Origin: Berberis thunbergii
Lineage: Eukaryota; Streptophyta; Magnoliopsida; Ranunculales; Berberidaceae
Reading direction: 5' to 3'
NCBI GenBank assembly: GCA_003290165.1
Contig: QNQO01000221.1
Location: 806,001-870,000 of the forward strand
DNA: 64,000 nucleotides
Shown: piece after piece, positions 1-64,000 of the stretch
How the letters are laid out: each line of letters opens with the position of its first letter
Position numbering within the stretch: the stretch's first letter is position 1
Made by a program: the position numbers and the translations under genes
Notes under the pieces: generated by a model
The model's database searches: none
The model's input: only the letters and a program-made list of their open reading frames with translations
What the model was told of the DNA's origin: nothing

Positions 1-29
1 TTTTGACAAGTGAAAACCTATGTAACAAT

Positions 30-53
30 GACACCGACATGTGTGTCGGTGTC
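30..53. repeat. Perfect 10-bp inverted repeat
   Basis: GACACCGACA, a 4-base spacer, then TGTCGGTGTC: a perfect small hairpin. Function unknown. The bases from here to about 699 show no other recognisable coding similarity; 460-490 is a GT-rich low-complexity run. Confidence 0.6.
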
Positions 54-699
54 CAAGACGGATTACGAGGTGTCCGACAATGACTACCATTGGCATGATT
101 ATACTTGGTTATTTTACTGCCATTTCTTGCTCCTCTTCTTCTTGATTTCGTTCCCTTTTTTCCCTTGAAACATTATGTACATTCATCATCACAAAAATGT
201 TTAGATCATTCAACATTTCTTTCAGCAAAAGGAAGTGAAAATAATACATTTTATTTTCTTTTGCTTGATCACCAACATGGTGTTTCTTGTCTTTGTCACA
301 ATGAACTTCGAGTGCTCAGGCTAATGCATACATGATAAGATGTTGATATGTTTCTTCTCAGGCTGAAGCTATAATTGTTTTGAAGATCATGTCGGGGAAA
401 TGCAGTACTCAAACTTTCTTTGTATTTAAATCTTCAGGTGTCGTTTTGTTAATTTCACCTTTTTTGTGGTGGTGGTGGTGTGTGTGTGGTTACATTTGAA
501 GGTTTTCTTTGTATTTAAATCTTGGGTTTTCTTTGTATTGGTGTTTAGGTTTGAATTAAGGTTACTCAGACTCTTTGTAGTGTACAAAGTTCTCAGAATG
601 TCTGGACTTGGTCATTTTGTTTGGTTAAAGTACTATAGTTATATGCTACTTTACCACATTCTACTTCTCACATTTTTTTGTATTTTATTCTTAAAGCAG

Positions 700-837
700 G
701 CTGCACTACATGCTCTTGGAAACATCTCAGAAGAAAACCGTTCAGCTAATGATGCATTGCTGAATGATAATGCAGAAGAATGCCTTCGACATCTCATCTA
801 TGAGACAACAACTAATAGTTCAAAGCCGACACCATAT
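700..837 (+). pseudogene. Captured exon, PSMD5-like ARM-repeat protein
   Basis: After a TTAAAGCAG acceptor, one open exon encodes AALHALGNISEENRS, then a segment with LRHLIYETTT. This resembles the ARM-repeat 26S proteasome assembly chaperone (PSMD5/S5b-type) of plants. Only about 45 residues are present. A possible donor (ATAT|GTTAG) follows. It is an internal exon without start or stop, so it cannot make the protein alone. The assignment is from remembered family sequence; another ARM-repeat protein is possible. Confidence 0.55.
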
Positions 838-1780
838 GTTAGTATACCTCCTGCTATTGCATTTGATAAGTCAATAGCCTTTGCTCATAGTTATTTTTGT
901 CTTGTTTCTATCAAATTGAAGTGTCAGTACTGTCAACTCTACTTCTGAACAGTGGCAAAGGACCCATGAAACTCTTTTCTTGGTTATATCAGTACCAACC
1001 CCTTTAAGGAATTTTCTCTCTTTAAAATAAGTTTGTCACTAAGCTAGACTTCCCCTTTAACTGGATGATGAAACTGTTCCAGAAACTAATGATACAAAGG
1101 TAACTACTCCATCATCCATTATGGTCTTATCTGTGCTCCCATAATGGTGGTGCTGGATGGATCAAAAGACCATCAATTCCATGTAGAAGGAACATGGGTG
1201 TAAGCATCCATGAGATGACTCTTGTAGTAGGAAAGGGGAATTCAAGTTTTGTTGGACTTTTTGTGTGGGGAAGTGCCCTCAGGAAATAATTTCTGAGGTG
1301 CTCTAGTGACTAAGAAAGGGGAGAACATCTATGGATTTTGCTGTAAGTTGCATAAAGTGTGCGCCTGGTGCCTCAGCGCATACTACAAAAAAATGGACAC
1401 CTTTAGGTGCCTGTGTGACCTACACAAGGCACCCAGGTTTCCACTATGCTCTGCCGTGCACCTAAATGGGTCTTGACAACTCTCACAGAACAATTTCATT
1501 AGCGTTGTGACATTTTTTTCCCTTTAAATGAAATTGAGCTGTCTCTTATTGTCAATGCGTCTTTGCATCTCCATGTTTCAGAGACGAACCTCTCTCTAAT
1601 TGAGTTTATGAAATTTTAGATCAGGAGTCTCTTTAGTTTGTGCCATAAAACATGGGTCTCACCGAGAAATGTTTTCCATGTAATATCTCATCTATCTTGA
1701 GAGAGGCTGATAAATGAGTAGTATATCCTGACACACAGTATTGGAGACGAGCTGCTGATCCTGTCCTTTCTCATGATCCT
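838..1780. other. No recognisable gene; short GCGCC-rich repeat
   Basis: No coding similarity seen. Around 1355-1460 lies a segment rich in GTGCCT/AGGCACC and GCGCC motifs. A related GCGCCTAGGCGC-like stretch occurs at about 6935-6980. Both look like pieces of a short interspersed repeat of the kind common in plant introns. Confidence 0.35.
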
Positions 1781-1784
1781 GTGG

Positions 1785-2124
1785 AAAAATGGACTCAATG
1801 GGATTCTAGCAGATCAAATGGGACTTGGCAAGACTATCCAAACCATTGGATTTCTTGCTTATTTGAAAGGAAAAGGCATGGATGGACCCTATTTAGTGAT
1901 AGCTCCCCTTTCTACTCTTTCGAATTGGGTGAATGAGATAACAAGGTAAAGTTACCCTATTTATTCCTGCTTTCCATATGTTCTTATGTGAAAACTGGGT
2001 GTTTCAGGTTTGTTCCTTCGATCAATGTAATTATCTATCACGGGAATAGGGACGAAAGGCAGGAAATAAGAAAGAAGCATATGCCAAGACAAATAGGTCC
2101 CAAATTTCCCATTGTAATCACTTT
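1785..2124 (+). pseudogene. DDM1: Captured exons of SNF2 chromatin remodeller DDM1
   Basis: Two exons (about 1785-1945 and 2008-2124) are split by a GT-AG intron. The first encodes [20 protein letters not shown], which holds the Walker A/helicase motif I of SNF2 ATPases, then [12 protein letters not shown] (motif Ia). The second encodes PSINVIIYHG and KKHMPRQIGPKFPIVIT, typical of DDM1/Lsh. DDM1 maintains DNA methylation and silences transposons. Only about 90 of roughly 760 residues are present and the reading frame is open across both exons. The intron is retained, so capture was at DNA level. Confidence 0.85.
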
Positions 2125-2135
2125 TTTTTTCCATG

Positions 2136-2215
2136 TTTTGAAGGCAACTGCTGGTGGTGGAGGACGTGGAATGCGTCTTGCCAAGGAACCTGAAGAGTTT
2201 GTGAAGTTGTTACAG
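2136..2215 (+). pseudogene. CAC2: Captured exon of plastid biotin carboxylase (acetyl-CoA carboxylase subunit)
   Basis: Encodes KATAGGGGRGMRLAKEPEEF followed by VKLLQ and a GT donor. The glycine-rich loop TAGGGGRGMR is the ATP-binding signature of biotin carboxylase (AccC/CAC2), which carboxylates the biotin carrier in plastid fatty-acid synthesis. It follows the DDM1 exon with no visible intron and continues in the same frame, giving a chimeric reading frame 1988-2290. Only one internal exon is present. Confidence 0.8.
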
Positions 2216-2348
2216 GTATTGGTAGCCACTGACCCAACCAACATTCCTATTGGTTTAAATATTGCAAATATTGCAGTTCATTTATACTGAGTGTTGAATA
2301 AGTAATAGCAATAGTTTAATTTGGAAATTCCCTCCATCTTAGACACAT

Positions 2349-2504
2349 GTTTACAAAACAGATTCAGGAGTATGTGCTGTTTTTCTTGCCAACCTCGACG
2401 ATAAATCTGATGCAGTTGTGAAATTCAATGGGAACACATATCATTTACCTGCGTGGTTTGTGAGCATCCTACCGGACTGTAAAAATGTGGTATTCAATAC
2501 TGAG
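2349..2504 (+). pseudogene. Captured exon of plant beta-galactosidase (GH35)
   Basis: Encodes VYKTDSGVCAVFLANLDDKS and then YHLPAWFVSILPDCKNVVFN. These blocks match the conserved region after the catalytic barrel of plant BGAL proteins, which are secreted cell-wall exo-galactanases. About 52 residues, open, ending at a GT. Only this piece of an approximately 840-residue protein is present, so it is non-functional alone. Confidence 0.8.
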
Positions 2505-2949
2505 GTTTATTCCGTCCTTGTCCATGTATCCTACATTGGATGTGGGAGATTGAATTGTTGCGAAAAAGGTGTCTTTCTTCTTTCATTTACATAGCTTGGC
2601 TTGTTAATTATGAGCTTGCCAGATATAGGATGGTTTGGGTTGTTGAATTTGTGTGATATAGAGCTTTAATTGTGCTCATATTTTAATGTGCATAAAAGAT
2701 TACTAGGGATCAACAGTGTAATTGGGGTTTATTAAAAATTTTAGAAGTAGAAACAGTAAATAAAAATAGTTCATGAATTCGTTCATTTACTGGATATTCA
2801 TGTGACTTTTTTAGTCTGAATTTTCTTGATGAAATCTGTTTCAATTGATATTAGTACAATTTATACATGTTTGGGCTTTTGAAATTACTGATACATAGTT
2901 GTCATTTTCATAAGTTGCAGTATTTTAATCTCAATATTTCTAGGACTCG
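2505..2949. other. No recognisable gene
   Basis: AT-rich spacer between captured exons; no coding similarity or repeat recognised. It may be intron sequence carried with the beta-galactosidase or signal-peptidase fragments. Confidence 0.4.
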
Positions 2950-2955
2950 TATTAT

Positions 2956-3157
2956 CAGAAAGCCGTGTGCAAATGATGTAATCATTTTCAAAGCCCCAGC
3001 AGTCTTGCAGGTATGTTTAATTCCTTGAAAATGTTTTAGTGTACATGCGATGTTTATATCTTAAGCTTCCTTATCTTGTGCTTTTCAGGATGTTGGATAT
3101 GCTGACGGGGATGTTTTTATTAAAAGAGTAGCCGCTAAAGAAGGTGATGTTGTTGAG
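2956..3157 (+). pseudogene. Captured exons of plastid/thylakoid type I signal peptidase
   Basis: Exon one (2956-3010) encodes RKPCANDVIIFKAPAVLQ. After an intron with GT..AG borders, exon two (3089-3157) encodes DVGYADGDVFIKRVAAKEGD. This is the region with the conserved FIKRV-A-GD block (general-base lysine) of plant Plsp1/TPP peptidases, which remove thylakoid-transfer signals. The serine-bearing exon is absent. About 41 residues remain. Confidence 0.75.
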
Positions 3158-3271
3158 GTAATAGAATGATTTTAGTTATAGGTAAGTGTTATTATCTTAA
3201 ATTATATCTCTTCAGTTCATTGCCACTTTACCAAAAAAGATCAGATCCTGGCAGACTGAAGGAAAGGTTTC

Positions 3272-4575
3272 ACTCTATACTCTATACCGTCATTTGCACG
3301 GTTAACCTGTGCTGATAGTAATCAATTTCATGCAACTTGCCTGGACACTTCACCCCTAATATTCTATATGAATGATACATCCCACAGGTCTGTACTGTTT
3401 ACTTGATGCCTTCAATTGATAATACCTCTTCGTATTTGTCAAATTTTGTGAATTATTCGAGACTTCTAATGTTGGTAAACAACTACAATTTTTCAGGATA
3501 ACCCCTAATGGAATCGTTCTGAAGGGACACCACAGGTATTATTTATTGACATATTCAGTATTGACTACTTATGCTATAAGCTGTATATTACCTACCTACT
3601 TTGCTTCATTGTTTTGGTGCCTATTTGATATGTTTTCAACTTTTCATACTGAGAATCAAGATTAAATAGAAAAGTTACTGCTGACCATATTACTTATAAG
3701 AGTTTTTTTTCCCTATTGAAACTCAAATGGAGCACTTTTGTATTATGATAAAATGGACTCCATGGTTGCAATATTAGAGTATGATCTGCTTTGCAAACTG
3801 TCAATATGCATAGTTGAGGTAGACACTTAGGGAACAAAACTTGTTCATATGGGTGAATTACGACCTAGTGAATGTGCTGATGTTGGCTATTTATATATGA
3901 AATAACTGAGGTACTCAATGTGCTAATTTGTAAAAGTGATGGAATAATCATTTATTTGTTTCCTATTTAATGGTCAACCATCTATAACTGTAATGCATGA
4001 TGGAAGCATGTAGGAATCAGTACAATTAGATTGGAATAAAAAAAAACCTATTAGATTGCTCCATGCTACGATATGAACAAATTTATGTTCAATCCCTTGA
4101 GGATGCCCTGTACTTAAAGATCAGATGAACTGTGTATAAACTTTGTGTCTAGTTCGCTTAATGTAATGAGATATTTGAGGAGGTCACTAAATTTTCTATA
4201 CGTAACAGGTGGCTTACACCTTTGATGAGGGTCCTAACGCAATGCTAATTTCACCCAATAAAAAAGTGGCTACCCTTATTCTTCAGAAGTTGCTATTATA
4301 CTTCCCTCCATCTTCAGATACTGACCTGAGCAGGTAAGAATGATTACCTTATTGCATTTTTCTCCTTGTAGAATTGGTAATGCAATTTAATCAAGAAAAT
4401 AGATAGGCTATTCACATAACTTTAATTTCATTTTAAAGTACTGAAAGTAATGTTCTCTTACTCTTTCTCAGTTATGTAGTTGGAGATAAAACAATACTTA
4501 AAGATGCCGGTATTAGTACAATGAAAGATGTGGAATCCTTGCTCCTCCCTTCAGAAGCTAAGGATAATGTTATAC
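3272..4575 (+). pseudogene. MVD: Captured exons of mevalonate diphosphate decarboxylase
   Basis: Four consecutive exons keep the order of the source gene. About 3272-3387 encodes [20 protein letters not shown] then FYMNDTSHR. 3497-3535 encodes WNRSEGTPQ but has an in-frame TAA just before it. 4209-4333 encodes [12 protein letters not shown] and [14 protein letters not shown]. 4472 onward encodes SYVVGDKTILKDAGISTMKD, then loses similarity. MVD makes isopentenyl diphosphate in the cytosolic mevalonate pathway. Introns are kept. The early stop and missing ends make it a pseudogene fragment. Confidence 0.85.
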
Positions 4576-4927
4576 TAAACATGGAGAAAAGTGTCAAAAC
4601 TGAGTTAACTTGCATACAATGTAGAAGATTGACCCATGAGTATTTAATTGTCTTTTATATGCATGATGTGTGTATGTATTCACTTTTATTTTTATTTTTA
4701 ACGTATACTAATCTGTTTTAAATATTTGAACTATTTAAAAACACATTTTGTTGGAGTTAGTATATGTTTCATACTGAGCGTATGCAAGGATTGAAGTTTG
4801 TTTGATGAATCTTTTAAGCCTCCAATTGCAAAAGATCTTAACAGATAAATATAACTTAGCAAAACTATTTTACTTTGCTGTTGTACTGTTTATTCATAGC
4901 AGCAAAACAATTTTATAAATTAGGAAG

Positions 4928-5041
4928 CAAGTGAAGACATGGGTTCCACCATGTTTAATCCCAGAAAAGGTGGCTCTAGAGCTACCATGTTCATATTCAG
5001 AGTTTCAGCTGTTCAAGGATTTGGCTTCATCTAAAGAAAAA
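4928..5041 (+). pseudogene. Unassigned captured exon-like segment
   Basis: An open stretch encoding VKTWVPPCLIPEKVALELPC followed by a serine/lysine-rich tail, bounded on the right by a GT. It looks like a real plant exon (no stops, mixed composition) and has the same orientation as its neighbours. I do not recognise the family. Confidence 0.4.
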
Positions 5042-5972
5042 AGGTTTGCTTCAAGCATTAAGCATATCCATATCTCCTCTTTACATCTGTGCAATTAGCT
5101 TAGGCATTTTTCTAAGAACACTGCCAAGATTTAGGCAAAGCTAAGACTCGGTCACTGCTATTGCTTTCCTAACATTGACCTTTCCTAACATAGAATGTAA
5201 ATAATAGAAACATTTCTCAACTTGATACGTCATCATTAAGCTTTTGTACCTAAATAACATTTAAATAATGAAATGTCGTGGACTCGGAGCAGCGAAGTTT
5301 GCTTGCAGGGTTGGTCTGCCAAGAATTGGAGCTGCTCTGTCTTGTTTTTTTGGTGCTGCAATACATTGGACAACACACTCTGTTTTGACAGAGTGGTCTG
5401 TCCTGATGCACTCTACTGTTTTTTTTCTTCTGCTGTTTGTGATTTGTCATCAAATATTCTGATCCATGTTCTTCCACATGACTTGCCTTGCAAAACAAAA
5501 AGTGAAAACTTTTCTAAACTTATGAGGAGGTAATGTTGTTAAAGAATATATTTTAATTTGATGCAATATGCAATATAATTATGTAGAACTAAGAGCAAAA
5601 ACCATGAATGGAACAATCATCCCGTTACTTGTTTAGTTCTAACTTCTAACAACCGTCTTATTTGTAGTGTATGTAGATAGATGATTAGTAGCCAATGATG
5701 AACCATTAATTGTTTGATGTTGTACAACTCTCTAGTTTTCTCTCTGATCAGCATTTATTGATCAAGTCTTTGTTGCTTTTCTTGTCTTTGTCACAGGCAT
5801 ATGTGCAACAAATTTAGTCAAGTCGGATCAAGCTCACTTAACTTGAACAAGAGCTTCAAAGAGATAGGGCTCAAGTGGGTCACAAAACCTAGCTTCTTTT
5901 TAAAAGTTTTAGTTTTTTGAAAAAAAAATAAAAGCCTTAACACAATGTTTCGTTTTTTGCTCTTCAATTCAG
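5042..5972. other. No recognisable gene
   Basis: Several short open frames overlap at 5250-5533 on both strands, without similarity that I know. They may be one more captured exon or chance. Confidence 0.3.
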
Positions 5973-6314
5973 GGTGTTTTCTTTAGTGGAGGAGCTCTTA
6001 TGGCTGATCAAGGTCTTCAAGTGGGGATGAGCAATCAAAGCCAAGGTATATCTCTCTCTCTCTCCACTCTATAATTCAAACTCATTCTAGCTAGCTAGAA
6101 TTCAATTCTAATTTAATATATATTTGAATTTCATAATGTTTAATTTGTGCAACTTTACGTGGACAACTGCCTTGCACACTTGGATGAGATGATGGGCTTG
6201 AAGGCAATGCTCATGAAAGCCGATCTCTTTCATCTCGTTTCAGGCATGTGGAAGACTTCGGCAGAGCGCTGGTTTTTGTGGATGGGTGGGTTCAAGCCCT
6301 CTGAAATCATCAAG
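5973..6314 (+). pseudogene. Captured exons of TGA9/TGA10-type bZIP transcription factor
   Basis: Exon one (5973-6045) encodes GVFFSGGALMADQGLQVGMS. Exon two (about 6147-6314) encodes VDNCLAHLDEMMGLKAML, then FHLVSGMWKTSAERWF and GGFKPSEIIK. This is the DOG1/TGA domain downstream of the bZIP in the TGA9/TGA10 clade, which acts in anther development and salicylate/redox responses. The exon that normally lies between the two blocks is missing, and no bZIP region is present. Confidence 0.85.
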
Positions 6315-7260
6315 GTACACCCTAATTACACTGACAAACATTTCATTTGTTTGCACAAAAATAAAGAATTAATATTGTTAATGGGTTAATTTTTATGATC
6401 TGATCAGATAATGTCTTAACCGGCCAATTGGGTATTAATATTCTGATTTTAGTCTTGTAAGAGAGCAATCAGCACATTCATTTGCTATCTTTGCCAATAA
6501 ATATGAAGACTCGCCTTCGCCTTATTCATGTTGACTCAGTATAATACCCATTATGTGCTTTTTCATGAATGATTAATTCTTGGATTCCCATTTTTAATTT
6601 CCAGTATAATTTCCATGTTGACTCAGTATAATACCCATTATATGCATCTATAAATAATATAACATGTCATTGTATATGCTTGCCCTCCCTGCAATGCAGC
6701 CTTTTTCACCTACATGTTTGGAATGACTTATTATTGATACAATGGTTGGTTGGATTATGCCAAATGTAGCAAAAAGATCAATTTTTCTTGTAGACTTGTA
6801 TTAAACTATGACATTATTCTGTTAGGATAGTGGCTGATTCAGTTGGAAAACAATCATGAACTTTTTTTTATTGGATCATTGGATTATTCATTGTATCTTG
6901 TATTAGTGTGGTTAAGGTGCAGTGAGGGAGTGATACCCTATTTGTGCCTAGGCGCAAGGCATGCGCCTAACGTACATTAGGAGCACCCTAGTTTGAAATT
7001 TTATTGCTATGTTCTAGTGCTTTGAGTGAACACTGAAATTGAGTTCAGTTTATTGAAATTCTGTTGAGAAACATTTTAAATTGCATAAAATTGCATATCA
7101 ACTATCTTTTATGTGATCGTATCCTGAATGCTTCCTATACTTAAGAGTAATTAAGCATCTTGTACGAAAACAATTCTTATTACTGGTGTGAGATATCAAA
7201 CATGGAAATATTGTCCTCTCATATTATCACCCTCATCTCTTTTGTGCATGAATGGAATGC
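6315..7260. other. No recognisable gene; GCGCC-type short repeat
   Basis: AT-rich spacer. At 6935-6980 there is a stretch with GTGCCTAGGCGCAAGGCATG, related to that at 1355-1460. Otherwise nothing recognised. Confidence 0.35.
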
Positions 7261-7289
7261 AGGCTGCTAACACGAGTGCTGTTACTAAA

Positions 7290-7570
7290 GGGGGCAGGTT
7301 GCTATATGTTGCAGAGTGCTATGTTGTTACATGTAATGTTGTTTGGGAAGGATTTTTGTTAGATTAGTTGTCAATAAATGTAGTACTATAAATAAGAGAG
7401 CATAAGAGAGAAAAAGGGATTCATTTGATTTGTAAGAAAATTGTACACTTGAGCATTTACTCTATAGGAGATTAGCTATCTCGAATTAGCTTTCTTATTG
7501 AATACAATCCATTCCATTTACTGTCATCTATTCAGAATTAAAATTACAAGTTCTTCAGTTTGTAATTTCT
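7290..7570 (+). repeat. Copia-like LTR fragment
   Basis: Contains CTATAAATAAGAGAG, then GTACACTTGAGCATTTA and GGAGATTAGCTATCTCGAAT. This order resembles the promoter and R-U5 part of a Ty1/copia LTR. A related segment lies at 30499-30985 in element E2, again just inside the right subterminal repeats, and a looser one at 22590-22870. No internal retrotransposon coding is adjacent, so it is a solo or partial LTR. Confidence 0.5.
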
Positions 7571-7616
7571 CTTCATTGCCTGTATTGCATAACTGTCAGT
7601 AGAACTGCATTGGCTT

Positions 7617-7936
7617 AACACCGTAACCAAAAAAAAAAAAAAATTTGCCACGGCTTAAAACCGTGGCTAATTATTGCAACGGCTAAAAACCGTGGCTAGT
7701 ACTGGCCACAGCTTAAAATCGTTGCTAAAGCTATTGCAACGGATTGTTGCCACGGTTTATAACCGTGGCTAAATCATCAACCGTCCTCAAGATAAAACCG
7801 TTGCTAATATTTTTGCCACGGTTTTTAGCCGTTACTAAGGATTTAGCGATGCCTCTACAGCCCATGGCTCTAAGCCGTGACAATGGGTTACCCCCATGGT
7901 TTAAAACTGTTGCTAATGGGTATTTTTGGTGTAGTG
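7617..7936. repeat. E3 right subterminal repeat block
   Basis: About eight divergent units of the type TGCCACGGCTTAAAACCGTG-GCTAA, each an imperfect palindrome (CCACGG..AACCGTGG), ending in the CACTA terminus. In characterised En/Spm elements such subterminal motifs are the binding sites of the TNPA accessory protein. The same 3' block, including ATTGGCTTAACACCGT, recurs at the right end of E5 (57030-57289). Confidence 0.85.
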
Positions 7937-7974
7937 AAGGTGTCTTAAAAATCGGGGCGTGACAAAAATCACCC

Positions 7975-9990
7975 TCAACTGGAACAACTCCTTCACAAAA
8001 TTGAGAGGCACAACTCTTCGACTCTTGCCTTACTTTTGGACTACCAATCTATAAATACTTTCTGCAAATATAAACTGCCCATAAAGAATTTGAATTCAAC
8101 AAGATCTATAAAGCTTTGAGACAGAAATATTTAATAACATGTCAAAAATTACGAATCCCCAAACCACTTTCTGCAAGTGGCTAACAAACATTCGACCTTG
8201 CAATCCATTTCCTTTTTAATCTCCCTTCACAATCTTCCCAAAACAAATCTGCTAAAACTTTTTGAATAAAGTCTAGAACTTTAAGCAGGACAAAAAGGCT
8301 TAATGTATATACCAGAATAGAACTCAACACATGTTTTAGTACCACTCACCCTTCAGGAGATATTAGCTTGGCTCTCCACCCTTCAACTTGCTTCTGAATT
8401 TTATTCAATTATTTATCAAAATAAACAATCTTGATATGGCTCTGATAAATTGGAGTTCCCAAATACTTCATAATAGAGGCTTGGAAATGAAACCCTGTTA
8501 TAAGCTTTAATTATTGCCGCCCTTTCCATCTCAATAATTTATGCCAAATAAAAAGTGAAGAAAATTAATGCAACCATGTACTGAGTGAATGTAGCATACG
8601 AATGAGGTGTATAAAGATAACCAATTTCATCTCGGGAGAATGCCCTTGTGAAACCCCTATTAAGTGATTTGGATGCTATCACAAATAGTAATGGAGAAAA
8701 TAGATACTCCTGACGCAACCCTCTAGACGATTTAAAGGATCCCTTATAAACTTCATGCAACATGACAAAAAAGCCCCAATTTGCAATGCAATTGGAGATG
8801 ACATAACACACACGGTTATCAAAGCCAAAACGCTTTAATACTGATCAAAGAAAGCCCCATTCAATACGGTCATAAGCCTAATCCATATAAATTTTAAGGA
8901 TCACATTACCTCCGAAGGCCAGTTTTCCTATGTCTCGCAAAAGTTTTTGGGCAAGTCTAATATTCTCCACAATGTACCAGCCTTTAACAAAAGTCCTTTG
9001 TTCCTTCGAAATCATGTCTGGCAATAGATCAAGTCTAACACCAATTGGTCAAAAACAAGAGAAAAATCTTGAAGCATCAGTTTTAGGAATAAGAGTCATG
9101 AAACTTGATGTGAAGGAACTTGGTAATGCCTCCCATAGAAAATTCTTCCGCTGCCTACTAAATATCAAAACCAACCACATCCCAATAAGACTGATAAAAT
9201 CCTTTTGTGAAATCGTCTCGATTGGGGACACTATCCTGCGGGATGTTGAAAGTAGCTAATCTAACTTCCTCAAAATCTAGAACACACATTAGCTCCTCAA
9301 ACTGTTATGAAGAGATAACTGAAGGAATACAATCTAAGAGTTCTTCATCTGGCTGGACCCTTTCAGAGCACAATAGAGATTGGAAAAAAAATATCTGCCT
9401 CCTGCAGTATGTCCACTAACTCAGTAATTTCTCTTCCAGACTATAAAGTAATTTTAGAAATAGTTCGTTTCTTCTGTCTAGATTTCATAGAGACAAATAA
9501 ATATTTAGTGCACACTTCCCCCTCAGCAATTTCTTTTTCAGATTACTACTGCTTCTAGAAATTTTTTTTTTTAAACTAGCTTATATTTTGTCTAAACTTG
9601 TTTAAATTACACACACAATGCAGTTGTGTCCCAGTTCATTGAGCACAGACCCCACATTTTCTCCCCAGCCCGCCAATAGCATATCCTCCCATTGCTTCAT
9701 TTAATCCCTTATTTGTCTCAACCTTCAGAAGATATACCAAAGAACATCCCTATTCCAACCTTTAAGTCTATTCTGGAGCCTTTTAAGTTTGATGTCAACT
9801 CTATACATAGCCCACATATTTCCTAGACTACCACACCAAACTTGTCCAACAAAATAATAAAGCTGAGAATGAGTAGACCACATTTTTTTAAGCCTCCAAA
9901 AATGAGGGACAATTATGGGATGCCAGACCTTTATTCAATATAAAAAATGATTTACTGTCCATTCAGGGGTACATTGACGACCTTACCTAA
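7975..9990 (-). pseudogene. LINE A: degenerate L1-type ORF2 (reverse transcriptase)
   Basis: Read on the minus strand, 9231-9049 encodes ALPSSFTSSFMTLIPKTDAS (start of a plant L1 reverse transcriptase domain). 8811-8539 encodes GFFVMLHEVYKGSFKSSRGL then LFSPLLFVIASKSLNRG (RT block around RQGDPLSP, here mutated). Around 8450-8350 follows the GWRAKLISP region, and about 8070-8040 the LWAVYICRKYL region. 9780-9740 upstream matches the leucine/lysine-rich linker before RT. Many stops and frameshifts. The 3' end is lost near E3's right end. Confidence 0.75.
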
Positions 9991-10079
9991 ATAAAAAAAA
10001 TAAAAAATTGAATGTACTAACACAAAGAAAACTAAATTCCTCTAAGCTTACAAAACTCCTCCGAAACCAACATCTTGAC

Positions 10080-10969
10080 AAAACAAGATTAACACCTAGC
10101 AAGAAAAAACAAACAACCATCCGGAGTGGAAGAAAAAAATTCCCTTCCAGCTAGCACGTCTGCCACTGCATTCGTCTCCCTATACACATGATAGCAACAC
10201 AACCTCTCTTTTGCTCTGTAGACGATGTATTCAATTCCATAATTTTTAAAAAAACCATGGAATCTTAAAACCTGTATAAAAACAACCAATAACCAAAGCG
10301 AATCCATTTGAACCATGATATTTGCAAACCCCATTTTATAGCAAAACCTGAGTCCTTCCAAAAGCGCATGAGTTTCCGCCTTATTATTCATTCCTTTGCC
10401 AAAGAAAAACGGGTGTGCTGCCAAACAATCCCCCATATGGTCTCAAATGATATTCCCAGCTGCTGCTAAGTTATTCTTGGACGATCCATCAACATTCAAA
10501 GCAACAAATCCATCGGGGGAAAGCCTAATAAACAATCCTATTCACTCTCGGGGTCACGGTCGTACATGCAACTAAGAGCTATTACTACATCCCTATTTGA
10601 GCTAACCCTTTTCAGAACAAAGGCCAAATTAATAAGTTCAGGCATCTTCTCACAATAATAATCACTGTAAAGGCATTCAGAGATGCATCTTTATACAAAC
10701 ACTTACAATTAATGTTGTTTCCAAACTTCCATATCACCAATGACGACGTCATAAGAAATAAAACACCCACCTGTGAGACTCCATTCACCCGACGAAACCA
10801 GATGAACAGGAGTGTCAAAATCTCTACTGGCTTCTTGACATAAATATAAAAAACACCTTCAAAATGGTCGCATACTTTCCAAGCCAAACTCACTTCTATA
10901 AAAAATGATTTAAAGATTCGATTTTTGTGTCCGGGCGACATCTACATTTGGAAGCTAAACTAAGCCCAC
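10080..10969 (-). pseudogene. LINE B, 3' part: zinc-binding region and RNase H
   Basis: On the minus strand, just left of E2, the sequence encodes LASKCRCRPDTKIESLNHF then LAWKVCDHFEGVF (zf-RVT-like region). Then 10436-10089 encodes an RNase H-like domain with NNKAETHALLEGLRF, VQMDSLWLL and YRETNAVADVLAG, the usual D-E-D-H/AD signature spacing. In plant L1 elements this is the C-terminus of ORF2. Stops at 10900 and elsewhere make it dead. The upstream half of the same copy lies at 31581-33000, beyond E2. Confidence 0.8.
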
Positions 10970-11215
10970 TACTACACCAAAAGGCCTATTTAGCTACACG
11001 GAGCTGGCCACGGCTCTAAATCGTTGGTTTATTTGCCACAGCAAAAAATCGTGGATATAGTGGTCAACGACTTAGAACTATGGCTATAAAAATAACAAAC
11101 CGTGGTGCCCAAAAGTTGGCCACGGCTATAAACCGTGGGTTCATTTGTCACGGCTAAAAGCCGTGGCTATAATTGGCAACGGCCAAAAATCGATGCTAAA
11201 TAAGTGTGTTTTCCA
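10970..11215. repeat. E2 left subterminal repeats
   Basis: Units such as GCCACGGCTATAAACCGTGG repeat about six times, with diverged copies. It is followed at 11230 by GTGTGGAGAGAG and TTTCGCGCTTTGGC, a block repeated right after the left subterminal repeats of E5 (48372-48400). That places both in one family and fixes their relative orientation. Confidence 0.85.
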
Positions 11216-11600
11216 CATAAGGCCGCCCGTGTGGAGAGAGCAGTTTCGCGCTTTGGCGAAAAAATTTGGGGACAATAAAAAATTTTGTGCGGTCATTGCG
11301 AAACAAAATTTTGACCTATTGCGAAAAAATCAGTCAGAGAGATCGAGGTGCAGAGGAGAGATCGAGGAGCTTGAAAATCCGAGTCAAAGAGAGGTTTGGC
11401 GCAGAGGAGATATCGGGGAGCTTGAAAATTTCATGGTTTGGTTTCGCCTCCTTCCATTTTCATTTTAGGGTTCCTTAGAAAATCAGAGTCAAAGGGTTCA
11501 TTTTAGGGTTTCTTTAAGGATTCCAAAGGGTTGAAGTTTAAGTTCAAATATCAACCTCAAAGGATTTTTTGAGGTTGTGTCAGAATTAGGGATGTTTAGA
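11216..11600. promoter_or_regulatory. Probable left-end promoter/leader region of E2
   Basis: Purine-rich region with near-direct copies of GAGGAGAGATCGAGGAGCTT at about 11345-11380 and 11400-11425, sited like the leader of E5. No coding similarity. The promoter role is inferred only from position and homology to E5. Confidence 0.3.
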
Positions 11601-11610
11601 GGATCAGTAG

Positions 11611-12521
11611 TTGTAAATGCCATTGGAAACCCATACTTCACGTTGTCTCCGAAGTCGTAGTACCCGCCAGAAAGATCAATCTGCTCAAGATTAATCCACA
11701 TTAACACCCATAAATTTATCAGTAGAACTATTTGTTTCGACAGACATTTCTGGCCATTTGCTGTTGAATTTACACATAAATTTTCAAAATAACAATTGAC
11801 ACTCATTAAAAGGTAGTTTTGGTTCATTCTATTACTGTATTCGTGGCGGTCAAATGCAATCTTGAATGTGAATATCGCAAATCCCAGGTTAGTTTTATTG
11901 CGTGGACAAGGAAATGAAACCTTACCTTGCATTTTCCCTTTACAAATGCCAAAGGCATTGGGGAAAAACTAGTAATATATGTTTTTTTTATGGCCATGCA
12001 GGTTAATATGTTTTTTTTTTTTGCAACAACTGTAGAATGAAAACTGGTGATACTCCGGTGGTGAAAATTTTGCATGTGATCTTTGTTTAATAACCTATCG
12101 ATTAATCTTTAACATTGTCGTTTATCCTAGAAACACTACAGAAAGAATGTGAGATATAGAGGGAGAGAAATGTGTTAAGTTAGATGACCTTCAACCACAT
12201 GTTTTGTAAAACAAATTTTATACTAGGGAAGGGCAAAGAATATTTTAGCGCAAAACAAAAGAACATTCTCATCTCAGTTTTAAATCACGATGAAGGAAGG
12301 TAGTAAAAAATGCTTACATTGACATCGCTATCGTTTACAACAGAATCTCCTCTCCATTTTACTCTTTGGATGGATGGTAAATTCCTAAACCTTTGAGCCT
12401 CAATATACAATAGACTCTTCTTAAGGGTTGTTCCATAGCTGATTGATGTGACTCCTTGAATCAATAATAGAATACAAATGAATAACTCCCACAAAAAATG
12501 CTTCATAATCGTCAAAGACAT
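11611..12521 (-). pseudogene. Captured N-terminal exons of GH9 endo-beta-1,4-glucanase
   Basis: Minus strand. Exon one (about 12506-12318) starts MKHFLWELFICILLLIQGVT, a clear signal peptide. It continues with YGTTLKKSLLYIEAQRFRNL then QRVKWRGDS, the N-terminal GH9 signature, and ends at a GT donor. Exon two (about 11680-11611) encodes [20 protein letters not shown]; the family has GGYYDAGDN, so the catalytic-base block is nearly kept. These secreted enzymes remodel cell-wall glucan. The fragment stops after AFTTT, so most of the catalytic domain is missing. It is antisense to most other captures. Confidence 0.85.
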
Positions 12522-12988
12522 GGATGTTAAGTGAAAGCAATAATAAGAAACTTGTAAGATAGATTATGTGTCTAAACTCTGTTCCATATTTTTATTTATG
12601 AAAATATATATCACAATAAATAAAAAAATATCAAATGGCCTAAGAATATCGAAGATACCTGTGCATATGTACAACTTTGTGTTAGTCCAAAGGTTCTAGA
12701 ATCCCTAAGTTATTGATTATTCCATGAGTATACTAAATTTATGCATATAGTATAAAGATTTTTTTTCCTTATCTTCTAGCTTATATTCACTATTGATATT
12801 CTTTTCATGTACTATGAATATGATAAAGAAAGAAAGAAAACGGTTTGTCTTGATATGAAAAATCTTTTTGGTTGGAAAATGTTTTATTGTCTTAAGTCTT
12901 CACCATTATCTTATTTCACTTCACCCATTTCTGTGCAATTTATTTGTTTGCCTCCTAAAACTAAAATAGATTCATTTTCTTGTTGCAG

Positions 12989-13070
12989 GATAATTGCCTT
13001 GCGGAAAGCAAAGAAGGAGGAAGAAAGGAAAGCAAGGGAGAAGATCAGTCAGAAACTCGAAGAGGATAAG
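12989..13070 (+). pseudogene. Captured exon of UBX-domain protein (coiled-coil part)
   Basis: Flanked by TGTTGCAG and GTATAT, one exon encodes IALRKAKKEEERKAREKISQ then KLEEDK. This matches the charged helix before the UBX domain of plant UBA/UBX (SAKS1-like) proteins, which act as p97/CDC48 adaptors. About 27 residues. Low sequence complexity leaves the family call moderate. Confidence 0.5.
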
Positions 13071-13874
13071 GTATATGTTGAATTCTCAACTTATCTTTTA
13101 TTGAGGTAAGATTGAAGAATAATTGGTTTAAGTTCATACTTCATAAACACATTTAATGAGTCTGAGAATTCTTATTTTATGTTGAATTCTTATTATTTTT
13201 ATTACTAATATTATTATTATCATTATTATTTTGGGTGGCATTTTTTACTTGAGCATATATCTAGTATGGATTGTATAGTAGACCTTCTTTATTTCTATTT
13301 GTTTTCTCAAAACAATTCTAAGAACAATTCTTGGATGAACACCTCATTATACTAGCGGTAACCTAGTATCGGCACCGTTCTATTGAACTGTTCAAATAAT
13401 TATCTTCAAATGATTATTGATATTCTTGTCTATTTTTATCTGTGTGTTTTACTATTTCTGTATGTTTTTTCTCCTGTGTTCAACTATCTGTTCTAGACTG
13501 TAAGTTTATTTTACTTTATGAAACCTAGTAGTCTTGGGTGCAAAATTGGTATCAAATGAACTGAAACTGATTGGAAAGATGGAGGTAGTGTCAATAAAAA
13601 CATATCTTTATTTCTATTTGTTTTCTCAAAACAATTCTTGGATGAACACCTCGTTATACTAGCTATGTATGGAAGATGGACACCTCGTTTAACAATTCTT
13701 TGAAAGATGGGAGCTTTGTAGCTATGTATTAAGATTGACTTTTCCAATGCTTTATAAAAATCTATTTGTGGTGATATGTTGTGGAAGGAAACTATCTATA
13801 AATGTAGTGTATATAGTTGTTTCTTATTTCTTTTTGTTTGATAATGGTTAATATCTATAATGTCATTGATAGAA
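13071..13874. other. No recognisable gene; partial internal duplication
   Basis: AT-rich. A segment with TTTATTTCTATTTGTTTTCTC and GGATGAACACCTC occurs at 13288-13355 and again at 13605-13655, a diverged direct duplication about 320 bp apart. No coding similarity. Confidence 0.4.
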
Positions 13875-14435
13875 ATGGATAGTACTCGCGACAATCTCTC
13901 CACCAATGATGTCACTACATCTACAAATGATGATAGTGAAGTTAAAAAAACCATACAGTTCAATGTCCATGGTTTAGCAGTTGGACCTAGTGCTAGAAAT
14001 TTCAATAAAAACATTGGAAAGCTTGTTGAAACCCTTATGCCCATCCAATTCAAGGGTTGGCACCATGTTACTGACAACTACAAAGAGGATGTGTGGAATG
14101 GCCTCAAGGTGAGATTTTACATCATTGATTTTCATAATGTCTTATTTTATTGTCAACTTATATCTCAATGGCTTATTTACAGCATGATTACGACATCTCA
14201 AATTATGTGAAAAGGAGTGTGCATTTGAAAATGCCTGAATATTTTCGAAGGTTCATGGCAGATCTTAGGAAGGATTATTTGGATAAGTATCCTGCCATTG
14301 AGGAACAAGAGACGCATGTTCCAAATGGTTTAAGAGAGGAGGATTGGAAGGAGTTTGTTTGCTATGAGAGCACCCTTGAAGCGAAGACAATTAGAGCCCA
14401 AAATGCCAAAAACAATAAGGCTTCAAAGTATGTAT

Positions 14436-14450
14436 GGGGGGGGGGGGGGG
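14436..14450 (+). repeat. G15 homopolymer inside a coding exon
   Basis: Fifteen G in a row within the second exon of the Transposase_24 gene. Downstream similarity (GQKSAAEVEYEM) is in a different frame from the upstream exon, so the tract is the likely frameshift site. Length may also be a sequencing error. Confidence 0.7.
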
Positions 14451-14689
14451 TGGCCAAAAGAGTGCTGCAGAAGTAGAGTATGAAATGATAATTGAGTTTC
14501 TAGCTACTAGTACAATAATAACCATTTAACTATATAGGCTGAGACTAATCTTTCAAGTATATAGGTTGAGAAGAACCCTGATGGGAAACCAGTCACACGC
14601 ACTGACATATGGATTGCTTGTCACACGGGAAATGATGGAAAACCCACGCATGGTGCTGAACTATATATGGTATCACTACTAGAAAAATC

Positions 14690-16960
14690 CCCTTTTGCGA
14701 CAACTCGTAGCGCGACGAGGGAAGTTTTGTCGCTCAAACCTATCATGGCGCGACGACATATTTAATATTGTCACGCAAGTACAAAAATAGCTAACTACTT
14801 AACGCGACGAGCGGTTTCGTCGCGTCATAACCTCTGTCGCGACGCAAGTAAAGCCTTCGTCGCATACCTAATATGCGACAACGTGTCGTCGCTTAAAATC
14901 AAATATTTCGTCACCATAAAATACCTAGGGTTACGTGTCGACCACTTTAAACGACCAACTTTAATATCATATGGCGACACCCTATTTCGTCGCCTAAATA
15001 TAGCTTACGCGACGCACCTAAAGCCATCGTCGCCTAAATGTTGCCACTTTGAACAACACCCTAGGGCGACAAACTTTGTCATCACCTAAAGATAGCTTAC
15101 GCGACGAAGCGTTCCGCTTCGTCGCCTAACGTATTCACAACAAAAATACGTAATATCTTACGCGACGCACTAAAATCCTTCGTCGCCTAAACTTTGCCAC
15201 TTTTAACAACACCCTGGGGGCGACAAACGTGGTCATCGCCTAAAGTATTCATATCAAAAATATTGAAGATATCTTACGCGACGCACCAAAAGTCTTCGTC
15301 ACCTAAACGTTGCCACTTTGAACAACACCTTAAGGCGACAAACTCGGTCATCGCCTAAAGTATTCACAACAAAAATTTTGAAGATAGCTTACGCGACGAA
15401 TTGGAAAGCGGCGTCGCCTAAATATACCTTACGCGACGCACCAAAACCTTCGTCACCTAAACGTTGCCACTTTGAACAACACCCTAAGGCGACAAACGCG
15501 GTCATCGCCTAAAGTATTCACAACAAAAATTTTGAAGATATCTTACGCGACGAATTGGAAAGGGGCGTCGCCTAAATATACCTTACGTGACGCACCAAAA
15601 TCCTTCGTCACCTAAACTTTGCCAATTTTAACAACACCCTAGGGCGACAAACGTGGTCATCGCCTAAAGTATTCATATCAAAAATATTGAAGATATCTTA
15701 CGCGACGCACCAAAAACCTTCGTCACCTAAACGTTGCCACTTTGAACAACACCCTAGGGCGACAAACTCGGTCATCGCCTAAAGTATTCACAACAAAAAT
15801 ATTGAAGATATCTTACGCGACGAATTTGAAAGCGTCGTCGCCTAAATATACCTTACGCGACGCACCAAAAGTCTTCGTCACCTAAACGTTGCCACTTTGA
15901 ACAACACCCTAAGGCGACAAACTCGGTCATCGCCTAAAGTATTCACAACAAAAATTTTGAAGATATCTTACACGACGAATTGGAAAGGGGCGTCGCCTAA
16001 ATATACCTTACGTGACGCACCAAAAGTCTTCGTCACCTAAACGTTGCCACTTTGAACAACACCCTAAGGCGACAAACTCGGTCATCGCCTAAAGTATTCA
16101 CAACAAAAATTTTGAAGATATCTTACACGACGAATTGGAAAGGGGCGTCGCCTAAATATACCTTACGTGACGCACCAAAAGCCTTCGTCACCTAAACGTT
16201 GCCACTTTGAACAACACCCTAAGGCGACAAACGCGGTCATCGCCTAAAGTATTCACAACAAAAATTTTGAAGATATCTTACGCGACGAATTGGAAAGCGG
16301 CGTCGCCTAAATATACCTTACGTGACGCACCAAAATCCTTCGTCACCTAAACGTTGCCACTTTGAACAACACCCTAAGGCGACAAACTCGGTCATCGCCT
16401 AAAGTATTCACAACAAAAATTTTGAAGATATCTTACGCGACGAATTGGAAAGCGGCGTCGCCTAACTATACCTTACGTGACGCACCAAAATCCTTCGTCA
16501 CCTAAACGTTGCCACTTTGAACAACACCCTAGGGCGACAAACGCGGTCATCGCCTAAAGCATTCATAACAAAAATATTGAAGATATCTGACGCGACGAAT
16601 GGGAAAGCGGCGTCGCCTAAATATACCTTACGTGACGCAGCAAAAGCCTTCGTCGCCTAAACGTTGCCACTTTGAAACACCCTAGGGCGACAAACTCGGT
16701 CATCGCCTAAAGTATACACAAAAAAATATTGAAGATATCTGACGCGACGAATGGAAAAGCGGCGTCGCCTAAATATAGCCTACGCGACGCACCAAAATCC
16801 TCCGTCGCCTAAGCTTTGCCACTTTGAACATAGCTTACGTGAAGCACCAAAAGCCTTCGTCGCCTAAAGATATCGTACGCGACAAAGTGGAACGCTTCGT
16901 CGCATAAAGGCTTCCCAACAAAGCTTCGTCGCTTAAAGCGAGCAGGTTCGTCGCACAAGC
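14690..16960. repeat. E1 left subterminal region with 155-bp tandem array
   Basis: Unit landmarks (CCTAAAGTATTCACAACAAA) recur at about 15361, 15515, 15670, 15785, 15940, 16095, 16250, 16405, 16560 and 16713. Spacing is 154-155 bp, with one 115-bp unit lacking the GCGACGAATTGGAAAGCGGC part. Each unit carries several GCGACGA, TTCGTCGC and GGCGACAAAC motifs. Divergence between units is low, so the array expanded recently. CpG content is far above the surroundings. Confidence 0.92.
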
Positions 16961-17387
16961 TCAGGTCTGCGTTTTTCACTATTTTGTCCTCTCATTTTAT
17001 TATTTTTCTCTGCTAGATTGATTTCTGTCAGTATATACTCCAAGCTTCCAGCACTTAATTAGGCTTCGTCTTCTCTTTGTGTCGCCCGCGCCGGCCACAC
17101 CTCCAATCTTCTCTTTATTTCACTTGGAACACGGTGAGGAAATTGCTAATTTTTTATTTTTTGAAATTTCATGAAATTAGGTTGCTATCATGTGGATTTT
17201 TGGGAGTGTATCACATTGTTTTTCGAGTGCATATTAGATACTTATTAATTAATAATATCTACATCGTCCACTTGAAGAATTGTAATTGAGATACTACTGA
17301 AAATTTTCCACATTGAAACCTAATCGCATTAGTGTCGTTAACTCTCTTTAATTGTCATGTTTTGTTTATAAACTGAAAACAGGCGTA
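16961..17387 (+). promoter_or_regulatory. Promoter/5' leader of the E1 transposase gene
   Basis: Between the last TTCGTCGC motifs and the first ATG. A CT-rich leader (TTCGTCTTCTCTTTGTGTCG, about 17065-17085) is followed by a likely 5' UTR intron ending AACTGAAAACAG at 17382. The ATG at 17388 follows six bases later. Position is typical for TNPD/TNP2 of En/Spm elements. Confidence 0.5.
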
Positions 17388-20300
17388 ATGGAAAGACAGT
17401 GGATACAAAATCAGGACAAATGTTGTGAGGAATATTTAAATGGGATCGAGAGCTTCATTGAGTTTGCAAGGGCACATGTCACTGGTACGACAAATCATAT
17501 CAAGTGTCCGTGTCAATGTTGTAACAATTGTTTGTGGCAGACATTCAATATGGTTCGATATCATTTGGCGAGGTATGGGATGATTCTGAATTATACGAGG
17601 TGGATTTATCATGGGGAGCAACGAGAATTTGGTTCTACTTCATCGAATTCCCAGCCACTTGTGCCGCACATTGATGAAATGTCCATGAATGATAATGACC
17701 AAGTTATGGGTATAATAAATGACGCTTATCCATATGCATCGATGAACGAAAATGGCATTGATGATATAGTAGGAGATACCGTACCTCCCAACATGCTGCA
17801 AAGTGAAGAGTTAGAAAACTATGAAAGACTGTTGAAACAAGCCCAGCAAGCATTATACCCCGGTTGCACAGAGTTCTCCCTGCTTACTGCCATTGTGGAG
17901 TTGATGCATTGCAAAGTGAAACATCATATGTCGAATAAGTGTTTTTCTCATTTAATGGGAATTATGAAGCGGATGCTTCCGAAGGAAAACATTTTGCCTG
18001 AGGATTATCGTAACGCGCAGAAATTGTTGAATGGTCTTGGTTTGGGGTATCAAAAGATTCATGCTTGCAAATACAACTGTGCATTATTTTATAAGGAAAT
18101 TGAAGGGATGGATGCATGCCCTGTGTGCAATGAGCCAAGATATAAGCCTAATTCTGGTAATAAAACGAAGAAAATTCCACAAAAGGTTTTGCGTTATCTT
18201 CCACTGAAGCCCAGATTGCAGCGACTGTACATGTCGACGCACACTGCGAGTCATATGAGATGGCACAATGAAGGAAGGGTTGATGATGATTTTTTGAGAC
18301 ATCCTGCTGATGGAGAGGCTTGGAAAGCATTCGATACTATGTATCCCGATTTTGCAGAAGACCCGCGCAATGTCAGATTGGGGCTTGCAACTGATGGATT
18401 TAATCCGTTTGGGAATATGAGCTCTACTCACAGCACCTGGCCCGTCGTTGTTGTTCCTTATAACTTGCCCCCTTGGATGAGTATGAAAAAAGAATTTACG
18501 ATGATGACTTTATTAATTCCCGGTCATCCCGGAAAGGACATTGATGTTTATTTGCGGCCGTTGGTTGATGAGTTAAAAGACTTATGGGAGAATGGTGTAC
18601 GTACATTTGATAAGTCTACCAACACAATGTTTATGTTGAGAGCAGCAGTGATGTGGACTATACATGATTTTCCCGCTTATGGAAATATTTCAGGTTGGAG
18701 TACTCAGGGCTATAAGGCATGTCCGATATGCAACGATGATGTAACGTCTGATTGGCACGCGGGAAAGGTTTGTTATATGGGTCACCGTAGATGGTTGCCC
18801 CAGGATCACAAGTGGCGAACAAATAAGGTGGACTTTGATGGAAAAATGGAGAACGACACTAGACCTAGAGAATGGTCGGGGGATGACATTTTGGCTAAGT
18901 TGAATAGCTTGGAATTTGGTCAGATTGGCAAACATCCCGATAATCGTGATACTAATTTGCACAGGTCAGCTACACATTTGAACTGGACGAAGAAGAGTAT
19001 ATTCTTCGAGCTTCCGTACTGGTCGAAATTAAAGATCAGGCACAACCTAGATGTGATGCATATTGAAAAGAATGTGTGTGATAGTGTGGTTGGGACAATT
19101 CTTGGCATCGAAGGAAAATCGAAGGACACTGTGAAAGCGAGGGAAGATTGTATGAACATGGGTATAAAGAAACGGTTATGGCTTAAGAAAGTCGGTGACA
19201 AATGGGTAAAGGGACATCCCTATTTTGCAGTTAAACCGCCAGTAAAGATAAAAATTTTAAAGTTTTTTTCTTCTGTGAAGTTTCCAGATGGGTACGCATC
19301 TAATATTGCCCGTTGTATGAAAATGAGTGATGGGAAAATGTCGGGATTGAAGAGCCATGACTGTCATGTACTACTGCAACGCCTTCTTCCGGTCGCTATT
19401 CGAGGATTTTTGCCATCGGGTGTTGTTGGCCCTATTACAGAATTGTCGAGATTCTTCCAGCAGCTATGTGCAAAGTCTCTGCGCAAATCAGATATAGAAA
19501 TGTTGCAAACCGATATTATTAACATCTTATGCAAATTCGAACAGATATTTCCTCCGGCATTTTTTACTTGCATGATTCACTTGATGATACATTTACCGGG
19601 TGAGGCAAAGCTTGGTGGGCCGGTCAATTATCGGTGGATGTACCCAATAGAAAGGTAACTCATATGCTTGTTTTCTAACTATTCTTCATTTATTGTAACG
19701 AATCTGACAACTTTTATATTTGTAGAATACTAGGCACATACAAAAGGTACGTACGAAACAGGGCAAGACCCGAAGGATCTATAGTGGAGGCATATATTGC
19801 AAATGAATCACTTACTTATTGTGCAATGTATCTCCATAATGTTGAGACGTCCTTCAACCGAACTCAACGAAATAATGACGGTGGTACTAGAAGTGAGAAA
19901 CTTTCTGTTTTTGCGCAACTCGCACGACCGTTTGGCGAACCACCAACAAATGATCAGTTTAGCGATAACGACATGGAAGTTGCGCATTGGTTCATACTCA
20001 ACAATTGTGACGAGGTCTTGCCATTTTTGGAGGAGCATGAAGAACTACTTAGGCGTAAGTATCCTGCACATTTACGGGCCGAGAAACACCGTCAATTATT
20101 TCCTGAATGGTTTCGCAAACACGTAAGTTGATAACTATAAGATAATATGATAATATTGCAAATTTTTTTTAATAATTGATATTCAACATATTCTGAATAT
20201 ATATAATTTTTTTGAATAGATGTTACAATTGAAGGAAGTAAATTCGGCTCTTTACGATGATGAATTATCAAAACTGGCGAGAGGTCCTATTCGATCTGAA

Positions 20301-20939
20301 ACATTTTCGGGTTGTTATGTGAATGGTGTTAAGTTCCTGGTTATCGAGCGAGACAACAATTTGAACACTCAAAATAGCGGCGTATCAGTACCTGGGGACG
20401 TCGACACCGCCGATGTTGATTTCTATGGTAAACTGACATCTGTAATTCAATTACTGTACAAAGACCGTTGCCAGGTGATTTTATTCAAGTGTTGTTGGTT
20501 TGATACAAATCCACATAAAGCCGGGAGTATTAAACGTGAATATGGACTAGTAAGTGTGAACACAAACACACTTTGGTACGAGCATGATCCTTTTATTTTG
20601 GCAACTATGGCAAAACAAATTTTTTATCTAGATGATCTTAAAGCCGGTGGTGGATGGAAAGTAGTCCAGACGATCCAACACAGAAATATATGGGACATTC
20701 CTGAAAAGGCTTCTGATGACCACAGTGATGACGACACCGTTGATCAAGAGAATTCATCTTCAAGCATTCCCATTATCCAACAACCATTTGAGTTATTTGT
20801 CGAACTTCCTCCGATTGATGGCGAATATGATTTTGAGGTGTCACCTGCAAAAGATGGAGTTTTTGAAGAATTTGAGGCAACCATGTCAGATGAACTTGAA
20901 GAAGAAGTCGAAAGTGATTACTCTACTGATTCAGATTAA
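17388..20939 (+). CDS. TNP2-like CACTA transposase, apparently intact (3 exons)
   Basis: Exons 17388-19654, 19726-20122 and 20220-20939 join in frame with GT-AG borders to about 1127 codons and a natural stop. The N-terminal domain (MERQWIQNQDKC, then CPCQCC and WIYHGE) is the transposase-associated zinc-ribbon-like domain. Next comes the Transposase_21 region with HACKYNCALFY, CPVCNEPRY, FNPFGNMSSTHSTWPVVVVP, ACPICNDD and HNLDVMHIEKNVCDSVVGT. Exon two is DUF4218 (RYVRNRARPEGSIVEAYIAN), exon three DUF4216 and an acidic tail. This protein recognises and cuts the CACTA ends. I see no stop or frameshift. I start at the second ATG because the first lies before the 5' UTR acceptor. Confidence 0.88.
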
Positions 20940-21119
20940 ATACATTTGAAGGAATATAATTTGTTAGGTCGTTTAAATATATTAATAAAATTATGTATTT
21001 TGTTTGTTCATTTAATTAAATTTGTTAATGTATTATGAATTTTTTACCATAAATTTGTTAAATGAATGTCGAAGTTCAATTAATTAATTAAATAATGATA
21101 TAATTTTTGTTGTTTAAAA

Positions 21120-21340
21120 CAAACAAATGTGATGTTTGTGCGACGAAATTAGAATATTTCGTTGCACAAAATGCTCCCCCTTTAAAATATTTATGGCGGC
21201 AAAAAATTTGGGGTGAAAAATTTCGCACGAAATTAGAATAATTTTGGCGCCAAAAATTTGGGGAAGTGAAATTTTCAATAATTGCGCGACGAAATCTCTG
21301 ATTTATCGCGACGGAGGCTTCGTCGCGCAAATGCAAACCA
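21120..21340. promoter_or_regulatory. Internal GCGACGAA motif cluster before the second E1 gene
   Basis: GTGCGACGAAATTAGAATAT, GCGCGACGAAATC, ATCGCGACGGAGGC and TTCGTCGCGCAAATG lie here, the same motif as the subterminal repeats but in mid-element. Right after it comes a CT-rich leader (21360-21475). This looks like the promoter of the second transcription unit, possibly bound by the same accessory protein. Confidence 0.5.
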
Positions 21341-21354
21341 ATTTATAAAAAACT

Positions 21355-21480
21355 CAAACCCACGAACTCTCACTCTTTCGTCCCCAAAATACTTCTCTGA
21401 GTTCACCAACCGACGCATCTCCCTTCCCCTTCTCTGAGTTCACCGCCCACCACCAGACGCATCTCCTCGCACGAAGTAAG
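21355..21480 (+). promoter_or_regulatory. 5' untranslated exon of second E1 gene (probable)
   Basis: CT-rich stretch with TTCTCTGAGTTCACC repeated at about 21394 and 21432, ending at CGAAGTAAGTG, a good splice donor. The next suitable acceptor before a long reading frame is TTGGTTCAG at 26135, directly followed by ATG. That implies an intron of about 4.65 kb holding the captured host exons. Confidence 0.45.
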
Positions 21481-22580
21481 TGTCTCTTATTGCCTGAAAT
21501 GTAGCAATGCAACTGTTTTTTTGGTTTTGTTCATTTGAGGTTTGTTCAGATCTGTAGTTTTTCCCATGAATAAACATTATGGGTTTCTTGAACTCTCACC
21601 CAAATCATAGAATTGCTGTTTTTTTTAGCTTTGGGATCGAAATTTGTTGAGAAACAAAATGGGTTAGGGAAAAAAAATCTGCTTTGCTCTTGTATATGAC
21701 CTGATTTTTGGGGAATGAAGATCTGAAAGTTTAGTTTCAAGTCTGCATTTAGTTGTAATTTATTTTTCAGAGTTGTATTTCCCTAATTTTTTTGTGTTCA
21801 TCGATTCCTCTTTGATATCTCAGTTAGCCAAATACAGATTTGGGTTTCTTTTCAGACATCTGATTTAATGAAATGGAGATTCAACACATAGTTTGTTGTT
21901 TGTCTGTGTTTTGTTTGAAGAAAGTTGTCTATGGAGATTCAGTGCTAAGATGCACTGAAAGGAAAAATAATAGCCTCTAGTCAATAACAAATAACAAAAG
22001 TAGAATGTATGTACTCGAAAATAATGTCATTTTGTGGATTTATTTAGTTAATGACAAAACGGTGATCTTTACTTCCTGTTCTGTTTATGCAGGAGACCTT
22101 GTAAAGAAGACCGAGCTAAAGAATGTGGACTCTGTCATGATCTATCGAGACGAAAATAATCAGCTTGTGAGTTTTATTTCTGGTTTAACTTTTTCCTGTC
22201 TAATGATTCTATTTTGTGTACATCTTAGTATCCTACTACATTCATATTATGATCAGTGTTTATAGAGGTGAGGCTAGCCTCAAGATGTAATTGAGGCATA
22301 AGTCTATCTCTCTCTATATATATATGTAATAGAAATTGATGAAAATGTTATTAAAACAGCATGTAACAGGAAAGCGATCAGGCTCGCTATTGTGATCCCA
22401 TCTTCAACATTTCTTACATATTCTTCTTATCTGATCACTTTCCTATCACATGCTAATAGAATATACATCTTCATGCATGTGGTGTGAGGCTTAGTGCAAC
22501 CTCAATTTGAGGCATCAAGGCATAAAATTCTAACACAATTTGATGCTGCTCTGTGACTGCCTATGAGGAAGTCTGATGGT
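21481..22580. other. Intronic sequence with one unassigned exon-like piece
   Basis: At 22091-22168 a short open segment encodes GDLVKKTELKNVDSVMIYRD and ends near a GT. It resembles a plant exon, but I cannot name the family. The rest is AT-rich without recognisable features, including a (TC)(TA) run at 22303-22325. Confidence 0.35.
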
Positions 22581-22589
22581 GTTTTGGGA

Positions 22590-22870
22590 CTGCCTATAAG
22601 GTGCTCTGACTGAGAGTTCAATCTGTTACATAATGTAGGTGCTCTGTTACATAACAGATCTCTGTTAGATCTCTGTTAGTATCTGTTCGTAAGAGTGTTG
22701 TAAAGAAATAGGAGATTCTGTTAGTCTGTTAGAGAGAGTGCTATAAATAAGAGCCATAAGGAAACTTTTCTCTATTGATTTAATTGGCTTGATACAAGAT
22801 TCTGTGTTACAATTCCTTTTCTATCATTACAATTTCTTTTCCTGAATTCATACAATCTGAGAAACTGTCC
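22590..22870 (+). repeat. Copia-like LTR fragment inside E1
   Basis: Repeated TCTGTTAG words, then GCTATAAATAAGAGCCATAAG and TTGATACAAGATTCTGTG. This is the same layout (TATAAATAAGAG box and downstream leader) as the LTR-like pieces at 7290 and 30499. No flanking internal domain. Confidence 0.4.
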
Positions 22871-23454
22871 ATTGCAAGCTATTATTCCATTCTGCAGTTC
22901 TTGGTTGCTATCTGAGCTTTTGATTATTTGAGTTGCTTCTTTGTTTACATCCTGCAGAAAAGAGAACTAAGATAGGTCAGATCCTATCACTATGCCAGTA
23001 AATACATAAACAACGGCTCCATGAAAGATTAACAACAATTGAGTCCTTGTACACCTCACTACCTAGCACAGTTTGTCATGTATCCCTGCCTTTAGTGGGA
23101 GTTTGCAGATTCAAGAGGATTCTTGATCCATCTTGATTAAACATTGCTAAAGATCCTATTTATCACCTCAAGACTTGAAGAGTGACTCTAAGACTGTCTT
23201 TGTTCCATAGTTAGTACTGGAGTTAGGACTTTAGGAAACATATTTTGAGCTTTAATAACAATGTTGGTGAAAAGATTCGGTGGATGAGAGACTTGCTTAT
23301 AGTGACTGAACGCAAGTATCTACTTTGAAACAAATAAAAAATGTTGGCTTTTGGGAGGCTTTGAAGTGTTTTTATATAGTCCTGCCAATCAAATCATAAT
23401 TATTCCATCTATTAAACTATATGTGTTCTTCTGATATCATTGAAAATGGGATTT
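22871..23454. other. No recognisable gene
   Basis: AT-rich intronic DNA of E1; no coding similarity noted. Confidence 0.35.
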
Positions 23455-23911
23455 AGTGTTGAGGAAAACTTGGATTTCTGTTGCTTCATGACTAATGTCA
23501 GCATCATTGCCTCTGAGCCTCCATAGGGCCACTTCAAACTCCTTTTGCCGTCCCATCTTTGCCTGAAAACACAAAAAAATGTACCTAAAGTCATTTAGTT
23601 CTTTTGCATAGGATTCACTAAATACGATATGCTGTAAGCATTTGCATACCAGCCATCTAGGAGACTCTGGCATGAAAAATAGACGGACAATGAGAATAAA
23701 GCATGGAATTAGGCCTGCAAGTAGACTCCATCATTTAGTTCATCTGTTACAAGGACAGCCTTACATAGTAAGCAGGAATTCTTCCATTAGACAATTGTGA
23801 TTGTGATTATTTAGTCTCGATTGTTCACCAATTAGAGCCAGAGTCTGCCGTGTGACTAGCGCCCCTTTTAGGAAGGAGACAGACACTCCCATGGTGATCA
23901 TGAGCTGGGGA
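23455..23911 (-). pseudogene. Captured exons of ERD6-like sugar transporter (MFS)
   Basis: Minus strand, three exons in source order. About 23911-23843 encodes LMITMGVSVSFLKGALVTRQ. 23717-23651 encodes GLIPCFILIVRLFFMPESPR with the MFS signature PESPRWL. About 23563-23455 encodes GRQKEFEVALWRLRGNDADI then SHEATEIQ. This is the loop 4 to loop 6 region of tonoplast ERD6-like monosaccharide exporters. Introns with GT-AG borders are kept. No stop inside these exons, but only about 80 of some 480 residues are present. Confidence 0.85.
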
Positions 23912-24941
23912 AACAAGAAGTCAATTAGGTATTACACATTTTAACATTTTCTGTAAGGAAAAGAAAGGGTTGTATGCTGCTAATGTGTTCTGTTAGTCTG
24001 TTAAGAATGCTCTGAATTACTGCAACTGCAAGTCTTTGGATATCCTCTTATCAGTCCTTGTCAGATTTTCTGGAACTGAAATAGGATCACCTGCAGAAAC
24101 ACACAATAGATCATCAGAAACACACAAACTGGTTAAGAATGCTCTGTTAAGAATGCTCTGTTAGGAATGCTCTGTTAGTATGACTTGATTACATTAAAGT
24201 CCAAGGTATTACTCTTTGTTTGACTGCTATGTATGTGCATTGGATCTACCATCAAGAGGCCTCTACTAGTTATTATTATTGGTTGTTGTTGTTATATTTT
24301 GTTAAATATTTTTTACTTCAAAGGTTTATTCTAGCTAATCACTGGTGATAAAAGGAACATTGAGCAAATAGTGAAAAACAAGCATATAGAACACTTGTAG
24401 ATCAATATATTGAAAAAAAATGGCATTGGGAGGGACTTAGACATACTTACTGATGTTGTTATGTTTTTCGTTAATACATTGAGTTCGAAATTTTTATAGC
24501 AATTGAACAGGCTGGAAACTTCGAAATGAACCTGAGACGAAATATTGATGCCACACAATCTTATACACCTGTAGTTTCACATTCAACTCCTTCCCCTGCT
24601 GCAAGTAAACCGGTGGAATCTGCTACATCCCTTCCAAGTACATCAGTCCTTGTCAGATGTACATTAGTAACATTAACTGTGTCCTTCCAAGTTCATCATG
24701 TTCATCCAAAATATGCTGAGACTTGTCCTTCCAAGTTAACAGCAAATTAAACACATCCAAAAGAGCTAAAACCTAAAATGTATCAGTTAGCATGGTTTGA
24801 CACTACTTCTTCATTCTCATTAGGAAGTACCCATTCAAGACCAACCATGCATCTGACTGTGCTTCCTTTCCAAAGTCTTTATTATACATTCAACTTTATC
24901 TTACTTTGTGATCTATTTTACGTATTTTATTCTTTTTGCAG
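23912..24941. other. Mostly unassigned; one Ser/Thr/Pro-rich open stretch
   Basis: 24526-24750 encodes a Ser/Pro-rich run (TPVVSHSTPSPAASKPVESA) of unknown origin, near the LRR-kinase exon. TGCTCTGTTAAGAA words repeat at 24130-24180. Nothing else recognised. Confidence 0.3.
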
Positions 24942-25063
24942 AACTTCGAAGGGGCCTAGAATCACAAACTGGTTACTTCACTCTGAGACAGATTAAAGCT
25001 GCAACTGGAGATTTTGATTCTTTGAATAAAATAGGTGAAGGTGGATTCGGTCCAGTTTACAAG
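24942..25063 (+). pseudogene. Captured exon of LRR-VIII receptor-like kinase
   Basis: Between TTTTTGCAG and GTAAAT, the exon encodes ELRRGLESQTGYFTLRQIKA then ATGDFDSLNKIGEGGFGPVY and K. This is the juxtamembrane segment and Gly-rich loop (GEGGFGPVYK) of the LRR-VIII-2 receptor kinase family. Plus strand, open frame, 41 residues. The rest of the kinase is absent. Confidence 0.88.
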
Positions 25064-26135
25064 GTAAATAACTTATATGCAATTTCACTAGGGTAGTTTA
25101 TCTGTGTGCGGACTGTCCTCGACTACCATTTCCAGGACTGTCAGCCTCAGCCTTGTCTGGTTTTGTTGACACAGTTGTGTTAAGTTGAATTTTATGTCTG
25201 CACATCATAATACAGTAGGCTCTTCTACGCTTACTGTTTACATTGATCCAACTGACAGTTATGCCTGGATAGGTACCATTGAAGTTGCTATGAATAGCTT
25301 AAAGTAAATATATTCAAATAATTATTTTCTATTTCTACATGTTAAAATACTGTTCAATTACAATTGTGAGGTACTTGTGTAATAACAATGATACAGGCAC
25401 AAGTGTCAGTCCCATAGGTACAGGGTGTTGGACACTGCCTAGAAGACTAACCTACACACATCCATGTATTTTTCAAGTCGTTAATACTCTTGTTATGTTT
25501 TTCATAATTTTTTGATAACAAGTGCAGCTGTGTAATTTGTGGTACTTGGTGTGACTTATTGCTCATCTTTTGACATTCCTTACAAAATGAGCTGATCTTA
25601 TTGATAGACTCTTAGCTATGGAGGGTCTAAATAGTAACCTGAAGAATATTAGTTTCTTTGTACTTTTGATATCTTGAATGAATGTCAAATACTATTTTAG
25701 AGTAGTACTAAACTAGTAATATTTACGTTCTATTCTTCTTCTTCCTTATTTTTTATTTTATTGTAATTTTTTTTAAATGTATATGCTGTGATCTCAGAAC
25801 TTACTGTAACACATGCCAAGATATTATACACCTTTACAAATCATCATATCAAATTTCAGTTGCTCTCTGTAAATTTTATCTGAGAGATTGGTTTTTAATA
25901 CTCTCTCTGAGATTCACTGTCAGATATAAATTGTTTTGTACTTTCTTTTTTACTCTGTTTCTCTTCCTTGTATGGGGTTTTGTTGTTTTCTGTTGGATTT
26001 GCAATCAAATTTTACCTTTAAAAGCATACGAGGAAATAAATGGTTCATGTGGAAAATGCATGGTTTCGTATCTATTTATTTTGTTTTCATGTTACTTTGT
26101 AATTGTTGTGTTGTGTTTTTATTATTTTGGTTCAG
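25064..26135. other. No recognisable gene
   Basis: AT-rich intronic DNA up to the TTGGTTCAG acceptor at 26135. No coding similarity. Confidence 0.4.
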
Positions 26136-28083
26136 ATGGCTTCTTTGATAACAAGAAAACGTAGATCCGTAATTGTTGCTGATAGTAGTTCGGTTGCCGC
26201 TCCTCCGCCCAATGTAGCTCATTCCACCATTAATGCTTCCGCTACAAGGGCTGCTTCTATCAATACTCCACCAGCAGATGGATCAAATGTTCCGATAGTT
26301 GATCAATCTTCATCGTCTGGATTAGTTCCTCAAGTTCTCACTCGACGAAGCGTCAGAAGAACAAACCATCGATCAACGTCTCTTGAGATTGCACTCGAGA
26401 CTGTAACCATGCCCGGGGATGTAAACCCCTCCCCCCAAGGAGATGGAGAGCTCCCTAGAGGTAATAAACTTAAGTTTTCCTCATCATATTCGGCAAATTG
26501 AAAATTTTTTTTTTACAACAGCAAAGAAAACGAGGGGGCCTTGTAGACAACTGAAATCCCAAAGGATCACATGAACCACTAACACGCGCATTCCCGTAGT
26601 GTGGGATCCTAGTCATCGTCGCTCGCAATCGGCGAAGATTAATAGCTTGTTGGTGCATGACATCGGTGCAATCATTCGCAACCATTGCCCGATGACATCC
26701 TCATCTTGGAGTGAGGTCAAGCCCGAGACGCAAGCTGAGGTGTTGGACGCGCTCACAATAAGTTTTAGCCATTCATTTCAACCTTTAATAATTAAAATCT
26801 TTATAATGCAGAAAGTTTTGAAGGTTTTGCATGTTTATGCTTGTATTTTTACATGATTTGGTATAACTTATCTTTTTGGGCCTTAATATTCTCTAATAAA
26901 TATTATTTAAAATTTCAGGTTAACTTTGAGTTTGACATGAATGATCCAAACATTCATGAATATATTATCGGTACGTGCGTGGATCGATATAGGAATTGGA
27001 AGCATGATTTCCATCGATACTTCCAAACATTTTCTGATGTGGATAGTGCTAAGGCACAACCCCCAATTGAATTGGAGCATAGGCCTGATGAGTGGGTGTG
27101 GTTGTGCGATCATTTTCAAACTCCCACATTTCTGGTAAGCATTAACGTTTTATTTAATTAGTCAAAACATATTTATTTTTATATATTTAATAATGCACAT
27201 GTTTAATATATATTTTGAATAATTATACAGAAAAGATCTAAGGCGAACAAGGCGAACCGACGTCAAAAAATTTTTTTACATCACTCTGGTTCATTGCCCT
27301 TCTCTTACAGGGTGGAGGAACGACGTCTAGTAAGTGAACTCATGTTTCATTTCATTATTTTACTTTTAGTCAATACATTCAATTAAATGTTTATATTAAT
27401 TGGTTTATTATTTTAACAATGTTTTGTAGGAAGGTTCAAAATTCCCAGAAATCGACATGTTCAAGGATGTTTATGCACTATCTGGCAATGAGGTGGCCGT
27501 GAAGTTGCATGTATGTTTTATTCTTTGCATTTTTTGCATGTTGTCACTTCTGTTGTTTTAAAAGTTATTAATTTTTAATAATTTTTTTAATCAAGGAAAC
27601 GATGGTGGAGAGGCGGGATGCCTACATGGAGCAAGTGGCCTCGCAGCATCCTCCGGGAACTCCGTTTGAACAACTCACAATGGACAATCCTGATGCAGGA
27701 TTACATATTTTGACGGAGACATTGGAATCGCTAGGTCCAAGACCCGGAAAGATTGTTCGGGGGATGGGAAAAGCCAAAGTTCGTGAGGTCAACACCTCAT
27801 CTTCAGCTTCGCAACGCTCAGTCGGAATCGTTTCATAATTACAGTCGAAAGTGGAGGAATTACAGAATGAGTTAAATGCTGCCAAAGCGCGTGAGGCGGA
27901 GAGGGAGGCGGAAAGGGAGGCGGAGAGGGAGGCTCGAGAGGCCCGGGAGGCCCGGGAGGGGGAACGACAAGCACAAGAGGAAACTAGGTGGAATATTTTA
28001 TTAGGGGCTCTCCAGCAGTCAGGGATTAATTTGTCGAGCCTTCCGCTACTGTCGACAAACCATCATCAGCCACCACATCCCTA
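26136..28083 (+). pseudogene. Second E1 gene: Transposase_24-type accessory protein, damaged
   Basis: Exon 26136-26461 starts MASLITRKRRSVIVADSSSV with a Ser/Pro-rich N-terminus. About 26520-26758 encodes RKRGGPCRQLKSQRI, a TGA stop, then DIGAIIRNHCPMTSSSWSEV. 26920-27134 has NFEFDMNDPNIHEYI and KHDFHRYFQTF. About 27231-27330 has SLPFSYRVEERR. About 27430-27510 has FPEIDMFKDVYAL. 27597 onward has PPGTPFEQL and LGPRPGKIVRGMGKAK, a stop at about 27837, then a coiled coil of EAERE/EAREA repeats to 28080. This is the plant Transposase_24 (Ptta) family, probably the DNA-binding partner of TNP2. Two nonsense codons suggest decay, unless spliced around. Confidence 0.78.
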
Positions 28084-28309
28084 AAAAATGTACTGATGTG
28101 TTTTTTTAATTTGTAACTATACAGTACGGTTTAAATTTTTAATTTGTAATGGGTACATTATGATTTTACATTATTAATTTGTAAAGTTAATAGTATTTAA
28201 ATAAATTAGCCAAACCTTTCTATGCGTGAGACGATTCAATTAATAAATATTTCAAATTTAATTAAAATAAATATTTGAATTAAAATATTTCAAAATTATT
28301 AAACAGAAC

Positions 28310-29165
28310 TTTAAGCGACAAAAATTTTCGTCGCATAAGAATTGATCAAGCGTGTTTGGATTGACGTAACTTGTGTGACAATATTAGAGTGATGAATATT
28401 GTTGTCGCGTAAAGAATATCTTGTGCGATGAAAGGTTCATCACCATTGAGTTAAGCCGACAAAGTCTAACGCGACGAAAGGGATCGTTACGATTGAGTTA
28501 TGCCGACAACGTTTAATGCGACGAAAGGGATCGTCGCGTAAGTATATTTTGCACAAAGAACAATTCTATTTCTTGCGACGAAATTAGCGTCGCGCAAAAT
28601 AGTATTACGCGACGCACCCTTATGCAACGATCTTTGGCGTCGTCGCGCAAAAGGATTTCATAGTGACGAAGAGTTATGTTCGTCGCGCAAAGATTTGCAA
28701 GAGTGTCGTCGCGCAAAAATGATTTTGTGGCGACGAAGATTTAGTTGCGTCGCGCAACGACTTGCGAGACAAAGCTGTAGTGTTGTCGCGCAAAAGAATT
28801 TCATAGTGACGAAGAGTTATTTTCGTCGCGCAAAGATTTGCGAGAGTGTCGTCGCGCAAAAATGATTTTGTGGCGACGAAGATTTAGTTGCGTCGCGCAA
28901 AGACTTGCGAGACAAAGCTGTAGTGTTGTCGCGCAAAAAGGCATTTGTAGCGACGAAGAGTATTGTCGTCGCGCAAAGACTTGCGAGACGGAGCAGTGGT
29001 TTCGTCGCGCCAAAAGACACCTTTAGCGACGAAGATTATTTTTCGTCGCGCAAAGGCTTGCGAGACAGAGCTGTGGTGACAACCTTTGCGCGACGAATAA
29101 GTTGTTGCCCAATATTTATGGCGACGAAATGTTGTCTATAGCGACAATTTTGACTACGTCCCTAA
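28310..29165. repeat. E1 right subterminal repeats
   Basis: Alternating GCGACGAAGA and CGTCGCGCAAA motifs. A unit of about 143 bp (landmark ACGAAGAGTTAT at about 28666 and 28809) is repeated about three times. Short reading frames here, rich in CATTLSQIFARR-type words, are translations of the repeat and not genes. Confidence 0.88.
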
Positions 29166-29905
29166 AGGCCTTTTTTTTTGTAGTGTATGTGCCCAATGAT
29201 GTCTTTTATACACAATTCTTAATTTACTTTGTAGTTGTTTGAATATTATCTGTGTCCTGATTTATTTTATTTTTTCATTCTTTTGAAGGAACAAGTTAAA
29301 CCAAAAAAAGCCGCCTTGCAAGAATCTTCAACCCAGGGTACCACTGACCTCACTATTGATAATGATCCTCTAAGCCAAGTGTTTGGCCACGAAGAAAAGG
29401 GACGTACTCATGTTGGAACCACCGTTTCTAAAAGGAAGTATGATGCTGCACTTCCCGCTCGTTCATTGCTTTTGGATAAAACATTGGAAGTAAAAAAAAA
29501 ATAGCAAAAAATATGATAGATTGGAAGAAAATGTTAGATGGATACGATAAAGACTTGAAAATGGAACTTATGTGAGACCATCAACAAGTGAGGGAACACA
29601 AGGAGGGACACAAAGAACTGAAGATACACCTTCATCCCGTGCACAATCAACAAGGCAACCAGAAAATCCATTACCTCCATCTCCATTACCACCATCTTCT
29701 CAAGGTGTTGCGAGGTTTCCTTTTCCAAGCAATCCTGTTCCTTTAGTGTCAAGGACTTACAAAGTTTGTGATTGGCATAAGAATGTCATTGCGATAGCAA
29801 TAGAGGTTGTAGATCCTATCCATCGATTATCTTGCGATTGTCATGGATCATTGAACCCTACAACAGAGATCAGACTTTCCTTATGCTTCAAATATAGGAG
29901 GTGAA

Positions 29906-30201
29906 ACTTTACAAGAGTGATCCAAAAGGAGACATGATGGGGGATTTGGACGTTGATATTTAATTTAGACATGGAAATAGCATATTCTGTGACTTATAGC
30001 TTGTTTGTGTTCATAGATGTGCAATAGGTAAAACTTTTGTAAGCTTGTTTGCTTAGATTTCTAGATTTCTAACTGTTTGCTGTTTGTTTATTCAGCACTA
30101 ACATTTACTGTTCACTGTAGTTTATATTACTAGTAATAGATGATTGCTTATTATAATTAAAAATCATTTTTTGCATATATTTAAGCAACCTTAAAATGTA
30201 G
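29906..30201. other. No recognisable gene
   Basis: AT-rich spacer in E2 between the Transposase_24 gene and the helicase fragment. Confidence 0.4.
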
Positions 30202-30456
30202 TGTGGTTCCGGCATTCAAGTCTGCAGCTGAAGATCTTCTGAGTTCATCTGGCCTTTCAACACTGGAGCTGCTCGTAAAGGCACTTGCAAAGACAGTTGT
30301 AAGTGCTTTAAAATTTATTTTTTTCACAAGTGAAATAAGCAAAATAAGAGTATTAACTTGAGGTGTGGCTTGTGCAGGGTTAAATTTATCTTACAGCTGA
30401 TTGGAAGGGTGCTGTGTTTGATGTGCCAGTTGAAGAGCTGGATGCATTTCTTGCAG
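30202..30456 (+). pseudogene. Captured exons of plastid/nucleolar DEAD-box RNA helicase (RH3/RH7 type)
   Basis: Exon 30202-30298 encodes VVPAFKSAAEDLLSSSGLST then LELLVKALAKTV. Exon about 30397-30456 encodes DWKGAVFDVPVEELDAFLAG. These resemble the region after the helicase core and the GUCT domain of RH3/RH7-type DEAD-box proteins. The segments that normally lie between the two are missing. The family call is from memory. Confidence 0.6.
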
Positions 30457-30498
30457 GTATACCCATGTTGTATTTACATTATGGCTGGTTAGCAGGTC

Positions 30499-30985
30499 TG
30501 TTAGTAAGTCTGCAACTGGTTAGCAAGTCTGTTAGCAAGCTTGGAAATCTGGGGGGTTATCTGTTAGCAAGTCTTGAAGTCTGGATGGTTACACAAAACT
30601 GTTGTGGCATTGTTGCTATATCAAATGCAGTGCTGTCTTATGCTTTATGGAGAATTATAAAGGCATTAGGAACTTTTAGGAACTGATATAAGTAGGGGAG
30701 TCTGTAACAGAAAGCATTGATTCATTTTTGTAAACACATTGTACAAGTGAGCATTCTGTTCAGTAAGGAGATTGGCAATCTCGAATTTTGCCTAATACAT
30801 TCTAGTCTATCAGACCATAGTAACCTTTACATTCCAATCAAATAAATCTTTCCTTCCTGTGAATTCTTTGTGTTCCCTTTCTGTGATTCTCTTGATAATG
30901 CTTGATTGCTGAAACTGCAATATCATCTTCCAGTATTCTTTGTGATTGCATTATCAGTTTGAAATTGGATTGTTCTAATTCTGCA
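30499..30985 (+). repeat. Copia-like LTR fragment in E2
   Basis: Starts near TGTTAGTAAGTCTGCAAC, contains GATATAAGTAGGGGAG, GTACAAGTGAGCATTCTG and GGAGATTGGCAATCTCGAAT, and may end at TTCTGCA. It matches the order of motifs in 7290-7570 of E3. Both lie directly inside the right subterminal repeats, so the insertion may predate the split of E2 and E3. Confidence 0.5.
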
Positions 30986-31019
30986 GCAGCAGCAAAAAAA
31001 ATTAAATTTTTTTTTGTAT

Positions 31020-31580
31020 TATATTATTTTGCAACGGTTTCAAACCCTCGCAACAAACCAGATTTTTTTTTGAATTTTGTTTTAAATGGACACGGCTTAA
31101 AACCGTGATAATACAAGATTGCCACGGCTTAAAACCGTGGTACTTTATTCTTGCCACGGCTTACAACCGTGGCCATCATTTACAACGGCTGAAACCCATG
31201 GCCATAACTTGGAACAGTTTAAAACCGTGGCCAGTACTTGCCACGGCTTAAAACCGATGCTAAAATTGTTGCAACGGCTGAAAACCGTGGCTAACACTAT
31301 TGCAACGGCTGTACACCGTGGCCATAACTTGCCACAGTTTTAAACCGTTGCTAGTACTTGCCAAGGCTTAAAACCGTGGCTAAAACTTTGGCAACGGCTT
31401 AGAACCGTGGCTAAATCAACAACCATCCTCGAGTATAAAACCGTGGCTAATATGTTTTGCCAGGGTTTGTAGCCGTTAATAGTGATTTAACGATGCCTAT
31501 ACAGCCCACAGCTCTAAATTGTGACAACTGGTGACCCCCACGGTTCCAAACCGTTGCTGATGGGTATTTTTGGTGTATAG
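31020..31580. repeat. E2 right subterminal repeats
   Basis: About ten units of GCCACGGCTTAAAACCGTGG-type palindromes with GCAACGGCT variants, closing in the mutated terminus TTTTTGGTGTATAG. Similar order of units to 7640-7936 and 57070-57289. Confidence 0.88.
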
Positions 31581-33000
31581 CACAATGATGTAATTCCCCA
31601 TCAACTAGCACCCCTTATAGGAAAGTTTCCAAATAAAAACCGATATTCTCGTAGGCTAAAGACATCCATAGCTTATTAAACAAAGCCATTTTTGTCCCTC
31701 TGCCCCTGACCAAGTCATAAGCAGATCTGGTGGAAAAAACCCATCTGCATTGGGATTCCATACACACGAGTCAACCTAATGTGTCTCTGCTCTAAGGCTT
31801 CCTTCTAATAATTCCATAGCTAAGCTATGGACGGAAAACTAACCTGCATAAAATTTCCACTCTTTACCTCCTCAATGGGAGGCCAAGTACCATGTGCACT
31901 TATCTCTAGTGGCCTAAAAAAACCAACACAAAATTCCAGTTCTCTTCAAAGAATCCTTTGTTTCCTTGACCAATCCACCAAGACGAGTTAGCCAAAAATA
32001 TATCCTTGATTTTATATAAGTTTTTCATCAGCTGGAAGGCACTGCATTTAATCACCTGTCTACCAAAAGAACACCCCGCTTCCAATATTTCATTCTCATA
32101 AATACCACGCACAAGGAATTGACATTCTGCATATTCCACAAAGCTTTAATTCTAAAGGCTTTAATAACCAACATAAAATCTCTTACTCCTAAGCTTCCTG
32201 CCCTAACTGGGCGTGCAACCTTATCCCAACCAATCTACTATTTCTTCAATCTACCTTCACAATCTCCCCAAAAGAAATCTGCTATAATTTTTCGGATCCT
32301 GGGCAAAAAATTTTGGGGAACATGCATAACACTAAGAATATAACACTAAAAAAATTGCCTCCCGGGGAAATAAGTTTAGCCTTCCATCCCTCCACTCGTC
32401 TCTGAACGTTGAGAACCAACTTTTCGAAATATGTTATCTTACATTGACCTTGACAGACCGGACACCCCAAATATTTCATAATAGCCTTTTTATATTGAAA
32501 TCTCATATGGGATTTGACTGCCACAATTCTTTCAACTTCCACCTTATTATCTAGCATAAAGGAGCTTTTATGATCATTAATTTTTCTAACTTGAGACTAA
32601 ACAATATTTCTCCAAAAATTTTCATATAACCTAGCAGAGATGGTTTTCTTCCTTTCAAAGAGATTGGGGTATCATCACCATAAAGTAGATGCGTGACAAG
32701 CGCACATGCCCACAAAGTATAATAGTAACCAATCTCTCCCTTCTAGAAAGCCCTGGATAAGCCTCTATTGAGGACTTCTGACACAATAATTGATGCGTCT
32801 AAATCTCGTTCTCCAATAAATTTGACCTGCAAAATAGATGTTAGACTGCCAATAACCACTTTTTGGTGGCCAAAGGCTCTCCAATGCTTAAGTCAACAAC
32901 CCTGTTTGAAAAATGAAGTAAATCTGAACAAAACTCAATTAAAATTACATACTTTTGTCGTTATTCTCTTTACCTTATATTGGTCATGGTTAATTCTCCG
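31581..33000 (-). pseudogene. LINE B, 5' part: reverse transcriptase to zinc-binding region
   Basis: Minus strand. About 32760-32640 encodes GYYYTLWACALVTHLLYGDD, which holds the YxDD-type catalytic motif of RT, preceded by an altered block. 32557-32282 encodes MKYLGCPVCQGQCKITYFEK then RRVEGWKAKLISPGGN. 32139-31906 encodes SSWWIGQGNKGFFEENWNFV. It continues into LINE B's 3' part at 10969 if E2 and one CAC are removed. Many stops. An RNA-copied L1-type element, inactive. Confidence 0.8.
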
Positions 33001-33600
33001 CGTGACTTAAGCATGTAGGGTGCAACGGAAGGAGACGTTCTTCATGACAATCTCCTCTATGAAGATGTGTCCATGGAGGCGTGACTCCATCCATGACTCT
33101 TTTCTTATGCAACATTTTTCTTCTTTATGAGAAAACTCGTTCAGGCCTGAATTTGGTCTTTAATTATGATTTCCTTTAATGGGCCCTGTTTGGGCTTTTA
33201 TGCTTGGTTTTGCCCTTTCTGGCCTTTATGAAATGCCCAATAGGAGGGATACCCGATCCTCGTGATATGTATTTTGCCATGTGTATGGCTGTGATGATAG
33301 TCCATTTTGATGAATCATCAGCTACTCATGCCCTTAGTAAGTGTGCATGCTCATGTACCAACTAATAGTGTGGTGTTTGGGTTTTTGATTTCAACATTCC
33401 GATGCATTTAATGCTATTACTAGCTGTCGTTGCTGCTGTCTCTTCTATGTTCCATCTGTCTGTTCGTTTCAGCATGATTTTTGGGATTTTGTGTGATTGT
33501 CATAATTTGCACGTTTTCCCAAGAACATACCTTTCTCTGCTTGTCCTTATAGAATGAGGAGTTGAGTTTGGGGTTTTCCCCTTTACACCTTTTTGATTTT
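33001..33600. other. No recognisable gene
   Basis: Untranslated-like region between LINE B and the gypsy-like gag remnant; no recognised motif. Confidence 0.4.
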
Positions 33601-33693
33601 CCGTTGCTGATTCCTTTATCCCTTGCTTTTTCTTTGCAACCATGTCAAGCTTCCAGGTTTTGAGAAGCTTTTTTTAGCCTAAGCGGGTGACAC

Positions 33694-35575
33694 ATGAGAC
33701 TTTGGATAACATTCATCATGATTATTCGTTCAAAACATGGCTATGTCGCTCTATACCTTGGTATGTTCCATTATGGCTTCAGGCTTTCGGTTCTTGAGAT
33801 CGTCTGGGAGTACCTAGATTTTGTGGGCATTGGTCTTGCCCAACTGGTTCCGAATGGTTGGAAGGTGATGATTGCAATCTTAGCAAGGGCTGTCGCATCA
33901 GGTATCCCTATGAATGTCAGGGTTTGGCATTCCTTGGTGGGGTTTGCTGTAAACGCTAACTGCATTTGTCATCTTCGTTTTCCATCTTGTTTCAAGAGTC
34001 TGCAAGAGGAGTATATATGGGTGTTGGTTAAGGCCTTGGTTTTATGTGTCCATTGTCATCGACTATTTTAAATTGTGCAAAATACAGATTTTTGTAGTCA
34101 TTCCGAGAACCTAAGAGGGTTGAGTTATCATTGTCATTGGAAGAACATGTGTTCTATAATCGGTTTGACAAGCTTCCTCGAGTCTCGATGAAAAATTTCC
34201 TTACTACAGATGCTATTATCAGTAGTGGCTTGTATTCATCGAGTGAAGTGAGTCATGAGGAGCCTACTGTAGTTCGTGCTTTAGAGGTGATTGTTGCACA
34301 TGTCGGTGATGTGAATGTCGGTCGTGGAGTGAGTTTCGATAAAAAACCTATAGGCCAGATCACTTCTGTTGTTGTCAGAGACTCTAGGAGTGTTAGCTCG
34401 ATCATTAGAAATAGAAAAGTTCCTAGGCTTCTCGGCCCGTCTAAGATGCTAGCAATTAGTCTTAGTGGTGTCTCGAAGAAGAAGAGGCTATCCACGTCAG
34501 TTCATGGTACTATTAAGGCTCCCTCTCCTACATTTTCAAAAAAAGGAGGTCGTGGTGCAGAAGATGACTTTGCTGATGAGGAGATCAATCAAGCTCTTGA
34601 ATGGAGCAAAAAAAAGGTTTATCATCTTTTGGACGATCATGACAAAAGTCATGTCTCTTCATATGGTTTGCCTGTTTCTGTCGACCTCACGGTTGATGAC
34701 TCTCACGTCATTGAAAATAAATGCTTCGGCTTGGACTTGAGCAGTCTGTGAATTTGAACAACACCAAGACCTTGGATGACTTCGAGTCTGATCCGACATT
34801 GGAAGATCGAGTCGTTACTCGAGCCCGGGGCTTCAAACCCTTTGTGTCTCCTGCTGTGGCTGGGACCTCGGGATCACCCACTGTTCCCTTTGCTTCTCTC
34901 CTTATCTTAGTTGCATCCAAGAAATTTTGTTAGCATTTTGAGATTGATGCCCAAGACAGTGCTTGCAACCTCATTGACAGTTGTCATGGGCAATTGGCTA
35001 ATTAGGCTTGCATGCCCGTGCGTTCGCCACGTCATCATATCAATGAGGGCCTCCAACACCTCATGGAAGGAATGACCCATCTTACTTATGCAACCATGAC
35101 GGGGTCAGAATGTAAGGCTACCCACGATCAGGTGGCACTCATTGAGCTGAAGCTAGCGGGGCATGTCTTGGTTCTTTCTCACGTTCTCTGCCAACATGAT
35201 TTGTTGAGAACGCAGTGCATAGAGCATGCAAGTTCTAACTTCATTGAGAGAGGTCAAGGCTATTCGAGACAAGTTCGCTTCTGATCTCGAAACTTCCGAA
35301 GTTGAGCTTGATAGGTTGCTGTTCAGTATGAATGTTGCTGAGAAGGAATTGTCCAACCAAATGGCTGAGAGCCGGTGATGAGGCCAATCGTTCTGCCCAA
35401 GAGTATTCTACATGTATCAACGCTTCTGTAACTCAAATTACCAAGCTAAATTCTGAGTTTATTGTAGCCAAGTCTGCAATTTTCGCTAGACTTGTGGAAT
35501 ACGATTTCGTACATTATAATCGACGAGAAAAGGTTCGACTCGTATGTCTTGGTACTTTATTACTTTGTGTTTGAT
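33694..35575 (+). pseudogene. Decayed gypsy-type gag-like region (Transposase_28-like)
   Basis: 33694-34071 encodes a block with MFHYGFRLSVLEIVWEYLDF then LAQLVPNGWKVMIAILARAV, like the plant 'putative gypsy type transposon' domain. 34131-34751 follows in another frame with Ser-rich and basic text (SGVSKKKRLSTSVHG), then the charged EEINQALEWSKKKVYHLLD. 34995-35575 continues with helical fragments. Frames are broken by stops. No protease, RT or integrase seen, so this is a remnant or a non-autonomous retroelement. Confidence 0.5.
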
Positions 35576-35648
35576 CAAGCCAGAAGTTTCATGTTCTTGT
35601 CCAACTCGTTCGTCCCGGTACATATATTTATTTGTTGTTCGACACTGT

Positions 35649-36689
35649 AATACCCACCTAATTACACAAATATAAATAATATTTACTTATAAATTTGTAA
35701 TGTATTATAATTTTATAATGTGTAAAACTTGTTTTATTTTAGTGGTTAAATGAGTAGAAAATGTGAGTATATTTAACAAAAAACAAAAAAAAATTAGGAA
35801 ACCCTAATTAGAGCTTTATAAAAGAGTTGAAAAAGCCTAGCCTCATTCTTTTCTTTTAGGAAAAAGAGGTGAAGGAAGAAGAAGAAGAAGAAATGCATAA
35901 CCCCGGTGAGTCTTCTTCGTTATCCTTACCTTTTTTTTTAGATTAATCAATTGATTAAGGTTAGGGTTTAATACAAATATAAATCTGAAAAATGAAAATT
36001 TTATTGTATTTTCGTAGGAATTGGTTGAGTTAAAAGAGAAAACCTAGAACTAGGTTTTTATTTAAATCATGTAATAAATATAGCTTTGTGCATTCTTAGT
36101 ATTTCAGTGGATCGAGACCTTCTAGAAATCCGAATACCTTAAAATTAAATCCGTAGATTCATAAAAACAAGTATGAAAAAAGTACTATTAGTTTGGAGTT
36201 CATCCAATGGTTAGATATCCCTCGAGGCAGAAACAAATGTCCCTGATTGAATTTTAGAAATTCATGTATATAAAAGTTTTGATAGAAATTAGTGAGTTTT
36301 CCTCCATTCTCTTTTCATATTTTTTTTCTTGGAAATTTTTTTGTAAGTGATATGGATTTTTTTTATACCTAATAAGCTTGAAAATTATATTTGGGATGAA
36401 GTGGAGTTTGAAAAATCAAGGTTGGAAACATTTTTCAATTAGGAGCTAAACTTGTTTGTGTATTCTATCAGTCTTGATTCTGTGCAGTTTTTCTATGCTG
36501 GTTTTGATTGGGTTATTTAGAGTGTCCTGTATCATGCTTTATATCAAAACTGTTCTATTGGAGTCTAATTTCTAAAGGATTTTACGGTATCACAATCTAA
36601 ATTTTGTGTGGAAAGATATACTTGTTTTAGTGACAAGAGGAAAATCTGGATGAATGCTGACAGATGACCTGTTTGCTTGTAAACTCTGT
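35649..36689. other. Unassigned flank of E4, possibly LTR or leader DNA
   Basis: Begins TGTAATACCCACCTAATTAC, a start typical of some plant LTRs. It contains TTTATAAAAGAG at about 35814 (TATA-like) followed by a purine-rich leader with GAAGAAGAAGAAGAAATG near 35880. No long frame. The segment resumes at 46812 after E4. The LTR status is a guess. Confidence 0.3.
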
Positions 36690-36850
36690 CACTACAAGAA
36701 ACTGGGAATTTAACGGCGGGTATTCAGCGACGGTTCGCAAAAACCGCCGTTAAATGCTTTATTTAACGACGTTTCATTGACCGTCGCCAAATAATATTGG
36801 TTAACGACGGCTATGGTTAATTGCGGCTGTGCTGATCATCGCCATATGCT
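36690..36850. repeat. E4 left subterminal repeats
   Basis: TTTAACGGCGGGTATTCAGC, GCGACGGTTCGC, AACGACGTTTC and AACGACGGCTATGG lie within 150 bp of the end. Fewer copies than at the right end. Confidence 0.75.
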
Positions 36851-36954
36851 TGGTCCAAATTCGGCTTGGTGGAAAAACGTGCAAATGGGGTGCAATTAAC
36901 AAATCTTGATTGTATTTTAGATCTTAATACCATCTAATGGATGAGGTTTCAACC

Positions 36955-37145
36955 CCAAACCTATCTAACTTATTTTAACTTTCTAATTTATTTTAACTTC
37001 CTATTCTTTCTTTCTTTTTCTTTTATTTAACCTAGCTAGAATATTGTTTGGACGAAGAAACGACGGAGGAAGAAAAGAAGGAGGAATAAGGAGGAAGAAG
37101 AAGTGATTGTTGGTGAACAAAACAACATTGTTATTCAGAAACCAC
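36955..37145. repeat. Direct repeat copy 1 flanking the CRK capture
   Basis: TTTTAACTTTCTAATTTATT followed by a T-rich run, TATTTAACCTAGCTAGAATA and GAAGAAACGACGGAGGAAG. Copy 2 lies at 39020-39215 with the same order (TTTAACTTAGACTAGTATTT, GAAGAAACGAAGGAGGAAG, GTGACTGTTGGTG). The two bracket the captured kinase fragment. Confidence 0.7.
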
Positions 37146-37232
37146 TATATGCTGAAATCGTCAACAGGTAAATCAATTTGAGTATGTTGAAACCACTATT
37201 GCTTATTTCTATGTTCACTGTTCGTTTCTATG

Positions 37233-37258
37233 TTTTTTTTTTTTTTTTTTTTTTTTTG
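37233..37258 (+). repeat. Poly-T tract
   Basis: More than twenty T in a row, ending TTTGCAATTG. Could be the reverse of an old poly-A tail or simple slippage. Confidence 0.6.
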
Positions 37259-37338
37259 CAATTGTTACAACTCTTTCATTCTAATCTCTAGAGTTTCAAA
37301 ACGTCATGAAAGTCTAATACATTCTGTATCTCCTTGTT

Positions 37339-37455
37339 AGATAGATGTGTTTAGGTCAGCTTTCTTGATCTCCTCATATTAGATAGATGAAAAATAAGGA
37401 AAAACAAAATGAAGATAGATGTGTTTAGGTCAGCTTTCTTGATCTCCTCATATTA
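37339..37455. repeat. 73-bp tandem duplication
   Basis: AGATAGATGTGTTTAGGTCA and the following CTTTCTTGATCTCCTCATAT occur at 37339 and again at 37412, nearly identical, so the duplication is recent. Confidence 0.8.
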
Positions 37456-37569
37456 ATGTCTCTTGTTATTTCTTTTGCTACCATTATGAATCCATAGCAA
37501 CAGCTTCAGGGCGGGGTACATAGTGAAGAGTAGGAATCTCAGACTTGTGGGGGATCCAAGCAGAAACTA

Positions 37570-38105
37570 GCTTCATCTCCTTGGCTCTTTCCAAGATGTA
37601 TCATATAGCTCCATAGTTTTCTCATCCATGAAGGGTGGATTGGTGGGTGAAGGGAGTTGTTCGTCCTTCTTTAACAACATTTGTAGGGCCCTTGACATGG
37701 AAGGTCGCAAGGAAGGAACCTCTTGTGTGCATAACAACCCTACATTCACCACTCTTACAATCTCCTTCCTAATGTCACTGCTAGTTTTGTAGTTCTGCAA
37801 CATCAAATTTGGATCAAAGAGTTCTTCTGTCTTCCCCTGTTGGAAATGTCTCCATGCCTGTGTCATCAAAATTGAATTTCTCAATTGACAAATAATAGAA
37901 TAATTTTTATTCGTAACGTAGTTCAAAATTGTGTTGAAACTTACAGCTATGACAAGACTATCAGAGTATTCCAAGTTCTTTCTCTTGTTATTCTGCCTGC
38001 CAGTGACGATTTCTAGTACAAGGACTCCAAAACTATATACATCATCTTTTTCTGTTAACTTGCCATGGGCTAGGTACTCTGGAGCCATGTGACCTCTGTG
38101 GGCAC
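37570..38105 (-). pseudogene. Captured C-terminal exons of cysteine-rich receptor-like kinase (CRK2/CRK3-like)
   Basis: Minus strand. Exon about 38105-37945 encodes [20 protein letters not shown] then [14 protein letters not shown] (kinase subdomains VIII-IX, APE and DVYSFG). After a GT-AG intron, exon 37857-37573 encodes [40 protein letters not shown] and the CRK tail [13 protein letters not shown], with a natural stop. CRKs are DUF26 receptor kinases in stress signalling. Both exons are open, but the extracellular, membrane and N-lobe parts are missing. Confidence 0.9.
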
Positions 38106-38600
38106 GAGTTGAAAATTAGAGTACACTGTCAAACATACACCGACAAAGAATATGAAGTCATAGAGTTTAACAGCTCATTTGTATTGTTTTTCACATACTT
38201 TTCATTGAAATGGTTGTTTTGGGTTACAAAAGAAATAGAGAAGGAAAAAAAAAATCCATCATCAAAGCTTTGGCACGTTGAAATTTTGTTCTTTAGACAA
38301 CTTTGTTAGCATATTTTGCTCTGATCATTCAGAAAAAAAAAAATATACTTGACTTGAACATTAAGAATGACAAATCAATGGGCATGATTCGAAGCAAATT
38401 GAATAGCATACGTCTAGCTTTGCGAGGTATGAAAATATCACTTGGTTCGTACATAATTTTGTATACACATTAGGCAGGATGCATCCCAACATCTTCTAGT
38501 TTTGCTAATTGCAATTAGTGATTTGTATTGTATTATTAAAACTCTTTTAGGTCTGCCTAATGACACTCTAATCTAACTAATGAAAACAATCTAAACTACT
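38106..38600. other. No recognisable gene
   Basis: AT-rich DNA upstream (on the minus strand) of the kinase piece; may be its former intron. Confidence 0.35.
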
Positions 38601-38602
38601 GA

Positions 38603-38900
38603 ATGTTGGTGTCAAACCCGTCTTTATTCACTGCTGAAACAGGGCTTGTAAACTCTGCTTTGTTTGCTGCTGAAACAGATTGTGCAGACTCAGCTTTGTT
38701 CATTGCTGAAACGCTGCACTCTGCTTTGTTCACTACTGAAACAGAGCTTGCAAACTCTGTTTTTGGAGTCTCTTTCAGCTGCTGTAGCGTTGTTGGAGTC
38801 GCTGAATTAGGGGTCTTGATTAGCTGCTGCTTGTCTTCCTGATCAGCACCCAGCAAAACTCGCTCTCCTATTTGGCTCCCTGACTCGGGTGGATAAAAAT
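38603..38900 (-). repeat. Minisatellite in an open minus-strand frame
   Basis: Four to five units of about 36 bp (one of 27 bp) with the core GCTGAAACAG-GCTTGTAAACTCTGCTTTG. On the minus strand it is open and reads SAVNKAEF-type repeats next to GERVLLGADQEDKQQLIKTP. This may be a piece of a captured host gene with coding repeats. Family not recognised. Confidence 0.5.
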
Positions 38901-39019
38901 GGGTCTCTAAACCATTTGTTCACACAGCATTATATATGCTTCAAAACTGTTCTAACACTCTATCTAAAAGAAGGAAAAAATTAAATAAAAATGAAAAAAA
39001 AACTATAGAGCAATTGATC

Positions 39020-39215
39020 AACTAACTAATTTATTTTAACTTTCTAATTTATTGTAACTTTCTAATTTATTTTCACTTCATATTCTTTTTTTTTTTCACG
39101 TAATATTCAGTTAACTTGATTATTTAACTTAGACTAGTATTTCGAGGAAGAAACGAAGGAGGAAGAAGGAGGAACATTTGAATGGAGGAAGAATAAGTGA
39201 CTGTTGGTGGTCTCT
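39020..39215. repeat. Direct repeat copy 2 flanking the CRK capture
   Basis: See copy 1 at 36955-37145 for the shared words. The copies differ by short indels in T-rich runs. Confidence 0.7.
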
Positions 39216-39299
39216 CATGCTCGTTCGATTTGTCCATCATCTTAGTTCTTCCATATCCCTCACAGTATGTCTAACTTTTGTATCTTTCTCATAAGCATG

Positions 39300-40260
39300 T
39301 TATCATGTATTTAGCAAAAAACAAAACAACATGTTTTAGATTTTTTACTGGCATGTTTGCAAACAAAACAACATGTTTTAGATTTCTTATTGGCATGTTT
39401 TAGATTTCTTACTGGACAACATACGCATAGGATGACAGTAGCAGAAATGCGTATGTTAAGGTGGATGTGTGGTAAAACTCGTAAGGATAAAATTAGAAAT
39501 GAAAGAATTAGGAAATACTTAGGTGTAGCGCCCATAGAGGAAAAAATTAGAGAAAGATGTTTAACTTGGTTTGGTCATGTGCGGAGGCGACCAAGCGCAG
39601 CGCCAATTAGAAAATGTTTAGATTGGCAAGTTAATGAAGGGTGTAGACGGAGGGGACGACCGTTAAAAACTTGGATAAAGACGGTGAATGAAGATATCAT
39701 TGAGCTTGGATTAGGTGAGGAACTGTGGGAAGATCGCATTGCTTGGAGGACCAAAATCCATGTAGCCGACCCTGAAAATCTCGGGAATGGGCTTTGATGA
39801 TGATGATGATGATGACTGCTATAAACAAAACAATATGTTTGCAAATAACATGTTTACAAACAACATGCTTGCAATAAACAAAACAACATGTTTGCAAATA
39901 ACATGTTTACAAACAACATGTTTGCAATAAACAAAACAACATGTTTTAGCAATAAACAAAACAACATGTTTTAGATTTCTTACTGGCAATAAACAAAACA
40001 ACATGTTTGCAATAAACAAAACAACATTTTTAGATTTCTTACTGGCAGCATGTTATCATGTATTTAGCAATAAACAAAATTGCATGTTCTTAATTCTAGA
40101 TTTCCTACTGGCAGCAGGACATGTTTGCAATATGAACAAAATAGCATGTATTTAACAATAAACAAAATAGCATAAGCATGTTATTATGTATTTAACAATA
40201 AACAAAACAACATGTAATAGATTTTTCTGCTGGCAGCATGAAATGTTTGCAATGAACAAA
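39300..40260. repeat. Minisatellite of AACAAAACAACATGTTT units
   Basis: Irregular tandem units built from GCAATAAACAAAACAACATG, TTTTAGATTTCTTACTGGCA and GTATTTAGCAA words, some 15-20 partial copies. It is interrupted at about 39425-39813 by an RTE LINE 3' piece. Minus-strand frames rich in CCFVYCKHV are repeat translations. Confidence 0.8.
39425..39813 (+). pseudogene. RTE-type LINE 3' end inserted in the minisatellite
   Basis: Encodes AEMRMLRWMCGKTRKDKIRN, then GVAPIEEKIRERCLTWFGHV, RRRGRPLKTWIKTVNEDI and WRTKIHVADPENLG. This is the C-terminal tail common to plant RTE-clade reverse transcriptases. It ends at a stop followed by (TGA)n (GATGATGATGATGATGATGA), the usual RTE 3' tail. 5' truncated, no RT core, so a typical dead-on-arrival copy with an almost undamaged frame. 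Confidence 0.9.
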
Positions 40261-40376
40261 ACTATTATTGTTTTGTTATTGCAATATGAACATAGCCATT
40301 CTCAAATTATTATTGTTTGATTAGTAGGATTGAATTTATTAGTTGTTTTGTTTTGTTTGAATTCAGATATTTTGAA

Positions 40377-43300
40377 ATGGACAAAACTTGGATTTCTATG
40401 CCGAGGAATACACTTGAATATGCGGAAGGATTGAATCATTTTCTGAATTTGGCATTTGCAAACAAGTCATCTGATAATAGAATAAAGTGTCCTTGTCCTC
40501 GTTGTGCTTCTAGAAAATGGGAGACTAGAGAAGTGGTGTATGATCACTTGATTTGTAGACCATTTTCGAAAGGGTACACTGTTTGGTTACAACATGGGGA
40601 GTTGAGTACAAGTCAAATTTCTACTGTCATGCATGTAGTGCAAGATAGTCAGCCTATTCAAGATCCAATGCAATACATGATCCATGATGCTTTTGCATTT
40701 TCTAGGCACTATGCCCATGAAGAATCTTCCACATCACATGGACCACATGAAAGGGATGGAAGGATGGGGGGTATAAGCAGTGGGTTGATTGATGAAGTTA
40801 AACAGTTTTTTGAGTTGCTAGAAGATGGAGGGCAAGAGCTATATGAAGGGTGTTCAAAGTACTCAAAATTATCTTTTTTGGTTAAACTGTATCACATTAA
40901 GTGTATTTGTGGGATGAGTGACAAAGCAATGTCGATGATAGTAGAGTTGATGCATGATGCATTCCAACATGCAAGGATCCCCGAAACTTTCTATGAGGAC
41001 AAGAAAACCATTAATAAACTTGGTCTTAATTATACTAAGATACATGCATGTCTGAATGATTGCATGTTGTACCGGGGATTGGATAAAGATAGACAAACAT
41101 GCAAGCAATGTGGCACATCTAGATGGAAGCCAAATACCAATGCAAATAATGTGCCTATAAATGGTAAGAAAATAAAAGGCAACCTGCAAAGGTTCTTCAT
41201 TATTTTCCATTGATACCGCGATTGCAACACTTGTTTATGTCTTCTAAGACTGCTGTTGATATGAGATGGCATGCTAGAGAGGATAGCAAAGATGGTTTGA
41301 TGCGTCATTCAAGAGATTCTGAGGCATGGAAAAAATTTAGTTTAACATTTCCTGAATTTTCTTTGGATGAACGTAATGTACGCCTCGGCTTGGCTAGCGA
41401 TGAGTTTAATCCTTTCGGGAATATGAGTACTAGCTATAGCATTTGGCCAGTGGTTCTAGTTCCATACAACACTCCTCCTTGGAAATGTGTGAAGCAAACT
41501 TCCTTCATTCTTTCAATGAACATTCCTGGTAAGCGGATGCCAAACAATGATATAGATATTTACTTACAACCTCTTATTGATGAATTGAAGGAGTTGTAGG
41601 TTGGTGTAGAAGCATATGATGCTTCATTGAATGAAATTTTCACAATGCGAGCAGTTTTAATATGGACAATAAGTGATTTTCCAGGGTTAGGGACCCTATC
41701 AGGGTGGAATACACATGCTAAACTAGATTCTCCTTCATGTAACTTTGATGTGGAGTCTTGCCGCCTTCCACATAGTAAAAAATGGTGTTTCATGGGTCAT
41801 CGGCGTTTTCTAAATGCTGGTCACAAGTTTAGATTGAACCGAGTTCGCTTTAATGCCAAGCAAGAAAAAAGGAATCCACCAATACAACTATCAGGAACAG
41901 ATATTTTGAAACAAGTAGAGAATATTAACGTTACATTTGGAAAGACACCCGAGGTTGAAGTTATAGGTAAAAGAGCTCGTGGGCAAAATACTAGAGTTGG
42001 TGAGGCACAACAATGGAGGAAGAAAAACATATTTTTTGATCTTCCATATTGGAAGCATAACTTGATCTGTCACAATCTTGATGTGATGCATATTGAGAAA
42101 AATGTGTGTGATAATGTGATATACACCTTGTTTAATGAAAGTGGGAAGACTAAAGATCATCTTAATGCCCAAAAAGATCTTCAATCAATGGGTATAAGAG
42201 AAGCTCTCTGGCCAAATGAGAATGGGAAATACCTTCTTAGTCTTTTTACAATGACTAATGCAAAGAAGGACATATTTCTTAGGACTTTGAAACATCTCAT
42301 TGTGCCAGATGGTTACTCAAGTAACATATCCAGATGTGTTGATTTGAAACAACGTAAGTTGTTTGGGTTGAAAAGCCATGATTGTCATGTTCTTATGGAA
42401 CAACTGCTGCCATTTGCAATAAGAAATGCATTGCCTACTCCAGTGTCCGCAATTTTGGTTGATATGTGCTCATTTTTTTGACACATATGTGGTAAAGTGT
42501 TGAATCCTCAAGACTTGGACAATCTACAACATCGAATTGTGCTCACACTTTGCCACATGGAAATCTTATTCCCTCCTTTTTTTTACGGCCATGGTTCATT
42601 TAGTAGTTCATTTGGTTGATGAAGTCAAACGTGGAAATCCGGTACATTATCGATGAATGTATCCTATAGAGAGGTAAATATCATAAATTAAACCTTATGA
42701 ACTATCACTTGATTTTCTTATTCTAATACATTTGCTTTTATAATTCTGAAGGTACTTAGGACGTTTGAAGTCCTATGTACGTAATAGGGCACAACCGGAA
42801 GGTTGTATAGCTGAAGGATACCTAGCCGATGAAATTCTTATATTTTGTTCAAGATATTTAGATGATGTGGAAACAAGATTCAATCGAACACCCCGTGTTG
42901 ATGATGGGGTAATTGGTGTTGGATCTTCTGAAGTGGCTACTTTGTTTCCGTTGGTAGGCAGACCAGTGGGGGTTCTTCAGAATTCAATTTAACACCTTTA
43001 GAATATATGCAAACACATCGTCACATGTTGATCAACTGCACAAAAGTCAACTCGTTTCTTCAGTGAGTAAATTCTAACACTTAATATGATTCTTCAAAAA
43101 ACTTTGTAATGGCTCATACTTATTTTTTATGATGTAACATTTAAGGAATATAAGACAAAAACTAAGAGAAGGCTAAGGAGTCGTACACGATCACAAGTTG
43201 AGATAGATAAGGTGGTTCATAAAGGATTCGTAGATTGGTTTAGGAGACGCGTAAGTATGTATTATATCAATTATTTATTTAAGTGATATAATCATGCATA

Positions 43301-44021
43301 TGACTAATATGGTATCATTTGATGTTAGGTTGTGAATGATGTAAACGGATCACATTCAAATGACATTATATTTCTTGCACGAGGACCACTTATTCAAGCA
43401 AGAATGTTTACTGCATATAATGTTAATGGCTTCAAATTTCGAACATTAGCATAAGAAGATGGCTTGAAAACTCAGAATAGTAGAATATTTGGTTCATTTG
43501 GAACTATAAGCTATTCAAGCAGTCGTGATAATAATGTCAGGGAAGGAAGTGTTCCTTATTATGGAAAATTGATAGATATCATTGAGTTAAACTATCATGG
43601 TCGTTTCATGGTTACCATGTTCAAATGTCAGTGGGAAAATACCACTACTGATAGAGGGATTAGAATAGATGAATTGGGCTTCACTTCCATCAATTTTTCT
43701 CGGTTGATACATATTGGTGATCATGAAGATCATGAGCTATATATTCAAGCTTCAGATGCACAACTTGTGTATTATGTGGAGGATGAGGTGGATAAAGAAT
43801 GGAGTGTTGTTGTTCATTTAAAGCCAAGAGACTTGTATGACATGGGCGAGAATGAAACTGAAGACTCATTTTATGAGAATACGCCTTATCAACAACAAGA
43901 CTTAGATGAGTGGTTTCAAGATGATAATGGAGATTTGCCATTGGCAAGGGATGATATAGATGATGAACCTGCAATCAATGCTAATAATGACAATATTATA
44001 GAAGACGAAGATTTTGTATGA
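40377..44021 (+). pseudogene. TNP2-like CACTA transposase of E4, broken
   Basis: Starts MDKTWISMPRNTLEYAEGLN (associated domain, CPCPRC). It continues through HACLNDCMLYRG, FNPFGNMSTSYSIWPVVLVP, GWNTHAKLDSPSCNFD, HNLDVMHIEKNVCDNVIYT and SHDCHVLMEQLLPFAIR. DUF4218 (SYVRNRAQPEGCIAEGYLAD) is at about 42752 and DUF4216 at 43330-44021. Damage: a one-base shift near 41176, TAG at 41597, TGA at 42479, a shift near 42570, TGA at 42654, a shift near 42990 and TAA at 43452. Several stops replace Trp, Arg or Gln codons, consistent with C-to-T decay. It cannot make an active enzyme. Confidence 0.9.
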
Positions 44022-44146
44022 AAAATTATGTTTGTTATAATACATTACTATGAAAAATTTGCTTATTGGTTTCAAACATGTTGTCTTCTCCTATTCATTA
44101 TATAATTTATTATTTCACAATTTGACTTTTGTTTGAAGTTTCAGTG

Positions 44147-46134
44147 ATGCCTAGGCCTAAACGTTTCCAAACTGAATCGGATCCTATAGAGCATCCGACA
44201 AAATCTCGATCCTTTGAATCTAGTGCTCGGTCTCATCCAACTGCTACATCTGAGTCTCATCCAGTTGCTACATCTGTTTCTCATCCAGCTGCCACATCTG
44301 TCTCTCACCCAATTGCTACCTCTGAGTCTCATTCAGCTGCTACATTGATCTCTCAGCCACCTACTACATTCGTCTCTCAGCCACCTGATGATATTGAGCC
44401 TCATCCAGTTGCTACACCCGAGTCACGGTCAAGTGTTCATGAACGTAAATCCAGAAAGTATTGGATAGTGAATACACTTAGTATGTTATTTAAATTTATT
44501 CAAGAAAATAATATGTTAGTCGCTAATTTTGAATGAAGTATAACGAAATATCAACTTGTCCTAGATGAGCAAGGGCTAATAAAAGAATCTCAAATGAGGG
44601 CACATGATGTTTGGTCACTTCCTATAGGCACAAAAGTGATGATTCCATTTAACATTGACCATCAACCTATTGGAGATGTAGCTGGTCTCTTAGGAACTTT
44701 TTAGGAGAATTGGGATCCAATTTTAACGCTTTTCCAATTGGATACAACTCTTGGAAGGATGTGCCAAAAAGTTACAAGGATGGCGTGTATACTACTATTA
44801 TACAGGTATGGCTTAATTTATGCTTGTCACTTACCTTGTTTGTAAGATTATTGATAACAATTTGAATACTAATTTTGAAGAATAAACTACATGTGGAAGA
44901 TCCAATGGTAGACCATTATATCTTTCAAAACATTGGGAAGAAATGGAAGGACAATAGGCATAAATTGTTCCATAAATTTTATGATCCTACACTGTCCATA
45001 GATCCTAATATCGCAAAACATCTGAAAGGCATTGATCGTAATGATTGGGCACATTTTATTGACTACTGCTTGGATGAAAGGACAAAGGTAACACAAAATA
45101 TTTACATTATTCATTTAGATAACTAGGAATATGCTAACAATATGTTTTTATCTATACATTGATAGGAAAAATGCAAAAAAAAAACATTGAAATTCGGAAG
45201 AAACTCACTAATCCACACACAGGAGGATCAAAAATCAATTCCAGGTTAAAGGCTGAGATGGTAATTAATATTTTACATCCTACCACACTTTAAGTTATAA
45301 TTCTCAACAATATTATTTAAAGCTATATGACTTCATAATATCGGTGTAGGAATATGAACTTGGGAGATCTGCGAGTAGGGAAGAGGTGTATATTGCAACA
45401 CACACAAAAAAGGACGGGTCTTATGTAACTGATGAAGCGAGACAGATAAGTGTAAGTAATTTAACTATTTTTTTTATCGAACTATATTAATTAATGTTTA
45501 GATAAATTTTGAATCTAAAGTTTGATGGCTTGCCTCATTAATGTTGGAGAAAATTTTAGAGATTGAGAAAGAAGATTCCACATCACGATCCATATCACAA
45601 CAAGATTCACTTGCTAAGGTGTTAGGAAAAGAACATTCAGGTCGAGTTCGAGCTTTTGGATTCAGGCCATGTCCATCTCAAGTCTTTGGCAACACCAATA
45701 GTAGGTTTAGTAGGATGATGTCCTCACAACCAACGCAAAACACTGATCTTCAAGTGCAACAGAGAATTCACTAGCTGGAGTCACAGTTAGAGACAGAGAA
45801 ATTAAAGAGGCAGGGATATGAGGGAGCATTTACATATATTTTTCAGAAGTTGGATGGAAATGTGCCTGCTAAGTTTGCAAGATTATTCACTAAACCCGTA
45901 TGTTTCTTTGCCATTACATTATTTTAATATATATTAGTTATCAGTGATATTGGTTACTTACTAAATATAAATCAATTAATTATTGTAATTTGGTTCAGGT
46001 TTAGAGTAATATTGTTGACTCATAATTTTTAGACACAAGACGAAGAAAGTGGACAAGCTTTACCAGCAACTGCAAGGCCCTCATCACCTAGTCAAAATAA
46101 TAATGAGGATCTTCATCGGCTCCACTCTCCATAG
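44147..46134 (+). pseudogene. Transposase_24-type accessory gene of E4, broken
   Basis: Starts MPRPKRFQTESDPIEHPTKS. Then come eight tandem 8-residue repeats (SHPVATSV type, 44231-44422), VWSLPIGTKVMIPFNI, a shift near 44700, FPIGYNSWKDVPKSYKDGVY, NKLHVEDPMVDHYIFQNIGK, YELGRSASREEVYIATHTKK and the family block LAKVLGKEHSGRVRAFGFRP. A TAG at 45772 follows, then a coiled-coil LESQLETEKLKRQGYEGAF and an end at 46134. It is the likely partner of the E4 transposase and the counterpart of the gene at 26136 in E1. Confidence 0.82.
44231..44422 (+). repeat. Coding 24-bp minisatellite
   Basis: Eight in-frame units of 24 bp (TCTCATCCAGTTGCTACATC plus four bases), each giving eight residues such as SHPAATSV or SQPPTTFV. 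No unit shifts the frame. Confidence 0.85.
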
Positions 46135-46444
46135 CATTGTTTAATTTCTCTCAAGAACATGGTACAATTTCAGTTGTTGTAAATTTGATTTTAACTATCA
46201 AATTTCAAGAAATTCTACATGTACTAGCTTTGATATATTGTTAACTTTGATGATAATATAGTTTTTTTTTTTGTTAAAGTTGATGACAATATAGTTGAAG
46301 TCAAGTTTTCTTTAATGATTTCGATATAAAATAGTTGTGTAAAATTGTGGGTTGTTTACAGGTTGAAAATGTGATTACAGGTTAAAATGTGACTACAGAT
46401 TGTTTACATATTTCTAGTGCCCATAATAGAATTATCATGATAAT

Positions 46445-46811
46445 AATGACAGGCATTAGTGGCGGTTTTAACCGTCACTAAAAGAATTACCAATTGGAAT
46501 TTGGCGGCGGATATAAACCGTTGTAGGCGCCACAGACTAAGTGGCGGTTAAGAACCGTCGCAGCATATTATAAAACGTCAATTCTTGCCCCATATTTAGC
46601 GACGGTTAACACCCGTCGCTATATGGTATTTAGCGACGGGTTTACCAACGGTTACTACTAACCGTCACTAAATAACATACAGAGACGGTTATGCCAGCGA
46701 TTGCAAAAAATCGCCGCCGAATGCTCTTGTAACGCCTTTATTAGCAGTGGTTGGCCAACCGTCGCTAAACACTTTTGAAAACCGTCGCTAAACACCTATT
46801 TTCTTGTAGTG
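46445..46811. repeat. E4 right subterminal repeats
   Basis: About ten copies of AACCGTCGCTA / TAGCGACGGTT in both orientations, with GGCGGTT variants, ending at the terminus. Confidence 0.88.
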
Positions 46812-48051
46812 TGTAATGTTACAAACATAATCAGGGGGGTATGCTATATATGGTTGGAAACCTCTTTGTGTCTACTTTCTATAGCCTTTAACGATAGTCA
46901 ATTTGGAGTTCTAATGTGAGAATTATGTACATTTGAGTGATGACTTGTCAAGCTGTCTAGTTAGGACAGCTTGTTCATTTCAGTAATTTTTGGAGGGTTA
47001 TTTGCCCGATTGTTTGGCGAATAAAACTAGGCTAGTTAAAACTGAATTATTGGCTTTTAAATTGATTAGGAAGTCGGAAGGCTTGGAGAGCTTTTGACTA
47101 GGTTCTGGTTTGGTAGTGAAACTGTAGTTGAATGCTTCAGAGTGTGTGATTTGAATTATTGCAGCAATCATCTTCCTCAACGATTCCTTGGATGTGGAAT
47201 GGGTAGTGGGGTTAAGGACTTCGATTGTTCTATGAATGAATTGTTTTTTTTGATTTATTTTAATGGAGTGTTGATGTGTATAGAAGAATGTCGAAGACTT
47301 TATGTTTGTTTTATTCAAGTACACTAAATATTTAGGGATACAATATTTTTGGTATAGGAAATATATAATGATTGTGTGTTGGTTTAGAATTGGTATTGTT
47401 ATCATGTTAGCCTATGACATCATGTAGAATGAATTGTGCAATTTGGGTTGAATGTGTTATTTCTCATGTCCAGATTGTCAACACTATTTGTATATCGTCT
47501 GAATTATTTTTGTTTACATATACAAGAATGGAGGCAATGAGTACTAAATATTATGGCACTAGTACTGATTGTGTAGTTTGGATTGTTATGCAAAATGACT
47601 TGCTAAGAAGTATCCTCGTAACGATTGGGTTTGATCCTTGTTGTGTTATGAAAAATTTATTTAAGAAAAATGCTAGTTTTCCTAAAAAAATGGATTAATA
47701 TTGTGGCTGATTTATTTATGATCGACAACGTGTCACCATAAAAGATTTTTGAGCTTAGTTGATTTTTTATGCTCTTTTCCACAACTCCAAAAAAAAATAT
47801 GAAAAAAAGAAGAAATTATTTTAATATACAGACTTGCTTGTATACGTGTGATATAATTTTGAGTATGCAGACTTGCTTGCATATCAGTGCATCATTTTAT
47901 GTGAGTTTGGTAGTACGTGTAGTATTTAGAAAATGCTTGCCATGGATCGAACTTTGGGTGAGATGACATGTTCCTCGATGTGGCAGCCCACTTGGAACAT
48001 GTACACTCCGAGTGGTTTCGTAGGCAAGGGAGACACACTTGGGTGAGGTGT
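46812..48051. other. Unassigned DNA between E4 and E5
   Basis: Continues the sequence seen before E4 (35649-36689). It has short open frames (47094-47327, 47414-47698) without recognised similarity. AT-rich; could be LTR or old intergenic DNA. It continues at 57290 beyond E5. Confidence 0.35.
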
Positions 48052-48345
48052 CACTACACCAAAAAACCGTTTTAGCTACACGTAGATGGCCACGGTTCTT
48101 AGCCGTGGGTTCATTTGCCACGGCTAATAACCGTGGCTATAATGGTCAACGGGCTAAAACCGTGGGCACAAACGTGTTTTGAACTGCCAACGGCTTAAAA
48201 CCATGGAAATAATACCAACCCCATGGCCACGGTTTAAAACCGTGGGTTCATTTGCCACGGCTAAAAATCGTCGCTATAATGGCCAACAGGCTAAAACCGT
48301 GGGCACAAACGTGTTTTGAACAGCCAACGGTTTAAAACCGTGGCT
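48052..48345. repeat. E5 left subterminal repeats
   Basis: Copies of GCCACGGCTAATAACCGTGG, GGCTAAAACCGTGGGCACAA and GCCACGGTTTAAAACCGTGG. The block from GGCTAAAACCGTGGGCACAA to TTTTGAAC repeats at about 48151 and 48290. Confidence 0.88.
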
Positions 48346-48700
48346 AAACACATGTGTTTTGCACTTGCGTATGTGTGGAGAGAGTTTCGCGCTTTGGCTC
48401 CAAAAATTTCGCGCTTTAAATTTGGCGAAATAAATTGGGGAAAAAGAGCACAAGGAGCTCTCCTCACTCGAATCCTTTTCACCTCCTCTCCAATTCTTCT
48501 CCGCCTTCTCCAAAGCCCTAATTCCTCTCTTCAATTTCCAGTGACGAACTTCCTTTCCCGAGCGAATCGTTAGCTTTGTTGCTACATTCACTGCTTGTTG
48601 TTGTGTTGACCCAAGTCGTTACGATGATTCAGATTCTGATGTCTCCTTTGACTTCCGGCAGCAAGACTTGCAGGTTTCGAGAAGGAAGAAGAGGAGATGC
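48346..48700 (+). promoter_or_regulatory. Probable left-end promoter and leader of E5
   Basis: After the repeats comes TGTGTGGAGAGAGTTTCGCG (shared with E2), then a CT-rich leader. The words AAGGAGCTCTCCTCACTCGA and TTTTCACCTCCTCTCCAATT (48452-48500) are repeated at about 48775-48825. The two copies bracket about 270 bp of other sequence. Confidence 0.45.
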
Positions 48701-48780
48701 AACAAGAATTGACAGTGAAGATAGCTAGGGTTTTGGACGAAAGCCGAGTCTCCAACGCCATACACAATCGCAAGCTCAAG
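48660..48780 (+). pseudogene. Unassigned exon-like segment
   Basis: Open stretch encoding MQQELTVKIARVLDESRVSN then AIHNRKLKEL. It lies between the two copies of the leader duplication, so it is probably a captured N-terminal exon. Family not recognised. Confidence 0.4.
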
Positions 48781-48963
48781 GAGCTCTTCACTCGAATCCT
48801 CTTCACCTCCTCTCCAATTCTTCTCGCGCATCCTCCGCACCTGCGGCTAATCTATTCAGGCTCCTTCATTCATTCATTCAACTTCTCTACTTTTCTGTTT
48901 CTTGGTACAAGTTGTGGTTAGATCTCTGTAGAACTCGTTTGATTGGTTTGTGTTTGTTTGCAG

Positions 48964-49043
48964 ATGGAGATGGACGCATTACGAGGAGCGATGCGACCAA
49001 GTTCTTCGCTCTTTCCAACCTCTCCCGGTCTGAACTTAAGCAG
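48964..49043 (+). pseudogene. EHD1: Captured exon of EH-domain protein EHD1
   Basis: Follows TTTGCAG. It encodes DGDGRITRSDATKFFALSNL then SRSELKQ and a GT donor. It is the EF-hand/EH domain (DxDGRI loop) with the ATKFFALSNLSR text of plant EHD proteins, dynamin-like ATPases of endocytic recycling. One exon of 27 residues. Confidence 0.8.
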
Positions 49044-49770
49044 GTTTGTTCGTTTAGGGCTTTTGATCTCGAGTTGTCATTTTAGGGTTTGTTTATCAGT
49101 TTCTGATTAGTTTAGCTGTAAATTTGAAGTTTGTGTATTTAAATACTAATGATTTAAGTATTTGTTATCGAATTGAAACAATCTGAAATGATGATTCAAT
49201 ATGCTTGATAAATAGAGTTGCATTATTACTTTGTTAAAGTTTGATGGACCTTTTCGTTTGCTGCAAGAGCATAAATGTGTCATTTTTTGTTCATTTGAGA
49301 CCTATCGATGTTTACCCCCCATCTAGCTAGATAGGAGCTTCTTATGCTCGATTTGTTGTTAGGTTTTAGCTTAGTGATGGTGGAGGTTTCTCTTTTATTA
49401 TATTGTCTTCATTGACTGTTACTGAAGTAGTCAGATGGAAAACCCTATCGTTGATGATGGAAAAATGTTGCTTTTGCTACAATTATAGAATCTAAGTGAT
49501 GGTAGTCATGAATGGGTTCTCTTCTCTTGTACTGTATTATGATATTTTTATTGGTAAATACTTGTTAGGAAGCTTTGGGGTTTGATGGGTTTAGCGGTTT
49601 TGAATTAATGGGGTTTCAGACTCATGGTTATTGACGAGTTAGCTATGCAGTTAAAATGGATAACGAACTCATAAGGATGTATAATGATGTTTGACATTTC
49701 CTAGGATCGAATCTTAATAAATATTTTTATTAGAGAGATCTATTTATTTATTTATTTTTTCTGGTGGAAT
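49044..49770. other. No recognisable gene
   Basis: Probably the intron following the EHD1 exon, up to the junction with MOR1 sequence. TTTATTTATTTATTTT at 49742-49760 lies near the suspected junction. Confidence 0.4.
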
Positions 49771-49774
49771 TTCA

Positions 49775-52111
49775 AGATGCTATGGAGAAAGCAATCAAGA
49801 ACAAAGTTGCTAAAGCAGTTGTGCCTGCTATTGACGTCATGTTTCAAGCCCTAAGGTTTGCATTCAGGCTGCAGATGGAAAGTTACTAATATTATATACG
49901 ATGAAATGATCTAAAGGTCTTAACAACCTTTATCTTTTATTTTTTTGTATTTTTGGTTTTTGTATCGGGTATATGTAGTGAATTTGGCTCAAAGATAGTC
50001 CCTCCCAAAAGAATTTTGAAGATGCTTCCTGAGCTTTTTGATCACTAAGACCAGAATGTTCGTGCATCCTCCAAAGAACTGACACTAGAACTTTGCCAAT
50101 GGATTAGGAAAGATCCAGTAAAATCCATCTTGTTAGAAAAAATGCGGGACACTATGGTAACCGTCAACCTTGATGTATTTCTGTTTCCTATTTGCTTGTT
50201 TTATCTGCTTTCTGAGCAATGAGTTGTTTTTTGGTTTTCTAGAAAAAAGAACTGGAGGCGGAGCTTGTTAATGTCACGGGAGCAGCAAAACCAACTCGTA
50301 AAATAAGGTCCATAATCCTACCTTTTTAAGAGAATTACTTTCAGTTCTTTTGTGTCAACTTAGGGATACTCCAAGGTTTGCAATTTTGTGGCACATTAGT
50401 ACGAGGTTTTTGCTGGGGGAATTTTGTTTCCTGTTTTGAGGTAAACTATTTTTCTATTCGTACCAATCCTACCTTTTGAAGAGAATTACTTTCAGTTCTT
50501 TTGTGTCAACTTAGGGATACTCCAAGGTTTGCAATTTTGTGGCACATTAGTGCGAGGTTTTTGCTGGGGGAATTTTGTTTCCTGTTTTGAGGTAGACTAT
50601 TCTCCTATTCGTACCAATCCCCTTGTGCAACTGTCTGGTTCTGATTCTAGACCACTTGTCAATAAGGGCCTTATTGAAAGTCGATATTCATTATTTGGTA
50701 GAATTGATTATTTTTTGATATTAGGTCTGAGCAAGAAAAGGAGCCAGAGCCAGAATCAGTCTCAGAAGCTGCTCGGCCAAGCCCAAGTGATGAATCTGCA
50801 GCTGATGGTATGGAATTGTCTTTATGTGACCTTATGCTGCTCCAATGCGATAATTGACGTTCAGGATGCTTCTGATTGACACAACACTTTTGTTTGAACA
50901 TATTTGCATTGTATTTCATTTGAAAAACCTACCTTTTTTTTGGTAATTCATTCGAGCCTTTTCTGTCAATTCCCCAAGAAATAGATAAGTATGAACTTGT
51001 TGATCCCATGGACATTCTGAATCCTTTGGAGAAGTCAGGCTTTTGGGATGGAGTGGTTAGTGTCGTTCCTCTGTAGTTTCGAGACATTTGATAGCTCTCT
51101 CATCATAGTTTCAACTTGATCTGAAGTCATATGAAAAGTTAGATCGTGATTTTTATAATGTTTGATATGTTGAATACTCTTTTATAATTTCAGAAAGCTA
51201 CAAAATGGTCTGAAAGAAAGGAGGCTGTGTCAGAGCTTACAAAGCTCGCTTCAACAAAAAGAATAGCTCCTGGTGATTTCAGTGAAGTTGGTCGAATTCT
51301 TAAAAAGGTATGAACTTTTCTCGTTTAGTTTAGACCATATGTCACACATAAGGTACCTTTTTTGTGTTATGTTATTGTCGTTGTTTGTCTCTGTTTATGC
51401 TTCTTATTTTAGAGAGTAGCTGTAGGGTTTTACTGTATATTGATGTATACGTAATGAGCAACATATATATATATATATATGAATGGATTCATCAAAATTC
51501 CTACTAAGACACCTTTGACGTGATTAGGAGATTTAAAATCCATTAATCTTGTGTATAGATAATCCCGTCTCCATAACCTCCCTCCAAAATCAACCGCTAA
51601 TTTGGAAATTTCTAACTTCATTAATTTAGGTATACCTTTTTGCTTGCAGCTTATTATGGATGTGAACATAGTTGTTGCAGTTGAAGCTATACAAGCTATT
51701 GGGAATCTTGCTAGGGGACTGAGAAATCATTTTTCTGGAGGCTCATAAGTAAAGTGAAACATGCTCTATTTACTATGTAAGAGGATTATTTATAATATTA
51801 CAATGGTTTCCATGATTATCTTTTAGTTAAAATCTATGAAATGCTAGTTTTGAGGTTTTAACTGAACATAATCATGTGCAGTGATACTGAATTGTATCCG
51901 ACATGTCTAGTGTTTTTTCAGTATGGTTTTTACTCTTTTTTTTGTTCTCCTTTTTGGTTATTACTTTTTTATGTTTGTCTACTTCAAGTTGTTACTTTAC
52001 TAGATAGGATTGGCTCACAATATTTTTTTATCTTATGAATAGGAAAAATTGAAAGAAAAAAAACCAACTGTTACAGATGCTCTTACTCACACTCTCCAAG
52101 CTGTGCATAAG
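49775..52111 (+). pseudogene. MOR1: Captured exons of microtubule protein MOR1 (XMAP215/Dis1 TOG family)
   Basis: Eight consecutive exons in source order. About 49775-49855 encodes KNKVAKAVVPAIDVMFQAL. 49977-50156 encodes PPKRILKMLPELFDH, a TAA at 50046, then DQNVRASSKELTLELCQWI. 50243-50307 encodes KKELEAELVNVTGAAKPT. 50725-50807 encodes EPEPESVSEAARPSPSDES. About 50970-51055 encodes YELVDPMDILNPLEKSGFWD. 51194-51307 encodes KATKWSERKEAVSELTKLAS. 51650-51749 encodes VEAIQAIGNLARGLRNHFSG then a stop. 52043-52111 encodes EKLKEKKPTVTDALTHTLQA. This spans the end of TOG1 and the start of TOG2 of a roughly 2000-residue protein. Introns kept; two stops. Confidence 0.92.
50317..50615. repeat. 151-bp tandem duplication in a MOR1 intron
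   Basis: AATCCTACCTTTT-AAGAGAA, GGATACTCCAAGGTTTGCAA and TTTTTGCTGGGGGAATTTTG appear at 50317-50465 and again at 50467-50615 with few differences. Whether the host MOR1 intron has it too would date it. Confidence 0.88.
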
Positions 52112-53039
<928 letters not shown>

Positions 53040-53307
53040 TAGCTTGTCTAGGTCCCATGCCACTGGTTGGAGTGTACCGCAAGAACTTTTGAGTAAAGTG
53101 CTGGTGCATTTAGTTTCAGTTTCTCAGTATTCTCTCATGAAGCAAATGGTGTCATCTTGCCTCTATGTCTGAATTTAGGAAATTTTGAGTAAAGTGCCGA
53201 TGTTTGTTATTGGACTGATGTTTGTGCTCTTAGCGGGTTGGTAAACACAATGATGGTTTCACGAATTGATTTTATGGTTATGGGACTGATGTTTGTGCTC
53301 TTGGCAG

Positions 53308-53733
53308 TGTCGTCTACGTGGGAAGATTGATTCCAATGGCGTTGTAGCAGCTTTTCTAGAAGAGCGGCTGAATATGGGTATCAATTTTATTCTATCTGCT
53401 GAGGTAATTCTTGTTTTTTCTTGCTTCTAGTTTATGTGGTTCCTAAGAGTATCATTAATTCCAAAACAATATTTTTTTCTTATGAGAGAAGTACTTATAT
53501 CCTTTATTCTTGTTTTATGAAATGCGGCGTGGGTGCCCAGAAACATGGCCTGTTTAAAGCTACTTCTTTACAATGATGCAGGTCTCATGGCAAAACTATT
53601 TTTGAAATTTAGTTAGCTATATCTGTGATTAGTCAGTTTAAAGCTTTTAGTTTTACAGTGACTTGTTTGGTTGCAGATTGATCATCAAAAGAATGACTAC
53701 AAATTTGGGTTCGGACTGACTGTAGGAGAGTAA
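53308..53733 (+). pseudogene. TOM40: Captured last exons of mitochondrial import pore TOM40
   Basis: Exon 53308-53403 encodes [20 protein letters not shown] then [12 protein letters not shown]. Exon 53677-53733 encodes IDHQKNDYKFGFGLTVGE and a TAA at the native position. These are the final beta strands of the TOM40 barrel, including the C-terminal sorting signal region. Open frame, intron kept, N-terminal two thirds absent. Confidence 0.9.
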
Positions 53734-54370
53734 TTCGTTCATCCATTCAGGATTGGATTTAGTATTTCCTCTCAACTTGCTGTTGTTTAAACTGTTTCAC
53801 TGAGTTTGTTCTGAGCTTAACCATTGCAGCAACTCAACAAATTTTCTCTAGATACCGTTAAGGTAAAAGAAAAAACATCAGTTTTGTATCTTCTTTTGGC
53901 AAAATTTCCCCATTCAAATGAACTGTTTGTTTCATAATTATAGTGGGCCAAAGTGATGGCATTGCAATTTAGTGGCATATATTATGGAGGTTTATTTATT
54001 GGTAGTTAATAGTGGGAATCTAGATATTTGTGTGCGGCTTTGTCTACACACAACAGAGTAACTAGCGAAAATGAATGTGGATGTAAACTAACACATATTT
54101 TACCAACAAATGCCCTAGATTGAATCAGTGAGACGAGGCTGTAACTTGACAAGAAAATACAATTTAATCCCTATGATTTTAATATAGTCGTTGGATTTTA
54201 ATATGTATTCATTAGTTTACTGCTTCTTGTCAATCAACATTTGGTTATTAATTGTAGTCTACTTATGTCCTTGGAGGTTCAGTATTGTCTACATGTTTCT
54301 GTTTTTCCTTTTCCATTGTCTTCCTAACTTCTCAAATATTATACGGTCTTAATGCCTTCTATGTGATCCA
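53734..54370. other. Probable TOM40 3' region and junction
   Basis: Follows the native TOM40 stop, so probably its 3' UTR and downstream DNA. No further coding recognised apart from a short QLNKFSLDTVK stretch at 53830-53862. Confidence 0.35.
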
Positions 54371-54371
54371 G

Positions 54372-54999
54372 TTTGGTTACGGAAACTATACCTTACCATA
54401 AAGATTACAAGGTGTCGCTACAAAGAGAAAAACTTCTTTTCAGGAAGGTATTTTCATGATGCATTTGTGTATTCCTTTTATTTATTTAACAAACATTGTG
54501 ATTCCAATTCCCATTTATTGTTATCCGTGTTTGAAATTCATGTAGAAATCATTAAATGCTATGAGTGAGGCGGAGGTGTTGAAACCAGCTGTTCAAAGAA
54601 AGATTGAAGAGTTTAACAGAATAAGTACAAGCCAAGTAAATGGGTGGAGTCCCAATCAAACTAATTACAGTGATTCTTCTCTGGATTGGCCTCCTGTCAA
54701 AAAGTTCCCTCCTACCAGCCCTAAGATCAGAAAGGTACATGAAGATTTTTCTATGCACCGAGAAATTCATATAGTTGTATCTTTTTAATATAGATTCAAT
54801 AACCAGCATTTCTCCTCGATCTTGATTCCTGTTATTTTTTATTACTCCTCGCATGACTTGTCCAATTTTCTGCTATCCTTTGATAGATACCTGGATATGT
54901 TGGAAGAGGAGGAACATACGAGGTTCCACGCATTCAACATGATGAATATTCACTTTCTAACCCAAACCCAGTGGAGCAGCAGTTGCGCAAATTGTAAGG
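54372..54999 (+). pseudogene. Unassigned captured gene piece, three exons
   Basis: Open exons with good splice sites. About 54372-54448 encodes DYKVSLQREKLLFRK. 54546-54734 encodes SEAEVLKPAVQRKIEEFNRI then SSLDWPPVKKFPPTSPKIRK. 54888-54999 encodes IPGYVGRGGTYEVPRIQHDE and PVEQQLRKL. The text joins smoothly across introns, so this is one real host gene, probably a conserved plant protein. I cannot name it. Confidence 0.55.
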
Positions 55000-55905
55000 T
55001 TCTATGCTTCTATTTTGTATTGATTTCTATAAACGTGATTAGTTCAATGATAGAATTTTGTTTTAATTCTCTGGATTCTCCATCCAATTTCATTACTGCT
55101 CTGTTTCTGAAATAGGAAGAAATTTTCAGGCCTGTATTTGGTTGTATTAGCATTATGTCTCACGTGTTACTTTGATGTTACGTTACAATGACACGGGTAT
55201 ATGCTCAGTGTCACAGCTTTAACAACTGGATTTTCAAGCCTGGGATTGACTTGTCAGTTACAGTTTTAACAACTGGATTTTGGCCATCTTAGAAATCACT
55301 TGTTTCTACCAATTGAGATGGTAAGAATCCTTTCAAGTTTTATATATCCAGCTATCAAGTTTTATATAAGCTCTTCTCGCAAAAGAGTTGTGTCTAAGGC
55401 TGCCCACTACATCAATTTGCTTGCCTTCATCTTCATAACCTATTGCTTTAGAATGACTTTAAAGTATTTTTTTAGTGGCCTGTTTTGGAGACATTATTTA
55501 TAGCCAAATGCATGTTTAAGCTTTCTCAAGTTCTGCTTGCCTGGAATCAATGGAATTATTACCCCCTGCCATGTTGATTGGTGAACCTTCAATGCGCCAG
55601 ACCAAACAAAACTCATGGTTTTCATTACTGTTCTGTTTCTGAAATAGGAAGAGCTTTTCAGGCCTGTATTTGGTTATATTTGCGTATTAGCATTTAGTTG
55701 TATTTGAGTATTAGGGCAGTTCTGAAATAGAAGTTTTCTTGTATTTTTATTCTTTGTGAAGTCTGTTGCTTGATTTGTTAAATACATCCAAGGATTGTTA
55801 AAGTCAAAATTTGAGTAATCTTGGGTATGGTGGATCATTATTTTGCTTGGATCATGCTATAGGCCTTGCATTCTCACTAGTTCATGTTTATTCTGCACAA
55901 TTTAG
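55000..55905. other. No recognisable gene; internal duplication
   Basis: CTGTTTCTGAAATAGGAAGA followed by TTTTCAGGCCTGTATTTGGT occurs at about 55100 and 55630, a partial direct duplication. CAGTTTTAACAACTGGATTTT also repeats at 55215 and 55260. No coding similarity. Confidence 0.45.
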
Positions 55906-56590
55906 GATCCCATCAAAAGGGAGTTTGCGGAAGAGTTGTTGTCTTACACAGACACCTTCACTACCGTCGTGATGGCTGCACTAAAACAGAATGCAAATGC
56001 TGGTAAGACTAAACACTTTATTTTATAAATTTAGTCTGAACTAGACTTCAAGTATATACATGATCAAGGACTGATTTGCATCACTTACCTGCGTCAGATC
56101 CTACCTTCGATCACCTGGAAACTGCTATCACCAAATTCGATGACGGGCCTTTCTTCCTTGGCCAGTTCAGCCTGGTAACTTATATATCTTTTCCTCTGCG
56201 TTAGATATTTTCTGTTTTATCTTTTTCAGTTCATCCTTATTGCGTCTAATGATTGAGTTAACATTTGTATGTGACCTTCAGGTGGATATTGCCTACATAC
56301 CATTCTTTCAGCGATACACTCCCTTATTGTTGGATGTAAAGAATTATGACATCACAATAGGAAGACCTAAGATGACATTATGGTTTGAGGTGTGCCATCA
56401 ATTCCTTTACATATTTTTTTAGGTCTATTAAGGGATAAACTTATAAGATCGATATTTTACCAACTGCTGAATCTATTATGTATGAGATGGAGAAGGTTGA
56501 GGCATATACATAAACAAGAGTAGATCATGAGGAGATCATTGCAATCGTAAAGATGCGCCTTTTGGTACACAGTCTCTCTCTACATATACT
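55906..56590 (+). pseudogene. Captured C-terminal exons of lambda-class glutathione S-transferase (GSTL/IN2-1)
   Basis: 55906-56002 encodes DPIKREFAEELLSYTDTFTT. 56098-56174 encodes FDHLETAITKFDDGPFFLGQ then FSL. 56282-56389 encodes VDIAYIPFFQRYTPLLLDVK then NYDITIGRPKMTLWFE. About 56484-56570 encodes MEKVEAYT, a TAA, then the degraded tail. This is the helical C-terminal domain of plant GSTL enzymes, cytosolic/plastid thiol transferases. The catalytic Cys domain is missing. The likely 3' UTR follows to about 56870. Confidence 0.9.
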
Positions 56591-57029
56591 TAAAGTTCAT
56601 TACAAAATGATACAAATTTGACAGTCTGAATACTAAGCTTCTCCTGTTTTTTTTCTTTTGTAGAAAACAAGCTGATGATTTGGCTGCACCAAGTTGTTGA
56701 TTTTACTTAATTTTAATGTGTTTGTACGTAATACGGCTAGTGAGGATGTTATTGTTGTGCAATGTAATAAATCCGAGGTGGATGGTTTAATTTGTATTTC
56801 CTGATTTGTACATGATGTTTGTCATCAATAAACTGTATCAAAAATTAAAATTACTCCAGTTGATGGTCAATGGAACCAAATTGATATTGATTCACTCTTC
56901 TCTTATTCACACCCAGAAGTACCAAATATTTAGTCCCATGGTATGAAGTGGGATCAATATATTTGTTCCATGTGACCCGATTTTGATCACTTCTTTATTG
57001 GCTTATAGTGGTCAAAATGTCAGTAGAAC

Positions 57030-57289
57030 GACATTGGCTTAACACCGTGACCAATTTTTTTTTTTTTTTGCCACGGCTTAAAACCGTGGCTAACGTTTTT
57101 GCAACGGTTTAGAACCGTGGCTAAATCATCAACCGTCCTCGAGTATAAAACAGTTGCTAATATTTTTGCCACAATTTTTAGCCGTTACTGGGGATTTAGC
57201 GTCTCCTCTACAGCCCACGGCTCTAAGCCGTGACAATGGGTTACCCATACGGTTTAAAATAATTGCTAATGGGCATTTTTGGTGTAGTG
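57030..57289. repeat. E5 right subterminal repeats
   Basis: Begins ATTGGCTTAACACCGTGACC, a T run, then TGCCACGGCTTAAAACCGTG units and the terminus, matching E3 7611-7936 nearly unit for unit but shorter. Confidence 0.9.
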
Positions 57290-57292
57290 TGT

Positions 57293-57529
57293 GTTCGGTA
57301 CAAGGAGGATAGTGCGATTGTGGAAAAGAAGCGAAATTTTTGTGAATATGCATGATTGCCTTAAAGGAAGAAACTAAATGCTTATTTGACCTTTGAATGA
57401 GAACTATATGTCTTCCTAAAGGTAGAAAATGCGTTTTGTTGATATTTTAATAATAGTCTAATATGACTATGACTTGTATCGTTATTTGAAAATAAATTGC
57501 ATTTATGAGGATTGATAACTCAGAAATTT
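57293..57529. other. Unassigned DNA between E5 and E6
   Basis: Continuation of the flank seen at 46812-48051; nothing recognised. Confidence 0.4.
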
Positions 57530-57639
57530 CACTACAACACAAATACTTAATAATAGCATTCACGGATAGCGTTTTTTATAACAATGCTATAAAAGTCAAT
57601 TTTCAATGACTTTGCAAATAAAAAAAGCTATAGTCAATG

Positions 57640-58324
57640 GCGGGCATTGGCGGGCATTTTGGCGCTCCCAAAATTTTTTGGTTTTTCGCTACGTTATCTC
57701 TTCTCTCCCCCCATTCACAACAGAACTCGCCTCGCCTCTCATCTCCTTCGTGCTCGCCTCTCTGCTCGCCTCCCATCTCCTTCTAGCTTGCCTTTCTCTG
57801 CTCGATCTCTTGCTCACCTCTCATCTCCTTCGAGCAGCTCTCTCTCTCTGCGTCTCTCTTCGAGCAGCTCCCGAGGCAGATTTGGGAATAATGGAATCGG
57901 AGGTAAATATGGAAGTGTTGGGTTTGGAGTTGTAGGTGGCAGTGTTGGATTTGGGGTAGTGGGTGGTAAAATAGGTGTTTCTGGAGTGGGAAGAAGGGGT
58001 GCTTTGCTAGAACCCAAGTCCTCACTAGGTTTCTGGTTGCAGAGCTCTGGCTGTTTGAGTGGCTTGAAGGCGAAAAACCCAGCTGAGAATATATTATTAT
58101 GTGTTCCTTCCTTTTTAGATTTCAAATGGAGTGACGATGAAGTCACAGATGAAGCCACTGAACAGAATGGCTCACTGCTGCTGATTAACTTCACCGAACA
58201 TCCCTTGATTGTCTTGACATGTTTGCTAACTGCAAGAGGTAAAGTGTTTGAGTCCTATGGGTTTGCTCATGGTTCTGCAGGTAAAGTGTTTGATGAATTG
58301 TTTGTGTTGCAATTGGTTTTGTGA
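57640..58324 (+). other. Leader and unassigned open frame of E6
   Basis: A CT-rich leader rich in CTCGCCTC words is followed by an open frame with Gly-Val repeats (GKYGSVGFGVVGGSVGFGVV), then LDFKWSDDEVTDEATEQNGS. The Gly-Val part is a short tandem repeat; the last part looks like a host exon. Family not recognised. Confidence 0.35.
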
Positions 58325-58368
58325 ATGCAGGGTTTTTTTGTTTGATTGGAGTTTTTGAGATTTTGCAG

Positions 58369-58436
58369 AATTGAGGAATGTTGTTCCGGATGAGCATAAG
58401 AAGTTTCTTGCTGATTTGGTTTGGGTTCATGAAAAG
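58369..58436 (+). pseudogene. Captured exon, possibly calcineurin-like phosphoesterase (RLPH2-like)
   Basis: After TTTTGCAG, one exon encodes LRNVVPDEHKKFLADLVWVH then EK and a GT. It resembles the stretch before the metal-binding core of plant Rhizobiales-like/calcineurin-like phosphoesterases. Only about 23 residues, so the call is weak. Confidence 0.3.
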
Positions 58437-58556
58437 GTTAGTAAACAAAACCACTTTGTTTGATTTGTTTACAATTTAGTGGAATTTTTATAGTTATGGT
58501 GTTGTGTGTAGTGTTTTCTTTGCTAGCTCATCCCTTCATTCTCATTTTATTTTCAG

Positions 58557-58886
58557 GTGTTGGATGCCAGGGATCCACAAGGTACAAGATGCCCTCACTT
58601 AGAGAAGCATTTGAAAGAGCATTGCAAGCACAAACATTTGGTTTTGTTGTTAAATAAGGTTATTTTCCTATTTAATATGTTGAAATGGAATGAGCACTAA
58701 ACTTTGTTTATTATGATTCAAACTTTGTTTCATTTTTATTGTGATCCTTACTTTTGCTTGCAACTTTTGCCCATCTCCTCAGTGTGATCTCATTCCAGCC
58801 TAGGCTATGAAGGATGGCTGCGAGTATTATCAAAAGAATTTCCTACTCTAGTTTTTCATGCCAGCATCAATAAATCATTTGGCAAG
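58557..58886 (+). pseudogene. NUG2: Captured exons of nucleolar GTPase NUG2/NOG2
   Basis: 58557-58658 encodes VLDARDPQGTRCPHLEKHLK then HCKHKHLVLLLNK, the DAR motif and G4 (NKCD) start of circularly permuted YlqF-type GTPases. 58783-58886 encodes CDLIPA, a TAG at 58801 (family Trp), a one-base shift, then WLRVLSKEFPTLVFHASINK. NUG2 matures pre-60S ribosomes. Introns kept; stop and shift mark it as dead. Confidence 0.9.
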
Positions 58887-60269
58887 GTACTGTGTGTGTG
58901 CATACATTGATTATTATGATCTGATTTGTTTTTATGTGTGTGTTTACCATAAACGAATATGAGAAGCTTTGGGAGTTCTACAATCCAATATTTGTTTGCT
59001 CAAAGCGTCATTGTCCCTACTCCTGTAAGTTGATAAAGTTTATTCCCTAGATACCCTGAATATTTTTACGACATCAAGATTTTCTGCATAAAAAAGACGT
59101 TGCAACCAATAGATTCTTTGGACCCAGTTTGCACATGCTGTGCAGAAGATACAAATAGGTGAGAATCAAGGATTACCACATCATAACACCTATTAGCATA
59201 TCCATCGAATGTTCTAATGTCATGTCTTATATTAGCATATCCATCGAATGTTCTAATGTCATGTCTTATCATAACACCTATTGCATCATTTTTATAGGGG
59301 CGAAGAAAATAAATTAAATTTTCTTGCAAAAGCTTGTAGAATGCTGCAAGTTCAATAATTTTTAATTTGATTTTGCAGGGGCTTTTCTCTTCTCTTCTGT
59401 TTCAAAAAGTATCTAGTCTTAAAATCAGTCCTAGACAATGCTGTTTCTGGTGTTTGAAGCAGTCTTGTATTCTTGCTTTCCTTATAATTCAAAACCTTCA
59501 AACACACCCTTGATAATATACTGTCCCAAAGTCATTTGAATTTTTCACTTATTCTTGTGTTGGGCTTCAAATCCTAAGCATGGTAAGAAGTGAAGACTGC
59601 TTATTCGTGTCGTTTCTAAAATTTTCCTCTTTGCTTAGTATATTATTTGTAAAAAGGGAAGACTAGTCATTTCTGTGGTTTGTAGAATCTTTCCCTTTGT
59701 TCATACTTCATAGTATATGTGTGCATGTATGGGAAATTCAGTATGTGCATTTGATGTCGACCTACTTGTAATTGTGTTATAACTTTTGTCTTTCAGCTCG
59801 TGCATTATGTTAACCGCGATTCTCTGGGCTTAGCAAATGACTTCCTTTCCGTCTTTTTGATTAAAAGAAAAGCTTTGAAGAATCAGATAGTTGTTGCTAG
59901 TCATGCATTTTCTGTTTTCTGCAAATGGCTCTCTGTAACTTGAAGTGTTTATTTGTATTTAGTGCGTGCCATTACTCTATAGCTTATGTTGCTTTTTCAT
60001 GGTTTATACAGATTATGGTTGATATAGTGTTGTATCGGATTTTTCTTTTGTATATGTATACTTTCCTTAGTGTTTGTGTGTGTGTGTTGGTGATTAGTTC
60101 ATATCTGATTGTATAAAACTCACAAGCATACATTGTTCTTGTAATTATTGGTATGACGGCACCCTGAACAACAAATGTGTTCTCTAGCATAATATGGCAT
60201 TTCATTCTTCTTATAGTAGTATTGTTAATATTATGATTTATGAGTTGACACTCTTGTTACTTCTTTTAG
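58887..60269. other. Mostly unassigned; two exon-like pieces and a direct repeat
   Basis: About 58956-59045 reads YEKLWEFYNPIFVCSKRHCP in an open frame; 59790-59880 reads LVHYVNRDSLGLANDFLSVF. Neither is recognised. TATTAGCATATCCATCGAAT followed by GTTCTAATGTCATGTCTTAT is tandemly duplicated at 59190-59270 (about 38 bp). Confidence 0.4.
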
Positions 60270-61046
60270 GTGGCAAATTTTGAATTTATAGATGAAGTGA
60301 GAGCTGCAGCTGCGGAGGAAGTGCAGGAAGCATCCACTGCAAATAAACCAACCGACAGTATCTCAGAGTCTAAACGTTATTGGGAAGAATTGCTGAGGTA
60401 TAGATATGAAGTTCACCAAATTTAAGAGACTACTGCATTGGGGAAGGGAAAGAGAAGTCGTAAGTAGGTTCTTTTCTGTCATTAGAAGCCGTAAGTAGGT
60501 TCTGAGGTCTTTTCTTGACCACCTTTACAGTGTCAATTTGACTTGATATCTTGCTCAAGAATGTTGGATTTCTTGTGATTGAAATTTAAGAATAGTTTTT
60601 AACAGTCATGGACAAAAATTGAAGTTAATAATTAAAACTGGTTGATTGCAAAAATTATGTTTTAGAAAGGTTAATTGCAAATATCTGTCTGGATGGTAAT
60701 ATGTCATTTACTATGTTTTGTGGGTATACGTTTAGATGGTGTCTGTTGACGAGGATGACCTTGCTGGTGTGGAAGAGGTGAGTTCTGATGGAAGGTGAAG
60801 GGAAATCCTTTAGAGTTCTTGGCTTTAATCACCAGCAGCGAACTGCTTTTGTCTTGACATTAATGAGGTTGGTTATGTTGAAAATTTTGTCTTAATTAGG
60901 TTTTCTTTTTTCTGTTTTTTTGCTACCCTAGGATACTCTTGCAGTTCACGACAATGTAAATTTACTTTTCAGGTTCGGAGTTGGTGACTTTGATTGGAGA
61001 GACTTTACAAATCGAGTGAAGCAGAAGACCCCTGAGGAGATTAAAG
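60270..61046 (+). pseudogene. PKL: Captured PICKLE exons, post-helicase part
   Basis: 60270-60470 encodes VANFEFIDEVRAAAAEEVQE, YWEELLRYRYEVH, a TAA, then ALGKGKRSRK. 60736-60867 encodes MVSVDEDDLAGVEEVSSDG fused to EGEGKSFRVLGFNHQQRTAF, with an internal deletion. 60973-61046 encodes FGVGDFDWRDFTNRVKQKTP. This is the DUF1087/DUF1086 and SANT-like region C-terminal to the ATPase of the CHD3 remodeller PICKLE, a regulator of seed genes and H3K27me3. One stop, one internal deletion. Confidence 0.88.
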
Positions 61047-61369
61047 TGTATGTCTTCTAAACTCTTGTCCATAATTTTGCACTCCAAATTTTTTTTTTTT
61101 TTTTTGAAGGTGTAAGATCTGTTTCTTATAAAGAAGGTAGTTGCCAATAAGGATTTTCTTTCAAGTTATTTTTAGAATAGATAAGGAACTTAAAAGTGTT
61201 TTTACTTGAAGATGTTTATTGTAGCTCTATAGGGTAAAACCTAAGCAATTTAAAAAAAGAGGGGAAAAATGTTTTTTCAAACAAATCCCAGGCAACAAAG
61301 ACAAGGACTTTTAGTGCATTTCGCAACTCAACCAGCTTAGCTATTCTGGGATTATGTGTCCTTATTAAT
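61047..61369. other. No recognisable gene
   Basis: Intron-like DNA with a T run at 61089-61104, holding the junction between the two PICKLE pieces. Confidence 0.4.
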
Positions 61370-62208
61370 CTGGGAAAGTGGCGACCTTCTTAGTTGTGCG
61401 ACATGCACTTATGCATACCACTCCAAATGTTTGCTTCCTCCATTGAAAGGACCTCCACCTGAGAGCTGGAGCTGCCCAGAATGTGTACGTTTATGAAGCA
61501 GTGAATCATATTCGTGAATTTGTTTGAGCTTGGTTTGAATATCATTTCTAATCCAAGATTTGGTTGCTGTAGGCGAGTCCTCTAAATGACATTGACAAGA
61601 TATTGGACTTTGAATTACGGCCTACTGCTGCTGATGATGGTGATGCTTCGAAGCTGGGTTCAAACCAAATATTTGTTAAACAATATCTTGTGAAGTGGAA
61701 GGGCTTGTCTTATTTGCATTGCACATGGTACTCTTGTTTAATGTATCGTGCATGCAATTTTCTTTTTGTCCCTTCAATTTCATAATAAGTAATTAGAGGG
61801 CTCATCAATCACTTGAAGTAGAATTTCCCACTGTCAAGTCAAGGTTTACTTTGTAGTCTCTCCTGCGTGCTAATATTGTTCTGTTCCACCGTGTCACTAG
61901 TCAAAGCTGGCTCTCTGTTATAGCTTTATTGCCTTTTGTCCACTTAATAAAAAGCTTCACTGGTTAAAAAAGCTTCATTGGTCATTGGGCAAATAATGCT
62001 TCTGGATATTTTCAGTTACTTACTCTGCAGGTACTACTTTTTGCAGGGTGCCAGAGAAGGAGTTTATAAAAGCGTATAGGGCAAATTCTAGGCTGAGGAC
62101 CAAAGTTAATAACTTTGATAGGCAAAAGAATTCAGTGATTGAGACTGGAGATGAGTTTGTTGCAATCCGGCCTGAATGGACCACTGTTGACAGGATTCTT
62201 GCTAGCAG
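61370..62208 (+). pseudogene. PKL: Captured PICKLE exons, N-terminal PHD and chromodomain part
   Basis: 61370-61484 encodes ESGDLLSCATCTYAYHSKCL then LPPLKGPPPESWSCPEC (PHD finger Cys/His pattern). 61573-61727 encodes SPLNDIDKILDFELRPTAAD, then QIFVKQYLVKWKGLSYLHCT (chromodomain). 62047-62208 encodes WVPEKEFIKAYRANSRLRTK, FVAIRPEWTTVDRILASR. In PICKLE these precede the ATPase, yet here they lie downstream of the C-terminal exons: the order is permuted. All three exons are open. Confidence 0.92.
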
Positions 62209-63306
62209 GTTTTGTCACATGTTGTTGTTTTGGCATATCTGTACTATAGTGTTTTAAGCATGCGTGCCATATTCCAGAAATCACTATATGCTTGACATCT
62301 TCGCATTGGAATCATGGCATGTTCAAGTTCAGCTGTTCTTATTGCCACTGGATTTGTATGCTTCATCTTCTGGTTCTTATAATGTCGTGATCTATTTTGA
62401 TATTTGATGATATTATCTTCTGCTTCACCTACAATTGTTGTATGTGGTTATTGGGGCCAGAACATATAATTCTGTATGAAAGAGAGGTTCACATGGGGTT
62501 GAGCAAACTTGGTCAACCATAGGGAGTAACCAACTGTCAACTTGTTGGTCTCTTATGTGCATATTGCCTGTATACAAAAAATAACAGCTATAAGATGTAA
62601 TAGTTACAAACCCATAGTACATTAGCAAAAAATAACAGCTATAAGAAGTAATAGTTAACTACAGTAAACAATTTTCTAATAGCTCTTGATCATTAGTAGC
62701 TAAGTGACAAACTAGACATGTGCATGGATTTAAGAATATACTTAAAATTCATTAGAAAAGGAATATGAGTATACATTTGATGTTTGAAGTTCTTGGAGCT
62801 GCAGATCAGAGGAGACTTGCACATTTGTTTGATGGGGGATCCCGAGGTTGCAAAAAGTCAGCTTAAGCACATAATCAACGTAAAATTCTATCTATACCTT
62901 CTATAAATTTATAAAAAGACATGATCAGATGCAGGTTTCTCCAACTTAAAGCCCTATACCTTCAAGAGTCAAGTATAACTGCTTTCTGTCTATCTATATT
63001 TGATCTTGTTTCTTTCTTTTGTAAGAGAAGTTAGTTTTGTAGTACTGTTTTCTTACTCATTATGTTCGTTATGTTTGGTCAGGGCTGAAGAGTCTGGGGT
63101 AGGCAGATCACCATCTACATTCAAGTGCAGAGAATATAAAATTTGCTGCTGCAGGTATGCCATCATGAAATTCATCTAAATTGTGACATTTGAAGTCCAT
63201 GTAAATTCTGGTTGTGGCAGGGTATTATGTTCTTGGTTGGGCCATCTGGCCATGTACCATGTGTAATCTGCAAATGACATTTGAATATCATCTATACCTT
63301 TTGTAG
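62209..63306. other. Unassigned; one exon-like piece at 63084-63155
   Basis: 63084-63155 reads RAEESGVGRSPSTFKCREYK in an open frame up to a GT donor; family not known. AAAAATAACAGCTATAAGA repeats at 62577 and 62626. The rest is AT-rich intron-like DNA. Confidence 0.35.
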
Positions 63307-63893
63307 ATATCCTGTGATGACTCGAGCTTTAATGAAGGCAGGCCGTAAAATCTTCTTCTTTCTATGTGAATGGTAACCATGTTCTACATCATGAGCATTT
63401 TGTCTTTTAACTTGGAGATTACATCCTTAACCCTTGGTCAACTTTATGGATTAGGGGTGACTTGCATCCTGCTCTATGGGGCGGTAGGTTGGGAAACAGT
63501 TGGAGAACTACTAATGACATTAAGGATAATTGGCCTAGGTAAGGAAGACTATGGGTGTCATTTGTATACTTCCTTTTTCATTCACAAACAAATAGCAGTT
63601 TGATAAAAATTGGGTCTCGTCCTGTTTTCTTTTAACAGTATGATTGCTACAGCTGACATGAATGAAGTCTATGCTGATCTTGCAAGGCCTGGTGGTTGGA
63701 ATGGTATAAAACTAGTTCCATTTTGTATATAATTTGATGGCCATGGAGGCTAATAATTTGATGAAGCATTCAGTTTTTGTTCTAACAATATAATTATTAT
63801 TTATGAGCAGATCCAGACATGCTAGAAGTAGGAAATGGAGGTATGACTAAAGATGAATACATAGTGCACATCAGTCTATGGGCTATTTCAAAG
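63307..63893 (+). pseudogene. Captured exons of alpha-galactosidase (GH27)
   Basis: 63307-63372 encodes [20 protein letters not shown] then EW. 63455-63538 encodes [20 protein letters not shown]. 63639-63703 encodes [20 protein letters not shown]. 63811-63893 encodes [20 protein letters not shown] then ISLWAISK. The order is that of the source gene. These include the RT(T)NDI block and [13 protein letters not shown] with the acid/base Asp of GH27. No stop in the four exons, so this is the best preserved capture here. It may continue past the window. Confidence 0.92.
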
Positions 63894-64000
63894 GTACTGA
63901 AGATGTTTGTATATCTTATAAGTATATTCCTTCCCTGCGTAATGTGTTTTGCCAGTATTGAATTGATTTATTTGAGAATGATTATGGAAAGGCGCCTCTG

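Follow-up and report, generated by a model that had tools for sequence, protein, structure and literature searches.

A cluster of partly nested CACTA transposons in Berberis thunbergii, several of them probable carriers of host gene pieces

Pieces of many unrelated plant genes lie close together in a 64,000-nucleotide stretch of Berberis thunbergii contig QNQO01000221.1 (positions 806,001–870,000, forward strand; hereafter the window), which raises the question of how they came to be there. The initial annotation had named 21 donor genes and ascribed their fragments to capture by CACTA elements. We consider it very probable that several CACTA (En/Spm) transposons, some of them nested, are clustered in the window, and that a number of these are Pack-CACTA-like carriers of host gene pieces.

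CACTA ends and element families

The CACTA-type ends named in the initial annotation could be recovered as four paired-end transposons with 3-bp TSDs (E1 to E4, Table 1), the ends of E4 being less certain, with E1 nested within E4. Of a fifth element, E0, the right end alone is visible in the window, with the terminus CACTACACCAAA (reverse strand) at 7925–7936. The end motif by itself is not above chance, as 17 matches were found against 10.7 expected and 8 of 100 shuffles reach the same number. Eight TIR pairs have at least 11 matches, and three of these eight are flanked by identical TSDs, for which a post hoc binomial calculation gives a chance probability of about 2e-4 to 4e-4. E1, E2 and E3 each combine such a TIR pair with a TSD. 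The outermost bases of E4 are mutated at both ends (TACTACACC, CTATACACC), its flanks read CAC/CAC, and its end regions are 70–82% similar to those of E3 in local alignment. On either side of E4, parts of 7937–10969 and of the sequence beyond 31580 resemble remains of LINEs (an RVT_3 match, the remainder by eye). After in silico excision of E4 no long LINE ORF spans the insertion join (at most 34 codons); the join is supported by the TSD and the order of the pieces.

The terminal 145 bp of E0, E3 and E4 share 70–89% identity, the final 145 bp of E0 and E3 being 89% identical, and all three elements point in one orientation within 50 kb. Identity of the E0 terminal 145 bp to E1 or E2 is 33–36%. 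E0, E3 and E4 are alike in their ends and E1 and E2 differ. Within the window, the three related elements have ends in common but different donors. A TNP2-type transposase is present in E1 and E2, and none was detected in E0 or E3, both of which may have been mobilised by transposase supplied from elsewhere. TnpA-like ORFs in E1, E2 and E4 were recognised by eye and gave no meaningful Pfam match. That the window is a chimeric join of unrelated contigs is highly improbable in view of TSD pairs 9 to 21 kb apart, the nesting of E1 in E4 and the repetition of related ends in a single orientation.

Table 1. Elements and gene pieces in the 64-kb window (positions within the window)
Feature	Position	Strand	Evidence
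E0, right-hand part of CACTA element, left end beyond window	1-7936	+	end match and similarity to E3
DDM1-like SNF2 piece, 2 exons	1761-2121	+	Pfam SNF2-rel_dom 2.2e-16
Biotin carboxylase exon	2144-2215	+	CPSase_L_D2 8.3e-5
Beta-galactosidase piece	2343-2504	+	GHD 1.9e-21
Signal peptidase piece, 2 exons	2974-3157	+	Peptidase_S26 5.8e-4, joined exon pieces (n=2)
Mevalonate diphosphate decarboxylase (MVD) pieces	3287-4328	+	MDD_C 6.4e-12 and 2.7e-5
TGA-type piece (DOG1 domain)	6150-6317	+	DOG1 1.4e-19
E4, decayed CACTA element enclosing E1	10970-31580	+	TSD CAC both sides; end similarity to E3
GH9 endoglucanase pieces (E4)	11603-11686 and 12318-12437 (span 11603-12437)	-	Glyco_hydro_9 7.8e-8 and 6.1e-4
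E1, CACTA element	14674-29185	+	TSD TAT, TIR 11/13
TNP2-type transposase ORF (E1)	17352-19658	+	Transposase_21 2.9e-97, DUF4218, Transpos_assoc
Sugar transporter (ERD6-like) piece (E1)	23440-23730	-	Sugar_tr 5.2e-6, two pieces joined
Receptor-like kinase (LRR-VIII-like) piece (E1)	~24932-25060, approximate	+	solved plant kinase chains, E 2e-6
E2, CACTA element	36690-46811	+	TSD TGT, TIR 12/13
Receptor kinase (CRK-like) piece (E2)	37576-38115	-	PK_Tyr_Ser-Thr 5.1e-8
Transposase ORFs (E2)	40296-44021		Transpos_assoc, Transposase_21 1.1e-37, DUF4216
E3, CACTA element, no transposase detected	48052-57289	+	TSD TGT, TIR 13/13
MOR1 piece, 8 exons in order with introns	49752-52150	+	XMAP215_CLASP_TOG 8.5e-17; exon map
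PRP43/DHX15-like piece	~52710-52830, approximate	+	solved Prp43 chains, E 2.3e-12
TOM40-like piece	53308-53406	+	Porin_3 2.7e-4
GST (lambda-like) piece, 3 exons	55906-56388	+	GST_C_2 1.7e-6, joined exon pieces
Right block, possible further CACTA element	57530-64000	+	candidate left end alone
NUG2 piece, 3 exons	58359-58886	+	solved nucleolar GTP-binding protein 2 chains, E 5e-9 (one exon)
PICKLE C-terminal-half piece, ~residues 829-1010	60264-61057	+	DUF1087 8.4e-17, CHDII_SANT-like 9.8e-15; exon map
PICKLE N-terminal piece, ~residues 59-199	61374-62209	+	PHD 6.5e-8, Chromo 2.8e-6; exon map
MCM7-like piece	62799-62879	+	MCM 6.8e-4; MCM7 chains best, E 1.8e-5
Alpha-galactosidase piece	~63411-63910, approximate	+	Melibiase_2 1.4e-10, joined exon pieces

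Donor pieces and their enclosure

Database matches were obtained for 17 of the 21 named donors, and an MCM7-like piece, absent from the initial list, brings the supported pieces to 18. The remaining four names could not be upheld: PSMD5 was a by-eye call without a Pfam family, its top solved-structure match being an engineered repeat protein (E 0.043); EHD1 gave generic EF-hand matches alone in Pfam and solved-structure searches; the UBX candidate in E4 has no Pfam family; and no DEAD-box helicase piece was recognised in the window. The subfamily labels CRK, LRR-VIII, ERD6, TGA9/10 and GSTL, as well as the plastid assignment of the signal peptidase, are putative. Several matches fall under the Pfam curated cut-off, namely signal peptidase (20.3 versus 22.9 bits), TOM40 (20.9 versus 28.4 bits, with no match in the solved-structure search), MCM7 (19.2 versus 23.3 bits) and the second GH9 match. 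The LRR-VIII-like kinase piece has no Pfam family, and the ERD6-like piece was missed by a plain frame scan at 0.01.

The claim that all fragments lie inside CACTA ends was overstated. It holds for 8 of the 17 donors (GH9, ERD6-like, LRR kinase, CRK, MOR1, PRP43-like, TOM40 and GSTL), while nine are without two ends in the window: the six E0 donors (DDM1, biotin carboxylase, beta-galactosidase, signal peptidase, MVD and TGA) have the right end, and NUG2, PICKLE and alpha-galactosidase have the candidate left end at 57530. E3 is the only element in which two CACTA ends surround coding DNA and no transposase was detected, an arrangement expected of a Pack-CACTA; it holds four supported donors, among them a MOR1 piece that matches MOR1 proteins with a best E of 1.5e-47. 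Two further ORF pieces of E3 have no Pfam family, and a comparison of its right end with plasmid records gave no match.

Introns had been described as retained, and this is borne out by fragments that span several exons together with their introns and splice sites. For 6 of 11 exon joins the best-scoring solutions include GT-AG, and by eye 13 of 17 displayed exon ends carry GT and 9 of 17 exon starts carry AG; one poorly placed trial at the MOR1 exon 4–5 join gave no GT-AG solution. Since introns and many splice sites are retained, the pieces were captured from DNA, and processed (RNA-based) capture was rejected. Both pieces examined closely, MOR1 and PICKLE, contain in-frame stops and are decayed; the captured pieces would have decayed after their acquisition, without gene function. 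Judged from the sequence, capture of genomic DNA by the CACTA elements appears well supported by the ends, TSDs, nesting and multi-exon fragments with introns. Gene duplication through CACTA-linked break repair is cited for wheat (PMC4290129), and the pieces might accordingly represent filler DNA at double-strand breaks beside CACTA insertions and not mobile cargo; this is improbable, as the pieces of E1 to E4 sit between the ends and within the TSDs, whereas insertion-site filler is expected outside.

The assignment of the right block is less firm. At its candidate left end CACTACAACACA a 12-mer of CACTA type is accompanied by two 8-mers in inverted arrangement, its subterminal repeats are at background level (0.11 of windows are equally high), and our search found no literature related to this end sequence. 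An element spanning 57530–58513 (TSD TTT, TIR 8/13) was discarded, since its right end at 58513 would fall between exons of NUG2. Without a confirmed enclosing CACTA end, this block is the chief place where an adjoining Helitron or Pack-MULE may have captured some of the pieces. Multi-donor capture is well known from the Helitrons of maize, 187 of which carry captured fragments in 22 Mb as opposed to 5 of 92 CACTA elements (PMC2773423). The 12-mer and 8-mer pair at 57530 speak against such an origin, and no Helitron or MULE signature came to light in searches directed at CACTA ends and gene pieces; we regard this origin as a serious possibility though not the favoured one.

Within the block, the PICKLE pieces are in scrambled order, the C-terminal piece preceding the N-terminal one, and a deletion in PICKLE shows an overlap of 8 bp that gives the appearance of a microhomology join. 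In our preferred reading of CACTA capture, donor DNA may have been acquired in excision-gap repair through microhomology-assisted template switching; fusion of adjacent elements of the same orientation may perhaps have contributed as well.

Orientation of the donors

Three blocks hold multiple donors, namely E0 (6), E3 (4) and the right block (4), and every one of these 14 supported donors is plus-strand. A frame scan that treated the two strands of these blocks alike returned eight donors on plus and none on minus. For E1, E2 and E4 together, one of four donors is on the plus strand. CACTA capture might be directional, such that multi-donor carriers gather gene pieces of a single transcriptional sense, a generalisation that we regard as doubtful. 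It could arise if capture were coupled to transcription, or if carriers survived whose exons can be spliced out. If it were true, this locus, with its three same-family elements in one orientation, would represent the kind of capture nursery that the tandem-hybrid model predicts. Our literature search found no CACTA report on the direction of captured pieces, though such reports may still exist. In the soybean element Tgm-Express1, the pieces are exons of one transcript after splicing (PMC1947982) and would therefore be of one sense. Splicing could likewise bring the sense exons of an element here into chimeric RNAs if that element lies inside a transcription unit.

Comparison with known capture systems

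The locus is a dense new case of the already known CACTA gene capture. It offers a rich setting for the study of CACTA gene shuffling, with testable cases in the scrambled PICKLE pair, the apparent microhomology join, the one-way donor orientation and the array of related same-orientation elements; annotators, for their part, should be aware that some 18 of its apparent genes represent transposon cargo or decayed fragments. Helitrons are not known to have TIRs or TSDs, whereas E1 to E3 possess both and E4 probably does as well. A likeness to maize Helitrons lies in the many fragments of different genes per element, which are thought to be stepwise gains (PMC3288121).

As the initial annotation had stated, capture by CACTA elements is known, and the density in the window is high compared with two reports, on 22 Mb of maize (PMC2773423) and on wheat 3B, where 140 capture events involve 145 genes (PMC4290129). 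The latter corresponds to about one gene per event, whereas here several donors occur per element. In wheat 3B and Chenopodium, CACTA capture likewise places pieces upstream of the transposase, as seen for the E2 kinase (PMC4290129, PMC8978399). The locus resembles the Arabidopsis and maize Pack-CACTA elements (PMC8903248) in its CACTA ends with TSDs around coding DNA of several loci, the lack of a detected transposase in E0 and E3 and the co-orientation of same-family neighbours; clusters of Pack-CACTAs were defined by copies elsewhere in the genome, while our comparison was made within the window.

Tgm-Express1, in the soybean wp allele, carries exons and introns of five unrelated genes in 5.7 kb and, like the elements described here, is a CACTA element in which GT-AG sites are retained (PMC1947982). 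Differing from that case, several elements of three end families share one locus in Berberis, some of them with a transposase and with up to six supported donors per element.

Ends, families and transposases of the CACTA elements

The window consists of transposon-dense plant DNA, in which we sought CACTAC...GTAGTG pairs with identical 3-bp flanks. This search yielded three clear CACTA (En/Spm) elements, E1, E2 and E3, and a probable fourth (E4) and fifth (E0) are listed along with them in the table. By itself, the end motif is not significant, with 17 matches versus 10.7 expected and equally many in 8 of 100 shuffles. The target duplication (TSD) is identical in three of the eight pairs with at least 11 matches in the terminal inverted repeat (TIR), for which a post hoc binomial test gives a probability of about 2e-4 to 4e-4.

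The final 145 bp of E0, E3 and E4 share 70–89% identity in the same orientation, those of E0 and either E1 or E2 only 33–36%, and E3 and E4 can also be aligned at their left ends (70% over 244 bp). The shared ends hence define E0, E4 and E3 as a single family pointing one way. E1 is nested in E4, as judged from coordinates and TSD, and E4 appears to sit in the remnant of a LINE. An RNase H piece (RVT_3, 3.2e-10) lies left of E4 and a putative reverse-transcriptase piece right of it, each on the minus strand and in the order expected for a LINE. This reading is weakened since the right-hand piece was recognised by eye and, after exact in silico excision of E4, ORFs spanning the join comprise at most 34 codons.

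A 768-codon ORF of E1 contains Transposase_21 (2.9e-97), DUF4218 and Transpos_assoc, its nearest matches being one record at 68%, then Prunus and others at 63%. E2 harbors Transpos_assoc, Transposase_21 and DUF4216 spread over separate ORFs, and scanning both strands of E0 and E3 revealed no transposase at E 0.01.

CACTA elements, supported donors and further features of the window
Feature	Coordinates	Description	Donors
E0	1–7936	right end only, at 7936	DDM1, biotin carboxylase, beta-galactosidase, signal peptidase, MVD, TGA
E4	10970–31580	CAC flanks both sides, outermost bases mutated	GH9
E1	14674–29185	TSD TAT, TIR 11/13	sugar transporter, receptor kinase
E1 left-end array	14947–16925	large array, 115- and 155-bp repeats of GCGACG-type subterminal motifs; expanded CACTA end	
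E2	36690–46811	TSD TGT, TIR 12/13	kinase
E2 ORF	39315–39797	retrotransposon relic in appearance (by eye); nothing meaningful in Pfam	
E2 ORF repeat	44231–44440	downstream of transposase region; 24-bp tandem coding repeat	
E3	48052–57289	TSD TGT, TIR 13/13	MOR1, PRP43-like, TOM40, GST
MOR1 intron repeat	50314–50615	151-bp tandem duplication, copies 97% identical	
E3 ORF pieces	54546–54785, 56832–56930	coding-like, no Pfam family	possibly further donors
Right block	57530–64000	possible further element, candidate left end only (57530)	NUG2, PICKLE, MCM7, alpha-galactosidase
Right block repeat	59191–59269	perfect 39-bp tandem duplication	

Host gene pieces and their structure

The initial annotation had named 21 host genes as donors of exon pieces, all lying within CACTA-type ends. 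This observation was largely right: Pfam frame scans and searches with single pieces support 17 of the 21, and additionally MCM7, with scores under the curated Pfam cut-offs for signal peptidase, TOM40 and MCM. Family and structure searches gave no specific support for PSMD5, EHD1 and UBX, no DEAD-box piece was recognised, and the placement of every piece within such ends was not borne out. Since coverage was uneven, with fewer than all frames scanned at 31.8–36.6 kb, at 14.7–20.9 kb (one ORF), on the plus strand of 36.6–48 kb (some ORFs) and on the minus strand of 40.3–46.8 kb, donors may be missed in these stretches.

The MOR1 piece corresponds to approximately residues 131–408 of a 2020-residue homologue and comprises eight ordered exons across 2.4 kb. 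When 11 exon joins were tested, GT-AG was among the best joins in six (in two of which many other motifs tie with it), lay one residue short in one and was not found in four, one of which again gave no GT-AG when retried. By eye, the displayed exons carry GT at 13 of 17 ends and AG at 9 of 17 starts in the expected place. Both the MOR1 and PICKLE pieces contain in-frame stops.

The order of PICKLE is scrambled, as approximately residues 829–1010 precede residues 59–199. The first of these pieces lacks about 41 residues internally, and the alignments on either side overlap by 8 bp, which would fit a microhomology join in this single case. The best six of 104 proteins fetched for the N-terminal piece are all from Ranunculales, according to the lineages of the five species concerned; the top three matches of the C-terminal piece are likewise Ranunculales, the fourth being Liquidambar. 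For MOR1, the best of 120 listed matches (593 found) is from Macleaya (Ranunculales), with many others close behind. These matches point to a host within or close to Ranunculales; the nearest matches of the E1 transposase speak against this.

Orientation and route of capture

The plus strand holds all 14 supported donors of E0 (6), E3 (4) and the right block (4) (probability about 1e-4). This pattern was spotted post hoc, and the count is biased against the minus strand, as plus-strand sequence was additionally inspected by eye, with individual searches of its weak pieces. An equal frame scan of both strands found eight plus-strand donors (DDM1, beta-galactosidase, MVD, TGA, MOR1, TOM40, PICKLE and MCM) versus none on the minus strand (two-sided probability about 0.008), where nine of nine frames held no donor. 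Inspection by eye of minus-strand ORFs from 34 codons upward revealed no gene piece, the plus strand having been read down to 25 codons. In E1, E2 and E4, one of four donors lies on the plus strand. Since this fairer both-strand control lowers its odds, we regard it as rather unlikely that multi-donor carriers gather gene pieces in one transcriptional sense.

PMC8903248 and PMC13317346 describe local insertions of Pack-CACTA elements with conserved orientation, and state that adjacent elements with compatible ends can be mobilised as a hybrid including the DNA in between. E0, E4 and E3 form an array of the kind relevant to this model and fit it. An alternative published idea, cited in PMC8978399, is abortive gap repair. 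Many short pieces of unlinked genes, the scrambled PICKLE and its 8-bp overlap are better fitted by template-switching repair. Hence, we somewhat favor repeated template switching during repair as the probable capture route, to which hybrid formation between neighboring elements may have contributed.

Comparison with known CACTA capture

At least one supported piece is present in each of the five CACTA elements found. For comparison, PMC2773423 counts 92 CACTA elements in 22 Mb of maize, five of them with captured fragments, and PMC4290129 reports 140 capture events involving 145 genes on wheat 3B. Tgm-Express1 carries pieces of five genes in 5.7 kb (PMC1947982), compared with up to six donors per element in the window, and the most distinct loci are reportedly held by maize Pack-CACTAs (PMC8903248). 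These latter two precedents show that this kind of element is already known; what is notable in the window is its capture density and possible directionality.
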